In this document: positions 1 through 52,253 of the stretch, in pieces | Layout: each line of letters starts with the position of its first letter | How positions within the stretch are numbered: the stretch's first letter is position 1 | NCBI GenBank assembly: GCA_009912575.1 | Contig: WNDP01000010.1 | Span: forward strand, 1 to 52,253 | DNA length: 52,253 nucleotides | Direction of reading: 5' to 3' | From: Acinetobacter bereziniae | GTDB taxonomy: Bacteria; Pseudomonadota; Gammaproteobacteria; Pseudomonadales; Moraxellaceae | The notes under the pieces: generated by a model | What the model saw: the letters and a program-made list of their open reading frames with translations, nothing else | Databases searched by the model: none | Told to the model about the DNA's origin: nothing | Position numbers and translations under genes: made by a program

Positions 1-197
1 CCATTAGCTGTTCCGCGATGAGTCAGGTTTATAGCCAGAAATTTGCGTGCGTTATTTGCATCATCAAAAAAAAGTTCATAAAAGTCGCCCATGCGATAGA
101 ACATTAACGAATGTGGATGCTGCATTTTTACTTTTAAATATTGTTGTATCATTGGGGTGTGAGAAGATAAGTCAGCTGTTATTTCTGTGTTATTCAT
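1..197 (-). CDS. mutS: DNA mismatch repair protein MutS, N-terminal fragment
   Basis: The first 65 codons of MutS, read leftward from an ATG at 197 and cut by the window edge. MutS binds mismatched DNA as a dimer and recruits MutL. The visible part is the start of the mismatch-binding domain I: a short variable lead, then HTPMIQQYL, an [15 protein letters not shown] block that carries the Phe-X-Glu mismatch-wedge residues (FYE), and LAINLTHRG. All are characteristic of the family. The gene heads away from the siderophore island. Its 5' end and upstream DNA recur in degraded form at 16966-17250. Family assignment is firm; nothing can be said about the rest of the protein. Confidence 0.93.
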
Positions 198-467
198 GTA
201 TATGAAATCCCTGAATTTAAGAAAAAATAAATTTAAAAAGAAGCCTGGCTGTCTAACCAAATGCAATTTTTCTGAGTAAATCTGAGCTACTCAAAGATAT
301 AGTATACCTTGAAGTGTACTTGGAGTTGTTGAAATAAAATCAACAAAGGCGAGGTGATCAGCTCAATTTCTCATAAGCTTCATCTTAGCAAATTGAGGCG
401 AATTAATAAAAAACAATCCTGAGCTGAATGGAGGAATAAACAGCAGATGTTTCTATGGAATAGATGG
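161..467 (+). repeat. Left copy of a diverged direct repeat (mutS 5' end plus upstream DNA)
   Basis: This segment covers the first ~12 codons of mutS and about 270 bases upstream. It matches 16966-17250 in the same orientation, with scattered substitutions and small indels. Shared landmarks in order are atttctgtg-tattca, a tttaagaaaaa-taaattta block, agaagcct, taaccaaat, aatctgagcta, agtatacct, gtgtactt, gaattaataaaaaa-like, and atcctga-ctgaatggag-aataaacagc. The stretch 198-558 holds no gene; 468-558 shows nothing recognisable beyond AT-rich spacer. Confidence 0.8.
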
Positions 468-558
468 TGAATATAGAAGTTTTATATGATGTAAAAATAG
501 TTGGTTTTCTAGGGCTAAAACAGTTTTAGTTTAAACCTAGAATTATAATTTTAAATAT

Positions 559-2604
559 CTACCACTTATAGTTAACTCTGAGGTCCACTGAGCGTCCAGT
601 TCCATAGTAACAATAGAAAGAACAAGCACTCACATATTTTTTATCTGTTAAATTTGTTGCATTGACTTGCACATTTAGTTGATCATTAAGTGGATAACTG
701 GCCATAGCATCCACTAGAGTATAGGAGTCAACTTTATAGTTTGGATAGTATTGTTCATCATTGGTGCTGCCTACATAACGCACACCAGCACCTAAACGAA
801 AACCATTCAAAAATGTTGAATCTGTAAATAAATAACTAAATTTAGCAGCAATTTGATCATTTGGGATTAATGGGCTACGAATGGTTTTTCCACCATTAAG
901 ATCTTGTTTTGAATCATTATGAGTATAGGCAAATTGGGTAGATAAATTATCTGTTAAATTTAAATCTGCTTGAAGTTCAACCCCTTTGTTTGTGCGCTTT
1001 CCTGCTTGTGATTGCACATTTGAAGCATCACTGACCAAAGCGTTTTTTTCAGTTAAATCAAAATATGCCAGTGTAATTTGTCCATTGATCCAATCTGGGG
1101 CGTATTTGACACCCGCTTCATATTGCTCTCCTTCATAAGGTTTATAAAATCGTCCTTGCTCATCTTTACCAGTAGAGGGTCTAAATGATGTGGAGTAATT
1201 CAAATAAGGTGAAAAACCCCCAAAGGTGCGTGATACATGATACCTGCATTATAACTAGTATGGTTGACATCATAAGCCTTGCTGTTATCAACAGTTGATT
1301 CTGCCTTATCATGGCGAATGCCAAGATTAACTTCTACGAGATCGTTAATAGTAGATTGATTAGCAAGATATAGACCTAATTGCTCTGTTTTTAGGTTATA
1401 TAGAGATCCTGACACAACAAAATTTGGTGTATGTACAGGATTGAACATATCAATTTGCGGTACGCTGCCAAATCCATTATTAACGCCATCTGTCTTATTT
1501 TTCTGATAATCAACACCGACCATAACTTTGTTTGAAATATTTCCAAAGTTCAAATCTTTGACAAGACGATTATCAATCGAGTAGGTATCAGAAGTACCAT
1601 TGGTATATGAATAGCCTCGATTTGCTAAGCGCGATTATTATCCGAGCCCCATGCAAATGTACTCAATTGATTTAGATCAAAGCGTCCCCAACGAAAATTC
1701 TGACTTGCAATCAATCCATTTTCAAACTCATGAGAAAATTCATAACCTATAGACGTTTGTTCAAGCTTTGAATAATCTCGATCAGGTTCACCCAAATTGG
1801 TTTTAGGGTCAATTTTACCATAAGGCGTATCTAAAACGGTTCCATACAACGGTAAGAAACCACTGGTAGGAACACCATCTTTTTTTAGAAAACTGGTTAA
1901 TAATGTAAAATGTGTGCGGTCAGTAATGTCCCACGCAAAACTTCGTGCGACATAATAATGGTCCATTTCTGAACCTTTTTGCTGACCATCTGCTTGACGG
2001 AACAAGCCGACCATACGATAACGGACTTCATCCGAGATTAAACCGCTATAATCTGCGCCAATTTCACGTTTATCTAAGCTTCCAACTGAATATGTAATTT
2101 CACCTTGTGGCTCTAATTTTGGACGTTTTGATACAAGATTAACATTACCCCCTGTTTGAGATGCTCCATAATTAAATGAGTTTGCACCTTTAACAATTTC
2201 TAAACGCTCCAAACAGTAAATTTCAGGTTCCCAAACAAAGAAACCATTAGGTGCTAAGGCTGTACCATCAAGGGTTTGGCTTGCATCAAAACCACGAATC
2301 TTGAACCATTGGAACTTATTGTCTTTACCATAAGGTTGGGCCAATATGCCAGCTTCGTAAAATAAAGCATTATCTAATTTATCTGCACCACTGTCTTTTA
2401 GTTGTTGCTCATCAATAATGCTACTAGATAATGGTTGCTTGAGTAATTCACTACCACTTTTTGAAGCTGATCCGACAACAACGATTGTTGGTAAAGACTT
2501 TGTATCTGCGACTGAAGTAGAGGATTCTTCAGCGTAAACTGAGGTTATCCCGTAGCATGAAATACATGCCATCATCAACACTAAAGGTTTAAGTTTTTTT
2601 TCAT
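559..2604 (-). pseudogene. TonB-dependent siderophore receptor broken by three single-base frameshifts
   Basis: An outer-membrane ferric-siderophore receptor in pieces: signal peptide plus plug (about 2604-1625), middle barrel (about 1625-1200) and C-terminal barrel ending VNYKW at 559. The plug shows IVVVGSASKSGS, RGFDASQTLDG, EIVKGANSFNYG and GGNVNLVSKRP. Adding one base restores each junction. (i) The A8 run after the ATG at 2604 (plus-strand T8, 2594-2601): with nine A the protein starts MKKKLKPLVLMMACISCYG, a good signal peptide. (ii) Near 1626-1629: restores NNRALANRGYSYTNG. (iii) The G5/T5 junction at 1212-1221: restores FSPYLNYSTSFRP. Length would be about 680 residues, normal for the family. 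It lies divergent from the siderophore operon, so it may be an alternative receptor for the same product. Whether it is a true pseudogene or has base-calling errors cannot be told from sequence alone. Confidence 0.82.
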
Positions 2605-2633
2605 GATTTTAGTTTGCTGGCATTTAAAAACCA

Positions 2634-2652
2634 GATAATAAATGAGAATCGA
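2634..2652 (-). promoter_or_regulatory. Possible weak Fur box upstream of the broken receptor
   Basis: GATAATAAATGAGAATCGA has a clear left half GATAAT and a weak right half GAGAATC-like. It lies 30 bases upstream of the receptor ATG at 2604. Iron control would be expected for such a gene, but the match is clearly poorer than the boxes at 3447 and 14173. Confidence 0.35.
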
Positions 2653-2730
2653 TACGTTTTGTACAAATTTTTATCTAAAATTATATTGATTTAAACACTA
2701 GTTTTTATTGATAGTTTTATCATTAAATTT

Positions 2731-2758
2731 AATATTATGAATTCAATATTATGAATTC
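2731..2758. repeat. Perfect 14-bp tandem duplication
   Basis: AATATTATGAATTC occurs twice head to tail, each copy containing an EcoRI-type palindrome. It lies in the spacer between the broken receptor and the siderophore operon. Probably slippage; no function is evident. Confidence 0.85.
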
Positions 2759-2961
2759 AAAAAATTTAATTGAAAAATGAGTAAATTAAAGAAATTACAT
2801 TCATTAAAGCCATCATGTTGAAGCATGACTATTATTCGCTTTTAAAGTAAATAACGACTTTTTAAGTCTTGTAAATATTCAGATGAGTTTAAATGTATTG
2901 TTGAATTTATTGTATCGAGAGTTGATTGAACTATAACTAAATCTAAACCACTCCCAATGAC

Positions 2962-3130
2962 TTAATTTTGTGTTTCTTCTAGTCTAATAAAATGTTGCAT
3001 TACATAATCATATTTATCTTTAAAAACATCCTTACCATTATCATCAATTTCTAGGTAAACAGATCTTTCCTTCTCTGATTTTTTAAGCTTTTGAGCAAAG
3101 TTTCTTCTACTAAGTTTATTCGTCACTTTT
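2962..3130 (-). pseudogene. MarR-type regulator C-terminal remnant (tentative)
   Basis: Read leftward, this stretch encodes about 50 residues without a stop and ends at a TAA at 2964-2962. It contains RSVYLEIDDNGKDVFKDKY followed by YVMQHFIRLEE. The pattern resembles the wing strand and following helix of MarR-family regulators (RSVYLxLTxxGxxxF). No start codon or recognition helix lies upstream, so it looks like the tail of a decayed gene. The rest of 2653-3446 shows no gene. Confidence 0.4.
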
Positions 3131-3446
3131 AATGCAATTCAATTTTTATAAAAGCTTATTAAAAAATTACAGTCGCTTATAAGGTTCTGCTCAATGTTAC
3201 CGCTATTCATTGGATTAAGAAGTTAGAAGAAAGTATGCAGAGGTGCAAATTTTAGTCTATTCATCATCATAAAATAATTGTGTCTAGATTGATTCTATTT
3301 AGGATAAATCTATTTAATTCAGTCTTTTATTGAAAAAAACATCAAAAAAATCTGAGTTGAAGCTTTTATTTTGCGTGATTTGAATTTTTTTACTGTGTGA
3401 AAGAAATTAAGAGTTGTTAAGCTGGAGTAATTTTTTATTATTGAAT
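3131..3446. other. Intergenic, no gene seen
   Basis: AT-rich spacer upstream of the siderophore operon. The reading frames crossing it have no recognisable protein features. Promoter elements for the operon probably lie at its right end, next to the Fur box. Confidence 0.5.
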
Positions 3447-3465
3447 ATAAGTAATAATCATTATC
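3447..3465 (+). promoter_or_regulatory. Fur box controlling the siderophore operon
   Basis: ATAAGTAATAATCATTATC matches the 19-base Fur consensus at 14 positions, including the full 12-base ATAATCATTATC. It ends 62 bases before the first start codon. A longer upstream reading frame would place the box inside coding sequence, which supports the later start at 3528. Confidence 0.85.
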
Positions 3466-3527
3466 ATTTGTATTTGAAATTAAGCGTGGATATTCTTTGT
3501 AGCTACTTATACCTCCACAGAGTAAAC

Positions 3528-5321
3528 ATGATGAGATCAATCACAAATAAAATTGCTTTACAGCATTTGATGAACTCATATCTACAAGAAACAGGTCATG
3601 GTCAATTTCTATCTCCAGCAGAACAATCCACAGATTTGATAAATAGAGGCAAGGGTAAAGTTCTACTGAGTATCCCTTTGCAAGCAATCAATGGGTTTCT
3701 TTATGCACCGATTGAATATTTTAGTCAGGTTGGGCGACACCGTTTTGCGGACTCGCCATGGGTCGAGCGTGAAGGGCAATATTTAGCACTTAGTCCAGTA
3801 AATATAGCGGCAAATTTACTGGAAAATTTAATTGAACAATCTAAAGGTCAGCAACTTGATGCATCTTCATTGCTGGAGTGTTGGATTCAGAGCCACAAGG
3901 CACTGCAACAATTTCTTTGTCATCGTGAACCAGATTTTGACCAAATCATAGCAAAACAGCAAAATTTTATTCAGAGTGAGCAGGCATTGGTACTTGGCCA
4001 CAGCATGCATCCGTCACCTAAAAGCCGTCAGGGTTTTGTTCAGGATGACTGGAAGATTTTTTCACCTGAAACACAGAATACTTTCAAAATGCAATTTTTA
4101 TATGTACACCCGGAACATATTGCTTCGGACAATGCACATAAAATTGATATTCCCACACAGTTTAAACATGATTTAGAGCCATATTTCAATGCATTTCACC
4201 GAGCAAAAATAGCCCAATTCCCTGACTATGCCTTGTTACCTTTACATCCATGGCAAGCACGTTACTTAAAGGATAAGGACTGGTATCAACAGCTTTTACA
4301 TGAAGAGAAATTGATTGATTTTGGTGCGCTAGGTTGGGACGTCAAGGCAACAACTTCAGTACGTACCCTGTACAGTGAGCAATCACCTTGGATGTTCAAG
4401 GCATCCATGACTGTGGCTGTGACTAATTCAGTTCGGGTAAATCTGTATAAGGAATGCCATCGTGGTTTGTTGAGTTATCAGCTGTGGCATGATGATTGTC
4501 TAAGAGAATTCAGGCAACGAAATCCAAACCTTCAAGCTTTGAGTGATCCTGCATGGATTGCATTGAAATTTGATGGTCAAGTACTGGATGAAACCATCTG
4601 TATTCTACGTGAAAATCCATTTAAAATCAGTGATGACGTGACTTGTATTGCTTCATTGTGTCAGGACCATCCTATATTGGCAAAAAATCGTTTCAGTGAA
4701 ATTTTTGCAGATATTTCAAAACAAACGGGTCAGTCTCAGTCACAAGTTGCTTTGCAATGGTTTGATCGTTTCCTAGAAATGACCATTCTGCCATTGATGG
4801 AGCTGTATCATGAATATGGAATGGCTTTTGAAGCACACCAACAGAATACCTTGATTGAACTGGAACAGGGTATGCCTAAAACAGTATGGTTTAGGGATAA
4901 TCAAGGATTTTATTATATCCGTGAGCTTGCCACAGAAATTTTAAAACATTATCCGACATTGGCAACAGATGGTCAGGCGGTGTGTCCATTGTCATTGGTA
5001 GATGAACGTTTCCGGTATTACTTTATTGGTAATACCTTATTTGGTTTGATTAATGCCATAGGAATGACAGGTGCTGTTAAGGAGCAACAATTAATTGAAA
5101 TGCTGCAATCCTACCTATTGCAGGCCTATCAGAAATATCCTCACAGCAATTTATTAAAGACTGTTTTACATCATGAAACCTTCCCTTATAAAGGCAATAT
5201 GATGACACGTCTGTATGAACTGGATGAGCTACAAGCTGACATTTCTCAGCAATCAATCTATGTCGATTTAAAAAATCCACTCTATGTTAGACAGTTGATT
5301 GAGGAGGCCGACTATGCTTGA
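3528..5321 (+). CDS. NIS siderophore synthetase (IucA/IucC family), first of three
   Basis: A 597-residue ATP-dependent synthetase that condenses a carboxylate (citrate or a citryl intermediate) with an amine or hydroxyl of a siderophore precursor in the cytoplasm. Family landmarks are in order: GHSMHPSPKSRQGF (ATP phosphate-binding segment), LPLHPWQ, TTSVRT, the MTVAVTNSVR strand, and AFEAHQQN in the C-terminal FhuF-like region. The family length is about 580-620. An upstream in-frame ATG at 3414 would add 38 residues across the Fur box and is rejected; ATG ATG at 3528/3531 starts MMRSITNK. It overlaps the monooxygenase gene by 8 bases, indicating a single transcript. The order synthetase, monooxygenase, MFS, two synthetases, reductase, RraA-like and acyltransferase resembles the acinetoferrin/baumannoferrin clusters of Acinetobacter. 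Confidence 0.92.
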   Translation: MMRSITNKIALQHLMNSYLQETGHGQFLSPAEQSTDLINRGKGKVLLSIPLQAINGFLYAPIEYFSQVGRHRFADSPWVEREGQYLALSPVNIAANLLENLIEQSKGQQLDASSLLECWIQSHKALQQFLCHREPDFDQIIAKQQNFIQSEQALVLGHSMHPSPKSRQGFVQDDWKIFSPETQNTFKMQFLYVHPEHIASDNAHKIDIPTQFKHDLEPYFNAFHRAKIAQFPDYALLPLHPWQARYLKDKDWYQQLLHEEKLIDFGALGWDVKATTSVRTLYSEQSPWMFKASMTVAVTNSVRVNLYKECHRGLLSYQLWHDDCLREFRQRNPNLQALSDPAWIALKFDGQVLDETICILRENPFKISDDVTCIASLCQDHPILAKNRFSEIFADISKQTGQSQSQVALQWFDRFLEMTILPLMELYHEYGMAFEAHQQNTLIELEQGMPKTVWFRDNQGFYYIRELATEILKHYPTLATDGQAVCPLSLVDERFRYYFIGNTLFGLINAIGMTGAVKEQQLIEMLQSYLLQAYQKYPHSNLLKTVLHHETFPYKGNMMTRLYELDELQADISQQSIYVDLKNPLYVRQLIEEADYA

Positions 5322-6711
5322 TTTCATCGGTGTTGGTCTGGGGCCATTTAATCTAAGTCTTGCTGCATTGGTGAATCAGCATGCTTCATTGAAGTATTGT
5401 TTCTTTGAAAAACGAGAAAGTTTTGACTGGCATGCAGGATTACAACTGCCAGGAGCGATGTTGCAGGTTCCTTTTATGGCTGATTTGGTCAGTCTGGTTG
5501 AGCCGACTAGCCCTTATAGTTTTCTAAACTATTTGAAGGCACAACAACGTCTATACAAGTTTTACTTCCGTGAAAATCTCTATATTCCACGCAAGGAATA
5601 TAACCATTATTGCCAGTGGGTTGTACAACAGTTGCATGATCTACATTTTGGTCAGCGGGTAGTAGATGTTGCTCCAATATCTGGAGGTTTTCAGGTGATT
5701 GCTGAACAGCGTGGACGATTGTCCATTCATCAGACCCGTAAACTGGTATTGGGTGTGGGAACAGTACCGCGATTACCCAAACCATTACAAATAATTTCAG
5801 AACAGACCGCATCTTGTCTGCACTCATCCAGCTATCTACAGCAGTGTAACGATAATCTGACTGGCAATGTGGTATTGATTGGTTCTGGTCAGTCTGCGGC
5901 GGAAATTTTTATTGATTTATTTGATCAGCAGTTTTCATCAGAAACAGGTAAACCGAGATTCCATTTATATTGGTTGACTCGCTCCGCAGGTTTTTCACCT
6001 ATGGAAAATACACCATTGGGTCTGGAAAGCTTTAGTCCAGACTACATGCGTTATTTCTATCATTTACCTGAAGCGCTTAAGGACACGCTGCCAACTGCAC
6101 AAGCCAACTTGTACAAGGGAATCAGTAGCAGAACCATTCAGAAAATCTATGAGCGTCTTTATCACCGCAGTATTGGACAAGCGGATACCTGTGTGACTAT
6201 TGCTGGCAACTATCAGTTGGAGAATGCACAGTTAAATGGTCCGAATAATATTCAACTTGAATTTTTACAAACCCAGCAACAGCAGATGTTGAAACTTCGA
6301 GCCAGTACTGTGATTGCAGCAACGGGTTATCAATATCCTGCACAGACGTTCCTGAATAAGCTAAATGATGGGATTGTATTAGATACCCAGCAACGCTGGA
6401 AAATTAGTGAACATCATCAACTGCAGTATCAGGGGGATGGTGAGATCTATATACAAAATACCAGCTTGCAGCATCATGGCGTTGGTACTCCAGATCTAGG
6501 ATTGGGTGCATTCCGTTCAGCACGGATTGCCAATCAAATTCTAAAAGAAAACTATTTTGATGTAGACGGAAAACAAGGTTTTCAGGATTTTCAGTTAAGT
6601 AGCCAGCCCTTAACGACTGAATTCCAGATCAATAACTCCCGAACAAATACAGTCACGCTACGTTCCTCTGGGAAAACTGATGATCAGTATTTAAAAGTCA
6701 TGAGCAAATAA
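5314..6711 (+). CDS. FAD-dependent amine N-monooxygenase of siderophore synthesis (IucD/SidA family)
   Basis: A 465-residue flavoprotein predicted to N-hydroxylate a diamine (1,3-diaminopropane in the acinetoferrin/baumannoferrin model) with NADPH and O2, the first committed step to a hydroxamate. The N-terminal FAD motif is FIGVGLGPFNLSLA (residues 4-17). The WHAGLQLPGAMLQVPFMADL block and the DPTSP-like EPTSPYSFLNYL are family hallmarks. VLIGSGQSAAEIF is the NADPH-binding Rossmann motif, and VIAATGY is the C-terminal ATG motif. The start is ATG 5314, with GAGGAGG about 7 bases upstream inside the end of the preceding gene; a TTG at 5299 is less likely. The substrate is inferred from cluster type, since no diaminobutyrate aminotransferase or decarboxylase lies in the window. 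Confidence 0.92.
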   Translation: MLDFIGVGLGPFNLSLAALVNQHASLKYCFFEKRESFDWHAGLQLPGAMLQVPFMADLVSLVEPTSPYSFLNYLKAQQRLYKFYFRENLYIPRKEYNHYCQWVVQQLHDLHFGQRVVDVAPISGGFQVIAEQRGRLSIHQTRKLVLGVGTVPRLPKPLQIISEQTASCLHSSSYLQQCNDNLTGNVVLIGSGQSAAEIFIDLFDQQFSSETGKPRFHLYWLTRSAGFSPMENTPLGLESFSPDYMRYFYHLPEALKDTLPTAQANLYKGISSRTIQKIYERLYHRSIGQADTCVTIAGNYQLENAQLNGPNNIQLEFLQTQQQQMLKLRASTVIAATGYQYPAQTFLNKLNDGIVLDTQQRWKISEHHQLQYQGDGEIYIQNTSLQHHGVGTPDLGLGAFRSARIANQILKENYFDVDGKQGFQDFQLSSQPLTTEFQINNSRTNTVTLRSSGKTDDQYLKVMSK

Positions 6712-6726
6712 CACAGGGGATAGGAG

Positions 6727-8178
6727 ATGGCTGAACAGCCACAACCACTGTTGCAGGTAGAAAATTCTGTACCTTCAGGGTTACAACGTTGGGTGATGAT
6801 CTGCGTAATGCTGGGAACGGGTACCGTCAGTATAAACAACAGTAGTTTTAACCCCGCTATTCCTCAGCTGATGCATGATTTTCAGATTAATGAAACAGCA
6901 GTTAGCTGGGTCATGGTTATTTTTCTGCTGAGTATGAGTCTGAGTCTATTGCTCACAGGTTATTTGAGTCAGAGATTTGGTAAACGTCAGGTATACCTGA
7001 CTGCGCTGACAGTCTTTGGTTTGAGCTCACTATACGGTGCGTTTGCAGGGCATTTTGAAACTGTACTGCTGGTTCGTGCCTTACAAGGTTTTGCAAGTGG
7101 ATTGATGATTCCCCTGTCATTGGGAATTATATTTATGGTAACTCCACGTGCGCAGCGGGGCAGTGCTACAGGATTATGGGGAGCCATGATCATGCTGACT
7201 TTGGCATGTGGCCCCATGCTGGGCGCACTGGTTTTGGTGTGGTGGAACTGGCAAGTGTTATTTTTATTGAATGTTCCACTGACGATTTGTGCATTGGTGA
7301 TGGGGCTACGATGGTTGCCGTCACAGCAGACTACGTTGAAATTGCTTCGTTTTGACTGGGGTGGTTTTGTAATGCTTGCTGTGGGTATTGTAGCTTTGTT
7401 ACTCAGTTTAAGTGGAATCCAGCAGCTGAGTGACATCCAAAGGTCTGAGTTTGTGCTGTTGTTCAGTATCGGCATTGCAGCATGTTGTGGCTTTTTCTGG
7501 TTTAGTCGTAATAAGCCCAATGCTTTAATTGACTGGCAACTGTTTACCAGTAGTGGTTTTAGCTACAGTGTGATTATTTCAGTTGTGCATACCATCGGAC
7601 TGTTTATTACCTTACTCCTGATCCCGCTACTGTTACAGAATACTTTAAAACTCAGTCCAGTGTGGACTGGATTCATCCTGATGAGCAGTGCACTGACCAC
7701 CAGTCTATGTAGTCAATGGGCAGGTAAATATCTCGATCAACATGGTGCCCGACAACTAATCTGTTTTGGTCTTGTGTTGACTGTTGCTGCCTTTGCTGGT
7801 CTGGCATTGATTCCGGGTACACATGTTATATCTCTCATGTTTTGTATGATCTTGCATGGGCTGGGATTTGGTTTGTCCTATATGCCAGCAACTACAGCTG
7901 GATTAAATAGTCTTGAAGATCAAGAACTGGTGACTCAGGGAGCGGCTGTTAATAATTTACTGCGCCGGATCTGCGCTGCAATTGCTGTCGTGATTGCTGC
8001 ACTCTATCTACAAATTCGTACACACAATATTTCATATTCACCAGAACTGGCAATTGCTCAAATTCATGCAATACGGGAACTGTTTTTGATCTGTGCGGGA
8101 GTGATGCTGTTGGCATTACCCGCCGCATGGAAGTTTCCCAGTCAGAAGCAAACGGACGTTTTGGTTCAAAATCAATAA
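6727..8178 (+). CDS. MFS transporter, DHA2 (EmrB/QacA) type, probable siderophore exporter
   Basis: A 483-residue inner-membrane protein with about 14 hydrophobic segments, typical of drug:H+ antiporter-2. Visible motifs are SWVMVIFLLSMSLSLLLTGYL (TM2), LSQRFGKRQVYLTAL (motif A between TM2 and TM3), RALQGFASGLMIPLSLG (motif B with its Arg) and LWGAMIMLTLACGPMLG (motif C, antiporter). It is co-directional with the biosynthetic genes, 15 bases after the monooxygenase and 12 bases before the second synthetase. The position suggests proton-driven export of the finished siderophore to the periplasm. Uptake of ferric complex is a less likely alternative. ATG 6727 is preceded by GGGGATAGGAG. Confidence 0.9.
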   Translation: MAEQPQPLLQVENSVPSGLQRWVMICVMLGTGTVSINNSSFNPAIPQLMHDFQINETAVSWVMVIFLLSMSLSLLLTGYLSQRFGKRQVYLTALTVFGLSSLYGAFAGHFETVLLVRALQGFASGLMIPLSLGIIFMVTPRAQRGSATGLWGAMIMLTLACGPMLGALVLVWWNWQVLFLLNVPLTICALVMGLRWLPSQQTTLKLLRFDWGGFVMLAVGIVALLLSLSGIQQLSDIQRSEFVLLFSIGIAACCGFFWFSRNKPNALIDWQLFTSSGFSYSVIISVVHTIGLFITLLLIPLLLQNTLKLSPVWTGFILMSSALTTSLCSQWAGKYLDQHGARQLICFGLVLTVAAFAGLALIPGTHVISLMFCMILHGLGFGLSYMPATTAGLNSLEDQELVTQGAAVNNLLRRICAAIAVVIAALYLQIRTHNISYSPELAIAQIHAIRELFLICAGVMLLALPAAWKFPSQKQTDVLVQNQ

Positions 8179-8190
8179 AGGTAAAAAATC

Positions 8191-10041
8191 ATGGGCAATT
8201 TACATCCAGCATTTTCCAAGACTACACATTCTGTGAATGCAAGCACTATGGCTTGGCAACAGCCTGATCAAGTCACAATGAAGAAAGTTGAACAGCGTGT
8301 GATTAAACAATTGCTACAGGCATTAATTTATGAAGAGGTGATTCCAGCCCAGTTTGAGGATGGTATTTTTTATATCGATGTACTCAATTCACAAGGACAG
8401 TCGGTACGCTATGTGGCTGCAGGACAGCGATATCTCAGTTTTGGGCTAGTTCGCATGAATGCCACAGATGTTCTCCGTGAAGATCATCAAGGGCAGAAAA
8501 CGGTCGCACAGCTGAATGTAGTGATTGATGAAGTTATCCGAAGTATTCCACAGGCCGCCCAAATTGATAGTTTTATCAGTGAATTGAAACGCACTTTTAC
8601 TCATGATGTACAGTCTCAGCATTGTCAGAATGAGTATGCACTACCAGCAGCACAATATAGTTATGATGTACTGGAAACCTATCTGATGGATGGTCACCCC
8701 TATCATCCTTGTTATAAATCTCGAGTCGGTTTTAATCTGCAGGATAATCTGAAATATGGGGTTGAATATGCACAACCTATTCATCTGGTGTGGGTTGCAG
8801 TACATCAGTCCATATTTTCCCATAACGTTTCTAGTCATTTAAATGCGGATGGTTTCTTGCAGCAGCAGTTGACTGAACAGGATCTGCAACAGTTTACACA
8901 GGTTTTAAGTCAGCAAAAAAATGCAGATGAGTATATTTGGTTGCCCGTTCATCCATGGCAATGGGAAAATACTGTAGTGCATGTGTTCTTTAAGGAAATT
9001 GCTGAACAGAAGATTATCTATCTGGGGCGAGGGGAATATGCCTATATTGCCCAGCAGTCTTTAAGAACACTAACCAATTTACAACATCCTGAAAAGCCGT
9101 ATATCAAAATGTCCATGAGTCTGACAAATACCTCAAGTTCACGGATATTGGCAACGCATACAGCAATGAATGGGCCGCTAATTACAGATTGGCTACAGGG
9201 TTTAAAGAAGAACAGTGCAATTGCCCAAAAATTGGATTTTGATATTCTTGGTGAAGTACATGCCTCAGCAGTGGATTTCACTCGTCTGCCAGCATCTCAT
9301 GCCAAACAGGCCTATGGAACTATTGCTAGTCTGTGGCGTGAAAGCGTTCAGCAGTATCTAAAAGCTGGTGAAGATGCTATTCCTTTGAATGGAATTGGGC
9401 ATGTCCAGCAGGATGGAAAGTTACTGATAGAACCATGGCTGGATCAGTATGGTGTGGATGCATGGGTAGAGCAGTTGTTGTCTGTGGTCATTCAGCCAAT
9501 TCTCTATTTACTCTTTGCAGAAGGAATTGGAACTGAATCGCATGGACAGAATATTATTTTGGTTCATCGTAATGGTTGGCCTGTACGGATCATTTTAAAA
9601 GATTTCCACGATGGAGTACGCTTCAGTCCTGATCATCTGGCCCATCCAGAAGCTTTTCCGACTTTGCACGCATTACCTGCGGAACATGCGAAAGCCAATC
9701 GCATGTCATTTATCCTCACGGATGACCTAAATGCAGTGCGGGATTTTAGTTGTGCCTGTCTATTTTTTGTTGCATTGAGTGATATCGCCATGACACTGCA
9801 ACAGCAACTTGACTTTAGCGAACAAGCCTTCTGGCAAAAAGCAGCAGATATTATTCATCAATTTCAGCAGCAACATCCTGAACACCAGTCACGCTATGAG
9901 GCATTTGATGTCTTTGCAGAACAATATTGTATTGAATCACTGACCCGCCGTCGTTTATTCGGTGATGGTGATGTACAGATGCGTTATGTACAGATGCGTT
10001 ATGTCAATAACCCGCTGTTCCATTTTCGTCAGCCTGTTTAG
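8191..10041 (+). CDS. NIS siderophore synthetase (IucA/IucC family), second of three
   Basis: A 616-residue NIS synthetase with the most canonical motifs of the three: DGHPYHPCYKSRVGF, WLPVHPWQ, QQSLRTL, the MSMSLTNTSSSR strand, GTESHGQN and ILKDFHDGVR (metal/ATP-binding acidic residues near the C-terminus). It presumably performs one amide-forming condensation on citrate or the mono-amide. ATG 8191 has AAAGG 9 bases upstream. The last coding bases carry a perfect 15-bp tandem duplication (QMRYV twice), which lengthens the C-terminus by five residues without shifting frame. Confidence 0.92.
   Translation: MGNLHPAFSKTTHSVNASTMAWQQPDQVTMKKVEQRVIKQLLQALIYEEVIPAQFEDGIFYIDVLNSQGQSVRYVAAGQRYLSFGLVRMNATDVLREDHQGQKTVAQLNVVIDEVIRSIPQAAQIDSFISELKRTFTHDVQSQHCQNEYALPAAQYSYDVLETYLMDGHPYHPCYKSRVGFNLQDNLKYGVEYAQPIHLVWVAVHQSIFSHNVSSHLNADGFLQQQLTEQDLQQFTQVLSQQKNADEYIWLPVHPWQWENTVVHVFFKEIAEQKIIYLGRGEYAYIAQQSLRTLTNLQHPEKPYIKMSMSLTNTSSSRILATHTAMNGPLITDWLQGLKKNSAIAQKLDFDILGEVHASAVDFTRLPASHAKQAYGTIASLWRESVQQYLKAGEDAIPLNGIGHVQQDGKLLIEPWLDQYGVDAWVEQLLSVVIQPILYLLFAEGIGTESHGQNIILVHRNGWPVRIILKDFHDGVRFSPDHLAHPEAFPTLHALPAEHAKANRMSFILTDDLNAVRDFSCACLFFVALSDIAMTLQQQLDFSEQAFWQKAADIIHQFQQQHPEHQSRYEAFDVFAEQYCIESLTRRRLFGDGDVQMRYVQMRYVNNPLFHFRQPV
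9971..10000 (+). repeat. 15-bp in-frame tandem duplication near the end of the second synthetase
   Basis: ATGTACAGATGCGTT is present twice in direct succession, and a partial third copy (ATGT) follows. It encodes duplicated QMRYV. The repeat is a multiple of three and keeps the frame. Confidence 0.9.
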
Positions 10042-10054
10042 GGGGAATAAACCA

Positions 10055-11965
10055 ATGAATACAATGGTGTTTTCGCCTACTGTTTCAGGACAGGTGATAT
10101 TGATGGATTTGGTCAATAGTCTACTTGCTGAGCAATATATTTTAGAATCGGAGGTCCTGACAAAGGATCAGGCTCAACGACTATGTATACAAAGATTTCA
10201 GCATGGATTTGAAACACTTTTTGATAGTTATAGCGCTTGGTCACATTTTGCTGTTTTATTTAATTCTGAACAGACAGCGTGTTTGATTCTACCGTTGAAA
10301 CAGGGTTTGAAGCAGCGTTGGCAGATGCATGTTGGAGTATCCATCTGTAAACTTAACATGGATGAAGCGAAGAATTACCATGTTCAGAAACTAAGCGCAT
10401 TACAGTTATTTGACTTCATGCAGCAATTACCGTGCTTCAACTCCGCTGATGCATCAAAATTGGCAGATTTTCGTGCAGATTTAAAACAAGCAATCCTACA
10501 GGCAGAATTGTCTCAGCAACATCAATTGTCCTCTTTAGCGTGGTTAAAGCAACATCCTGCAGACTTATTTATACAGCTGGAGCAGTATGCTGCTTTACGG
10601 GATCGTCCCTATCATCCGTTGGCCAAATTAAAAGACGGTTTTAGTCCTGATGAATATCAGTATTTCAGTCCTGAATTTGCTCAGGATATGGATGTTCACT
10701 GGGTTGCAGTAAATAAAGAAAAGTTGGTCTATGGGAAGGATATTACTGAGATCGATAGACAGCAACCTGCACGTATTTTTCTGAACGCTGAACAGTTCCT
10801 GATGTTAAAACAGGAATGTGATGACAAAGCACTGGGAGACGATTATTTGGCGATTCCCCTACATGCATGGCAGTTCAAACATGTGCTGTCTGGGAAATTT
10901 TCTGAGGAGTTGCAGCATAAGGACATTATCCCCTTAGCATTTCAGTCCAACGGCTGGTACGCCAGTTCGTCATTAAGAAGTCTACTTTCAGCGACACAGC
11001 CACAGGATAGTCTAAAACTACCACTTGCGGTGAAGTCACTGGGTTCATTGCGTTTTTTACCGATTGTCAAAATGATCAATGGGCAAAAGAATCAGCAACT
11101 GTTGCAGCTAGCTAAGCAAAAAGATGAGATTTTAAAAAAACGTCTTTGGCTATGTGATGAAAATCAATGGTGGGCTTATCTTCCTGAGCAACAGGAGAAT
11201 TTAACGCCAGATAATTTAATACTGTTCAACGAGCGGCCTATGCATCTCGCTGCACAGCGCCGTAGAATTCCTGCTGAGCTGTTACAAGCACCTTATCAGA
11301 TTATTCCTATGGCTAGCTTAGGGCAACTGATGGGCGGGCAGGGATGTGTATTTGATCTGATCCTAAAATGGCAAAATCTAACGGCTACACCGCAGCATGT
11401 CTGCAATATTTTTGCTGAATTATGCCGTGATTTCTTTGAGGTAAATTTGCGCCTGTTCCGTCTTGGTCTGATGGGCGAAATTCATGGTCAGAATATCTGT
11501 ATTGTGCTGGAACAGGGACAGTTTGCAGGTTTCATGCTCCGTGACCATGATTCCGTCCGAATTTATCAACCGTGGATGCAACAGCATGGCTTACCTGATC
11601 CTGAATATCTGAGTCCACATGATTTTCGTATTACCTTGTATCACGACAGTGTGGAAAGTTTGATTCTCTATCTACAGACACTCGGTATACAGGTCAATCT
11701 AGCCAGTATCTTGGAGACTGTTGCAGAGTTCTATCAGATTGACTCGGCTGATTTATGGCGCATTATGGCCCAGCAGTTACAGCAAGCGTTGAATGATGTG
11801 CCATTTACGGATACGGCCCGGACTGAATTAAAGCAGATTCTATTTGATAGTGAGTTGTGGCCATATAAGCAACTGATCCGTCCACTCCTTGAACAAGACA
11901 ATCGAGTAGGAAGTATGCCAAGCAGTATGGGAACTGTTCCGAATGTATTCAGGAGCATTGTTTAA
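10055..11965 (+). CDS. NIS siderophore synthetase (IucA/IucC family), third and most diverged
   Basis: A 636-residue IucA/IucC family protein. Its motifs are weaker than in the other two: RDRPYHPLAKLKDGF (first His of HPxHP replaced), IPLHAWQ in place of LPxHPWQ, SSSLRSL in place of SxRT, then MGEIHGQN and MLRDHDSVR, which are well kept. It may use a different carboxylate or amine, or act on an acylated intermediate. The start is ATG 10055 behind AGGGGGAAT; the longer in-frame start at 9962 would overlap the preceding gene through its repeat and is rejected. It is followed 71 bases later by the FhuF-like gene. Confidence 0.88.
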   Translation: MNTMVFSPTVSGQVILMDLVNSLLAEQYILESEVLTKDQAQRLCIQRFQHGFETLFDSYSAWSHFAVLFNSEQTACLILPLKQGLKQRWQMHVGVSICKLNMDEAKNYHVQKLSALQLFDFMQQLPCFNSADASKLADFRADLKQAILQAELSQQHQLSSLAWLKQHPADLFIQLEQYAALRDRPYHPLAKLKDGFSPDEYQYFSPEFAQDMDVHWVAVNKEKLVYGKDITEIDRQQPARIFLNAEQFLMLKQECDDKALGDDYLAIPLHAWQFKHVLSGKFSEELQHKDIIPLAFQSNGWYASSSLRSLLSATQPQDSLKLPLAVKSLGSLRFLPIVKMINGQKNQQLLQLAKQKDEILKKRLWLCDENQWWAYLPEQQENLTPDNLILFNERPMHLAAQRRRIPAELLQAPYQIIPMASLGQLMGGQGCVFDLILKWQNLTATPQHVCNIFAELCRDFFEVNLRLFRLGLMGEIHGQNICIVLEQGQFAGFMLRDHDSVRIYQPWMQQHGLPDPEYLSPHDFRITLYHDSVESLILYLQTLGIQVNLASILETVAEFYQIDSADLWRIMAQQLQQALNDVPFTDTARTELKQILFDSELWPYKQLIRPLLEQDNRVGSMPSSMGTVPNVFRSIV

Positions 11966-12036
11966 TTTCATGAATAGAGAAAACTCAGGCGTGCAGTCAA
12001 AGATTGCAGTATTGAATATTGGGGTCTGATTTTAAA

Positions 12037-12822
12037 ATGACAGAATCCGATATACCCATTCTTAAGCAGTTGCTGGCTGAACGCCTGAATATTCAATTTG
12101 ATGTGCTGCCAGTAGATGGCCAGCAGATAGTGAGTTTTACAGATCTGCTTAATCCCACCGTATGTCTGACAACATTAAACGATTTTGGTTCTCGTGTGGA
12201 TGCAGTGAATTTAACCTGTGCTGCATCCATGTTCATTAAATACTGGGCTGTTCCTCTGTTGTTTCCCTATTTTTATGCGCTGACTTCAGAGGAAATTGAT
12301 TTGCCATGGGACATTTCCTGTATTTCTACAGTATTACCTTCTGACTGGTGTTGGGACAGAACACTGCATCTGATTAATTTACCTCAATTACAGCTTGGTG
12401 TTGGTAGGCAACAGCAATCTTTTGAAGAATCTGTGCGATTCATACTGGATGACTTGCAAAAGTTGTTTGATGTTCTTGCTCGTTCAGGAAAAGTACAAAA
12501 ATTTTTGTTGTGGGAAAATACTGCATTACGAATTCTACAATTTTACGACATGATGAACAGAAAAGGAGGGGATCAAGCTTTACTCAGCCGTATCCAGTTT
12601 CAACGGCAGTTTTTGATAGATTTGCCTGCAGTTGATCTGGGTTTAAAACAGAATCCATTTTATTTGCTGGATCAGAGTAGGCAGCAATCGTCCACAACTT
12701 ATCAACGAAAAAAATGCTGCTTTTATTTTCAGTTACCTGAAGCACAAAAAGAATATTGTGCAAGCTGTCCATTACTGAGACAGGATGAACACAGAGGTCA
12801 ACACTCATGCAAGAGCAGTTAA
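12037..12822 (+). CDS. FhuF-like siderophore iron reductase
   Basis: A 261-residue protein whose C-terminus carries the paired cysteines of the FhuF family: KKCCFYFQL, then YCASCPLLRQ (CC-x12-C-x2-C, spacing slightly longer than E. coli FhuF). These ligate a [2Fe-2S] cluster that reduces hydroxamate-bound Fe3+ at the inner face of the cytoplasmic membrane and so releases iron. The N-terminal part (about 1-200) fits the FhuF-like domain, which is also found at the C-terminus of NIS synthetases. The start could be ATG 12037 or TTG 12019 (GGGG lies between them); ATG is preferred. It overlaps the next gene by 16 bases. Iron release by this protein would complete the uptake cycle. Confidence 0.85.
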   Translation: MTESDIPILKQLLAERLNIQFDVLPVDGQQIVSFTDLLNPTVCLTTLNDFGSRVDAVNLTCAASMFIKYWAVPLLFPYFYALTSEEIDLPWDISCISTVLPSDWCWDRTLHLINLPQLQLGVGRQQQSFEESVRFILDDLQKLFDVLARSGKVQKFLLWENTALRILQFYDMMNRKGGDQALLSRIQFQRQFLIDLPAVDLGLKQNPFYLLDQSRQQSSTTYQRKKCCFYFQLPEAQKEYCASCPLLRQDEHRGQHSCKSS

Positions 12823-13433
12823 ATAATTTAATTCAGAGCTATGCAGATATTGCCAGCTCAACCATTGGTCATGTACTGGACCAAGGGCACTTACCGCAGA
12901 TTCATGCGATTAACCAGATTGGGCATGTTGTGGGGCGTGTGCGAACGGCCACAGTACATTCAGTCAATGGTATGGCACTGCGGCAGGCTTTGTTAAACAG
13001 CCAGCCGGGTGATGTATTGGTTATTGATGCACGTCAGTTGGAACACCGTGCCTGCTGGGGAGAACAGCGGCATCGCGCTGCCATATTTCATCAGCTTGCT
13101 GCTGTAATCATATTGGGCGCAGTAACCGATGTAGTTGCTTTAAGAAACATGAAGGTCCCCGTTTTTGCTTCATCTGTCAGTTGCCTCACTACACGTCATC
13201 AGGGGGAAAGTGTGGTTGAGTTTGACCAGAAAATACAGATGGGTCATACCTGTATTTGCTCTGGTGACTTAATGGTTGGAGATGCTGATGGTGTGTTCAT
13301 TTTGAGTCAAGATATTGCCCAGCAATATCTAGGGCAGTTTCAGCAAATGGAAATCCAAGAGCGACTGAAGCGAGAACAATTTTTCAGCGAACATTCAGCT
13401 CAGGATTATTACCACTTAACTGCATCTGTATGA
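12807..13433 (+). CDS. RraA/HMG-aldolase-fold protein within the siderophore operon, catalytic motif altered
   Basis: A 208-residue member of the RraA-like superfamily (HMG/CHA aldolase, oxaloacetate decarboxylase, RNase E inhibitor RraA). Family features: VVGRVRTA near residue 45, QPGDVLVIDA, the AAVIILGAVTDV strand-loop, PVFAS and GDLMVGDADGVFIL. Active aldolases normally have a G-x-GE element and DGxxRD. Here these read WGEQ and LGAVTD, so the substrate-binding Arg is Thr and the preceding Asp is lost. Aldolase chemistry is therefore doubtful. Strict co-transcription (start inside fhuF-like, 21 bases to the acyltransferase) suggests a siderophore role, perhaps precursor handling or RNA-level control. 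The exact function is unknown. Confidence 0.75.
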   Translation: MQEQLNNLIQSYADIASSTIGHVLDQGHLPQIHAINQIGHVVGRVRTATVHSVNGMALRQALLNSQPGDVLVIDARQLEHRACWGEQRHRAAIFHQLAAVIILGAVTDVVALRNMKVPVFASSVSCLTTRHQGESVVEFDQKIQMGHTCICSGDLMVGDADGVFILSQDIAQQYLGQFQQMEIQERLKREQFFSEHSAQDYYHLTASV

Positions 13434-13454
13434 AATTGAATTGAGTAAATATTT

Positions 13455-14051
13455 ATGATGACATTATCTTCACAACTGCTGGATGAGTTCCATTACGAAG
13501 AAAGAGGAATCGCTTATGGATTAAGGGCTGTGCAACTACCACAGGATTTTCCCTTATTGTATAAATGGATGCATGAACCTCATGTGATTCCGCAGTGGCA
13601 ACTGAATAAACCAGAACTTGAACTGGCAGTTTATTTTGAAAAGATGATTTGTGATGATCATCAGCGCTTATTTATTATCACGATTGAACATACAGATGTG
13701 GGTTATCTTGAGATATATGAAGCCAAGCGTGATCGGCTGGCGCTTTATTATGACGCTGATGACTCTGATCTTGGCTGGCATATTTTACTCGGTGAAAAAG
13801 ATGTGCTTGGGCAAGGGCATTTTAGAGCCGTCATGCGCATGATGAGTTATTTTATTTTTGAAAATTCAGCTGCCAGTAAAATTGTGGGTGAGCCGGATGA
13901 AAATGTAAAATCCTATGCCTATATTGCAAAAGATATTGCCTATCAAGCGCAGAAGAAAATAAAGATGCTGGAAAAAACAGCAGTATTATACCATTGTTAT
14001 CGAAATGAATTTTATTCACTCTGTGGGCTTTATCAACAAACTCAGGAGTGA
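13455..14051 (+). CDS. GNAT-family siderophore acyltransferase (IucB/AlcB/RhbD type)
   Basis: A 198-residue acyl-CoA-dependent N-acyltransferase predicted to acylate the hydroxylamine made by the monooxygenase, giving the hydroxamate. Family features: KWMHEPHVIPQWQL near residues 36-50 (the HP.V..FW-type substrate segment), an acidic YLEIYEAKRDRLALYY strand, and the acetyl-CoA region GWHILLGEKDVLGQGHF with MSYFIFENS and KIVGEPDENVKSYAYI. The length is typical. It is the last gene of the co-directional operon; the receptor that follows has its own Fur box. In acinetoferrin-type molecules the acyl group is medium-chain and unsaturated, but sequence alone does not define the acyl donor. Confidence 0.88.
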   Translation: MMTLSSQLLDEFHYEERGIAYGLRAVQLPQDFPLLYKWMHEPHVIPQWQLNKPELELAVYFEKMICDDHQRLFIITIEHTDVGYLEIYEAKRDRLALYYDADDSDLGWHILLGEKDVLGQGHFRAVMRMMSYFIFENSAASKIVGEPDENVKSYAYIAKDIAYQAQKKIKMLEKTAVLYHCYRNEFYSLCGLYQQTQE

Positions 14052-14172
14052 AACGAGTCTAAAAAAAGAGTGTAATAAAATATAATAAATCAACAATCTA
14101 AATGTTTTTTTTATCGGCTATGCCGAGGCTAATGTGCTTCACCATCAGAATATTGTATTTTACATTATTAAT

Positions 14173-14191
14173 GCTAATGATTATTATTAGC
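14173..14191 (+). promoter_or_regulatory. Fur box upstream of the intact siderophore receptor
   Basis: GCTAATGATTATTATTAGC matches the 19-base Fur consensus at 15 positions and is itself nearly palindromic. It lies 34 bases before the receptor ATG, so the receptor can be transcribed separately from the biosynthetic operon under iron control. Confidence 0.85.
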
Positions 14192-14225
14192 GCTAAAATT
14201 CAGGCCTACAACTGAGGAAAACAGG

Positions 14226-16427
14226 ATGCGCCTTTCCCAATTCAGCTTATGTGTTTTGTCTATTGCAATTAGTGGTCAGTTATATGCACAGGATGAAATT
14301 TCAAATACTCAAACATCGGTTGGCAATGCTCAACAACAAGAACCTGTCCAGAAATTAGCACAGATTGTTATTAGTGCGACACGGTCAGAAAAGAGCATTG
14401 CAGACATTGCAGGGACTGTACAAAACATCAGCGGAGAAGAGGTACAAAAACAGGCTGGGGCAGGGCGAAAAGTGGCAGATGTTCTTGCTCAACTGGTTCC
14501 TTCGCTGGCGCCATCTAGTGGTACTGGAAGTAATTATGGCCAAACCATGCGAGGCAGAACTGTTTTGGTGATGATTGATGGTGTATCTCAGACAGGGTCG
14601 CGTGATCCTGCGCGCCAATTGAACAGTATTAGTCCGGGGATGATTGAAAGGATTGAGGTTATTTCAGGGGCAACCAGTATTTATGGATCTGGTGCAACGG
14701 GTGGGATTATCAATATTATTACCAAACGTGCTGACAAATCGAAACCACTGAGCTTTGAGACTAAATTGGGGATAACCTCTGCTGATAATTTCCGAGGAGA
14801 TGGTCTGGCTTATGAAGCGGGTCAGAGCGTTTCTTTCAGCAATGATAAAATGGATGGTTTCCTTGGTGCGAACTATACCAGCCGAGGATCATTGTTTGAT
14901 GCAAATGGGAATCGGATTGCAACTGAGCCTAATCAGACCAGCCGTAATGATACCGATACCTTAGACATAAATGGACGTCTGAATTTTAATTTAACTGACA
15001 CACAAAATTTGAGTTTTGGTGCACAGTATTACAAGGATAAGCAAGACACTCGTTATGTGCCTGATTATGGACCGAACTATACCATTGCTAAGGGCCCACA
15101 GTCTGAACGGGCAATCAAAGGGTTGGAATTAAGTAATCAACCATTTACAGATCGTTATGCCTTTAATACCCAATACCAAAATGAGGATGTATGGGGGCAG
15201 ACTGTAAATTTGGAAGCTTATTATAGAAATGAAAAAGGGCGTTTTTTCCCAGTTTATTCAGGTGGCGCTACAGTAAATCAATCAGAATATACGGTAGATG
15301 TGGCAGGAATGCGCTCAACAGTTCAGTCTGATTTTAAACTTGCAGAGCGTGATCTTAATCTAACCTATGGTCTAGATTATGATCGAGAAAAAGATACTCA
15401 GCATTATGATGTATTGTCTGTGAGTAATAATGGTATGGTTTATAAAGATACTGGCAGAAGGTTAGATGCTGGTCCTGATACCGTCATTCAGAACATCGGT
15501 GCTTTTTTACAGGCAGATTATCAACTTACGGATCGCTTTAATCTACAAGCAGGAACGCGCTATCAATATATCAAGGCAGATACAGCCGCCTATACGCCTT
15601 CTAGACAAACACAGAGTGTAGCAAGTGATTCCACAAATGCTGACAAGTTTTTGTTTAATTTAGGTGCAGTGTATAAGCTTACGGATAATCAGCAATTATT
15701 TGCTAATTTTTCTCAAGGTTTCAGTTATCCAGATGTGTTACGGATGTTACGTGATGTCTCCATTCTGACGGTATCAACTGCAAATATAGAACCCTTGACG
15801 GTTAATAGTTATGAACTGGGTTGGCGCTTACAAGATGATCAAAAACTTGATTTAGGAATTACTGGTTTCTATAACACATCAGATAAAGTCATTCAGTTCA
15901 ATGCGGATCGTTCAGTGAATATTGCTGATACTGATCAGCGTGTTTATGGTGCTGAAATGACTGCGGCATATCCAATTCTGGAAGATTTTAAAATTGGTGG
16001 TACGCTGGCATACACCCGTGGGCAATATAAAGATGCCGCTGGTAATTGGCGTGAGTTAAATGCCTATCAGGTGTCTCCAACGAAGGGAACTATTTTTGGT
16101 GAATGGAATAGTGACGATGGTTATGGATTCCGTGTACAGATGCTTGCTGTAAAAGGAACTGATAAAGCATTTGAAGATGATAAGGTTGCAGTGAACAGTG
16201 ATAAGGTGGTTCCAAACCGAGCCGCAAAAATAAAGGGCTATGCGATCATGGATACCTTAGTGAATTTTCCTGCGTATAAGGGAAGGGTAGATTTTGGAAT
16301 CTATAATGTGTGGAATAAAGACTACCGCACCGTTTATAGCCAACAGTCCGAAATTACTTTTTCACCTGTGTCTAGTATGCGAGCACAAGGTCGTACTTTT
16401 GGTTTGAGTTATACTTTTAATTATTAA
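14226..16427 (+). CDS. TonB-dependent siderophore receptor, intact
   Basis: A 733-residue outer-membrane receptor, full length. The signal peptide is residues 1-21 (cleavage after LYA). A likely TonB box is AQIVISATRSE (about 46-56). The plug has RGRTVLVMIDGVSQ, ERIEVISGATSIYGSGATGGIINIITKR, and the barrel ends in an aromatic C-terminus (RTFGLSYTFNY) as needed for Bam-dependent insertion. It directly follows the biosynthetic operon in the same orientation and is the best candidate to import the product. ATG 14226 is preceded by GAGGAAAACAGG. A long hairpin follows the stop. Confidence 0.93.
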   Translation: MRLSQFSLCVLSIAISGQLYAQDEISNTQTSVGNAQQQEPVQKLAQIVISATRSEKSIADIAGTVQNISGEEVQKQAGAGRKVADVLAQLVPSLAPSSGTGSNYGQTMRGRTVLVMIDGVSQTGSRDPARQLNSISPGMIERIEVISGATSIYGSGATGGIINIITKRADKSKPLSFETKLGITSADNFRGDGLAYEAGQSVSFSNDKMDGFLGANYTSRGSLFDANGNRIATEPNQTSRNDTDTLDINGRLNFNLTDTQNLSFGAQYYKDKQDTRYVPDYGPNYTIAKGPQSERAIKGLELSNQPFTDRYAFNTQYQNEDVWGQTVNLEAYYRNEKGRFFPVYSGGATVNQSEYTVDVAGMRSTVQSDFKLAERDLNLTYGLDYDREKDTQHYDVLSVSNNGMVYKDTGRRLDAGPDTVIQNIGAFLQADYQLTDRFNLQAGTRYQYIKADTAAYTPSRQTQSVASDSTNADKFLFNLGAVYKLTDNQQLFANFSQGFSYPDVLRMLRDVSILTVSTANIEPLTVNSYELGWRLQDDQKLDLGITGFYNTSDKVIQFNADRSVNIADTDQRVYGAEMTAAYPILEDFKIGGTLAYTRGQYKDAAGNWRELNAYQVSPTKGTIFGEWNSDDGYGFRVQMLAVKGTDKAFEDDKVAVNSDKVVPNRAAKIKGYAIMDTLVNFPAYKGRVDFGIYNVWNKDYRTVYSQQSEITFSPVSSMRAQGRTFGLSYTFNY

Positions 16428-16453
16428 TTATTAATTGATTTTATATAACCGTT

Positions 16454-16491
16454 GGTGTTGAGTGTTGAAAATTTGTTTCACATTCAACACC
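16454..16491 (+). terminator. Hairpin after the siderophore receptor
   Basis: GGTGTTGAGTGTTGAAA pairs with TTTCACATTCAACACC across a 5-base loop, with one bulge and one G-U pair. The stem is strong but lacks a following T-run, so it may stabilise the mRNA end or help Rho-dependent stopping. Confidence 0.6.
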
Positions 16492-16520
16492 GTAAACTTA
16501 AAGTAAAAACTATTTTATTT

Positions 16521-16566
16521 AATTACGAATGATCAGTAATATTGCTTGCGCTGATCGTTCGTAATT
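16521..16566. repeat. 16-bp inverted repeat with 14-base loop
   Basis: AATTACGAATGATCAG (16521-16536) and CTGATCGTTCGTAATT (16551-16566) are reverse complements except at one position. No T-run follows. It could be a second terminator, a protein-binding site, or an element end; nothing else in 16567-16965 suggests a gene. Confidence 0.7.
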
Positions 16567-16965
16567 TCTGCTATATGATAGTCAAAAAATTTACTTTTGC
16601 TTTTTTTTAAATAAAAAATTATTAAACGATAAGTACAGCGTAGCTGGCTAGAATATTTGAATTATTCAACAATCTTATGAGAGTGTAGAAGTACAAAGAG
16701 CTCGATAACTATGATGATATAAAAAGCGAATCAAACTCCGTTACGTGTAAATAATGGAATTGCCGAGCAAAAAATAACTAGAGACAAAGAACGATTCGAT
16801 AAAAAAAGAGGACTAGAATTTTTAACAACAATATATTTAATACTTAATTAGGGTTAACGTTATATCGAAGTGAAAATTAAATCAAAAAATTGAATTTTGC
16901 TTGAGTATGTTTTTTCAGTTTTTTAAAAAATTATTTAATATCATGTATTAATGCTATTTTTGGTC

Positions 16966-17250
16966 TTTGGGAATAAAAGTCTGCCACCATTTCTGTGCTA
17001 TTCAGGCATTTGAAATCTTCTTGATTTAAGAAAAATAAATTTAAAAGAAGCCTAGTGTTTTAACCAAATAAAATTCTTCTAAGTGAATCTGAGCTAATCA
17101 GAGATAAAGTATACCTAGACGTGTACTTATAGTTATAAAAATAAAAAAACAGGGTGATTACTAACAGCTGATAAGCACTTCTATCTGAGCAAATTTCAGA
17201 GAATTCATAAAAAATGATCCTGAACTGAATGGAGAAATAAACAGCGAAGA
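16966..17250 (+). repeat. Right copy of the mutS-upstream direct repeat
   Basis: A degraded copy of 161-467 in the same orientation (see that entry for shared landmarks). The mutS start codon equivalent and coding frame are lost. The two copies enclose the broken receptor, the siderophore operon and the intact receptor. Confidence 0.8.
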
Positions 17251-17882
17251 ATACTGCTTATACGTAAAGAACAATTGTTAGGATAATTAACTAATCATCA
17301 AATATTTAAAGTAATTAAGATCAAGTTAAAGTTCTATTTTATGAGTAGTAAGGTTAAGTAAAAGTAAATATATATCGTTTATTACCAGTAATTATATTAA
17401 ATAATATATTTAAAATTTTAAGATGTTGTATGAATTTATTTAGGTGGCTTTAGATTTTATGTGTTGTTTTGAATTAAATCCAAAATTTTAATAGGTGAGC
17501 TGAATTGAATAATATATTGAAAATAATATTTATGTTGGAGTACTTGGTTTCTGTATGATAAAAGCATATTGGTTAAATTTAAATGGTGTTTTTTATAATT
17601 TTGTTAATATTTTTTTATTCTTTTGATTTTTTGAATATTTTTTAATGATTATATTGTGTTTTAAAATGTGATTTTTATTATTTTTTATTTAGTTCTATTG
17701 ACGTTAAGAGTGTTAATGTTACTATGTTACATATTAAATAAATTGCTATTTAATGTTTTGTTTTATAAATTTATTTAATGAATTTTTGCAATATTTATCA
17801 GACTTAATTCTAAAGTTTTTTGTAATTTTATTGTAAATTTATTTTAAGGCTTGTTTTAAAATATTTGAGAGAATTTTAAGTT
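17251..17882. other. Very AT-rich gap, no gene seen
   Basis: About 630 bases of long A/T runs. No reading frame with protein-like features was found on either strand. It probably carries the promoter of the orphan gene at 17883 near its right end. Confidence 0.5.
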
Positions 17883-18458
17883 ATGCCTAAAACTACATTA
17901 ATTTGCCTATGGTGTTTGAGAAAGAAAAATTATAATATAATAACTGAAGGGCTGAATATAAATTTAAAAAATGCAGTGATAAAAATATTAATTTTTATCT
18001 CAATTGAAATCAAGAATTCTAATAAAGTATTAAGAATAATGCCAAATGAACTATCAATGGATTTTGAAATAATTTCAGCATCTATAGAGTGGTTATGTAA
18101 GTCTGAAATTATTGTGAAAATAAATAAAGAAAATTTTGAAACAGAAGGGTATTTGATTCGATATACAGATCAAGAGAAAGAACTTAGATTGCTGTATCAA
18201 GATTGTTGGGTTGAATTACCCAATCAAAAGATAATGAGTTTTATAAAAAAAACACCAAATGATCAGGATATAACTTTTGAGGCAATTAGTCGTTATCTGA
18301 AGATGATTCAAAGTTATGAATTCAAAATTCAAAAATATAAACAATTAATATTTGATGAAGGCTATGTCGCTGGGCATTTTCATGGCACTTGGAGAGAGTT
18401 GTTGGTTCAATATGACCTAGTCGAGTTTTTAGATATAGGGTACTTGGACGTTTTTTGA
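17883..18458 (+). CDS. Hypothetical protein, orphan, possible winged-helix N-terminal half
   Basis: A 191-residue protein that I do not recognise. The first part (residues about 26-80) alternates hydrophobic helices and includes LRIMPNELSMDFEIISASIEW, followed by WLCKSEIIVKI. That spacing is compatible with a helix-turn-helix plus wing, but this is only a pattern impression. The second half is helical (ISRYLKMIQSYEFKIQKYKQL) and ends GHFHGTWRELL. Codons are strongly A/T-ending, as in the neighbouring recombinase-like gene and unlike the flanking iron genes, which suggests acquired DNA. The start is uncertain: ATG 17883, or an internal ATG before PNELS. Confidence 0.5.
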   Translation: MPKTTLICLWCLRKKNYNIITEGLNINLKNAVIKILIFISIEIKNSNKVLRIMPNELSMDFEIISASIEWLCKSEIIVKINKENFETEGYLIRYTDQEKELRLLYQDCWVELPNQKIMSFIKKTPNDQDITFEAISRYLKMIQSYEFKIQKYKQLIFDEGYVAGHFHGTWRELLVQYDLVEFLDIGYLDVF

Positions 18459-18553
18459 CTAATTGATAAATTTTTGTCTTCGAATGACATTGTTTTTCGT
18501 TAACATGATAACTAATAATTTTAAAAGTAATCTTATAGTGGAGGTAGGAAAGA

Positions 18554-18622
18554 ATGAATAATATATTTCGATTTTTTAAAGGTCATATTTTATGCATTTC
18601 TTTGTTGATTATTAGTGAATAG
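18554..18622 (+). CDS. 22-residue small ORF with a very strong ribosome-binding site
   Basis: ATG 18554 follows TGGAGGTAGGAAAGA, one of the best Shine-Dalgarno sequences in the window. The peptide starts MNNIFRFFKG and ends with a hydrophobic run, ILCISLLIISE. It stops 16 bases before the recombinase-like gene. It may be a leader ORF coupling translation of the downstream gene, a tiny membrane peptide, or the signal-peptide stub of a decayed gene. Confidence 0.45.
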   Translation: MNNIFRFFKGHILCISLLIISE

Positions 18623-18638
18623 GTATTTGGTGCATTAA

Positions 18639-19226
18639 ATGAGAAAGTATGGGTATGTTCGAACTAATCTAAATCAAGATTTTGATATAGAGGCACATTT
18701 ATCAAAACTTGATGAATTAGGACATCACCTGAAAAGAAATCGTTTGATTGTCGAACAAGTGTTGATAAATAAGTCAATCTGTTATCGAGATAAATTTATA
18801 AGTCTATTTAACTATGCATTAGATGAGGGCGATTTTCTAATTATCAAAAATATTGACTGCCTAGGTAATTGTTTTGAAGAAATATTGGAAACAATAGAAA
18901 AATTAGATAAAAAGAAAGTAAGGTTGGTTTGTTTGGATTTTTCAAATAATGAAATTTCAGGAGAAATAAAAAATCATTTTATTAAGTTTTTAAAAATGTG
19001 TAATTGTTTTGAAATTCAATTTTCTCATAAAAAGAATATATCACGCCATGAAGATACGCCTGTTCGGAAAGTTGGCAGACCTGAAGTTTTAAATGATGTG
19101 CAAAAAAGAGAGGTTATAGATTTATTTAAAAATGGATACTCAATCTATTATCTAGCTAAGGAATATTCGGTGGCACGTACAGTTATTCAAAGAATTTTAA
19201 AAAAAACAAAGGATAATTTGGAGTAG
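18639..19226 (+). CDS. Serine-recombinase-like protein lacking catalytic residues, with C-terminal HTH
   Basis: A 195-residue homologue of small resolvase/invertases. The N-terminal fold is recognisable: KYGYVRTNLNQ aligns with the YARVSTxxQ active-site strand, then YRDKF (Arg kept), EGDFLIIKNIDCLGNC (family: GDxLxVxxLDRLGR) and VRLVCLDF. However, the nucleophile Ser is Asn (N10), and two of the Arg residues of the DRLGR motif are Cys and Asn. The C-terminal part, from GRPEVLN through VIDLFKNGYSIYYLAKEYSVARTVIQRILKK, is a well-kept Hin-type helix-turn-helix. The open, full-length frame suggests selection as a DNA-binding protein rather than decay. Function is unknown. AT-rich codon use matches the orphan gene upstream. 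Confidence 0.78.
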   Translation: MRKYGYVRTNLNQDFDIEAHLSKLDELGHHLKRNRLIVEQVLINKSICYRDKFISLFNYALDEGDFLIIKNIDCLGNCFEEILETIEKLDKKKVRLVCLDFSNNEISGEIKNHFIKFLKMCNCFEIQFSHKKNISRHEDTPVRKVGRPEVLNDVQKREVIDLFKNGYSIYYLAKEYSVARTVIQRILKKTKDNLE

Positions 19227-19517
19227 TTTTTTGTTTATATATTTATTTTGGATAAAATTTAAAGGTATTTTATTTTAAATTCATTTTTTCAATAAATTTA
19301 AGTAATAAGATTTTATTTTATTCCATTTTGATCGGAGTTAAATGAAAATTATTACGATGTAAATTATTTATTTTTTCTTAATTTAGTTGGGCGAAAATCG
19401 TTTAGTATGCATTTTTGTATTGTTTTTTTCTTATGTGATTTTATTGAATTAAGCGGCTTAGTTGTAAGTCTATCTGAAAAATCTTATAGTACAATATAAT
19501 TCAAGCTTGCATCTAAA
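19227..19517. other. AT-rich gap, no gene seen
   Basis: Spacer between the recombinase-like gene and IS remains. No coding signature, no clear terminator. Confidence 0.5.
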
Positions 19518-20030
19518 ACCTATCGTAAAACTTAGAGGTCTTCTTATAACCGTGCTTTAATAAATCATGGAAATATCTTAATTTAGTTTAATTTTAATGC
19601 TCAATAGTATGTTCAACTTAAAGACAAGCAAGGTTGGAATCAAACTTATTCTAATCTAGCTATATAATGCCGCTTGATGATCAAACCTCTATTTCAACTC
19701 TTTTTACCAATGACCATAAGTTTTGTTTAGAGCCTCATTGAGTTCTATGGTTTGACTTGGGCAGCGCCAGATTGTTCTACGCTTTGTTGGAGACAAAAGC
19801 ATATTGATATTGCAATTAGCTATCAGGAAAGCAGTGGTAGGCTTCATCACTCGTAGACTTTACTGGCTTAAAGTTTTTTAGGTAAAGGTAAATGGAAACA
19901 TCAGTCTGAATACCCTCAATAATGCTGTAAACTCAACATTATTATTCATGCTGAGACTCTGCAAATAAGAGCGGTTCAACTAGTAATCCTCCCTCAAAAT
20001 AATTGAACTCAAAAAAGAGAAAGTCCTGAT
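19518..20030 (+). pseudogene. IS5-family transposase, heavily decayed
   Basis: Pieces of an IS5-type transposase can be read across several frames with stops. They run in family order: TYRKT, RSSYNRALINHGNI; then QGWNQTYSNLAI and LMIKPLFQL; a DSTGLK-like FTGLKVF with GKGKWKH; and AETLQIRAVQLV. The order and spacing match the N-terminal and central parts of IS5/IS903-type enzymes, including the region of the first catalytic Asp. No terminal inverted repeats could be fixed. It is an old insertion that helps explain the AT-rich patchwork around it. Confidence 0.7.
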
Positions 20031-20271
20031 AAGTGCTCTGAATCTGAACTATCGTTTTTAACAATTATTTGGTATTTTTCAATAATTTTTTCAAACAAAT
20101 AAATGGTAATAATAAAGATATTTTGAAAGTAATTTGAGTTTATAATAAATTCCAATTAACAGCGTGTGGAATTTAAAAAAATAAAATTTCTCGTTGTCGA
20201 TAAATATAGTTGTTCAATAAAAATTATTTCTTAAAGCAAAAAAAAGAAGTATTCATTTTAAAGGAAAAAAA

Positions 20272-21507
20272 ATGAACTGGTGGAAGAATCAAAAACTCTA
20301 TGTAAAAATTTTGATTGGTGTGATCCTCGGCATTTTTGTCGGTTTTGCATTTGGCGAAAAAACAGCGTTTCTAAATCCTGTAGGAGATATATTTTTAAGA
20401 TTACTACAGGTGATCATTGTGCCCGTGGTATTTTTTTGTTTAGTTTCTGGCATGACAAAGCTTGAAAATATTGAAAAACTAAGAACTATTGGTGTTAAGG
20501 CGGTATGTTTTTATATCACGACAGGCTTTCTTTCCACGGTTGTCGGTGTAACTGCTGCTCTATTTTTTGAACCAGGAAAACAAGAGAAAACCCATATTAC
20601 TGAAGCTGTTAATGGCTTAGCAGTAGATAAACAATTCAGCTTTAATTTTGTTGAAAATATTGTGAATTGGTTCCCACGAAATATTATTGAATCTATGTCT
20701 CATGGTAATATTTTACAGATCATTATTTTCGCAATTATTATCGGCATTGCTCTCATTTCATTGGGTGAGCGTGGGAAAAAACTGGTGGAGTTGTTTAATG
20801 TTGGCGCAGACCTAAGCATTAGAATGGCAGAGATTGTGATCTCACTTGCGCCCTATGGTATTTTTGCATTGATGGCAACAGCTACCTCTAAGTTTGGCGG
20901 TGAGTTTCTATTACAGGGTTTACGATACATCATTGCGGATGTAACTGGTGTTGCGGTTGTGATGCTTGTGGTTTATCCGATAGCAATTATCTTATTTACA
21001 CGTTTTAGACCTCTTGCATTTTATAAAGCGATTAGCCCAGCAATGTTAATGGGTGCAAGTACAACGTCGAGTAGTGCGACTTTACCAACGACGATGCAAA
21101 TCGCACGTGAAAAACTTGGAATTTCTGAAAAAATTTTTGGTTTTACCATTCCATTGGGTGCAACCGTAAATATGAATGGTATGTCGGTAGTCTTGGGGGT
21201 GCTTGCAATTTTTGCAACCAATGTCCATGGTGTAGACATTTCGATGAACTTTCTTGCAACAACAATCTTTTTAGGCGTATTTTTAGCAGCGGGGACAGGC
21301 GGTGTTAAAGGGGCTGATATCATTATGTCTTCGGTCATGTTAACAACATTGGGTTTTCCCTTAACGCTTTTACCTATCATTGCTGCTTTGTCACCGTTAT
21401 TAGATATGGGGCATACGGTGTGCAACATTACTGGTGATCTAATTGGTACAGCTGTAGTTGAAAAGGCTGAACGGAAGAATGTTGAAAAAGTTGTTGATCT
21501 TGGTTAA
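20272..21507 (+). CDS. Dicarboxylate/amino acid:cation symporter (DAACS family), atypical substrate site
   Basis: A 411-residue inner-membrane symporter of the GltP/DctA/SstT family. Family marks are the N-terminal KILIGVILGIFVGFAFG, the serine-rich hairpin STTSSSATLPTTM (HP1), NMNGMS in TM7, and LLDMGHTVCNITGDLIGT in TM8. Compared with glutamate/dicarboxylate members, the TM7 NMDGT signature has Asn in place of Asp, and the substrate-carboxylate Arg of TM8 is His. A neutral or unusual substrate is therefore more likely than glutamate, aspartate or succinate. ATG 20272 has AAGGAAAA upstream. It is monocistronic, with a strong terminator after the stop. Confidence 0.88.
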   Translation: MNWWKNQKLYVKILIGVILGIFVGFAFGEKTAFLNPVGDIFLRLLQVIIVPVVFFCLVSGMTKLENIEKLRTIGVKAVCFYITTGFLSTVVGVTAALFFEPGKQEKTHITEAVNGLAVDKQFSFNFVENIVNWFPRNIIESMSHGNILQIIIFAIIIGIALISLGERGKKLVELFNVGADLSIRMAEIVISLAPYGIFALMATATSKFGGEFLLQGLRYIIADVTGVAVVMLVVYPIAIILFTRFRPLAFYKAISPAMLMGASTTSSSATLPTTMQIAREKLGISEKIFGFTIPLGATVNMNGMSVVLGVLAIFATNVHGVDISMNFLATTIFLGVFLAAGTGGVKGADIIMSSVMLTTLGFPLTLLPIIAALSPLLDMGHTVCNITGDLIGTAVVEKAERKNVEKVVDLG

Positions 21508-21533
21508 ATCAGTAATGAAGAAGTTTGATTTTA

Positions 21534-21565
21534 AAAACTCTATGGTTCGTTCATAGAGTTTTTTT
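21534..21565 (+). terminator. Rho-independent terminator of the DAACS gene
   Basis: An 11-bp perfect stem (AAAACTCTATG/CATAGAGTTTT) with loop GTTCGTT is followed by further Ts. It starts 26 bases after the stop codon. Confidence 0.9.
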
Positions 21566-21587
21566 CATTTGTTTAACACTAAAACCA
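21560..21587 (+). repeat. 28-bp direct repeat, left copy
   Basis: Six Ts followed by CATTTGTTTAACACTAAAACCA, identical to 27219-27246 in the same orientation. It overlaps the tail of the DAACS terminator. The copies bracket the IS ruin and the FecI-FecR-receptor block. Confidence 0.85.
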
Positions 21588-21627
21588 TGATAATAGACTT
21601 ATTTTATAGCTGTTTTTTTAATCAACT

Positions 21628-22207
21628 CTAAATTCCTATAATCAAATTAAACATTAAGCCAAGTCTGTTCACTATTTCGATATCGCTCTGTAAGATGTTG
21701 AACTTCTTTAATGTTCCAAATACGTGTTCAATGCCATTTTTTATGAATTCTCCGTTTATATGCCTTCAATAAAGGCTTTAATTCACAACTTTTTAGTCCT
21801 GCACTGTAACAGAATTAATCCTTTGATAATCTTAAGTCATTAGCATAAATGAATTTTTTGAAATCACATACAATTAGATTTGAATTGGTCAATGTCATTT
21901 ATTGAAGCAGTATCTATGGATGAACTGAGTATTTATTAAGTTTTAACCTAAATGAGCGTTTATATTTGAAATGTATGAGTTTTCTTCTTAGTATTATAGT
22001 TTTTCTTTTTTTAGTTTTTTGAATAGGAGTTTCAGTAGCATCTATGATCATAATATTGCAGTCTATAGCTTCACTTTCGAGAATATCCTTAGTTAAATAG
22101 GCACACCAGACGGGATCTTCAACTAAAAGAATAATTATAGAAGCTGTCGGCACTGAAAAGATGGTAACTTGCAACAAGATAAAATTGAGGTTCGATATTC
22201 TATCCAA
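21628..22207 (-). pseudogene. IS5-family transposase remnant (ISL2/IS1031-like), minus strand
   Basis: Read leftward, the central part gives IMIIDATETPIQKTKKRK, which matches the IVDxTExPIxRPKKxQKxYYSGKKK block containing a catalytic Asp. After several stops and shifts the end gives NGIEHVFGTLKKFNIL and NRLGLMFNLIIGI, the family C-terminus (RFGLRFNLIAGI). The frame is broken repeatedly, so no active enzyme is made. It differs in group from the element at 19518 and from the one at the right edge. Confidence 0.7.
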
Positions 22208-22582
22208 TAGCTTAAATACGATGAAAGTTGATTTTTAAGGTATAGTTTTGGGCGTCTATTTAAAAAGACACTTTTATCTATTTATTCAATTATTAGCGCA
22301 AATGTTAAGTTAAATATGTTGTTATGCTTAAAATGGGAATTGTAAAGCTTTTAGAGTCAATAAATTTCATATGCAAATTATGTTTTAAAATCTTGGATGG
22401 TGTAGGAATAGTTATTCATCATCGATTGAGCATTTTTGAATGGATTCAAAAGCCTTTGCTGATCCATGATAAATATACACATAATCATTTTAAAAGTTGA
22501 TTGATAAATCTAAGAAATAAGCAAATATTCAATTAAAAACTGATTTGTGGCTAAAAATAAAGATTGAACTTATGTTGTAAAT
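22208..22582. other. Gap upstream of the FecI-type sigma gene
   Basis: No gene seen. The left part may include further worn IS sequence. The right end holds the promoter region of fecI next to the Fur box. Confidence 0.4.
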
Positions 22583-22601
22583 TAATGATAATAATTATCA
22601 T
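22583..22601 (+). promoter_or_regulatory. Fur box of the FecI-FecR-receptor system
   Basis: AATGATAATAATTATCATT is a 19-base palindrome apart from its centre, the overlapping-hexamer form of a Fur site. It ends 21 bases before the ATG of the sigma gene, so iron represses the regulators. Confidence 0.88.
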
Positions 22602-22622
22602 TTGATAGCCGATAATATATCC

Positions 22623-23123
22623 ATGTCTGCTCCTAATCACGATATTGCTCAACTTTATCAGGATCATCATTCTTGGGTATATGCATGGCTCTATAAAAAG
22701 TTAGGCAATAGATCTGATGCAGCAGATTTGGCACAAGATACTTTTCTAAGAGTAATGGCGCGACGAAAACAAGTTGAATTATTGCAACCACGTGCTTATT
22801 TGACTACCGTAGCCAAAGGTTTAATGATCAATTGGATTCAACGTAAGCAAATTGAACGAGCCTATTTAGAAGTGTTGGCTTTGCAACCTGAACTTGAAGA
22901 AATTTCACCAGAACAGCATTGTTTGATTATCGAGAGTTTACTTGAAGTGACGCAGTTGATTGAACAACTTCCTACAGCGATACGCGATACTTTTCTTTAT
23001 GCCCAGCTTGAGGGACTTAAATATGAAGAGATTGCGATTCGATTAGATATTTCATTAAGTACGGTCAAACGCTATATGAAAAAGGCTTATGTTCATTGTC
23101 TTTCCGTCATGATGGATGATTAG
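22623..23123 (+). CDS. FecI-type ECF sigma factor
   Basis: A 166-residue extracytoplasmic-function sigma factor that directs RNA polymerase to an iron-uptake receptor promoter when the receptor and FecR signal ligand binding. Region 2 carries DAADLAQDTFLRVM and the RAYLTTVAKGLM element. Region 4 is TFLYAQLEGLKYEEIAIRLDISLSTVKRYMKKA, the -35-reading helix-turn-helix. ATG 22623 (MSAPNHD) is chosen; an in-frame TTG at 22602 abuts the Fur box. No good ribosome-binding site is visible for either. It overlaps the fecR frame by a few bases, and the STN-type receptor follows, the classic order. Confidence 0.92.
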   Translation: MSAPNHDIAQLYQDHHSWVYAWLYKKLGNRSDAADLAQDTFLRVMARRKQVELLQPRAYLTTVAKGLMINWIQRKQIERAYLEVLALQPELEEISPEQHCLIIESLLEVTQLIEQLPTAIRDTFLYAQLEGLKYEEIAIRLDISLSTVKRYMKKAYVHCLSVMMDD

Positions 23124-24137
23124 GCGAATGCCAAAACAAACAGCGTCCGAAGAACATCAAAATCAACCAACAGAACAAAATCAAGATAAACAGCAAACGC
23201 AGCAAATTTTAAATGAAGCAGCTGACTGGTCTATGCGGTTAAGCCAAGAAGAATTGAGTCCACAACAATTAGAGCAATTACAAGCTTGGCAACAGCAAAG
23301 TTCATTACATGCGAAAGTTTGGCAAAAAGTACAACAACTGAATCACACTTTTGGGCAGTTACCAACAGAAGTGGCAAGACCTATTTTAAATCAAACCCAA
23401 TCATTTTCCTCCAGAAAGCGAAGTCATTACATGTGGGTTTTGCTTTGTTTACCCTTACTGTGTCTATTGGGTTATAGCTTAAATCAACAACAGCAATGGA
23501 CGGCGGAATATCGCACAAAAGTGGGGGAAATTGAGAAAATAAAACTTCCTGATGGCGGTGAATTGTATTTAGACAGTGCATCAGCAATTGATCTGGACTA
23601 TAACGATAAGCAGCGCAATGTTGTGCTGAAAAAAGGCAAATCTGGATTAAGACAGCTAAAGATCAACAGCATCGACCATTCTATGTACGAACTCAGCATG
23701 GGCAAATGCAAGCATTGGGTACTGAGTTTTCAGTTGAGCTTGATCCACAGCGGTCTTGGGTCGTTGTCGAGCAGGGAGCGGTAAAAGTACAGCCAAAACT
23801 TCAGCTCAGCCATACGATCATTGCTGTTGCGGGTCAACAAAGTCACTTTAATCGTGAACGGGTACTTGATCTAACCAGATCTGACTTTAGTCATAATAGT
23901 TGGACTAAAGGTTGGGTAATCGCAAATGACATAACTTTATCTGAATTTATACAGCAGATAGAAAGATATCAAAAGGGGCATATTGCTTTAGATGATGATA
24001 TTGCTCAAATTAAAATATCAGGAACTTATCCTATAAATGATCTACCAATGCTCTACAGCATGCTTGCTTTAACCTATGGATTAGACATCAATAGTTATGC
24101 AAATGGTTATTGGCATAGTATTCATGCAAAAAAATAA
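23116..24137 (+). pseudogene. FecR-type anti-sigma/sigma regulator, one frameshift
   Basis: FecR spans the inner membrane, holds FecI, and relays the receptor signal. The N-terminal cytoplasmic part has WSMRLSQEELSPQQLEQLQAW (FecR N-terminal domain). A single membrane segment, YMWVLLCLPLLCLLGYSL, follows, then the periplasmic FecR domain: RTKVGEIEKIKLPDGGELYLDSASAI. The frame breaks at 23638-23640. Adding one A to GGCAAATCTGG restores KKGKIWIKTAKDQQ running into HRPFYVRTQHGQMQALGTEF and on to 24137. Total would be about 340 residues, normal. The lesion is in an A3 run, so a base-calling error is possible. If real, signalling to the receptor gene would be lost or rewired. The start is ATG 23116 or 23128. 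Confidence 0.82.
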
Positions 24138-24212
24138 TTTAAAGCTGACACTTTTTTTTAGTTGAACTGGCATAGCTAATGAGAGAACTCATTCTTATTT
24201 AAAAAGGGGGTC

Positions 24213-26765
24213 ATGGTGTCTCGATCATTGCAACAAACTAAAAAATTGAAAAAGCCGAAACCATATAAAATAAGTCGCGAGAAAAAAATGCGTTTTACGG
24301 TTATTCATTTATTGATACTGAGTGGTATGTTTGGTGTCAGTGCAATTGGCTATGCTGAAACTGTACATACGCAAAAAAATTATCAAGTCGCTTCAGGGGA
24401 CTTAGGTCAAGTGCTTTCTAATTTTGCATTACAATCTAATATTGCACTGTCTTTTGATCCGAAATTGACGAAGGGTTATAAGAGCAGTGGTTTAAGGGGA
24501 AATTTCGATATTGCTCGTGGGTTTCAGCAGTTATTAAAAGATACTGATCTACAACTGATTCAACAAAGTGCAGGCGTTTGGCGTATCGAGCGAAAAGAAA
24601 CAACGAAGACATCTGTAATGACCAGCCCAGATATGCGGATGGATTCAACTCAGGGTGCGGACTCTTTCGATGCTAAGCCTGCTGCTAAATTAAACACTAT
24701 TGTCGTAATAGCCAATCAATTAGGGGAAATCACTGAAAATACAGATTCTTATACGCCGGGTAAAATAGCCACCGCTACGCGATTAGTCCTAACACCAAAA
24801 GAAACGCCACAAACCATCACAGTGATTACACGACAATTGATGGATGATTATCAGCTGAATAATATTGATGAAGCGATGTCGCATACACCGGGGATTACTG
24901 TATCAGCCTATGACAGTGAACGAACCAGTTATTATTCACGTGGTTTTGCGATTAATAACTTTCAATATGATGGTATTCCTTCAACGACTCGAAACGTGGG
25001 TTATGCCGCAGGTAATACATTGAGTGACTCAGCCATTTATGACCGTGTTGAAGTATTAAAAGGTGCAACGGGCTTACTGACAGGCGTCGGTTCTTTAGGT
25101 GCTACCATTAATTTGATACGTAAGAAACCAACCGCTGAGACTCAAGCATCATTGAGTTTAGGCGCTGGCTCTTGGAATAATTATCGTGCTATGGCAGATG
25201 TCAGTGGTTCACTTAATCATGATCAAAGTATTCGTGGACGTTTTGTGGCTGCTGGTCAAGACAAAGAGTCTTTTATGGATCGTTATGAACGTAAAACGGC
25301 AGTATTTTATGGCATAGTTGAGGCTGATTTAGGTGATAAAACTTTAGTTACATTGGGTGCAGACTATCAAAATAATGATCCTAAAGCATCAACATGGTCA
25401 GGCTCTTTTCCTTTATTTAACGGGGCAGGAGAACGAAATCCTGATCCAGATCGCTCCTTTAACAATGCTGCCAATTGGAGTCAATGGGAACAATATACCC
25501 GTACCATTTTTGCCAATGTACATCATAAATTCAATGATGATTGGGAGCTGACACTACAATATGACCATAAAATAAATGGTTATGAAGCAACACTCGGAAC
25601 AATTCAAGGTTATTACCCTGAATTAGATGGTTCAGCACATATTTGGCCTTCACAATATATTGGACGTACAGTCAGTGATTCATTGGAGTTATATAGCACA
25701 GGCAAGTTCGAACTCCTTGGTCGCCAACATGATTTAGTCCTTGGTGCAAGTGGCTCATACTCGCGTTGGAACGGAAAAGATTGGTATGGCGGCATGCAAG
25801 GATATGATCCAAGTATTCCCGATTTTAGTCAATGGAATGGCGAGATTGCAGAGCCAAATTGGGGTAAGGAAAATGCACATACTCGCGACCGTACTTCGCA
25901 ATATGGTATCTATAGCACTACACGTTTAAATTTTACGGATGATTTAAAAGTGCTTTTAGGGACTCGTATGATTAATTATAAAATGAAAGGCTTACAAGGT
26001 GCTGTCGAGGAGAAAAATCGTTTCATTCCCTATGTTGGTGTGGTTTATGACATCAATGATCACATCAGTGCTTATGCCAGCCTAAGTGACATCTTTATGC
26101 CTTATGATATTTGGTATAAGTCTTCAGCCAATAAAATATTAGATCCAGACGAGGGTAAAAACTACGAGGCAGGCTTTAAATTTCAATCAGATGATGCCAA
26201 GTTAAATGCAAGTATTGCTTATTTTGAAATACATGAATCCAATCGTGCTATCGAAGACATTGTTTATAATGGCGCACCAACCAACCCTGCTGTAGATTTT
26301 GCATGGATTGGTGCTAAAGCCAAAACCAAAGGTGTGGAGATTGAAGCTTCAGGTGAAGTTTTGCCAAATCTTCAAGTGCAAAGTGGTTATACTTTTAAAC
26401 AAATTAAGGATCAAGACGGAGAAAAGATTTCAACTTGGGAACCAGAACATCAATTTAATGTTTCAACCCAATACAAATTTAATCAACAACTTGAAGGTTT
26501 AAGCATAGGAGCCAATGCCCGTTGGCAGGATCGTGGATGGCAAACGGTATACAACAATGTTAAAAAGCGTAGTGAAGTAATTGATCAGAAGTCATTTATA
26601 TTGGTGGATTTGATGGCGAACTACAAGTTCAATGAACAGTTAAGTGCTGCGGTTAATTTAAATAATATTTTTGATAAACATTACTTCACAAATATTGGTT
26701 TCTATAATTCAGCTGTTTATGGTGAACCACGTAATTTTATGTTGAGTGTGAAGTATAAATATTAG
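24213..26765 (+). CDS. TonB-dependent siderophore receptor with STN signalling domain (FecA/FpvA type)
   Basis: An 850-residue outer-membrane receptor and transducer. The signal peptide has a long charged lead (GMFGVSAIGYA cleavage near residue 48). The secretin/TonB N-terminal (STN) domain follows: YQVASGDLGQVLSNFALQSNIAL through LQLIQQSAGVWRI. It contacts FecR in the periplasm. Next come a TonB-box region (LNTIVVIANQ), a plug with LTPKETPQTITVITRQ, GITVSAYDSERTSYYSRGF and DRVEVLKGATGLLTG, then a barrel ending NFMLSVKYKY. The architecture is that of hydroxamate/pyoverdine-type receptors that sense their ligand. The start ATG 24213 follows AAAAAGGGGG at very short spacing; GTG 24216 or ATG 24288 are alternatives. 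The ligand is unknown. Confidence 0.92.
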   Translation: MVSRSLQQTKKLKKPKPYKISREKKMRFTVIHLLILSGMFGVSAIGYAETVHTQKNYQVASGDLGQVLSNFALQSNIALSFDPKLTKGYKSSGLRGNFDIARGFQQLLKDTDLQLIQQSAGVWRIERKETTKTSVMTSPDMRMDSTQGADSFDAKPAAKLNTIVVIANQLGEITENTDSYTPGKIATATRLVLTPKETPQTITVITRQLMDDYQLNNIDEAMSHTPGITVSAYDSERTSYYSRGFAINNFQYDGIPSTTRNVGYAAGNTLSDSAIYDRVEVLKGATGLLTGVGSLGATINLIRKKPTAETQASLSLGAGSWNNYRAMADVSGSLNHDQSIRGRFVAAGQDKESFMDRYERKTAVFYGIVEADLGDKTLVTLGADYQNNDPKASTWSGSFPLFNGAGERNPDPDRSFNNAANWSQWEQYTRTIFANVHHKFNDDWELTLQYDHKINGYEATLGTIQGYYPELDGSAHIWPSQYIGRTVSDSLELYSTGKFELLGRQHDLVLGASGSYSRWNGKDWYGGMQGYDPSIPDFSQWNGEIAEPNWGKENAHTRDRTSQYGIYSTTRLNFTDDLKVLLGTRMINYKMKGLQGAVEEKNRFIPYVGVVYDINDHISAYASLSDIFMPYDIWYKSSANKILDPDEGKNYEAGFKFQSDDAKLNASIAYFEIHESNRAIEDIVYNGAPTNPAVDFAWIGAKAKTKGVEIEASGEVLPNLQVQSGYTFKQIKDQDGEKISTWEPEHQFNVSTQYKFNQQLEGLSIGANARWQDRGWQTVYNNVKKRSEVIDQKSFILVDLMANYKFNEQLSAAVNLNNIFDKHYFTNIGFYNSAVYGEPRNFMLSVKYKY

Positions 26766-26782
26766 AAAGTTGTAAATTAAGT

Positions 26783-26812
26783 GAGGAGGGAAAAGTTTAC
26801 ATTGACCTCCTC
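26783..26812 (+). terminator. Hairpin after the STN receptor
   Basis: GAGGAGG (26783-26789) pairs with CCTCCTC (26806-26812) across a 16-base loop, 17 bases after the stop. There is no T-run, so the termination role is tentative. Confidence 0.45.
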
Positions 26813-27218
26813 TGTCTGGAATATTGGTATTTTTCTAAAGATGAGATAATGCCTAATCTGTTTGGGTTTAAAGAAATCTTTAATCTTCAGATGTAATCAA
26901 TAGAGCTCTTGTAAAAGTAAGCTTCGAGATAATTTTAAGTTTGTTAATCGGATTTCGATCTAGAATTTATTGATGACACATGATACTCGGAAACGTTGTC
27001 TGCAATTGTTTGAGGTAGGACTTTATTTATCATGTGTTGTTTCTACGAATCATTGAATACGTTGCTGATCATCGACCAGTTGTATGGTGGGTCGCAATTT
27101 AATTGAGCAAGGTTTGTGATTTCAGTACAGTTCCTGATCACAAAAGAAATATACAATAGGGTGAACCTTAGACTGACTCTTAGATCGAATCAAAACTCAG
27201 CAAGACTCATTTAGATCA

Positions 27219-27246
27219 TTTTTTCATTTGTTTAACACTAAAACCA
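27219..27246 (+). repeat. 28-bp direct repeat, right copy
   Basis: Identical to 21560-21587. It lies in the non-coding stretch 26813-27514, which otherwise holds an 8-bp inverted repeat (TTTGTGAT 27113-27120 / ATCACAAA 27137-27144) and a possible gene tail just after this repeat. Confidence 0.85.
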
Positions 27247-27357
27247 CTAGAATGACTCAAGACTCATCTAAATACAGATGGCTTAAAGAACACGAGTACA
27301 TCTATCACACAGCTAGGCTATAGCGACAAATCACCATATAATATTGAGCTGTTTTGA
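27247..27357 (+). pseudogene. Possible AraC-type regulator C-terminal remnant
   Basis: One frame gives STSITQLGYSDKSPYN, then IELF and a stop. This resembles the second helix-turn-helix of AraC regulators (LGYSDxSxFNRAF). No upstream domain survives. The resemblance is short, so confidence is low. Confidence 0.3.
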
Positions 27358-27514
27358 TTTAAATTGAGTTGGAAATTATATCAATCATGAATGAAATAGA
27401 AACTTAATAACGACGATCTTTAGAGAAGCATTGTTTAAATATTGTGTAGGAATGGAGATGACAGGTTGTTTCGCTAAAAATAAAATGTATAACATAGATC
27501 AAGTTGATTTTTAA

Positions 27515-28216
27515 ATGAAAGAAAATCTATGTCGTGGATGTGACCTTATGGCGAATAAAAATAATCAGCCTTTAACCTTGGGACAACATCTTAACCTGAG
27601 TGAACTGGTAGGTTGCGAAGAATGTGATGCGGTTTATCGCAAAATTGATCTATTAACTCACGAGCGAGCTTATTGCACTTGTTGTGGGGCTGAACTGTAT
27701 CGTCGAACTCGCTCTTTTACGTCATTGTTGGCCTTGGTACTCACAGCATTGATTGTGTTTGTGATCGCCAATAGCTTTCCGATCGTCATTGTGGAATTAC
27801 AAGGCAATACCTCTCAAACCACGCTGATAGGTGCTGCATGGACCATGTTTCATATTGATCGTCCCTTTGTCGGGGTGCTCATTTTGATGACCACATTTGT
27901 TGTCCCTCTGATTGAGTTGTTATTGCTGAGTTATATTTTAACGAGTATTGGCCTGTTTAAACACAGACCTAAATTTCTAAGGTTGTCACTAAGAACTTTA
28001 TTTTTATTTCGAACCTGGGGAATGGTTGAAGTTTTTTTAATTGGTGTATTGGTGACATTGGTCAAACTGGTCGGCATGGTCACTGTTATTCCTGGTGTTG
28101 CCCTTTGGGCGTTTACGATTTTAAGTATTCTTTTGGTTTATATCGCTTCAGTCAAGATCAAAGATCTTTGGGATGAAGTGGATCGGAGCTTAGGTGATGC
28201 AAAACAATCATCATGA
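27515..28216 (+). CDS. pqiA: PqiA-type membrane protein, first half (PqiA N-terminal domain)
   Basis: A 233-residue inner-membrane protein of the paraquat-inducible A family, part of a PqiABC intermembrane lipid-transport system. It starts with a rubredoxin-like zinc motif pair (CEECDAVYRK and CTCCGAELYRR). Four hydrophobic segments follow: LLALVLTALIVFVIANSFPI, the region after GVLILMTTFVVPLIELLL, the VEVFLIGVLVTLVKL segment, and the terminal one. E. coli PqiA carries two such domains in one ~417-residue chain; here they are separate genes overlapping by 23 bases. The start may be ATG 27515 or ATG 27548 (MANKNNQ). No stress-type promoter could be identified. Confidence 0.85.
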   Translation: MKENLCRGCDLMANKNNQPLTLGQHLNLSELVGCEECDAVYRKIDLLTHERAYCTCCGAELYRRTRSFTSLLALVLTALIVFVIANSFPIVIVELQGNTSQTTLIGAAWTMFHIDRPFVGVLILMTTFVVPLIELLLLSYILTSIGLFKHRPKFLRLSLRTLFLFRTWGMVEVFLIGVLVTLVKLVGMVTVIPGVALWAFTILSILLVYIASVKIKDLWDEVDRSLGDAKQSS

Positions 28217-28973
28217 TACTGAGATCAGTTCAATTGTAGAGCATCTTTCAGATGTTGATTTACAAGACAAAAACTATGTACGTGCAAAAGAAGTTGGATT
28301 AATACAATGTCACTGTTGTGGCTTACTCAATTCAGTTGGCTCAAATATTGATGAACATCATGCTGCAAAGTGTTCTAGATGCAACAGCGCATTACATTCT
28401 CGTAAACCACAAAGCTTAAATCGTACATTTGCTTTAGTCATTGCAGCGGCAATTTTATATATTCCAGCCAATGTATTGCCAATGACAGTAACGGATTCTT
28501 TATTGGGACGTCAGCAAGATACCATCATTAGTGGGGTGATCTACTTTTGGCAAAATGGAGATTATCTTGTGTCTGTGGTCATCTTCATGGCAAGTATTTT
28601 CATTCCAATTTTAAAATTGTTAATTTTGATTTTTTTATTGGTCGCCGTGTATATGCAATCATCTTCAAGATGGCATTTTTCACCTGAACATTGTGCACTG
28701 TTATATCGAATTGTTGAATTTATTGGGCGCTGGTCGATGATTGATGTTTTTGTCGTGGCCTTATTGACCGCACTGATTCAAATTCAATCTTTGGCGACGA
28801 TTTTGGCTGGACCTGGAGCTGTGGCTTTTGGAGCAGTCGTCGTTTTAACCATGTTTGCTTCGCTTAGCTTTGATCCAAGGCTAATTTGGGACAATTATTT
28901 CAAAGCACATCATCAGCATTCTCAGCAACCTGAACAGATGGATACAACAACTATTCATCAATTGAAAAGTTAA
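28194..28973 (+). CDS. PqiA-type membrane protein, second half
   Basis: A 259-residue inner-membrane protein homologous to the C-terminal PqiA domain. A variable N-terminus of about 35 residues is followed by paired cysteines (CHCCGLLNS and CSRCNSAL), and then SLNRTFALVIAAAILYIPANVLPM and further hydrophobic segments, including IDVFVVALLTALIQIQSLATI. It overlaps the preceding gene by 23 bases in another frame and lies 37 bases before pqiB. It probably forms a complex with the first half and the MCE protein. Confidence 0.85.
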   Translation: MMQNNHHDTEISSIVEHLSDVDLQDKNYVRAKEVGLIQCHCCGLLNSVGSNIDEHHAAKCSRCNSALHSRKPQSLNRTFALVIAAAILYIPANVLPMTVTDSLLGRQQDTIISGVIYFWQNGDYLVSVVIFMASIFIPILKLLILIFLLVAVYMQSSSRWHFSPEHCALLYRIVEFIGRWSMIDVFVVALLTALIQIQSLATILAGPGAVAFGAVVVLTMFASLSFDPRLIWDNYFKAHHQHSQQPEQMDTTTIHQLKS

Positions 28974-29010
28974 AAACTAAACCATATCCTCATGATTAAA
29001 TGAAAAAAGA

Positions 29011-30672
29011 ATGATCACTATGCCAGAAAATACTCCAAACGACCAAGATTCTGCACCAAGCACGAGTGAGGTACCTGAGAAAGGTGTAATTCTCGCCGAA
29101 CCTGAAAAGAAAAAGGGACGTTGGCGTCCTGCGTTGATTTGGCTAGTACCATTTGTGGCATTATTGATTGCACTTTCACTTGCCGCTAAAGCTGTACTGG
29201 ATACAGGTCCAAGTATCGAAGTGTCTTTTCGTACTGCTGAAGGACTTGTCGCTGGTAAAACAACGGTACGCTATAAACAGGTCGACATTGGTTTAGTTCG
29301 GCAAATTGATCTTTCAGAAGATCGTTCTCATATCATTGCCAAAATTGAATTACGTAAAGATGCGAGTAATTTTACAGCCAAAGATTCACGGTTTTGGGTG
29401 GTCAGACCACGTGTTGGTACAGGAGGCATTTCGGGGATTGATACATTATTGTCTGGTGCCTACATCGAAGTGGATGGCGGCAAGGCAGAAGAAAAGCAGG
29501 AGACTTTTACTGGACTTGAAGTTCCACCAGTGGTGGCTTCTGATATTCCCGGAAAAGTTTTTTTCTTAAAAGCACAAGATCTCGGCTCGCTTGATATTGG
29601 CGCACCAATTTATTATCGCAAAATTAATGTGGGGCAGATTACCGCTTATAAATTGGCAAATGATGGAAAAAGTGTTGAATTACAAACTTTTATCCAATCA
29701 CCTTATGATAAGTTCGTGACCACTGATGCACGCTTTTGGCAAGCGAGTGGCGTGGATGTTTCTTTAAATGCTTCAGGCTTTAATTTAGATACGCAATCCC
29801 TTGCCAGTATTGTTGCTGGCGGTATTGCATTTGGTTATCCAGAAAATTCTACCGGTAGTATTGCGCCAAACCACAGCTATTTTAGTTTGTCGGACTCTCG
29901 TAAAGAGGCACTGAAAGAGCCAGATGGTAAACCACGTCCGATCATTATGTATTTTGATCATTCATTACGTGGCTTAACAGCAGGGGCTCCAATTGATTTT
30001 ATGGGCATTGAAATCGGTAATGTAAAAGCGATTAATGTTGAATTTGATCCATCTTATACTCAGCTACGCATGCGTGTAGATGCGACCATTTATCCATCTC
30101 GTTTAGCACATGGCAAAGAGCTTGACCCGAATGGTGAAATTTTCAGAAACTTTATTGCAAATGGTTGGCGTGCGCAGATGCGTACAGGGAACTTACTAAC
30201 AGGACAAAATTACATTGCGTTTGACAAGTTTCCAAAAGCTAAAGCTGCGACTTTGAAAATGCGAGCAGATGGACGAGCTGAAGTTCCAACAACAGCGACT
30301 GAATTGAGTGGCTTACAGGCTCAAGTTTCACAAATCGCGGATAAGTTGAGTAAGTTCCCGCTAGATGAAATTGGGCAAGATGTGCGTAAAACATTCAGTA
30401 ATATGAACAAGACTATTGAATCAACAGATAAATTGGTTAAACAATTGGATGGTAAAGTTGCACCAAACTTACAAGCAACACTGAATGATGTGCGTAAAAC
30501 GATGCAATCGAGTGAGTCGATTTTATCCAGTGATGCACCGATGCAACAAGATGTGCGTAAAGCTTTACAGCAAATGACTCGTGCAGCCGCATCATTGCAA
30601 CTGATGGCTGATTATATTGAACAACATCCTGAATCATTGATTCGTGGTAAGACAGCAGAGACAAATAAATGA
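29011..30672 (+). CDS. pqiB: PqiB-type MCE domain protein
   Basis: A 553-residue membrane-anchored periplasmic protein that forms a stacked-ring MCE channel for phospholipid movement between membranes. One N-terminal membrane helix (WLVPFVALLIALSLAAKAVL, about 46-65) is followed by three MCE repeats: ISVSF-like RTAEGLVAGKTTVRYKQVDIG, the LKAQDLGSLDIGAPIYYRKI repeat, and DHSLRGLTAGAPIDFMGIEIG. The C-terminal part (LSGLQAQVSQIADKLSKFP, then helical heptads) should form the needle helix bundle. E. coli PqiB is about 546 residues. ATG 29011 or 29020 are both possible. It overlaps pqiC by 4 bases (ATGA). Confidence 0.93.
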   Translation: MITMPENTPNDQDSAPSTSEVPEKGVILAEPEKKKGRWRPALIWLVPFVALLIALSLAAKAVLDTGPSIEVSFRTAEGLVAGKTTVRYKQVDIGLVRQIDLSEDRSHIIAKIELRKDASNFTAKDSRFWVVRPRVGTGGISGIDTLLSGAYIEVDGGKAEEKQETFTGLEVPPVVASDIPGKVFFLKAQDLGSLDIGAPIYYRKINVGQITAYKLANDGKSVELQTFIQSPYDKFVTTDARFWQASGVDVSLNASGFNLDTQSLASIVAGGIAFGYPENSTGSIAPNHSYFSLSDSRKEALKEPDGKPRPIIMYFDHSLRGLTAGAPIDFMGIEIGNVKAINVEFDPSYTQLRMRVDATIYPSRLAHGKELDPNGEIFRNFIANGWRAQMRTGNLLTGQNYIAFDKFPKAKAATLKMRADGRAEVPTTATELSGLQAQVSQIADKLSKFPLDEIGQDVRKTFSNMNKTIESTDKLVKQLDGKVAPNLQATLNDVRKTMQSSESILSSDAPMQQDVRKALQQMTRAAASLQLMADYIEQHPESLIRGKTAETNK

Positions 30673-31361
30673 AAACAATAGCTCAAACATCACACACTGC
30701 TGCTTTAAAGTCGAGATTTATTGGCATTTTATCGGCAGTCGTATTTTTGTCAGCCTGTTCAAGTTCCCCTGTGCCGAACTACTATAGTTTAACGACTCAA
30801 GTATCTCCCTTAGCAAACTCGAAGGTTACCGTCATTGAGGTATTGCCTGTGGGATTGCCTGATCGAATTAATCGAGCACCCATCGTAATTCAGGATGCTT
30901 CAGGAAAATCTCAAATTTTAGATAATGAGCGATGGACTTCTACTTTAGCTGCGGAACTGCGAGATAATTTATCTGCGGGATTGCAACAAAAGCTGGGTGC
31001 AGTTGATCGATACAATAGTGGTATGGTCGGTGGAAAAATCTCTTATCGCGTTGCTACAGATTTTTCTCATTTCGATATTGTGAGTACAACAAAGACCAAC
31101 AGAAAAGTTGATGTTTCTGTAGCTTGGATTGTAAAACGTAATGATCCTACGATTACTTTAGATCAAAACTCAACTCAAAATCAGCAATTGGCATGTCGTA
31201 TGAGTTTTGCTCAAACAATACCCAGCAACAATCAGCAGATGCAAGATGTTGTCAGTACAGCCAATAGTGCTTTAAATCGAGTTGTAGATGCAATTTCACT
31301 TTCTATTGTATCTTTAGATTCAAAAAAAATTGCCAATATTAATGGAGTAACTTGTTCCTAA
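30669..31361 (+). CDS. pqiC: PqiC-type outer-membrane lipoprotein
   Basis: A 230-residue lipoprotein of the ABC-transport auxiliary family. The signal peptide ends in the lipobox LSAC (Cys about 30). The mature start SSSPVPNYYSLT is the typical PNYYxL motif of PqiC/MlaD-partner lipoproteins, followed by VIEVLPVGLPDRINRAPIV. It anchors the PqiB tunnel at the outer membrane. ATG overlaps the pqiB stop. It is the last gene of the operon; a G-rich stretch followed by T7 at about 31384-31398 may aid termination but shows no clear stem. Confidence 0.88.
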   Translation: MKTIAQTSHTAALKSRFIGILSAVVFLSACSSSPVPNYYSLTTQVSPLANSKVTVIEVLPVGLPDRINRAPIVIQDASGKSQILDNERWTSTLAAELRDNLSAGLQQKLGAVDRYNSGMVGGKISYRVATDFSHFDIVSTTKTNRKVDVSVAWIVKRNDPTITLDQNSTQNQQLACRMSFAQTIPSNNQQMQDVVSTANSALNRVVDAISLSIVSLDSKKIANINGVTCS

Positions 31362-31594
31362 TCTTGCTAAAAGTTTAAGAGTAGGGGGCTTTTTTTGTAT
31401 GGTGCTTAATTTGTACTGCATATTGAATCGCACTTACAGGCTTTAGAATGGAGTTGTGAAGTTTAACCATGCGTGTTCGAATGAATCAGTTCACAGTGAT
31501 GGCTTAGAGGCAATTTTTTTAATGTTTTTACATTAAATTTCAGTTGAAAACTGATAAATTGGCTATTTCAAGTGAATTGATTGATAGGTGCTGT

Positions 31595-31987
31595 ATGGAA
31601 ATTTCACATTTAGATCACTTCGTTTTAACGGTTGAAAATATAGAGCAAACGTGTCATTTCTATCATCATGTTTTGAATTTTGAAATCATTACATTTGCAA
31701 ATAATAGAAAAGCATTAAAGTTTGGTCAGCAAAAAATAAACTTACATCAAGCAGGTTTGGAGTTTGAACCAAAAGCCAAACATCCAACACGAGGTTCTGC
31801 GGATTTATGCTTTATCACTTTGACACCGTTAGATGAAGTACTTAGGCATTTAAAACAGCATAATGTCAAAATTACAGAAGGACCAGTTCAACGCACAGGT
31901 GCGGTTGGTAATATTATGTCGGTTTATATTCGTGATCCTGATGAAAATTTAATTGAAATTTCGAATTATATAGAGCAATTAAAATAA
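31595..31987 (+). CDS. VOC (glyoxalase/bleomycin-resistance fold) family protein
   Basis: A 130-residue single-domain vicinal-oxygen-chelate protein of the STM3117-like group, often called 'virulence protein'. Visible elements: HLDHFVLTVENIEQTCHFYHHVLNFEI (first beta-alpha-beta module with metal-ligand His), INLHQAG, and VYIRDPDENLIEISNYIE (C-terminal module with the metal-ligand Glu). The substrate is unknown; proposed relatives act on small electrophiles. ATG 31595 is preceded by AGGTG. An in-frame TTG at 31544 is rejected. Transcribed alone. Confidence 0.82.
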   Translation: MEISHLDHFVLTVENIEQTCHFYHHVLNFEIITFANNRKALKFGQQKINLHQAGLEFEPKAKHPTRGSADLCFITLTPLDEVLRHLKQHNVKITEGPVQRTGAVGNIMSVYIRDPDENLIEISNYIEQLK

Positions 31988-32203
31988 CGACACGGCAAGC
32001 AAAAACAGCAAAGCTATGGTTGGTTTGTGGTTTGCTTTATCTTTATCAAAATCACTGGCTGAGCAAAATATTAGCGTATTATGTACGCTGATCGTCATCA
32101 CAAGCATGTGCCAAATGGGATTTACCTTTCTATAAAATACGCTACTGTCGATATCTTTAAATGTCTAAACACGATGAACACTTCGATATAGAGTTAATTG
32201 AAT
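31988..32203. other. Intergenic, no supported gene
   Basis: A short open stretch around 32080-32190 could encode about 36 residues (starting MYADRHHK) but has no ribosome-binding site or relatives that I recognise. It ends at the bidirectional terminator. Confidence 0.4.
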
Positions 32204-32232
32204 AAAAACCTTTTAGTCATCAAAAGGTTTTT
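32204..32232. terminator. Bidirectional Rho-independent terminator
   Basis: AAAAACCTTTT and AAAAGGTTTTT form an 11-bp stem around AGTCATC, with T- or A-runs on both sides. It can end both the VOC gene transcript and the converging LprI-like genes. Confidence 0.9.
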
Positions 32233-32269
32233 ATTTATGCTTTTAAAATTTTATAAGAATACTTTTAAA

Positions 32270-32689
32270 CTAGTCATTGCTGAGCTTTTTGGCAAGATTG
32301 GCAACACGATTCAATCGACAAGACTGTGCATCTAGCATTTGTCCCTGTCCTTCTGTTTTAGGATCCCAATGGCAATAACGCTCTGTGTTATCCCACCATG
32401 CCGCAATTTCATCCATGTGTTTGTCTTTTTGTACACTATCTGGACGACTGGTAATCCGAGCAACAGCCTGTTGGACTCGCTTCTCCTGTTGCTCATATTC
32501 TTGGTTCATACACTTTTGCATTTCAAAAGTTACTGCGTCACTTTGATTGATACATTGAGTATAACTGCGGCTAAATTTTGCATGAATATATGAATCATCG
32601 GGAAGAGGATGTTGTGATTCATCATCAGCAAAAGTGCTCAGTGGAAAAAGGCATAGCAATAATAATCCAGTGGTTTTAAATTTTTTCAT
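32270..32689 (-). CDS. LprI-like (DUF1311) periplasmic protein
   Basis: A 139-residue secreted protein. The signal peptide is residues 1-21 (cleavage after STFA). The mature part has the DUF1311 pattern of paired cysteines: YTQCINQSDAVTFEMQKCMNQEYEQQEKRVQQA, and later WWDNTERYCHWD and QSCRLNR. Family members include the lysozyme inhibitor LprI, but most are of unknown role. It is 38 bases downstream of a second DUF1311 gene in the same orientation, suggesting a two-gene transcript ended at 32204. Confidence 0.78.
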   Translation of the reverse strand: MKKFKTTGLLLLCLFPLSTFADDESQHPLPDDSYIHAKFSRSYTQCINQSDAVTFEMQKCMNQEYEQQEKRVQQAVARITSRPDSVQKDKHMDEIAAWWDNTERYCHWDPKTEGQGQMLDAQSCRLNRVANLAKKLSND

Positions 32690-32727
32690 ATATGAATTCC
32701 ATTTAGCTTATAAAAAATTGATGAATA

Positions 32728-33144
32728 TCATTGAACTAAATCTAAATATCGTTGTAGTTGTGTGGTGCGTATTGCTATACGTTGTATGCTATTCCACTCA
32801 AGTTGCAAGTTATCTGGTTGTGAATTGCCATATAAAATCGTTTCTAGTTCACTGTCACTTTGGTGAGACTGTAACCATAAACGCTGAGATGTGAGGAGTT
32901 TGGCTTTCTGTTGGGTATTCAGATGTGATTGTAATTTTTTATAAGTATTATTCAATTGAGTGTCCTGTCGTTCAGCCTCATCTTTAAGGCAACTTGCTTG
33001 CTCAATAATACCTCGGGCATTGTTATCGCAAGTCTTATACGATTGACTTAATAATTTTTGACTTTCTATGGGTGCGGCTGAGACAAAAGTGCAAAAGGAA
33101 TATAATAAACTGCTATATAAACAAGGGAGTAAGATTTTTTTCAT
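32728..33144 (-). CDS. LprI-like (DUF1311) periplasmic protein, second copy
   Basis: A 138-residue secreted protein starting MKKILLPCLYS, with a signal peptide (cleavage after VSAA). The mature part contains SYKTCDNNARGIIEQASCLKDE, then the RQDTQLNNTYKKLQSHL helix and QRLWLQSHQ, the DUF1311 signature. A longer in-frame start at 33321 would put 59 hydrophilic and hydrophobic residues before the signal peptide and is rejected. It is paralogous to the next gene leftward, with low identity. Confidence 0.78.
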   Translation of the reverse strand: MKKILLPCLYSSLLYSFCTFVSAAPIESQKLLSQSYKTCDNNARGIIEQASCLKDEAERQDTQLNNTYKKLQSHLNTQQKAKLLTSQRLWLQSHQSDSELETILYGNSQPDNLQLEWNSIQRIAIRTTQLQRYLDLVQ

Positions 33145-33555
33145 GATAAGGAACTCTAGCTTATGGTCTATATCATTATTTGCTTTTGATAAAAGACAGA
33201 TCAGTAAACTGCTTAATGCTTTATATTGGGTCTCGTCGAAATTATCAAAGAAGGTATAAGTTGGCAGTGTTAAAAGCACATACTCAACAAGATAATTCAC
33301 CGTTGTATTTTTTACCAGCATTTATACGTTTAGTTTAAGAATTTATCCATGATATATACATGTATTTTCACTCAATGATTTTTTGTATTTTCTTCAATTC
33401 TTATGATTTTTTTACTTTGATCTGTTGTTATGCATGAGTTAAATCAGTAGCTTAATCAAGCATTGTCTAATCAGTAAGTATATAAAAGTAAAATTTTGGC
33501 GACGCTTGATTTACATGCTACTATCCGTCTATTCGCAATAAAGGTTTTTGTTTTC

Positions 33556-34119
33556 GTGACTGCTATAAAAATTCAAAAAGCTGCGTTAGAACGTTTTGCA
33601 AAGCAAGGTTTTAGTGCAACTTCAATGAACGAAATTGCAACTGATGTCGGTATAAAAAAGCCATCAATTTATGCACATTTTAAAAATAAAGATGATTTGT
33701 ATCTAAGCCTCATTCCCATCATGATTGAGCATGAATTGAATTATGCAAAACAAATATTGACTGGTGGTGAGGGTGTATTTCAACAATTTAATCTTTATTT
33801 GACCAGTATTGATCAACGATTTGACCAATCATTTGATGTGCAATTTTGGATGAATGCTTTACTGAATCCACCAAAACATATTTATGATGAGGTGATTGAG
33901 CCAATGCACTTGTTTATGGAGCATTTAGAGCAAATTTTTATAGCGGCATTGAAAGACCTCTCTGAAAATCAGTTAGACCATGTAACTTTGGCCCGAATGT
34001 ATATGAGCTTCGTGGATGCTTTGCAGAGTGAATTAATTTTCGGGGGGAAGCAAAAGTACCAACTTCGATTAACTGCAATACTCAGAGTATTAGATGTATT
34101 GAAAAGCACCTGTAAATGA
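33556..34119 (+). CDS. TetR-family regulator
   Basis: A 187-residue repressor. The helix-turn-helix is AALERFAKQGFSATSMNEIA, then TDVGIKKPSIYAHFKNKDDLY (residues about 9-50), close to textbook TetR/AcrR. The C-terminal ligand domain is unassigned. The start is most likely GTG 33556 (VTAIKIQKAA); upstream TTG 33496 would add 20 residues with no family match. It converges on the disrupted Bcr/CflA transporter, whose promoter carries a perfect TetR-type palindrome at 35246. Regulation of that gene is a reasonable inference, although the two are not divergent. Confidence 0.85.
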   Translation: MTAIKIQKAALERFAKQGFSATSMNEIATDVGIKKPSIYAHFKNKDDLYLSLIPIMIEHELNYAKQILTGGEGVFQQFNLYLTSIDQRFDQSFDVQFWMNALLNPPKHIYDEVIEPMHLFMEHLEQIFIAALKDLSENQLDHVTLARMYMSFVDALQSELIFGGKQKYQLRLTAILRVLDVLKSTCK

Positions 34120-34142
34120 AGAGATGCTTTTCAATAGTTTAA

Positions 34143-35227
34143 TCAGCTTATTTGATTATTTTTGCTCATTTTGTTTGCATAGAGGCACAGAGCGAACATT
34201 AATAAACCACAGAGTAGCAGTGTAAGTGGTAAAACTGAAATATGTTCAGGCATTAGACTGGCAATGAATCCAATCATTGCACCTAAAGCATATTGAATTA
34301 AACCCATAAATGACGAGGCTACGCCTGTTAAATGGCTTTCGGCTTGTTGCATGGCCAAAGCGGTCAAATTTCCAAATAAAAATCCGGTCGACCAAATCGC
34401 CAAGCCTAAACTCAAAATATATTCTACTAGCGTGGGCTGTCCAAACAAGGTACTGAAGCATAACCATAGATTGGCGATTAAAAAAATACTCAGACCTAAT
34501 TTTAATATTTTATAAGGAGACCAAAACTGATTGAGCAGCCAAATAAAAAGCCACTTGCAAGGGTGAAGTATAGATATACTTGGTTGCTACAGATATAGCG
34601 GTAACTGTTGAATATATTTTTAAAATCGAGTGCTTGTCTTTTTTCAGGAGCACAAGTTTCTGGCAAAGATCGAATACTCCAAAGCAGTAAAATCGTGCCT
34701 AAGCCTGCTAAAGTATAAAATATGATATGCCATGAACTATGTTGAATTAAGTAGCTGCCAACAAGGGGAGCGACTATAGGTGCAACCATCATGACTTGCA
34801 TTAAAATTGAAAAATTCTTTGCGGCATCCTGTTCATTACAAAGATCACTAATAATTGCACGTGGGGTCACCAAACCTGCCGCAGCACCGAGTGCTTGTAA
34901 AAAACGTGCACTTAACAAAAGTTCTAATGAAGTGGCAAAACTTGCAATCAATGAGCCGATGATAAAAATCAAAACGCCAATTAATAACGGTAATTTACGA
35001 CCAAAACGCTCTAATAACGGGCCATAAATACCTTGACCGATGGCTAAGCCAATTAAAAATATTGAGAGTGTTTGCTGCATTTCGCCAAGATTTACACTGA
35101 GACTTTTGGCAATTTCAGGAAATGCAGGCAAATAAATATCGATGGCCAACGCATCAAGCGCAGTCAACATCGCGAGGAGCATAATCAGGGAGAAACCAAG
35201 TTTTTGGTTTTGTGTACTGAGATTCAT
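34143..35227 (-). pseudogene. Bcr/CflA-family MFS drug efflux transporter with internal deletion and frameshift
   Basis: The N-terminal 230 residues are good Bcr/CflA: ALAIDIYLPAFPEIAKSL, the GQGIYGPLLERFGRKLPLLIG motif A, FLQALGAAAGLVTPRAI, and MMVAPIVAPLVGSYL (motif C). The frame then breaks near 34510, at about TM7, inside LFGCSISF. In a second frame the protein resumes as WSPYKILKLGLSIFL and runs to 34143 with the last TM helices (TGVASSFMGLIQYALGAMIG). The joined length is about 360 residues against about 400 for the family. The sequence usually between TM7 and TM9 is absent, so about 40 residues were deleted together with the frame change. Unlike the other frameshifts in the window, this is not a one-base homopolymer error. 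The transporter is probably non-functional. Confidence 0.8.
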
Positions 35228-35245
35228 GATGATTGATCTATGTTT

Positions 35246-35261
35246 TACCTAACGTTAGGTA
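35246..35261. promoter_or_regulatory. Perfect 16-bp palindrome, likely TetR-family operator
   Basis: TACCTAACGTTAGGTA is exactly self-complementary and lies 18 bases upstream of the transporter ATG. It is typical of TetR/AcrR operators. It is intact although the transporter is broken. Confidence 0.8.
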
Positions 35262-35587
35262 GGTTAATTAATTTATTTCAAATTTACAAGCCTAAGTTTG
35301 TCATTGAGTGATGAGGTTATTTCAAAAGATGAGATTCTTCAATCAAAGTTATGCTAAAAAAAGCAAGATTGTAAATTTTTAAATCTTGATATTGCTTAAT
35401 TTTTTAATGGTTGAATGCTTATGAGCTTTTCAATAGTTTGGCATATTCTGCCGAGTGCGATGCACTTGATTTTGTTTTGGATAAGGAGATCGTAGGCTAG
35501 TATTGAGCAATGTCATATTCATCACGTTTTATATCTCATAAATAAATTACTGATAGTGCGAATTTACTCAATATGGAGGTTGGGAGC

Positions 35588-35695
35588 ATGACCTTGAAAC
35601 TTTTAGCTCAAGTAAATTCAATCCTGTATAAACTTATGGGGTCTCTTTTCTTAGATTACACACCAATCAAAACTCTTTGGGAAATATATTTTTAA
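35588..35695 (+). CDS. 35-residue small ORF with good ribosome-binding site
   Basis: ATG 35588 is preceded by GGAGG at an 8-base distance. The peptide begins MTLKLLAQVNS and ends KTLWEIYF, with moderate hydrophobic content. It sits alone in the 35262-35835 gap, which has no other feature. Expression is unproven. Confidence 0.35.
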   Translation: MTLKLLAQVNSILYKLMGSLFLDYTPIKTLWEIYF

Positions 35696-35835
35696 ACACT
35701 TTCACAGATGAAAATAATCTTTAACAAGCATCATTACAAAGTACTTAGACTATTAACAATATCGGCTTAAAACTCGTACACCGATGAAGATTTATTTTGA
35801 TAGTTTAAAAACTTATATGATTGCTGGAGTAAGAA

Positions 35836-36375
35836 ATGTCAAAAAAGTATTATTCATTACTTCTAATTCAGGCGTCGAACATGATGAACTTAAAAAGCCT
35901 TTGGATTTTTTTGAATGCGAAGGGGATTGAGAGTATCCATGCTGCTATCGAGTTAAAAGACGTACAGACTGTTTTACACGACGATGAAAAATCAGCAGCA
36001 TATATGCCAAATGCAATCTTGGAAAAATTAGATCCACATGATTATGATCTGTTGGTCATACCTGGTGGAACTGTGAATGCTGATCAGTTAAGAATGGATG
36101 AAAATGCAATAAAAATTATTCAATCATTCACAAATGATAAAAAACCTATTGCAGCAATATGTCATGGACCATGGGCTTTGATTAATGCTGAACGCGTTAA
36201 AGATAAAAATTTAACCTCATTTAAAAGTATACGTTTAGACTTGGAAAATGCAGGTGCAAACTGGTTAGATGAGGAAGTTCATCGTTGTAATACTGGTGGA
36301 TGGGTATTGATTACTTCTCGTAATCCTGATGATATACCTGCATTTAACAATGCAATATTGCAAGAATTAGCATAG
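35836..36375 (+). CDS. DJ-1/PfpI-superfamily protein, catalytic Glu missing
   Basis: A 179-residue single-domain protein. The nucleophile elbow PIAAICHGPW (Cys 109, followed by His) and LLVIPGGTVNAD are clear PfpI marks, with NTGGWVLITSRNPDDIPAF at the end. In most members a Glu sits in the N-terminal loop (DGFEExE). Here that region reads ASNMMNLKSL, with no acidic residue, so the usual Cys-Glu pair is absent and general protease or deglycase activity is doubtful. ATG 35836 has a GGAG 9 bases upstream. It is ended by a strong terminator. Confidence 0.82.
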   Translation: MSKKYYSLLLIQASNMMNLKSLWIFLNAKGIESIHAAIELKDVQTVLHDDEKSAAYMPNAILEKLDPHDYDLLVIPGGTVNADQLRMDENAIKIIQSFTNDKKPIAAICHGPWALINAERVKDKNLTSFKSIRLDLENAGANWLDEEVHRCNTGGWVLITSRNPDDIPAFNNAILQELA

Positions 36376-36431
36376 TGTTTTGATTTTTTTAAACAAGGCA
36401 TTGTTAAATAAAGATTTAATTTTTTAATATA

Positions 36432-36457
36432 TAGCCCTCTAAGAAATTAGAGGGCTA
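36432..36457. terminator. Strong hairpin terminator between PfpI-like gene and ppa
   Basis: TAGCCCTCTAA and TTAGAGGGCTA form an 11-bp perfect stem around GAAA. It serves the convergent PfpI-like and pyrophosphatase transcripts. Confidence 0.85.
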
Positions 36458-36485
36458 ATTTGGTATCATGATAGAACTTTTTAAA

Positions 36486-37022
36486 TCATGAGTTTTGATC
36501 ATGGTAAAACTGAACACATTTCAGAATTTCTGTATGTGCATTTTCAACATTTCCCCAACCTTTTAACTTCACCCATTTATCTGTTTCTAGATCATTGTAG
36601 TGCTCAAAAAAATGTTGAATTCGGTTCAGTGTACTTTTATCAATATCAGAAATTTGCTGAATGTCATCATATAATTTGGATAATTTTTGATGAGGAACGG
36701 CAATAATTTTTGCATCAAGCCCATTTTCGTCTTCCATATACATCACACCAACAGGTCGACTCCTGATCACTGAACCAATCACAACGGGGTACGGTGAAAT
36801 GACCAAGACATCGAGTGGATCACCATCTTCACTTAATGTTTGTGGAATATAGCCATAGTTAGCAGGATAATACATCGAAGTTGTTAAGAATCTGTCTATA
36901 AAAATAGCATCGTATTCTTTGTTCATTTCATATTTTATTGGGTCAATATCTTGTGGGATTTCAATAATACTAAAGAAATCATTAGGTAGGTTGATTCCAG
37001 CAGGTACGTTTTTTAAGCTCAT
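36486..37022 (-). CDS. ppa: Inorganic pyrophosphatase, family I, in a fluoride operon
   Basis: A 178-residue soluble pyrophosphatase (PPi + H2O to 2 Pi). Motifs: IEIPQDIDPIKYEMNKE, the YYPANYGYIPQT segment, SEDGDPLDVLVISPYP (metal-binding Asp cluster) and KWVKLKGWGN. Family I enzymes are strongly inhibited by fluoride. The gene lies 88 bases after a small ORF downstream of crcB, behind a fluoride riboswitch, which makes it a plausible replacement pyrophosphatase made under fluoride stress. It may be a second paralogue; the housekeeping copy would be elsewhere. Start ATG 37022 is followed by MSLKNVPAG. Confidence 0.92.
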   Translation of the reverse strand: MSLKNVPAGINLPNDFFSIIEIPQDIDPIKYEMNKEYDAIFIDRFLTTSMYYPANYGYIPQTLSEDGDPLDVLVISPYPVVIGSVIRSRPVGVMYMEDENGLDAKIIAVPHQKLSKLYDDIQQISDIDKSTLNRIQHFFEHYNDLETDKWVKLKGWGNVENAHTEILKCVQFYHDQNS

Positions 37023-37110
37023 GATGATTTACCTTTTGATGACCTACTGTTCTAAACTCAGCAGGTTGTTATCTAAAATATGGAAATATTTTGTTGATCT
37101 AAATAAATAG

Positions 37111-37236
37111 TTAATTTAGCGCTGACTTAGTTAAAGCAAACTGAGTCATTAATGCTTTATCAACCAAATCAAAAAATTGCTGACCTTGGTAGCGCTGATT
37201 CATTTCAGTACCAAAAGTGACTAAATATCGAGTCAT
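37111..37236 (-). CDS. 41-residue small protein between crcB and ppa
   Basis: ATG at 37236, with GGAG 8 bases upstream, lies 15 bases after the crcB stop. The peptide begins MTRYLVTFGTEMNQRYQG and continues QFFDLVDKALMTQFAL. It is soluble and ends at a TAA at 37111. I do not recognise it. Its position inside the operon with good spacing and its own ribosome-binding site supports translation. It could be an N-terminal stub of a longer decayed gene. Confidence 0.5.
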   Translation of the reverse strand: MTRYLVTFGTEMNQRYQGQQFFDLVDKALMTQFALTKSALN

Positions 37237-37251
37237 TTGTATGCTCCAAAA

Positions 37252-37632
37252 TTAATGAGATATGCCGATTTGGTATGTAACGATACCTAAATAAGTGAAC
37301 AAAAGAGATCCAAGCACATGGATGAATATGGTGAAAAGTGCATAGTCAAATTTTCCACTTTGCAGTAACGTTACCACTTCAATTGAAAACGTAGAAAATG
37401 TGGTTAAACCACCACAAAAACCAGTAACAATGAGCAGTTTATAAATTGAACTCAGGGAACTATTTGAAAAAAAAGATACGGCTAAACCAATAATAAAAGC
37501 ACCCATAAGGTTAACCACAACAGTTCCCAATGGAATATTTTCAAAAAATTGATTGAGTTTAAGACTAATCGCCCAACGGAACCATCCACCTAGGATAGAT
37601 CCAATGGCAATCGAAAAAAATGAAAAATACAT
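37252..37632 (-). CDS. crcB: Fluoride channel CrcB/FluC
   Basis: A 126-residue four-helix membrane protein that dimerises into a dual-topology channel exporting F-. The first helix carries GGWFRWAISL; GTVVVNLMGAFIIG holds the key Asn. The GFCGGLTTFSTFSIEV loop is the Phe-box and Na+-site signature. The start ATG 37632 has AGGA 6 bases upstream. It is preceded by a fluoride riboswitch and a 21-codon ORF. Confidence 0.95.
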   Translation of the reverse strand: MYFSFFSIAIGSILGGWFRWAISLKLNQFFENIPLGTVVVNLMGAFIIGLAVSFFSNSSLSSIYKLLIVTGFCGGLTTFSTFSIEVVTLLQSGKFDYALFTIFIHVLGSLLFTYLGIVTYQIGISH

Positions 37633-37640
37633 GACTGTTC

Positions 37641-37706
37641 CTACATAGTTTCAGTAGGAAAAATTGAGTATGAGTTTTGAGATATATAATAAAAAGAAAC
37701 AACCAT
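37641..37706 (-). CDS. 21-residue leader ORF between fluoride riboswitch and crcB
   Basis: ATG 37706 follows AGGAG at an 8-base distance, directly after the riboswitch terminator. The peptide begins MVVSFYYISQNSY and ends PTETM, 8 bases before the crcB ATG. Tight spacing suggests translational coupling to crcB. Confidence 0.45.
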   Translation of the reverse strand: MVVSFYYISQNSYSIFPTETM

Positions 37707-37726
37707 AATGTGCGCTCCTGTTAATT

Positions 37727-37758
37727 AAAGCAGGGCGCAAAACTACGCACCCTGCTTT
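37727..37758 (-). terminator. Expression-platform terminator of the fluoride riboswitch
   Basis: On the minus strand AAAGCAGGGTGC pairs with GCGCCCTGCTTT, with one G-U pair and a short loop. It is followed by TTTAATTAA and starts 10 bases after the aptamer. Fluoride binding should prevent its formation. Confidence 0.75.
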
Positions 37759-37767
37759 GAGGGTTAC

Positions 37768-37820
37768 GTAGGTATCATTAGCCGATATTGGCGGTTTGTA
37801 GAAGGAGGATAGCCATCTCC
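37768..37820 (-). promoter_or_regulatory. Fluoride riboswitch (crcB motif)
   Basis: Read on the minus strand: GGAGATGGCTATCCTCC, TTCTACAAACCGCC, then AATATCGGC and TAATGATACCTAC. This matches the crcB-motif aptamer: conserved GATGG with the first stem, ACCGCC/GGC pseudoknot elements, and the terminal TGATxxCCTAC-type block. It lies upstream of crcB and ppa, the expected targets. The opposite strand and order exclude chance. Confidence 0.93.
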
Positions 37821-38158
37821 TTAACCATTGACTTTAAAACGATTGAAAAAAAAGTCAAGCAGCGATATCGAGTAAAACCGAATAAAGATAGATCAAATTT
37901 TTTAGAATAGATGTTTTTATCAGCAATAAAGTTCGATAAAGCTGTAGTATATAAGCTAATTTATAAATTAAATGAAAAAATATGGAGTAGTTAATTTTTT
38001 CACTAAATCAAACATGACAGCAATTTTTTGCTTACAGGAAAGATGAGCAATCATAACTTTTGAAAAATTAAATTACATATTTTCTAAAAATCAAAATACA
38101 TCATCATAAATAAATTAGGTTATATTTTGAATGAGCCTAATGCAAAGAGCACCCAATA
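37821..38158. other. Intergenic; fluoride-operon promoter side and spacer
   Basis: A TTGACT at 37858-37853 (minus strand) could be the -35 of the fluoride operon, but the -10 is unclear. The remainder to 38158 shows no gene. Confidence 0.4.
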
Positions 38159-38419
38159 TTGAATGTATATGAGATTGTACTTCAGGATGAAAATCTTAAA
38201 TTACATAAACTAATTAAAGTTAAAGATATTATTTACGACCCACTCAAAAAAGATGAATCTTTTTTATGGTTTTGGATCTATGCTGATACATCAGAATTTT
38301 TTAACTTTGACTTATGGGATGATCTGGATCGTGCGCAAATAAATCAGAATATTCAATATAATGGAAATAGTTTTAAAGTCGTTGAGATCAATAATAACAA
38401 AAAAATAAATTATTCATAA
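38159..38419 (+). CDS. Small hypothetical protein
   Basis: An 86-residue acidic protein, with no family that I recognise. It begins NVYEIVLQDENLKLHKLIKV and contains SFLWFWIYADTSEFFNFDLWDD. It uses a TTG start at 38159; no ATG is available near the N-terminus. No terminator follows. Codon use is AT-rich but protein-like. Confidence 0.5.
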   Translation: MNVYEIVLQDENLKLHKLIKVKDIIYDPLKKDESFLWFWIYADTSEFFNFDLWDDLDRAQINQNIQYNGNSFKVVEINNNKKINYS

Positions 38420-38530
38420 ATCATAAAATTTGTTCTTCATTGCTGAACATGACCTGCACATAAAATAACTCAGGATTGATGAATAGTATAACAATATAGT
38501 GCTCATACAAATTGTCTATGATGATTAAAA

Positions 38531-39019
38531 GTGAACGATTTAAAAAATGAATATGAAGAAATTAATAAACTAATTAAGGACATTCGCTTTGTGATGGTGA
38601 CTTTTGTCACTGATGAGGGACATCTACACTCAGTTCCAATGACGACACAACAGAACGATTTTAATGGCGTAATATGGTTTATCGGGTCTAAAGACTCAGC
38701 CTTAGCTAAAAATCTACCTGTACATAATCAAGTTAATCTAGGCTATAGTCATATTTCAAATAATCATTATGTTTCCATCAACGGAATTGCAGAATGTGTA
38801 TATGACCAAGAGATCCTTGATCAATTATGGTCCCCAGCCTATAACGCATTTTTTGAGCAGGGTAAGTCAGATCCAAATATTCAATTAATTCGAGTCATCT
38901 GCAATGGGGCGCAATACTGGGAAGGCACAGGAAAGCTTATTGGCTTATTTAAACTAGCAAAAGCATCTATATCTGGTGAAACGGAAAGTCTAGGTATAAG
39001 TCAGTCGGTCAAACTTTAA
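38531..39019 (+). CDS. Pyridoxamine 5'-phosphate oxidase-fold (FMN split-barrel) stress protein
   Basis: A 162-residue protein of the general-stress-protein-26-like group. Features: IRFVMVTFVTDEGHLHSVPMT (first beta strands with the flavin-phosphate-binding region), VIWFIGSKDSALAKNLPVHNQVNLGYSH, and YVSINGIAECVYDQEILDQLWSPAYNAFFEQG. It probably binds FMN or F420-like cofactor; activity is unknown. GTG 38531 is the apparent start. A palindromic terminator follows. Confidence 0.85.
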   Translation: MNDLKNEYEEINKLIKDIRFVMVTFVTDEGHLHSVPMTTQQNDFNGVIWFIGSKDSALAKNLPVHNQVNLGYSHISNNHYVSINGIAECVYDQEILDQLWSPAYNAFFEQGKSDPNIQLIRVICNGAQYWEGTGKLIGLFKLAKASISGETESLGISQSVKL

Positions 39020-39030
39020 CTGAAGGGAAG

Positions 39031-39057
39031 AGACGAACCATGGTTCGTCTTCTTTTT
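39031..39057. terminator. Palindromic terminator after the FMN-barrel gene
   Basis: AGACGAACCATGGTTCGTCT is a perfect palindrome followed by TCTTTTT. It also sits at the 3' end of the convergent BLUF gene. Confidence 0.85.
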
Positions 39058-39523
39058 ACAAATAAGGTGAAATTCCTCTTTGGTTTAACCCCACTTTTTT
39101 GCGGACTCGAGTTTGTTTTTCACTGAGTAAGGTTTGAACGAAATGATTTAGATTGATTTCATCGAGAGCAGATGGTGTGAACAACTCAAAACCCATTGCT
39201 TTAAAAAATAAATCAACTTTTGAGCACTTTTGAACATATTTCATTGACCAACTTTTAAAGCAGATCTCTTCGATATCCATCAATTTAAATTCAATGACAT
39301 TGTTGTGCCTACGATCATTTTTGATACTTTTGAATAATTCCAGAACTAAAGCTCTTTCACCTTCGAGACATTGAAAAAAATGATCATTAGCATAATAAAG
39401 CACACCAAAAATCTCATTTTTTCTATTGAAATCACGTGCTGTATTTAAGATATCGTTTAGGTCTTCAATTAAATCATTTGATGAATTAATTCGAGTACTC
39501 GCATAACAAAGACGGACTAACAT
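39056..39523 (-). CDS. BLUF-domain blue-light sensor, first of two
   Basis: A 155-residue protein made almost entirely of one BLUF domain, which binds FAD and signals through hydrogen-bond switching around Tyr/Gln. Residues expected in the pocket are present: Y7 (LCYAS), N33 (DFN), Q51 (FFQCLEG), and W92 with M94 (SWSMKY). The C-terminal 40 residues form a short tail (LFFKAMGFEL, then a basic end), comparable with A. baumannii BlsA in size. No effector domain is attached, so it must work through a partner protein. It lies 39 bases after another BLUF gene in the same orientation. Confidence 0.93.
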   Translation of the reverse strand: MLVRLCYASTRINSSNDLIEDLNDILNTARDFNRKNEIFGVLYYANDHFFQCLEGERALVLELFKSIKNDRRHNNVIEFKLMDIEEICFKSWSMKYVQKCSKVDLFFKAMGFELFTPSALDEINLNHFVQTLLSEKQTRVRKKVGLNQRGISPYL

Positions 39524-39562
39524 AGCACTGTACTCAGGTGGTCTATGTCTTGGTGAATTGGC

Positions 39563-40012
39563 TTATTCATTCACATCAAAATTATAAGGTTCAGCAGCAT
39601 ATTCAGCAGCTAAAAGATCAATAAAAGATGGAATAGTGTCACTAGAGAGAAGAAATGGGTTGAAATCATCACGATGATTTTCGAGGAAAAAATCTCCAAG
39701 TCTTTTATTCACTGGAGCAAACTTCATGTTCCAATGCTTAAATAATCCTACATCACATTTTTCATAGTATAGGATCTCGCAATTTTGATGACGTTGATCT
39801 TTTAAAATTTGATTATAAAAGAGTTCATCAACTTTACTTCTACGTCCTTCGAGGCATTGCACGAAATATCCATGCCCATAGTAAAGTACGCCAGTGATTT
39901 CATTACGAGAGTTGAAATCCACGGCAGTATTTAATATTTCAATGAGATCAGATTTGAGTTCAGGGTGAGCGCGAGTCGCTTTACTGGCATATAAAACCCT
40001 TACAAATTCCAT
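39563..40012 (-). CDS. BLUF-domain blue-light sensor, second of two
   Basis: A 149-residue stand-alone BLUF protein. Pocket residues Y8 (VLYAS), N34 (VDFN), Q52 (VQCLEG), W94 and M96 (HWNMKF) are all in place. The domain carries a one-residue insertion before KDQRHQ relative to its neighbour. The acidic C-terminal tail ends FDVNE, unlike the basic tail of the first copy, which suggests different partners. ATG 40012 is chosen over TTG 40027. Likely the first gene of a two-gene transcript. Confidence 0.93.
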   Translation of the reverse strand: MEFVRVLYASKATRAHPELKSDLIEILNTAVDFNSRNEITGVLYYGHGYFVQCLEGRRSKVDELFYNQILKDQRHQNCEILYYEKCDVGLFKHWNMKFAPVNKRLGDFFLENHRDDFNPFLLSSDTIPSFIDLLAAEYAAEPYNFDVNE

Positions 40013-40432
40013 TATGAATTCATCCAAGATAAGTGATTACTGATTAACTAGATGATAACTAATTAATTTTTCTATTAATAAACTTTATGTTTTCACATAG
40101 TGAGATTAGTAACAATTACTACAATACATTGAAAAGTGTAATAAAGCGATGTATTTAAGGTAAATTTAAGAGCGCTTCGAATTGTAATGTTAGTTTGCTA
40201 CTGTTATAGCAATTTGTTACTTTGAAATTGGGGTTGTAGGATTTGTTAAAATTAACTTGTTGATAATTAATTGTAATAAATAAAATTTAAAAAAATAAAC
40301 TGATTAAAAAATATACAAATGTAAGAAATTTCTCACAATCATGTAAGCCATGGATTATACCGACAATTTTTCATTTACTTATACTGCCTACATACACCAC
40401 AAGTGTTCATCATTATTTTTGATCGATTAGGC
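40013..40432. other. Intergenic, promoter region of the BLUF pair
   Basis: AT-rich, no gene on either strand. It should hold the divergent promoters of the BLUF operon and the small membrane protein at 40433. Confidence 0.45.
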
Positions 40433-40693
40433 ATGAATAAATATTTTAATTTATTTATTTCAGCCTTATTGTATGGCGTATTGATTACCTTATATTTTCA
40501 AAAAGTATTCCTTAGTCTATCTTTCTTTTTTGGCTTTTATACGATTTTATTCATGATTAGCTACTCACTAGAAGTTATCGCAATGCTTTTAATTTCTTGT
40601 ACAGCATTATGCGTGATTAAAATGGTGATGCCAAAATTAAAAGATATAGATATCGAGCGAGTTTTTATTTCAAGTAAATTACATAAAAAATAA
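40433..40693 (+). CDS. Small membrane protein, unknown
   Basis: An 86-residue protein with two or three hydrophobic helices: LFISALLYGVLITLYF, then VFLSLSFFFGFYTILFMISY and VIAMLLISCTALCVI. It ends in a basic tail (KLKDIDIERVFISSKLHKK). ATG 40433 has TTAGGC upstream; a GTG at 40403 would extend it by 10 residues. No family was recognised. Confidence 0.55.
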   Translation: MNKYFNLFISALLYGVLITLYFQKVFLSLSFFFGFYTILFMISYSLEVIAMLLISCTALCVIKMVMPKLKDIDIERVFISSKLHKK

Positions 40694-40849
40694 TATGTAT
40701 TTTTATGTGGTTTAAGTAATTGATTTTAATGTTAATTATTTGTATAGCTTGATTTAATTCAACTGGCAGATATGTCGTGTTGAAACCTGACTAATTTGAT
40801 TGAGTGGACAATCAAATTTTTAAATTAAACTTTATCGGAGTAATATATT

Positions 40850-41008
40850 ATGTTTCGTTGGGCAATTATTTTTGCGGTTATCGCACTTATCGCAAGTTTA
40901 TTAGGTTTTGGAGGAGTTGCAGGTCTTTCTAAAGATTTTGCAGTAATTCTACTCGTTGTGGCAGTGATATTGGCAATTGTTGGTATAATATCACGTGGCA
41001 AAGTATAA
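40850..41008 (+). CDS. DUF1328 (YtjA-type) small membrane protein
   Basis: A 52-residue protein, too short for usual ORF cut-offs. It starts [22 protein letters not shown], then [23 protein letters not shown]. Two membrane helices joined by GVAGLS are the DUF1328 signature. GGAG lies 9 bases upstream of ATG 40850, and a strong terminator follows. The function is unknown; relatives are often stress-induced. Confidence 0.9.
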
Positions 41009-41019
41009 GATTAATCAAT

Positions 41020-41064
41020 AATACCTAATAATAAATCTGTATTATTTATTATTAGGTATTTTTT
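41020..41064 (+). terminator. Rho-independent terminator after DUF1328
   Basis: AATACCTAATAATAAAT pairs with ATTTATTATTAGGTATT, followed by T5, 12 bases after the stop. Confidence 0.9.
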
Positions 41065-41113
41065 AATGTTATTATTGCAGGCGCTACAGGTGAACAGTAA
41101 AATTGAGGTCATT

Positions 41114-41383
41114 ATGAAGAATTCAAACTATCATTCAGTTTTAGAACAAATCTATAATTTTTTATTGTTAAAACCTGGATTTAATCAATTAAAAAACTTT
41201 GAAAAAATTGCTGAATATTTCAGGGCTTTGAATGAAGGGAGTGCAGATGAATTCAACTTTGAAGCACCGAATAAAGTTTCAGGAAAATTCGGAAATAAGA
41301 TAAATATTAATATCATCACTGCACCAGAAATAGGCAATAAAAGGAAATTCTTGGAGTGGGTAGACAATCAAGTTAATTTCTAA
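41114..41383 (+). CDS. Hypothetical protein
   Basis: An 89-residue soluble protein, not recognised. It begins MKNSNYHSVLEQIYNFLLL and contains GFNQLKNFEKIAEYFRALNEG and NIITAPEIGNKRKFLEW. ATG 41114 with GAGG 5 bases upstream; the frame opens at 41066, but that adds no plausible sequence. It is 13 bases before the next small gene, with which it probably forms a pair. Confidence 0.5.
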   Translation: MKNSNYHSVLEQIYNFLLLKPGFNQLKNFEKIAEYFRALNEGSADEFNFEAPNKVSGKFGNKININIITAPEIGNKRKFLEWVDNQVNF

Positions 41384-41396
41384 ATTCAAAGAGCTG

Positions 41397-41606
41397 ATGT
41401 TTCTAATGGTACGTAAAATTGAAGGTAAAAGTGTCAAGATAAATACAAATTGGTCAACAGATCAAGATTGTTATTTAATTGAAAATAGTACACAACAAAT
41501 GTCTGTGTTGTTGAGCAATTTACCTTTTTCAGAAGATGAAATACGGCAGAGAAAAGAAGTACTCGGTTTAGTTCGAAGACAAAAACAAATGATGAAAGGA
41601 AGATGA
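41397..41606 (+). CDS. Hypothetical small basic protein
   Basis: A 69-residue protein, not recognised. It begins MFLMVRKIEGKSVKI; the middle is NWSTDQDCYLIENSTQQMSVLL; the end is basic (RQRKEVLGLVRRQKQMMKGR). ATG 41397 or ATG 41406 may be used. Nothing is seen after it until 41958. Confidence 0.45.
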   Translation: MFLMVRKIEGKSVKINTNWSTDQDCYLIENSTQQMSVLLSNLPFSEDEIRQRKEVLGLVRRQKQMMKGR

Positions 41607-41957
41607 AATGACTAGATAGCAGCTTTTCAACATGATTTATATGTATAGCCTGAAATTTCAATTTAACCGAATATCTATTTAAACTATAAAATAAGTCACA
41701 TTAAGTTTAAGCTATTATCATATGTTTATCTTTACCTGTCAGTTGAGCTGTTGTCTGCGTTGTTTGAAATTTTTATATGTATAATTGAAAAAAATTAAGT
41801 TAAATTTAAATCATTAATATTAATTGTTTTTTATCAGAATATAAATTTTTATTATGCATGTTTGTTTTATAAGATAAATAAAATGTTTAAGATGTAAAGA
41901 AAATAATAATCAATAATTTTAAAATTAGGTGTCAATTTTTTTTAAGTAATTATTGTT
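41607..41957. other. AT-rich gap, no gene seen
   Basis: No frame, terminator or repeat of note. It may carry the promoter of the next small gene. Confidence 0.5.
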
Positions 41958-42176
41958 TTGTCAAAATCAAGCACAAAGATTAAGCGAAAATATAATCGAA
42001 CGTATTTAAGGAAAGGTGATCATGCATTTATTCTAATTTCTATTTTCTTAACAAGAGTTAAATATGAAGGTTGGACGGATGAGAGGATTAGATCAGTGTT
42101 GACCGAAGCGAGAAGCAAAGATTATGAGTATTTATATTTAACTTTGAAAATGCACTTAGATAAGGAAAATATTTAA
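41958..42176 (+). CDS. Hypothetical small protein
   Basis: A 72-residue basic protein of unknown family. It begins SKSSTKIKRKYNRTYLRKGDH and contains GWTDERIRSVLTEARSKDYEYLYLTLKMHL, which looks like a folded helical segment. The start is a TTG at 41958 without a clear ribosome-binding site. A terminator follows. Confidence 0.45.
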   Translation: MSKSSTKIKRKYNRTYLRKGDHAFILISIFLTRVKYEGWTDERIRSVLTEARSKDYEYLYLTLKMHLDKENI

Positions 42177-42186
42177 TGCTAATTAG

Positions 42187-42212
42187 AAATTCAGTTCAAA
42201 GGAACTGAATTT
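42187..42212. terminator. Hairpin terminator
   Basis: AAATTCAGTTC and GAACTGAATTT form an 11-bp stem around AAAG, followed by CACTTTTT. It can serve both this gene and the converging DUF1090 gene. Confidence 0.85.
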
Positions 42213-42222
42213 CACTTTTTAA

Positions 42223-42597
42223 TTATTGAGATTTTAATGTTTTTATTTCATTTTCTAGCACTTTAATTTTGCGCTCTTTCTTTTTAATCTTATTTAAATT
42301 TCCAGATTTTTCCTCTAGTTGTATTTCTGATTTAAGTTTTTGTATTTTAACTTCTTTTTCTTTTATTTTAGCGTCTGTTTATTGCTTTAATGTCACATTG
42401 TTGCAATGTATCTGATTTTCTTTTAGTGCTTTTTTTAGACCATTTATTTCGTATCTATTATTATGTTCTATCGCATTTTTTAATTTACTTTCGATTTCTT
42501 GTTGTTTTGATTCACATGATTGTAAATTTTGAGCATTTGAAGTGTTAATTGATAAAAAGATTATTGAAGCTGTAGCAATACATTTATAAAAATTCAT
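42223..42597 (-). pseudogene. DUF1090 family secreted protein with an in-frame stop codon
   Basis: Read leftward from ATG 42597: signal peptide MNFYKCIATASIIFLSINTSNA, then QSCESKQQEIESKLKNAIEHNN and the GLKKALKENQIHC block (two conserved Cys of DUF1090). A TAA stop lies at 42381-42379. The same frame continues without further stops as KIKEKEVKIQKLKSEIQ and ends KTLKSQ at 42223, giving 124 codons, the normal length for this family. A single base change explains the loss, with no frameshift. Homologues are periplasmic helical proteins of unknown role. Confidence 0.8.
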
Positions 42598-42999
42598 TTA
42601 GGTAATTTCCTTTTTAGCGTTTGATTGTTTTATTTTAGTTTGAAAAATATTTTTTTATCAAGTTATTTTATAAATAAATTTAAATTACCAACTTGATAAA
42701 TATGATTGATTTCATTTTATTTCTTTAAGTCATTATTAAAATTCAATAATTTGTCATGTATTGGGTATTTTATTATTTTTGTTAAACTCATCACTCTTTT
42801 TCTTGTAAGTGATGATTAAATTTATCTTATTGAATTTAATGAATTATTTTTTAAAAAAATAAATTTATATTTGCATTTTTAAAAAAATTTGTTTTAAATG
42901 TATAAGTAATTTGTGTGAAATGTAAAGAATTCTTTATCACTTGAAGATTATTATCCTCATAGTTTCATTTGGTTTTATTTATCATTTAAAGGTGTATTT
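42598..42999. other. Promoter region upstream of the pilus operon
   Basis: About 400 very AT-rich bases. No gene was seen. The last part has AAAGGTG 7 bases before the pilin ATG. AT richness suggests H-NS-type silencing, by inference only. Confidence 0.45.
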
Positions 43000-43542
43000 A
43001 TGAACTTAGTAAATCGTTTTCTAGCAATAGCAACTATGAGCATTATGGTTACAGGAGTTGCAAATGCTGTGCCTAGTGTAACATTTCAAGGGGAAGTTAC
43101 AGATCAAACTTGCCAAGCTTCAATCAATAGTGGAACCAATGGCGTGGTTTTACTACCAACTGTATCAGCAAATACGCTGACTTCTTCTGGTGCTACAGCA
43201 GGTTTGACACCTTTTACGATTAATGTCACAGGATGTACTGCACCTGCCTCAGATCTCGATATTAAAACAAAATTTTTAGGCCATTCAGTAACTACTAATG
43301 GCAATTTAGGCAATGTAGCAACAGTTAATCCTGCTACGAATGTTGCAATTCAGTTGACTAAAGAGGCTGCTGGGACAACTTCAGTTGTTCTAAATGGGCC
43401 AACATCTGTTGAAGGTCTGAAATTACTCAATGGTGCAACAAGTGCCAGCCATGATTTTGGTGCGCGTTATATTTCTGAAGCTGGTGGTGCAACACAAGGT
43501 GCTGTGACCTCAGTTGTTGAATACACCTTGAGCTATCAATAA
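43000..43542 (+). CDS. Major fimbrial subunit, chaperone-usher (type 1-like pilin)
   Basis: A 180-residue pilin. The signal peptide is residues 1-23 (cleavage after ANA). The mature part has the disulfide Cys pair of type 1 pilins: DQTCQASIN and VTGCTAP. It ends with a beta-strand pair and penultimate Tyr, VEYTLSYQ, the chaperone-recognition strand. It heads a five-gene operon and is separated from the next gene by a strong palindrome, which may allow higher expression of this subunit. Confidence 0.93.
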   Translation: MNLVNRFLAIATMSIMVTGVANAVPSVTFQGEVTDQTCQASINSGTNGVVLLPTVSANTLTSSGATAGLTPFTINVTGCTAPASDLDIKTKFLGHSVTTNGNLGNVATVNPATNVAIQLTKEAAGTTSVVLNGPTSVEGLKLLNGATSASHDFGARYISEAGGATQGAVTSVVEYTLSYQ

Positions 43543-43551
43543 GGTTTTATC

Positions 43552-43577
43552 TGATCTGCTACTTAAGTAGCAGATCA
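43552..43577. terminator. 26-base perfect palindrome between pilin and chaperone
   Basis: The hairpin TGATCTGCTACTT / AAGTAGCAGATCA follows the pilin stop by 9 bases. With no T-run it is more likely an mRNA processing or stability element, or a partial attenuator. Confidence 0.75.
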
Positions 43578-43604
43578 ATCAATTATTTGGTTGGAGTAGT
43601 AAAA

Positions 43605-44351
43605 ATGAGTAGGTGGATTGTCAATATTATTAAAAGTCATATCTTGATTGGTGGCTTAACCATAATGTCCGCTGCCTTCTCAGGTGTAGTTCTTACAGGA
43701 ACACGTGTAATTTTTCCTGATGGCCAAAATGAAAAGACCATTTACTTACAAAATAAAGATCAATATCCAAACCTCGTACAAATTTGGCTAGATGAAGGGG
43801 ATGAAGATTCTACTCTTGAAAAAAGCAAAGCTCCTTTTATTGTTAGTCCACAAATTTTTCGGATAAATCCAAACACTGGACAAACTGTACGCTTAATATT
43901 TACGGGTGAAGAAAATGTCTCAAAAGATGTTGAGTCACTGTTTTATTTGAATTTTTCTGAGTTTCCTGCACTAAAAAAACAAGACAGCGATAGTAGTCGT
44001 TTAATGATTGTATTTAAGAATCGTGTCAAGGTTTTTTACCGTCCTAAAAATTTGAAAGGTTCTACAGCAGATGCTTATAAAAAAGTTCAATTTACCTTGG
44101 AAAATGATGGAACAAAAAAGCAATTAAACATTCAAAATTCATCTGAATATTATGTGAATATTAAAGAATTAAGTTTGATTGCTGGAAATAGCGAAATCGT
44201 GGTCAAAAAAAATGACTTAATTGCTCCAAAAGCTAAAGTTAATTGGGTAATAAATAATAATACACATAGTTTAAAAGATTCAAAAATTAAACTTACCCTT
44301 GTTAATGATTATGGTGCTTTAGTCGTCCACGAGATTCCTCTAAATAAATAA
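43605..44351 (+). CDS. Periplasmic pilus chaperone (PapD/FimC type), first
   Basis: A 248-residue chaperone that caps pilin subunits by donor-strand complementation. The signal region is followed by the G1/A1 strand GTRVIFPDGQNEKTIYLQNKD with the cleft Arg, PNLVQIWLDEGDE, PFIVSPQIFRINPNTGQTVRLIF, and LFYLNFSEFPAL. The C-terminal domain has NSSEYYVNIKELSLIAG. ATG 43605 follows GGAGT; an upstream in-frame TTG at 43587 is rejected. 17 bases before the usher. Confidence 0.9.
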   Translation: MSRWIVNIIKSHILIGGLTIMSAAFSGVVLTGTRVIFPDGQNEKTIYLQNKDQYPNLVQIWLDEGDEDSTLEKSKAPFIVSPQIFRINPNTGQTVRLIFTGEENVSKDVESLFYLNFSEFPALKKQDSDSSRLMIVFKNRVKVFYRPKNLKGSTADAYKKVQFTLENDGTKKQLNIQNSSEYYVNIKELSLIAGNSEIVVKKNDLIAPKAKVNWVINNNTHSLKDSKIKLTLVNDYGALVVHEIPLNK

Positions 44352-44368
44352 AAAGCGAGTATAATATT

Positions 44369-46963
44369 ATGTTTGCTGAATATTTTGGCCGTAGAAGCTT
44401 ATTGTCTATATTTTTAGTTAGTTGCTTGATTGGTGGTTATAATTCTGCAGATGCAAATGATCATGTTAATAATGATGGTGAATATATATTTGATCAAGCA
44501 TTATTTCGTGGACAATCTGATCATCAAATTAAGTTATTAGAACGTTTAAGTGAAAAAGAAGATATATTGCCAGGCTTTTACAAAGTGGATGTTTTTGTTA
44601 ATAAGCAAATTATTGAACGTATGAATTTAAAGTTTGTAGAAGACCAACAAAAAAATATTTCACCATGTTTTGATTTAGTTGCTATAGAAAAATTAGGAAT
44701 TTCAGAGCAAATTTTGATAAATATTAAGAAACAGCAAGATCAATGTGTTCTCTTATCAAATTATATTCAATCCAGCGCAATAGATTTTAATTTTGAAAAG
44801 CTTCGACTTGATATTAGTATCCCTCAAAATGATATGCATAATATTCCACGGGGTTATGTGAATGCATCCCAATGGGATGCGGGTGAAAGTATTGGCTTTA
44901 TTAATTATCTAGGCAATTATTATCATACTTCATATCAATTACAGGACCATTCGCAGACTCAATCTGCTGCATATGTATCATTAAATGGTGGTGTAAATAT
45001 TGGAAAATGGCAATATCGTCAACAGTCTAATATTAATTATAGTCCAGAAGTAGGGACAAAATGGACCAATATTCGTAGCTATATTTCTCGCCCTATAGAG
45101 CCTATTCAAGGTGTAGTGACTTTAGGGCAGACCTATAGTTCTGGAAAGTTTTTCTCTGGGTTAAGTTTTAATGGATTGAGCCTTAGTTCCGATGAAAGAA
45201 TGTTACCTGATTCATTGCGAGGATATGCACCAACGATTCAAGGTATAGCGAAAACCAATGCAAATGTTTCTATATTGCAAAATGGCAAGGAGATTTATCA
45301 GACAACCGTTGCGCCAGGTGCGTTTAAAATTTCTGATTTATATCCTACAAATTTTAATGGTGATTTAATCGTTAAAGTTAGAGAAGCTGATGGAACGATT
45401 TCTCAGTTTAGTGTTCCATTTTCTGCTGTACCTGAGTCTCTGCGTTTAGGTGCTTCACGTTATAACCTAGATGTCGGGAAAACTCGTGATATTGGAGAGG
45501 ACACTTTTTTCTCTAATCTTACTTTTCAACGAGGAATAAGTAATAGCATCACTTTAAATTCAGGATTACGCTTAGCAGATGGTTATCAAGCTGGTCTCTT
45601 AGGTGGAACATATGCATCGCATATCGGTGCTTTTGGTGCTAACTTAACTTACTCTAGAGCAAGTTTACCTCATGAAGATATAATAACGGGTTGGATGACT
45701 AACCTGACCTATAGTAAGACTTTTCAGCCGACCAGCACGACAGTATCTTTAGCAGGTTATCGTTATTCAACTGAAGGATATAGAGATCTAGGCGATGTTA
45801 TTGGGCTGAGGAATTCTTATAAACATGGTTATCGTTGGGAGTCGTCAACTTACCAACAACGCTCCCGTTTTGAAATTACCCTGAACCAAAGCCTTGGTGA
45901 TTATGGGATATTATTTTTATCTGGATCAGCGCAAAACTACCGTGATGGCCGTGATAATGATGTACAGGCACAAATTGGATATGGCAAAGCATTTCAAAAT
46001 GGTTTGACGCTCAATTTGGCTGTGATGCGACAACGTTATGCTTATGACAATATTATCAACAATAGATTTGATGAAATAGATTCAAAGCTGCTTGATAATC
46101 GTCAAGATACCTCTGTAAGTCTTTCTTTAAGCTTTGCTTTGGGACGAAATAATAAGGCAAGCTCACCTAATTTAGATTTAGCTTATTCACATGCTCAGAA
46201 TGATAGAGAGTCTTACCAAGCCACCTTATCAGGCTCCTTAGCTCAAGATCAGCCGCTCAATTATGCACTTGGTTTAAGTCATGATCGAAATATGCAAGTG
46301 ACGACTTGGAATACAAATATCAATAAGCGTTTAGACAATAGTAATTTAGGTCTAAATGCTTCAATGAGTGATAACTACTGGCAAGTTTCAACTAATCTGC
46401 AAGGCGCATTAGCGGTGCATTCTGGAGGGATCACATTTGGTCCATACCTTGGTGAAACTTTTGCTTTAGTTGAAGCCAAAGGTGCTGAAGGTGCAAGACT
46501 ATTCAATGGTCAAGGTACACGAATTAATCATCAAGGTTATGCGCTTATCCCTGCAATTACACCATATCGCTATAACAATATTTCATTAGAACCAAAAGGC
46601 ATTTCTGATCGTGTTGAGATTGAAACAAATGATCAACGTATTGTTCCCTATGCTGGTGCAGCGGTAAAAGTAAAGTTTAAAACCAGAATGGGTTATCCAT
46701 TACTCATCCAGGCAAAATTGGATGCTGATGAATTTGTTCCTTTAGGTGCTGATGTCATTGATGCGGAAAATAATGTGATTGGAATGGTGGGGCAAAGTGG
46801 TCAGATGTATGTTCGCACTCCAGCCAAGCAAGGGGTCCTCACTGTCAAATGGGGCGAAGAAGCTGATCAAAAATGTGATGTCCATTATCAGATGAATGAT
46901 GAACTTCTTAAACAAAGCATTATTCGTTTAAATCAAACTTGCAAATCAGGGGCATTCAGATGA
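44369..46963 (+). CDS. Outer-membrane usher (FimD/PapC family)
   Basis: An 864-residue usher that takes chaperone-subunit complexes and forms the pilus pore. The signal peptide is followed by an N-terminal periplasmic domain (YIFDQALFRGQ-, PGFYKVDVFVN, CFDLVAIEKLGI, C-x-C-rich). The barrel has GYVNASQWDAGESIGFINY and RMLPDSLRGYAPTIQGIA, a plug region (VSILQNGKEIYQTTVAPGAF, then ISDLYPTNFNGDLIVKV). C-terminal domains follow (GVTFGPYLGETFALVEAKGA-like, and a late Cys pair). The length is normal. The stop overlaps the next gene as ATGA. Confidence 0.95.
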   Translation: MFAEYFGRRSLLSIFLVSCLIGGYNSADANDHVNNDGEYIFDQALFRGQSDHQIKLLERLSEKEDILPGFYKVDVFVNKQIIERMNLKFVEDQQKNISPCFDLVAIEKLGISEQILINIKKQQDQCVLLSNYIQSSAIDFNFEKLRLDISIPQNDMHNIPRGYVNASQWDAGESIGFINYLGNYYHTSYQLQDHSQTQSAAYVSLNGGVNIGKWQYRQQSNINYSPEVGTKWTNIRSYISRPIEPIQGVVTLGQTYSSGKFFSGLSFNGLSLSSDERMLPDSLRGYAPTIQGIAKTNANVSILQNGKEIYQTTVAPGAFKISDLYPTNFNGDLIVKVREADGTISQFSVPFSAVPESLRLGASRYNLDVGKTRDIGEDTFFSNLTFQRGISNSITLNSGLRLADGYQAGLLGGTYASHIGAFGANLTYSRASLPHEDIITGWMTNLTYSKTFQPTSTTVSLAGYRYSTEGYRDLGDVIGLRNSYKHGYRWESSTYQQRSRFEITLNQSLGDYGILFLSGSAQNYRDGRDNDVQAQIGYGKAFQNGLTLNLAVMRQRYAYDNIINNRFDEIDSKLLDNRQDTSVSLSLSFALGRNNKASSPNLDLAYSHAQNDRESYQATLSGSLAQDQPLNYALGLSHDRNMQVTTWNTNINKRLDNSNLGLNASMSDNYWQVSTNLQGALAVHSGGITFGPYLGETFALVEAKGAEGARLFNGQGTRINHQGYALIPAITPYRYNNISLEPKGISDRVEIETNDQRIVPYAGAAVKVKFKTRMGYPLLIQAKLDADEFVPLGADVIDAENNVIGMVGQSGQMYVRTPAKQGVLTVKWGEEADQKCDVHYQMNDELLKQSIIRLNQTCKSGAFR

Positions 46964-48207
46964 TTCGTTTATTTATAAACATACTCTTTATATTTGGATG
47001 TTTGATCTCTTTAGTTGCTCATGCTGCATGTCAATCAACTGGAGTAAGCCAAACAGAAGACAATCGTACGGCTGTTATTCCATTTGGTAAAGTAAATTTA
47101 ACATCTACATATCTGCAACCAGTAGGCACTCTTCTTGCAAGTGTAGTTGTTCCACCAACAAATTATAATTTTGGAGGTGCGACAGCAAGTAGTGTCCTCT
47201 GGATTTGTAATAAGACTGATTTAAGCAATATTTATTTCTTGGTTGCAACTAATGGTGATGATTATATTGGAGGAAGACAAGATCTAGGTGTATTAGATGG
47301 TATGCCTGATGTTTTTGGAACTTATTGGCAATATGTAGGGTTAAAGCTTACTTTTGATGGTGTCGTTGTAAATAGATTTTACAAATCTGTTCCTGTTAAA
47401 AGTTATGCAACTGTTGGTAATAAGATTCAAATAAGATTACAAGATGTTCCTTTAATGCAAGCAGAGTTATATCGAGTTAGTACTCTTGGTCTTGGTGGTA
47501 AAATTAGCACTGGAAATTATGGGTATGTAGGACCAAATGCTTATATTCAGTTAAAAGGACCTGGATTAGTAAGTGATCAAATAGGTGATGATTCATTAAC
47601 AAGATTTAATTTTTGGGGAGTTGATAATGGATTTGGCTATGGTATGCGTATAGGTAATTCATTAACAAACCAGCCGACCTGTGTTGCTCGTAATGCAACC
47701 CCAATTGTATTTTTCAATACGATTAATACTCTGGCGCTTGGTGCAAATCAATCTGTACAAGAAAACTTTAATGTATCGATTGAATGTTCCAATCAAGTGA
47801 CTTCTGGTACAGGAAACAATCAGACTTCAATAGGGATACAGACTTCATATGGTGCATATGTGGCAGCCCAACAATTAGGTTTGGTAAATGCCCAAAACGG
47901 TGTGACTGCTTTACTCTCAGATAATTATACTGATGCACAGTCAGCTAAAGGTGTAGGAATTTTCTTAAAAAACACCAACACTGGGACGGATATGAATTTT
48001 GTTGGTCAGCTAGGTTTAGCAGGCGGAGGTACTGCTGCAGGTTGGTATCCTGTACTAAGTGGGGCACAAACAGGGGCATCAACAGAGTCAGGCTATACGC
48101 ATTATCTACACAATTTTACTGCAACCTTAAAAAAACTACCGGGTACAGAACCCATCAAGGCTGGAAAAATTAATTCCACTGCTTATGTTTTGGTTAAGGT
48201 GCAATAA
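46960..48207 (+). CDS. Two-domain fimbrial tip adhesin
   Basis: A 415-residue secreted protein. The signal peptide is the first 22 residues (cleavage after AHA). The N-terminal ~220 residues form a receptor-binding domain with no clear lectin motif. The C-terminal part, from TCVARNATPIVFFNTI through VSIECSNQ to AYVLVKVQ, has the paired cysteines and final alternating strand of a pilin domain. The size and place after the usher suggest a tip adhesin. ATG 46960 overlaps the usher stop by 4 bases. Ligand unknown. Confidence 0.85.
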   Translation: MIRLFINILFIFGCLISLVAHAACQSTGVSQTEDNRTAVIPFGKVNLTSTYLQPVGTLLASVVVPPTNYNFGGATASSVLWICNKTDLSNIYFLVATNGDDYIGGRQDLGVLDGMPDVFGTYWQYVGLKLTFDGVVVNRFYKSVPVKSYATVGNKIQIRLQDVPLMQAELYRVSTLGLGGKISTGNYGYVGPNAYIQLKGPGLVSDQIGDDSLTRFNFWGVDNGFGYGMRIGNSLTNQPTCVARNATPIVFFNTINTLALGANQSVQENFNVSIECSNQVTSGTGNNQTSIGIQTSYGAYVAAQQLGLVNAQNGVTALLSDNYTDAQSAKGVGIFLKNTNTGTDMNFVGQLGLAGGGTAAGWYPVLSGAQTGASTESGYTHYLHNFTATLKKLPGTEPIKAGKINSTAYVLVKVQ

Positions 48208-48947
48208 TGAAAATAAAAAAAATTGTGCTGTATTGTGTGGGCTTGCTTTTATCTTATAGCTGTCAGGCAGGCATCTTGGCGGCTAAAACACGAATTGTTT
48301 TTAAAAATGGAGAACATGAACAAAGTTTGATGGTTGCCAATACCAATCCGTATCCTGTTATTCTACAAACTTGGGTTGATCGAGGAGAGGGTAATCCTGA
48401 TACAGAGAATATTCCTTTTTTGGTTTTACCTCCTTTTGTGAAAGTAGCACCAGATGCTATTCATGGACTCAAGCTTTTATACAATGGTAAGGCTCTACCA
48501 AATGATAGAGAAACTGTTTTTTGGTTAAATCTATATGAAATACCCATGATTAAGCGCCATAGCGATCAAGCTGCGTATATGAATTTAGCAATGAATACTC
48601 AGCTTAAATTATTTTATCGTCCTAAACAGATCGCTAAAATGTCGCCTGAAATGATTGTAGAAAAAATACATTTCAAAATCGTTGAACAAGATAAAAAAAA
48701 TTATATCGAATGTGAGAATTCCACACCCTATCATGCTTCATTGATCAACTTAAAAGTAGAAAGTCCTTCTCAAAATATAAATATACAATCAGAAATGGAC
48801 ATGATGTGCTATCCGTATTCTACTAAACGTTATGAAATAGCCGGTGAACCGAATAAAAATGATAATTTACATACACTAAGCTTTGATTTTCTTGATGATG
48901 ATGGTAATGCAATACACTTTCAGAGAAATCTGAACCCATTTAGCTAA
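48207..48947 (+). CDS. Periplasmic pilus chaperone, second copy
   Basis: A 246-residue chaperone paralogous to the first. The signal peptide ends SCQA. Then AAKTRIVFKNGEHEQSLMVANTNPYPVILQTWVDRG, PFLVLPPFVKVAPDAIHGLKLL, FWLNLYEIPMI, the QLKLFYRPKQI strand and ENSTPYHASLINL. The ATG overlaps the adhesin stop (TAATG), which places it in the same operon. It may serve the adhesin while the first chaperone serves the major pilin; that division is inferred from position only. No terminator is evident after it. Confidence 0.9.
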   Translation: MKIKKIVLYCVGLLLSYSCQAGILAAKTRIVFKNGEHEQSLMVANTNPYPVILQTWVDRGEGNPDTENIPFLVLPPFVKVAPDAIHGLKLLYNGKALPNDRETVFWLNLYEIPMIKRHSDQAAYMNLAMNTQLKLFYRPKQIAKMSPEMIVEKIHFKIVEQDKKNYIECENSTPYHASLINLKVESPSQNINIQSEMDMMCYPYSTKRYEIAGEPNKNDNLHTLSFDFLDDDGNAIHFQRNLNPFS

Positions 48948-49037
48948 TGATATAGAACCTTGGTATAGTTTTATATATTTTAATAAAATCTGATACTTAG
49001 CGATTAATCTTTTTTAGATGTACAGGGGAAATTAAAG

Positions 49038-50044
49038 ATGAAGCGTATTTATACTTTGAAGTCTGTGACGAGCGGTTTAATTGATTTATTAGAGCTTTTT
49101 GTTTTAAAAAAAATTTAAATGTCGCTAAAATTTCAAACAATATGCATGAAGACAAACGAATACCATTCACTGAATGGTTAGCAATGTTGAAAGCAATTGA
49201 ACAAAAATATAATAGACCATCACTCGGTTTAGAAATAGCGAGATATGTACAACCATCGCACTTAGGTATCCTAGGATATATCGGCTTATCATGTGAAAGC
49301 TTATATGATGCACTGCCTATTTTTATTAAATATCAAAGGCTTTGTTATGACTTTATGCAAATGGGAGTTTCTGTTGAAGATGAAAGCCTCGTTGTGTCAT
49401 GGGAGTTTGATGCAAACTTTAAAGCAGGTAAGTTAGCGGATGAGACAATGATTGCTATATTTTTTAATATTGTAAACACCATTGTAGCGCCCAATGTTGT
49501 GAAGTTGAATAAAGTGGAGTTTGTATTCGACCGACCTAAAAATCCACGCACCTATGAAAAATATTTTGATTGTAATGTTGAGTTTTCAAAAAATAGAACA
49601 AGAATGTTTTTTGCGAAAAGCAATTTAGAACTCCCAATCAATAAGGCTGATCCAGTTTTAAAAAGGATTTTAAATAGGCAAGCAGATATTCTGTTGGCAG
49701 AGCTACCAGAAGTGAATTCATTTGATGAGTTGGTGCAACAAAATATTATCAAAGCGATTCATCAAGGGAATATTAATATTGAGTATGTTTCCAAAAAAGT
49801 AGGTCTTCCTACGAGAATTTTTCAATACAAATTACAAAAACAAGGTTATACGTTTAAGCAACGTCTTAACCAAGTTCGGAAAGGGCTGGCATTACAATAT
49901 CTTGAGGACAGATCATTGAACATTCATGAGATATCAGCTTTGCTTGCTTATAATGAACAAAGTTCATTTAACCGAGCATTTAAAACTTGGTTCGGCATTA
50001 GCCCAGTGCAATGGCGAAAAGAATATAATTTAAATAAAAACTAA
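49038..50044 (+). pseudogene. AraC-family regulator, frameshift in an A8 run
   Basis: A regulator with an N-terminal AraC-type ligand domain (RYVQPSHLGILGYIGLSCESL, FIKYQRLC) and a C-terminal double helix-turn-helix (NIEYVSKKVGLPTRIFQYKL through LAYNEQSSFNRAFKTWFGISP). The open frame starts at 49142, but a better start, ATG 49038 behind AGGGGAAA, encodes MKRIYTLKSVTSGL, then DLLELFVLKK, which belongs to the same family. Adding one A to the A8 run at 49106-49113 joins the pieces as KKNLNVAKISNNMHEDK. The full protein would be about 335 residues, normal. It lies 90 bases downstream of the pilus operon, in the same orientation; pilus regulation is possible but unproven. Confidence 0.8.
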
Positions 50045-50432
50045 TAAAAATATAACCTTAGCTTGGAACTAAAATTATAACTTGGATGTGTGTTGGCTAT
50101 GTTTGGGAGTCGTGATTAAAATATTTTACTTTATTATAAATTTAGATTGATGGTGGTGTGATAAGCATCTGCATTGATTGTACTCCCAATTTTTAACGTT
50201 AGAATTTGATTTTTAAAATAAAAATATAATTTTTCAAAGAGTATAAATTTAATCAATTTCTATTTTGCTGTTGAGTGAAATTGATGGTAATTGATCAAAA
50301 TGACTAAAGCATCACTGATTACGAGCAATAAGCTTTGATTTATTTAAGAAATGAAAATCTAAGTTCATGATTAAATATTTTTTAGTTAAATTTCTTAAAA
50401 AATTTGGCAAATGATAAAAATTACGATAAATT
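50045..50432. other. Gap, no gene seen
   Basis: AT-rich spacer between the AraC and TetR genes. No coding signature on either strand. Confidence 0.5.
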
Positions 50433-50450
50433 AGGTATACCGATCTACCT
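50433..50450. promoter_or_regulatory. Possible TetR operator
   Basis: AGGTATACCGATCTACCT has arms AGGTA and TACCT separated by 8 bases, and contains the perfect palindrome GGTATACC. It lies 13 bases upstream of the tetR-type start. Autoregulation of the two-gene operon is plausible. Confidence 0.55.
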
Positions 50451-50463
50451 GGTTTGATGAGTG

Positions 50464-51042
50464 ATGAGCAATAAATTGGCTAAGCAAAAAATTTTAGAGG
50501 CTGCTTCTGTATTGTTTTACAATGATGGAATCAATAATACAGGTATTAATGCAATCACGGAAAAAGCCAAAGTTGCAAAAATGTCGCTTTATAATAATTT
50601 TGTTTCTAAGTCAGATATTGTCTCCTTATACATTACAGCAAGGCATCAAGAGTGGCTTGATCTATATGCCATTAGAATTGCTGCTGTCAGTGCTCCTATA
50701 GATAAAATATTAGCGGTTTTTGATGCTTATCAAGATCATGCTGAGTTTGCCTATGAAAAAGGATTTCGGGGGTGTGGCTTATTAAATGCGGCAGCAGAAT
50801 TCTCCACCGATAGTCCAGAAAGATTGGCCGTAAAACAACATAAAGACGAGATTGAAAATATAATTTCAACTCAACTTTCGCTGTTCATTTCAGATCAAGT
50901 TAAAGTTCAAGAGTTGGCATTAATGATTTCTTTTATATTGGAAGGTTCTATTGCGAGAGCTGGTTTGGAAGGAAGTAGTATAAAAATTAGCGCGGCAAAA
51001 ATAATGATTGAAAGTATATTAAAACAGCAAGAGAGCATATGA
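50464..51042 (+). CDS. TetR-family regulator, co-transcribed with an EamA exporter
   Basis: A 192-residue regulator. The helix-turn-helix is KILEAASVLFYNDGINNTGINAI, then TEKAKVAKMSLYNNFVSKSDIV. The C-terminal region (RGCGLLNAAAEFSTDSP) is a known TetR subgroup often linked with transporters. ATG 50464; a GTG at 50461 is directly before it. The stop overlaps the following ATG (ATGA), so regulator and transporter share an mRNA. Ligand unknown. Confidence 0.88.
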   Translation: MSNKLAKQKILEAASVLFYNDGINNTGINAITEKAKVAKMSLYNNFVSKSDIVSLYITARHQEWLDLYAIRIAAVSAPIDKILAVFDAYQDHAEFAYEKGFRGCGLLNAAAEFSTDSPERLAVKQHKDEIENIISTQLSLFISDQVKVQELALMISFILEGSIARAGLEGSSIKISAAKIMIESILKQQESI

Positions 51043-51944
51043 ATACATCATACAGATTAGCACCAAGTTATGGTTTTATTGCTGTTCTTTTGGCTGCATT
51101 TCTTTGGGGAACAACAGGTACAGTAGCTTCTTTTGCACCTGGTTTGAGTCCACTTGCAATAGGTGCTGCTGCTATGGGCGGAGGTGGACTTTTACAGGCT
51201 ATCTTGGCTTCAAAAAGCATTTTTAATCATTTAAATCGAATCAATGCGCATTTAATCATTCTTATCATTGGAGTCATTTCTGTCTTTATTTATCCATTGG
51301 CATTTTACTCTTCGATGCATTTAGCCGGGATTACGATAGGCACAGTGGTATCAATTGGAACAGCACCATTATTTACTGCCTTATTGGAAAGAATTTTTGA
51401 CAGAAAGTTGCTGTCAATGACTTGGTTTGTGAGTTTTATATTTGGTGTAACTGGCGTCATTTTACTTTCAATAGGTGAGTCACATACAGATGTAGCTCCA
51501 ACCATAAGCACTGTTGATGGACAACTTTTTGGAATTTTTCTAGGTACGGTTGCTGGGTTTAGTTATGCACTTTATTCATGGTGCGCAAAAAAACTGATTG
51601 ATCATGGCATAGAGGCGAAAGCCTCGATGGGATTAATTTTTGGTTTTGCTGCTTTGTTGTTATTGCCAACTTTACTATTCACAGGGGAAAATCTGTTTGA
51701 AGAAAATATCAATATTTATGTTGTGAGTTACATGATGTTGATTCCCATGTTCTTGGGCTATGTATTATTTGGATTTGGTTTAAAAACAGTTCCTGCGAGT
51801 AAAGCTATTACTTTAACTTTGTTTGAACCTTTGGTTGCGGCAGTATTTGCCATTATGTTGGTTGGGGAAAAGTTAGCACCAATAGGTTGGCTGGGAATGC
51901 TTTTGATTTCGATATGTTTAGTACTTTTGACGAAAGCAAAGTGA
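51039..51944 (+). CDS. EamA/DMT-family transporter (RhaT type)
   Basis: A 301-residue inner-membrane protein with about 10 hydrophobic helices and the two-fold EamA repeat. The first repeat starts AVLLAAFLWGTTGTVASFAP; the second starts LFGIFLGTVAGFSYALYSW. The FLGYVLFGFGLKTVPASKAITLTLFEPLVAAVFA segment is typical. It is likely an exporter of metabolites or drugs. The ATG overlaps the tetR stop by 4 bases. Confidence 0.92.
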   Translation: MNTSYRLAPSYGFIAVLLAAFLWGTTGTVASFAPGLSPLAIGAAAMGGGGLLQAILASKSIFNHLNRINAHLIILIIGVISVFIYPLAFYSSMHLAGITIGTVVSIGTAPLFTALLERIFDRKLLSMTWFVSFIFGVTGVILLSIGESHTDVAPTISTVDGQLFGIFLGTVAGFSYALYSWCAKKLIDHGIEAKASMGLIFGFAALLLLPTLLFTGENLFEENINIYVVSYMMLIPMFLGYVLFGFGLKTVPASKAITLTLFEPLVAAVFAIMLVGEKLAPIGWLGMLLISICLVLLTKAK

Positions 51945-52012
51945 GTGTTGAAATGGTTTCTCATTGTTTTAGCACAATAGATTGAAATATAAATGGATCT
52001 TTAGGTTCTAAT

Positions 52013-52253
52013 GGCTTTGTTGCATAAAGGATTTAAAGGCAAAGTTCTCCTAGGCGCCTCAAATTTAAGTGACAACTTGAGTATGAGGTCGGCCTAATTC
52101 TGTAAATTTATTTAAAATAGCTATACGGGCATGTACCTCATTGACTTGGCTTTGAAAGTTCCTAGCACTGAGTTTATCGCCTAATAATTTGATGCAATGC
52201 ATCTTAGTTTCGACCAAACTTCGGTGATGATAGCCTGACCATTTTTTCCATAG
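52013..52253 (-). mobile_element. IS5-family (IS903-group) insertion sequence, right end cut by window
   Basis: The terminal inverted repeat GGCTTTGTTGCATAAAGG begins at 52013 and resembles the IS903 end GGCTTTGTTGAATAAATC. Inside, read leftward, the transposase C-terminus is open to its TAA at 52067-52065: KKWSGYHHRSLVETKMHC, KLLGDKLSARNFQSQVNE, and RIAILNKFTELGRPHTQ. The rest lies past the window. This copy looks intact here, unlike the decayed IS5 remains at 19518 and 21628. A target duplication cannot be judged. Confidence 0.88.
52065..52253 (-). CDS. Transposase of the right-end IS5-family element, C-terminal fragment
   Basis: The final 62 codons of the transposase, read leftward from the window edge. 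The YHHRSLVETKMHC motif carries the third catalytic acid (Glu) of the DDE triad within the Y-(2)-R-(3)-E-(6)-K signature of IS5-type enzymes. The frame is uninterrupted. Confidence 0.88.
   Translation of the reverse strand, partial: LWKKWSGYHHRSLVETKMHCIKLLGDKLSARNFQSQVNEVHARIAILNKFTELGRPHTQVVT

Follow-up and report, generated by a model that had tools for sequence, protein, structure and literature searches.

The mutS–pqi interval of Acinetobacter bereziniae appears to be a hypervariable locus, and we propose tentatively, with slightly less than even confidence, that it has been filled by additive recombination anchored at mutS, old mutS starts being left behind. Copies of the mutS 5′ region lie at module borders here, and the same locus carries other modules in a relative. 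The DNA analyzed (the window, 52,253 nucleotides) is contig C2 of its assembly; its features are collected in Table 1.

Table 1. Features of the window that bear on the mutS–pqi interval.
Feature	Position	Strand	Basis
mutS 5′ fragment (mutS′) of about 65 codons, truncated where the contig ends	1..197	(−)	Translation; full mutS elsewhere
Left repeat copy R3 (initial mutS codons plus the region upstream of mutS)	152..445	(−)	Alignments
Block between R3 and R′ (broken receptor, siderophore operon, receptor, AT-rich spacer)	446..16959		ORFs, alignments
Broken TonB-dependent receptor, three ORF pieces	559..2581	(−)	ORFs; Pfam
Baumannoferrin-type siderophore unit (predicted), common to genome G079	3225..16469	(+)	91% to G079 over 13.2 kb; domain scans
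127 bases identical to the left end of contig C212	3512..3638	(+)	Exact match
AT-rich spacer (25.7% GC) between siderophore unit and R′	16470..16959		Base composition
Right repeat copy R′ (mutS start truncated to about 15 codons, plus the region upstream)	16960..17248	(−)	Alignments
gltP′ (Na/dicarboxylate symporter family)	20272..21507	(+)	Protein comparison, domain scan
pqiAB-type block (named by eye), far flank of the variable region	27515..31361	(+)	Comparison with relatives

The direct repeat of the mutS 5′ region that had been described at 161–467 and 16966–17250 is essentially there. Positions 152–444 and 16960–17245 match in the same orientation with 76.8% identity over 297 columns (E 9e-50), and the local score of 225 is far above those of 500 dinucleotide shuffles (mean 21.6, sd 3.0, maximum 34). 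R3 and R′, which were aligned with MAFFT, have in common about the first 15 mutS codons and about 250 bases upstream of mutS; both are truncated mutS starts in this assembly. As only about 15 mutS codons remain in R′ and its start codon (17003–17005) is changed, this copy is, judging from its sequence, a relic of a mutS start. Position 445 was considered as a special breakpoint, an idea weakened by homology that runs 50–300 bases beyond it in contig C212 of the same assembly and in genomes G048, G136, and G113. No Rfam family was found at the repeat at the gathering threshold; the sole Rfam match in the window, at 37762–37829, is to a fluoride riboswitch. A promoter and terminator scan of positions 1–600 gave one promoter-like site, located outside the repeat, and shuffled sequences gave more.

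The bracketed block consists mainly of the siderophore unit, which includes three IucA/IucC-type synthetases, an N-monooxygenase, an MFS protein, an FhuF_C protein, an RraA-like protein, an acetyltransferase, and a TonB receptor. The product is predicted to be a siderophore of the baumannoferrin type. Compared by name with the part of the gene list of the A. baumannii baumannoferrin (bfn) cluster available to us (PMC10483418), the same kinds of genes are present: synthetases, monooxygenase, MFS, 2Fe-2S protein, RraA-like protein, TonB receptor, and acetyltransferase. Inspection by eye left no plausible ORF of at least 80 aa in the window unit for bfnI, bfnJ, and bfnK. Pfam Plug and β-barrel domains were found on two of the three pieces of the broken receptor, the piece at 1200–1553 lying outside the scan. 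The preliminary description had taken the repeats as the limits of the island. They do bracket the whole block, although the siderophore unit common to relatives is narrower. Protein scans of 11 of the 12 ORFs taken as genes within the block revealed no integrase, and no IS copies lie at its ends; an IS5-type remnant is located at 19503–19899. A plasmid as vehicle was rejected: when positions 1–20300 were searched against 72,556 plasmid records, 56 records matched and none contained 80% of the query. Match positions were seen for the best 20 of these 56, all within the IS5-type remnant and several annotated as IS5 transposase; the other 36 include 23 with a best identity of 80–90%.

Repeats of this kind are also found away from the siderophore unit. 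The sole full mutS found in the assembly (C212:27702–30377) lies beside a second module stack (adhesin, hydroxyproline, phosphonate) that holds another partial copy; the further copies in the genome are at C212:27478–27823 (98%) and C212:15744–15804 (61 bases, 100%). In the relative G048, a pair of its own flanks the hydroxyproline module. The C212 pair (R1/R2) aligns over 116 columns with 92% identity and the G048 pair over 135 columns with 97%, both as direct repeats. Since the background is 86–87%, the likeness of the two G048 copies calls for either exchange between them or a recent event. C212 R1 and R2 are about equally similar to G048 R1 (87.2 and 89.7%), a comparison that favours neither side on whether the mutS end of C212 is a recent import. 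The copies are cut at various points, near the mutS start in R′ (about codon 15) and R3 (codon 65 or beyond) and upstream of mutS in C212 R2 (about −190) and G048 R2 (about −167). The outer G048 copy retains the extension seen next to mutS in C212, G136, and G113, so that little recipient DNA would have been lost there. No integrase was found among 17 C212 proteins scanned, a set that leaves out L025:969–1505 and the C212 gltP. The C212 adhesin block carries two IS-like pieces, 75% alike, inside both ends, and it may be an IS-bounded composite transposon. Because similar repeats border the C212 and G048 modules, those around the siderophore island mark a repeatedly used locus; they do border the island, as had been stated, but are not specific to it.

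Thirty-six mutS loci were compared, with 3.9–18.9 kb upstream of mutS covered in each; they were chosen mainly for a mutS-upstream match to R3 or R′, a high mutS rank, or the carriage of the siderophore gene, and are not a random sample. At 34 of them there is no second copy of their own repeat, the exceptions being our C212 and G048. Island-free relatives keeping both copies, named beforehand as the case against a link between repeats and island, were not seen, the G048 copies bracketing another module. Neither a same-species donor nor an empty site was found. gltP occurs at two of the 36 loci, again C212 and G048, and window gltP′ is 88 and 86% identical at the amino acid level to the gltP of their respective hydroxyproline modules; gltP′ is perhaps a remnant of an older mutS–R–gltP arrangement (R being the repeat). 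With respect to the far flank, pqiB has the same orientation in G048 and in genome G053, where it lies 33 and 22 kb upstream of mutS, respectively; from this, the far side of the C2 contig is taken as mutS neighbourhood. G048 and C2 largely agree in the order of the pieces around pqiB. In most genomes with both genes placed, pqiB is far from mutS, as compared by eye.

The proposal is as follows. Incoming DNA would carry mutS, or its upstream region, beside a foreign module. On one side it would recombine homologously with the resident mutS, while the other side would be closed by an illegitimate joint near where the old mutS begins. The module just gained would then adjoin an entire mutS, with the earlier mutS start or upstream region remaining behind the module as a scar (R′, R3, C212 R2, and G048 R2). 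Blocks of about 6–16 kb indeed abut mutS or a copy of its upstream region in C2, C212, and G048, that is, with homology on one side. We infer from these arrangements that the mechanism is one-sided and anchored by homology, that the DNA was taken up by transformation, and in what order the events took place. The relic starts could in addition be a layered record of mutator episodes, with repeated loss and rescue of mutS, a view we regard as very unlikely: a broken mutS would relax the barriers to diverged DNA, a whole mutS from another strain would end the phase and drag in the neighbouring module, and a dead mutS start would remain as the scar of each rescue. Denamur is said to have worked on mutS transfer, and Young and Ornston reportedly on mutS of A. 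baylyi.

The left junction of the siderophore block is uncertain. R3 sits at a contig dead end, and while positions 81–445 are 98% identical to the own mutS region, positions 1–80 are oddly diverged (81%). Positions 1–135 match only C2 itself and, at 89%, C212. The preliminary description had placed the island next to mutS by recombination; an insertion driven by recombination fits, but the mutS adjoining the island is a fragment and not the working gene. The leftmost 127 bases of C212 repeat part of the siderophore operon exactly, as an assembly overlap, so that the operon has two versions of its left flank. That 127 is the word length of the assembler is backed by overlaps of contigs C33 and C322.

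Positions 1–3511, from R3 to the broken receptor, might represent a different arrangement from that on C212, either a subpopulation variant or an assembly join. The 127-base identity argues for this reading, which we hold to be rather unlikely, and so does the first base of the window, a dead end with a sequence absent from all other contigs. The reading concerns the left copy only and is compatible with recombination at mutS for the other copies, R′, C212 R2, and G048 R2 being independent of it. The 2% difference between R3 and R1 is too much for a mere clone variant, and no second strain was seen. The assembly has one copy each of full mutS, the siderophore gene, and pqiB; among the 40 of 151 (mutS side, 9.1 kb) and 40 of 109 (pqi side, 14.5 kb) first-look candidates scored, no near-identical second copy appeared except the C2 mutS fragment and the C212 right-end repeat. 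A mixture of two strains as general explanation is accordingly unsupported among the candidates scored. Alternatively, the repeat may be the homology used by a single-crossover (Campbell-type) insertion of a circle or by a tandem duplication in a transformation merodiploid. Such events would give direct repeats like the C212 and G048 pairs, and transformation yields tandem duplications bordered by repeats (Johnston 2013, PMC3784515, in the part consulted). C212 and C2, which are separate contigs, have the mutS start and the siderophore start in common; with C212 placed before C2, they would look like a tandem duplication that extends from mutS as far as the beginning of the siderophore operon. 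A crossover within the repeat, however, should give two near-identical full copies at birth, whereas R3 and R′ are 77% identical and the copies break off at different places; the merodiploid duplications reported in that source span about 100–900 kb. We consider this origin unlikely. Modules flanked by direct repeats at one and the same chromosomal position in both genomes would also be expected if the repeat were the attachment site of a site-specific integrase, with attL and attR flanking integrated islands. That possibility seems hardly credible and was rejected on the protein scans, which found no integrase in the window or C212 modules, and on the uneven repeat ends, the copies being 77–97% alike. 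The only recombinase-like ORF (18639–19226) lies outside the block and is of the small resolvase type, with Asn at what we take to be the position of the catalytic serine.

R′ might instead be the mutS upstream allele of another species that arrived with the island, possibly an unsampled sister species. Its divergence would suit such an origin. In a tree of 24 species alleles, R′ nevertheless groups with the own and G048 mutS upstream regions (support 100/99.9), and it is closest to own R1 (72.5%), followed by R3 (71.9%), G048 (64.1%), and other species (at most 62.4%). This placement weakens the earlier suggestion that R′ was acquired from a relative carrying a diverged mutS upstream sequence of its own; together with the lost start codon and the mutS part ending after about 15 codons, it makes a foreign allele distinctly unlikely. 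Where R1, R3, and G048 all carry the genus consensus (conserved columns), R′ departs from it at 20 of 117 positions vs. 168 of 2631 pooled over 22 other alleles (p 9e-5), a rate reached by two of the 22; at the remaining columns it differs at 43 of 120 vs. 1530 of 2638 pooled, below each of the 22. In an in-clade control, own R1 and G048, both functional by position, show 11 differences in 133 conserved columns and 43 in 172 others; R′ does not depart significantly from this control in how large a share of its changes falls on conserved columns (p 0.21), a result that would also suit a foreign allele. Differences from the genus consensus number 37 of 153 in R′, 29 of 160 in own R1, and 36 of 160 in G048, and by this direct measure R′ is scarcely more diverged than the other two. 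Taking the comparison with all 22 alleles together with that of the in-clade pair, the sequences suggest, and do no more than suggest, that R′ decays faster than working alleles.

Should additive recombination at mutS be the correct reading, the start of a conserved repair gene would be an anchor where accessory modules pile up, and the leftover starts would give a readable order of events. One-sided recombination, as reported from Acinetobacter transformation experiments, would be traceable in natural genomes, and one could then examine whether the neighbours of mutS are carried along when mutS is rescued. A non-exhaustive search by title found no literature on relic mutS starts between islands in Acinetobacter. 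Related phenomena are known. Homology-facilitated illegitimate recombination, reported in A. baylyi, S. pneumoniae, and P. stutzeri (PMC3240628, as far as consulted), shares the one-sided homology and the adjoining foreign DNA. Its illegitimate far joint, with 3–10 bp of microhomology, would have a counterpart here under the proposal. Its events average about 1 kb gained and about 1 kb lost, which would speak against the additive model for blocks of the size found here; those at the mutS locus are, besides, apparently additive, repeated at one locus, and accompanied by relics. S. pneumoniae transformation merodiploids (PMC3784515), which the arrangement may resemble, have repeat-bordered duplications made by transformation, with IS-derived repeats and 100–900 kb duplications in the portion consulted, whereas here the repeat is the start of the gene itself and the modules differ. 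The hypervariable enteric mutS–rpoS region is likewise a mosaic of accessory DNA next to mutS that horizontal exchange has shaped; it belongs to another genus, and the parts of its description consulted (PMC4209514) do not include relic mutS starts between modules.

The two copies that bracket the broken receptor and the siderophore operon, R3 on the left and R′ on the right, lie on the minus strand, and each spans about 250 bases of mutS upstream DNA together with the first mutS codons. In a blastn search within the window, 16960-17245 aligned with 152-444 at 76.8% identity over 297 columns (E 9e-50), and the local score of 225 compares with 21.6 ± 3.0 (maximum 34) for 500 dinucleotide shuffles. 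The likeness is far above chance, and the direct repeat reported in the preliminary description was borne out. Coordinates of the features are collected in the table.

Features of the window and, in order read away from mutS, of the second contig, C212
Feature	Position	Remark
R3	window 152-445 (-)	left repeat copy
Broken receptor	window 559-2581	
R′	window 16960-17248 (-)	right repeat copy
Recombinase ORF	window 18639-19226	small, resolvase-type (Pfam Resolvase, HTH_7)
IS5-type remnant	window 19503-19899	
pqi block	window 27515-31361 (+)	pqiAB-type genes, named by eye
Small ORF	window 37252-37632 (-)	resembles CrcB/Fluc channel, named by eye
Fluoride riboswitch	window 37762-37829 (-)	Rfam RF01734, 42.4 bits; ahead of the small ORF
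Right contig end	window 52015-52253	repeated in C212
mutS	C212:27702-30377	top of the stack
R1	C212:27478-27823	98% to R3
Adhesin block	C212, between R1 and R2	AraC-type regulator, amidase, OmpW-like, two YadA-type ORFs, OmpA/BamE protein, TetR
R2 direct repeat	C212:15689-15804 vs 27423-27538	116 bases, 92%
Hydroxyproline-type block	C212, past R2	proline-racemase family, OCD family, gltP, AraC-type
2-Aminoethylphosphonate block	C212, past the hydroxyproline-type block	
Siderophore-operon match	last 508 bases of the stack	window 3638-3131, 97.8%

The recombinase ORF presumably carries Asn at the expected position of the catalytic serine, and from its terminal bases the right contig end, too, looks like the end of an IS.

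The left repeat had been described as the start of mutS. mutS 5′ sequence is indeed present there, but the fragment is cut by the contig end, and the only full mutS found in the assembly (335 contigs, 5.16 Mb) lies on C212. The window's contig, C2 (52,253 bases), covers residues 2-74 of the 893-residue MutS of G048, the closest relative by mutS, and then ends. Identity to the C212 mutS region is 98% for window positions 81-445 but only 81% for positions 1-80, which show several amino-acid changes; positions 1-135 match only C2 itself and C212 (89%). The mutS of the window is not the actual gene.

In R′ the mutS part ends after about 15 codons and the alignments show a changed start codon, so that R′ holds no working mutS start. 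A 26-row tree groups R′, on a long branch, with R1, R3 and G048 (100/99.9); as to its position inside this group, p-AU was 0.486 for the own-only placement. Columns were counted as conserved when the genus consensus is at least 85% and is shared by R1, R3 and G048. R′ departs from it at 20/117 of these, against 168/2631 pooled over the alleles of 22 other species (p 9e-5), a rate reached by two of the 22 (G080 and G003). At the other columns it differs less (43/120 against 1530/2638 for the same alleles). This suggests that constraint on R′ may be relaxed. We leave it at a suggestion because the functional in-clade pair R1/G048 (11/133 conserved and 43/172 other columns differing) does not depart significantly from the pattern of R′ (p 0.21), and because straight differences from the genus consensus are close (R′ 37/153, G048 36/160, R1 29/160).

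On C212, 61 bases of R2 are identical to window 385-445, and the final 127 of the 508 siderophore-operon bases are identical to window 3512-3638. Exactly 127 bases of the other end of C212 are common to C33:1-127 and C322:19068-19194, and this looks like the assembler's word length. Given the exact overlap, one siderophore operon has two different left flanks in the assembly. A stretch of about 211 bases at the right end of C212 has 33 further occurrences (98-100% identical) in 32 other contigs, in at least 14 of which it starts at the first base; it is probably one end of a mobile element at which the assembly breaks. Within the hydroxyproline block, C212 ~10800-15800 (positions 1801-6801 of the extracted locus L025) is 94-99% identical to G048, against a background-like 86-87% in the kilobase before it, perhaps through recent exchange.

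G048 carries pqiB at C6:34100-35758 and mutS at C6:68497-71175. Window 27431-41378 aligns with C6:20000-39999 of this genome in eight pieces (67-91%), mostly in the same order, the piece at 33493-35311 being placed differently. pqiB, found in 63 of 176 genomes, is upstream of mutS in G053 as well as in G048, at 22 kb and in the same orientation, and lies 75 kb from it in G109; by eye, most other genomes in which both are placed have them far apart or on separate contigs. From this gene order, we take C2 to be the distal portion of the DNA upstream of mutS. In G048 the middle is filled by other genes, C6:40000-59900 matching neither the window nor C212, and by a hydroxyproline block of its own, which lies between two direct copies of R (135 columns, 97%). 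The extension past the outer copy also adjoins R1 in C212 and mutS in G136 and G113; this points to the outer copy as the older of the two junctions.

When 36 mutS loci (C212, G048 and 34 others) were searched 3.9 to 18.9 kb upstream with the R of each locus, C212 and G048 had a second copy and the other 34 had none. Window 160-560 was matched in 23 of 100 genus genomes, the studied one included, with six candidates scored per genome; separate copies occur in the studied genome and G048 only, and four other genomes show two neighbouring pieces of one place.

The repeats had also been proposed as the limits of the island. They do bracket the block, but the unit shared with G079 is narrower: in that genome the collinear match (91%) spans window 3225-16469 and goes no further, leaving the broken receptor and the spacer outside. 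The siderophore gene at 8191-10041, 93-94% identical at protein level in G079, G137 and G007, is found in 21 of 176 genomes, the studied one included (E 1e-150 or better), and its position relative to mutS was compared for all carriers except G036. In G130 (73% DNA identity in the first piece) it is found upstream of mutS at 9.4 kb and in the same orientation, separated from it by ORFs that by eye resemble copA and cueR. It is 21-25 kb away on the downstream side in G011, G155, G066 and G052, and the distance is 163 kb in G079 and hundreds of kb in G007, G010, G017, G021, G070 and G085. In G137, G100, G154, G104, G175, G142, G091 and the studied genome, it and the full mutS are on different contigs. 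From these distances, the unit occupies several genomic places, and it lies beside mutS in the studied genome and G130. In the loci extracted from G137 and G007 (L162, L163), the receptor gene of the siderophore unit has the opposite orientation to window 14364-16181 and an identity of only 69%, against 90-91% for the operon.

The overall pattern is a whole mutS on top, modules below it, and pieces of mutS start and upstream DNA at several module borders, cut at different points near the mutS start. One-sided homologous plus illegitimate recombination would give this pattern directly: on one side, incoming DNA would recombine homologously within mutS; on the other, an illegitimate joint would form close to the old mutS start, which would remain behind as a scar. 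The main rival, that a single-crossover insertion or a tandem duplication (for the latter, see an excerpt of PMC3784515) made the repeats, we consider rather unlikely. The G048 pair, at 97% identity against a background of 86-87%, points to exchange between its two R copies. Taken by itself, the left copy may stem from a mixed population; against this, with 40 of 151 candidates scored for 9.1 kb on the mutS side and 40 of 109 for 14.5 kb on the pqi side, nothing near-identical turned up a second time except the mutS fragment and the repeat at the right end of C212.

A non-exhaustive literature search found no title on relic mutS starts between stacked modules. One-sided recombination of this kind is reported, in the excerpt of PMC3240628, from three species, among them A. 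baylyi; gains and losses there are about 1 kb and the microhomology is 3-10 bases. Compared with those events, the blocks described here are larger. Enteric bacteria are known to carry variable accessory DNA next to mutS (excerpt of PMC4209514), and here, too, such DNA adjoins mutS.
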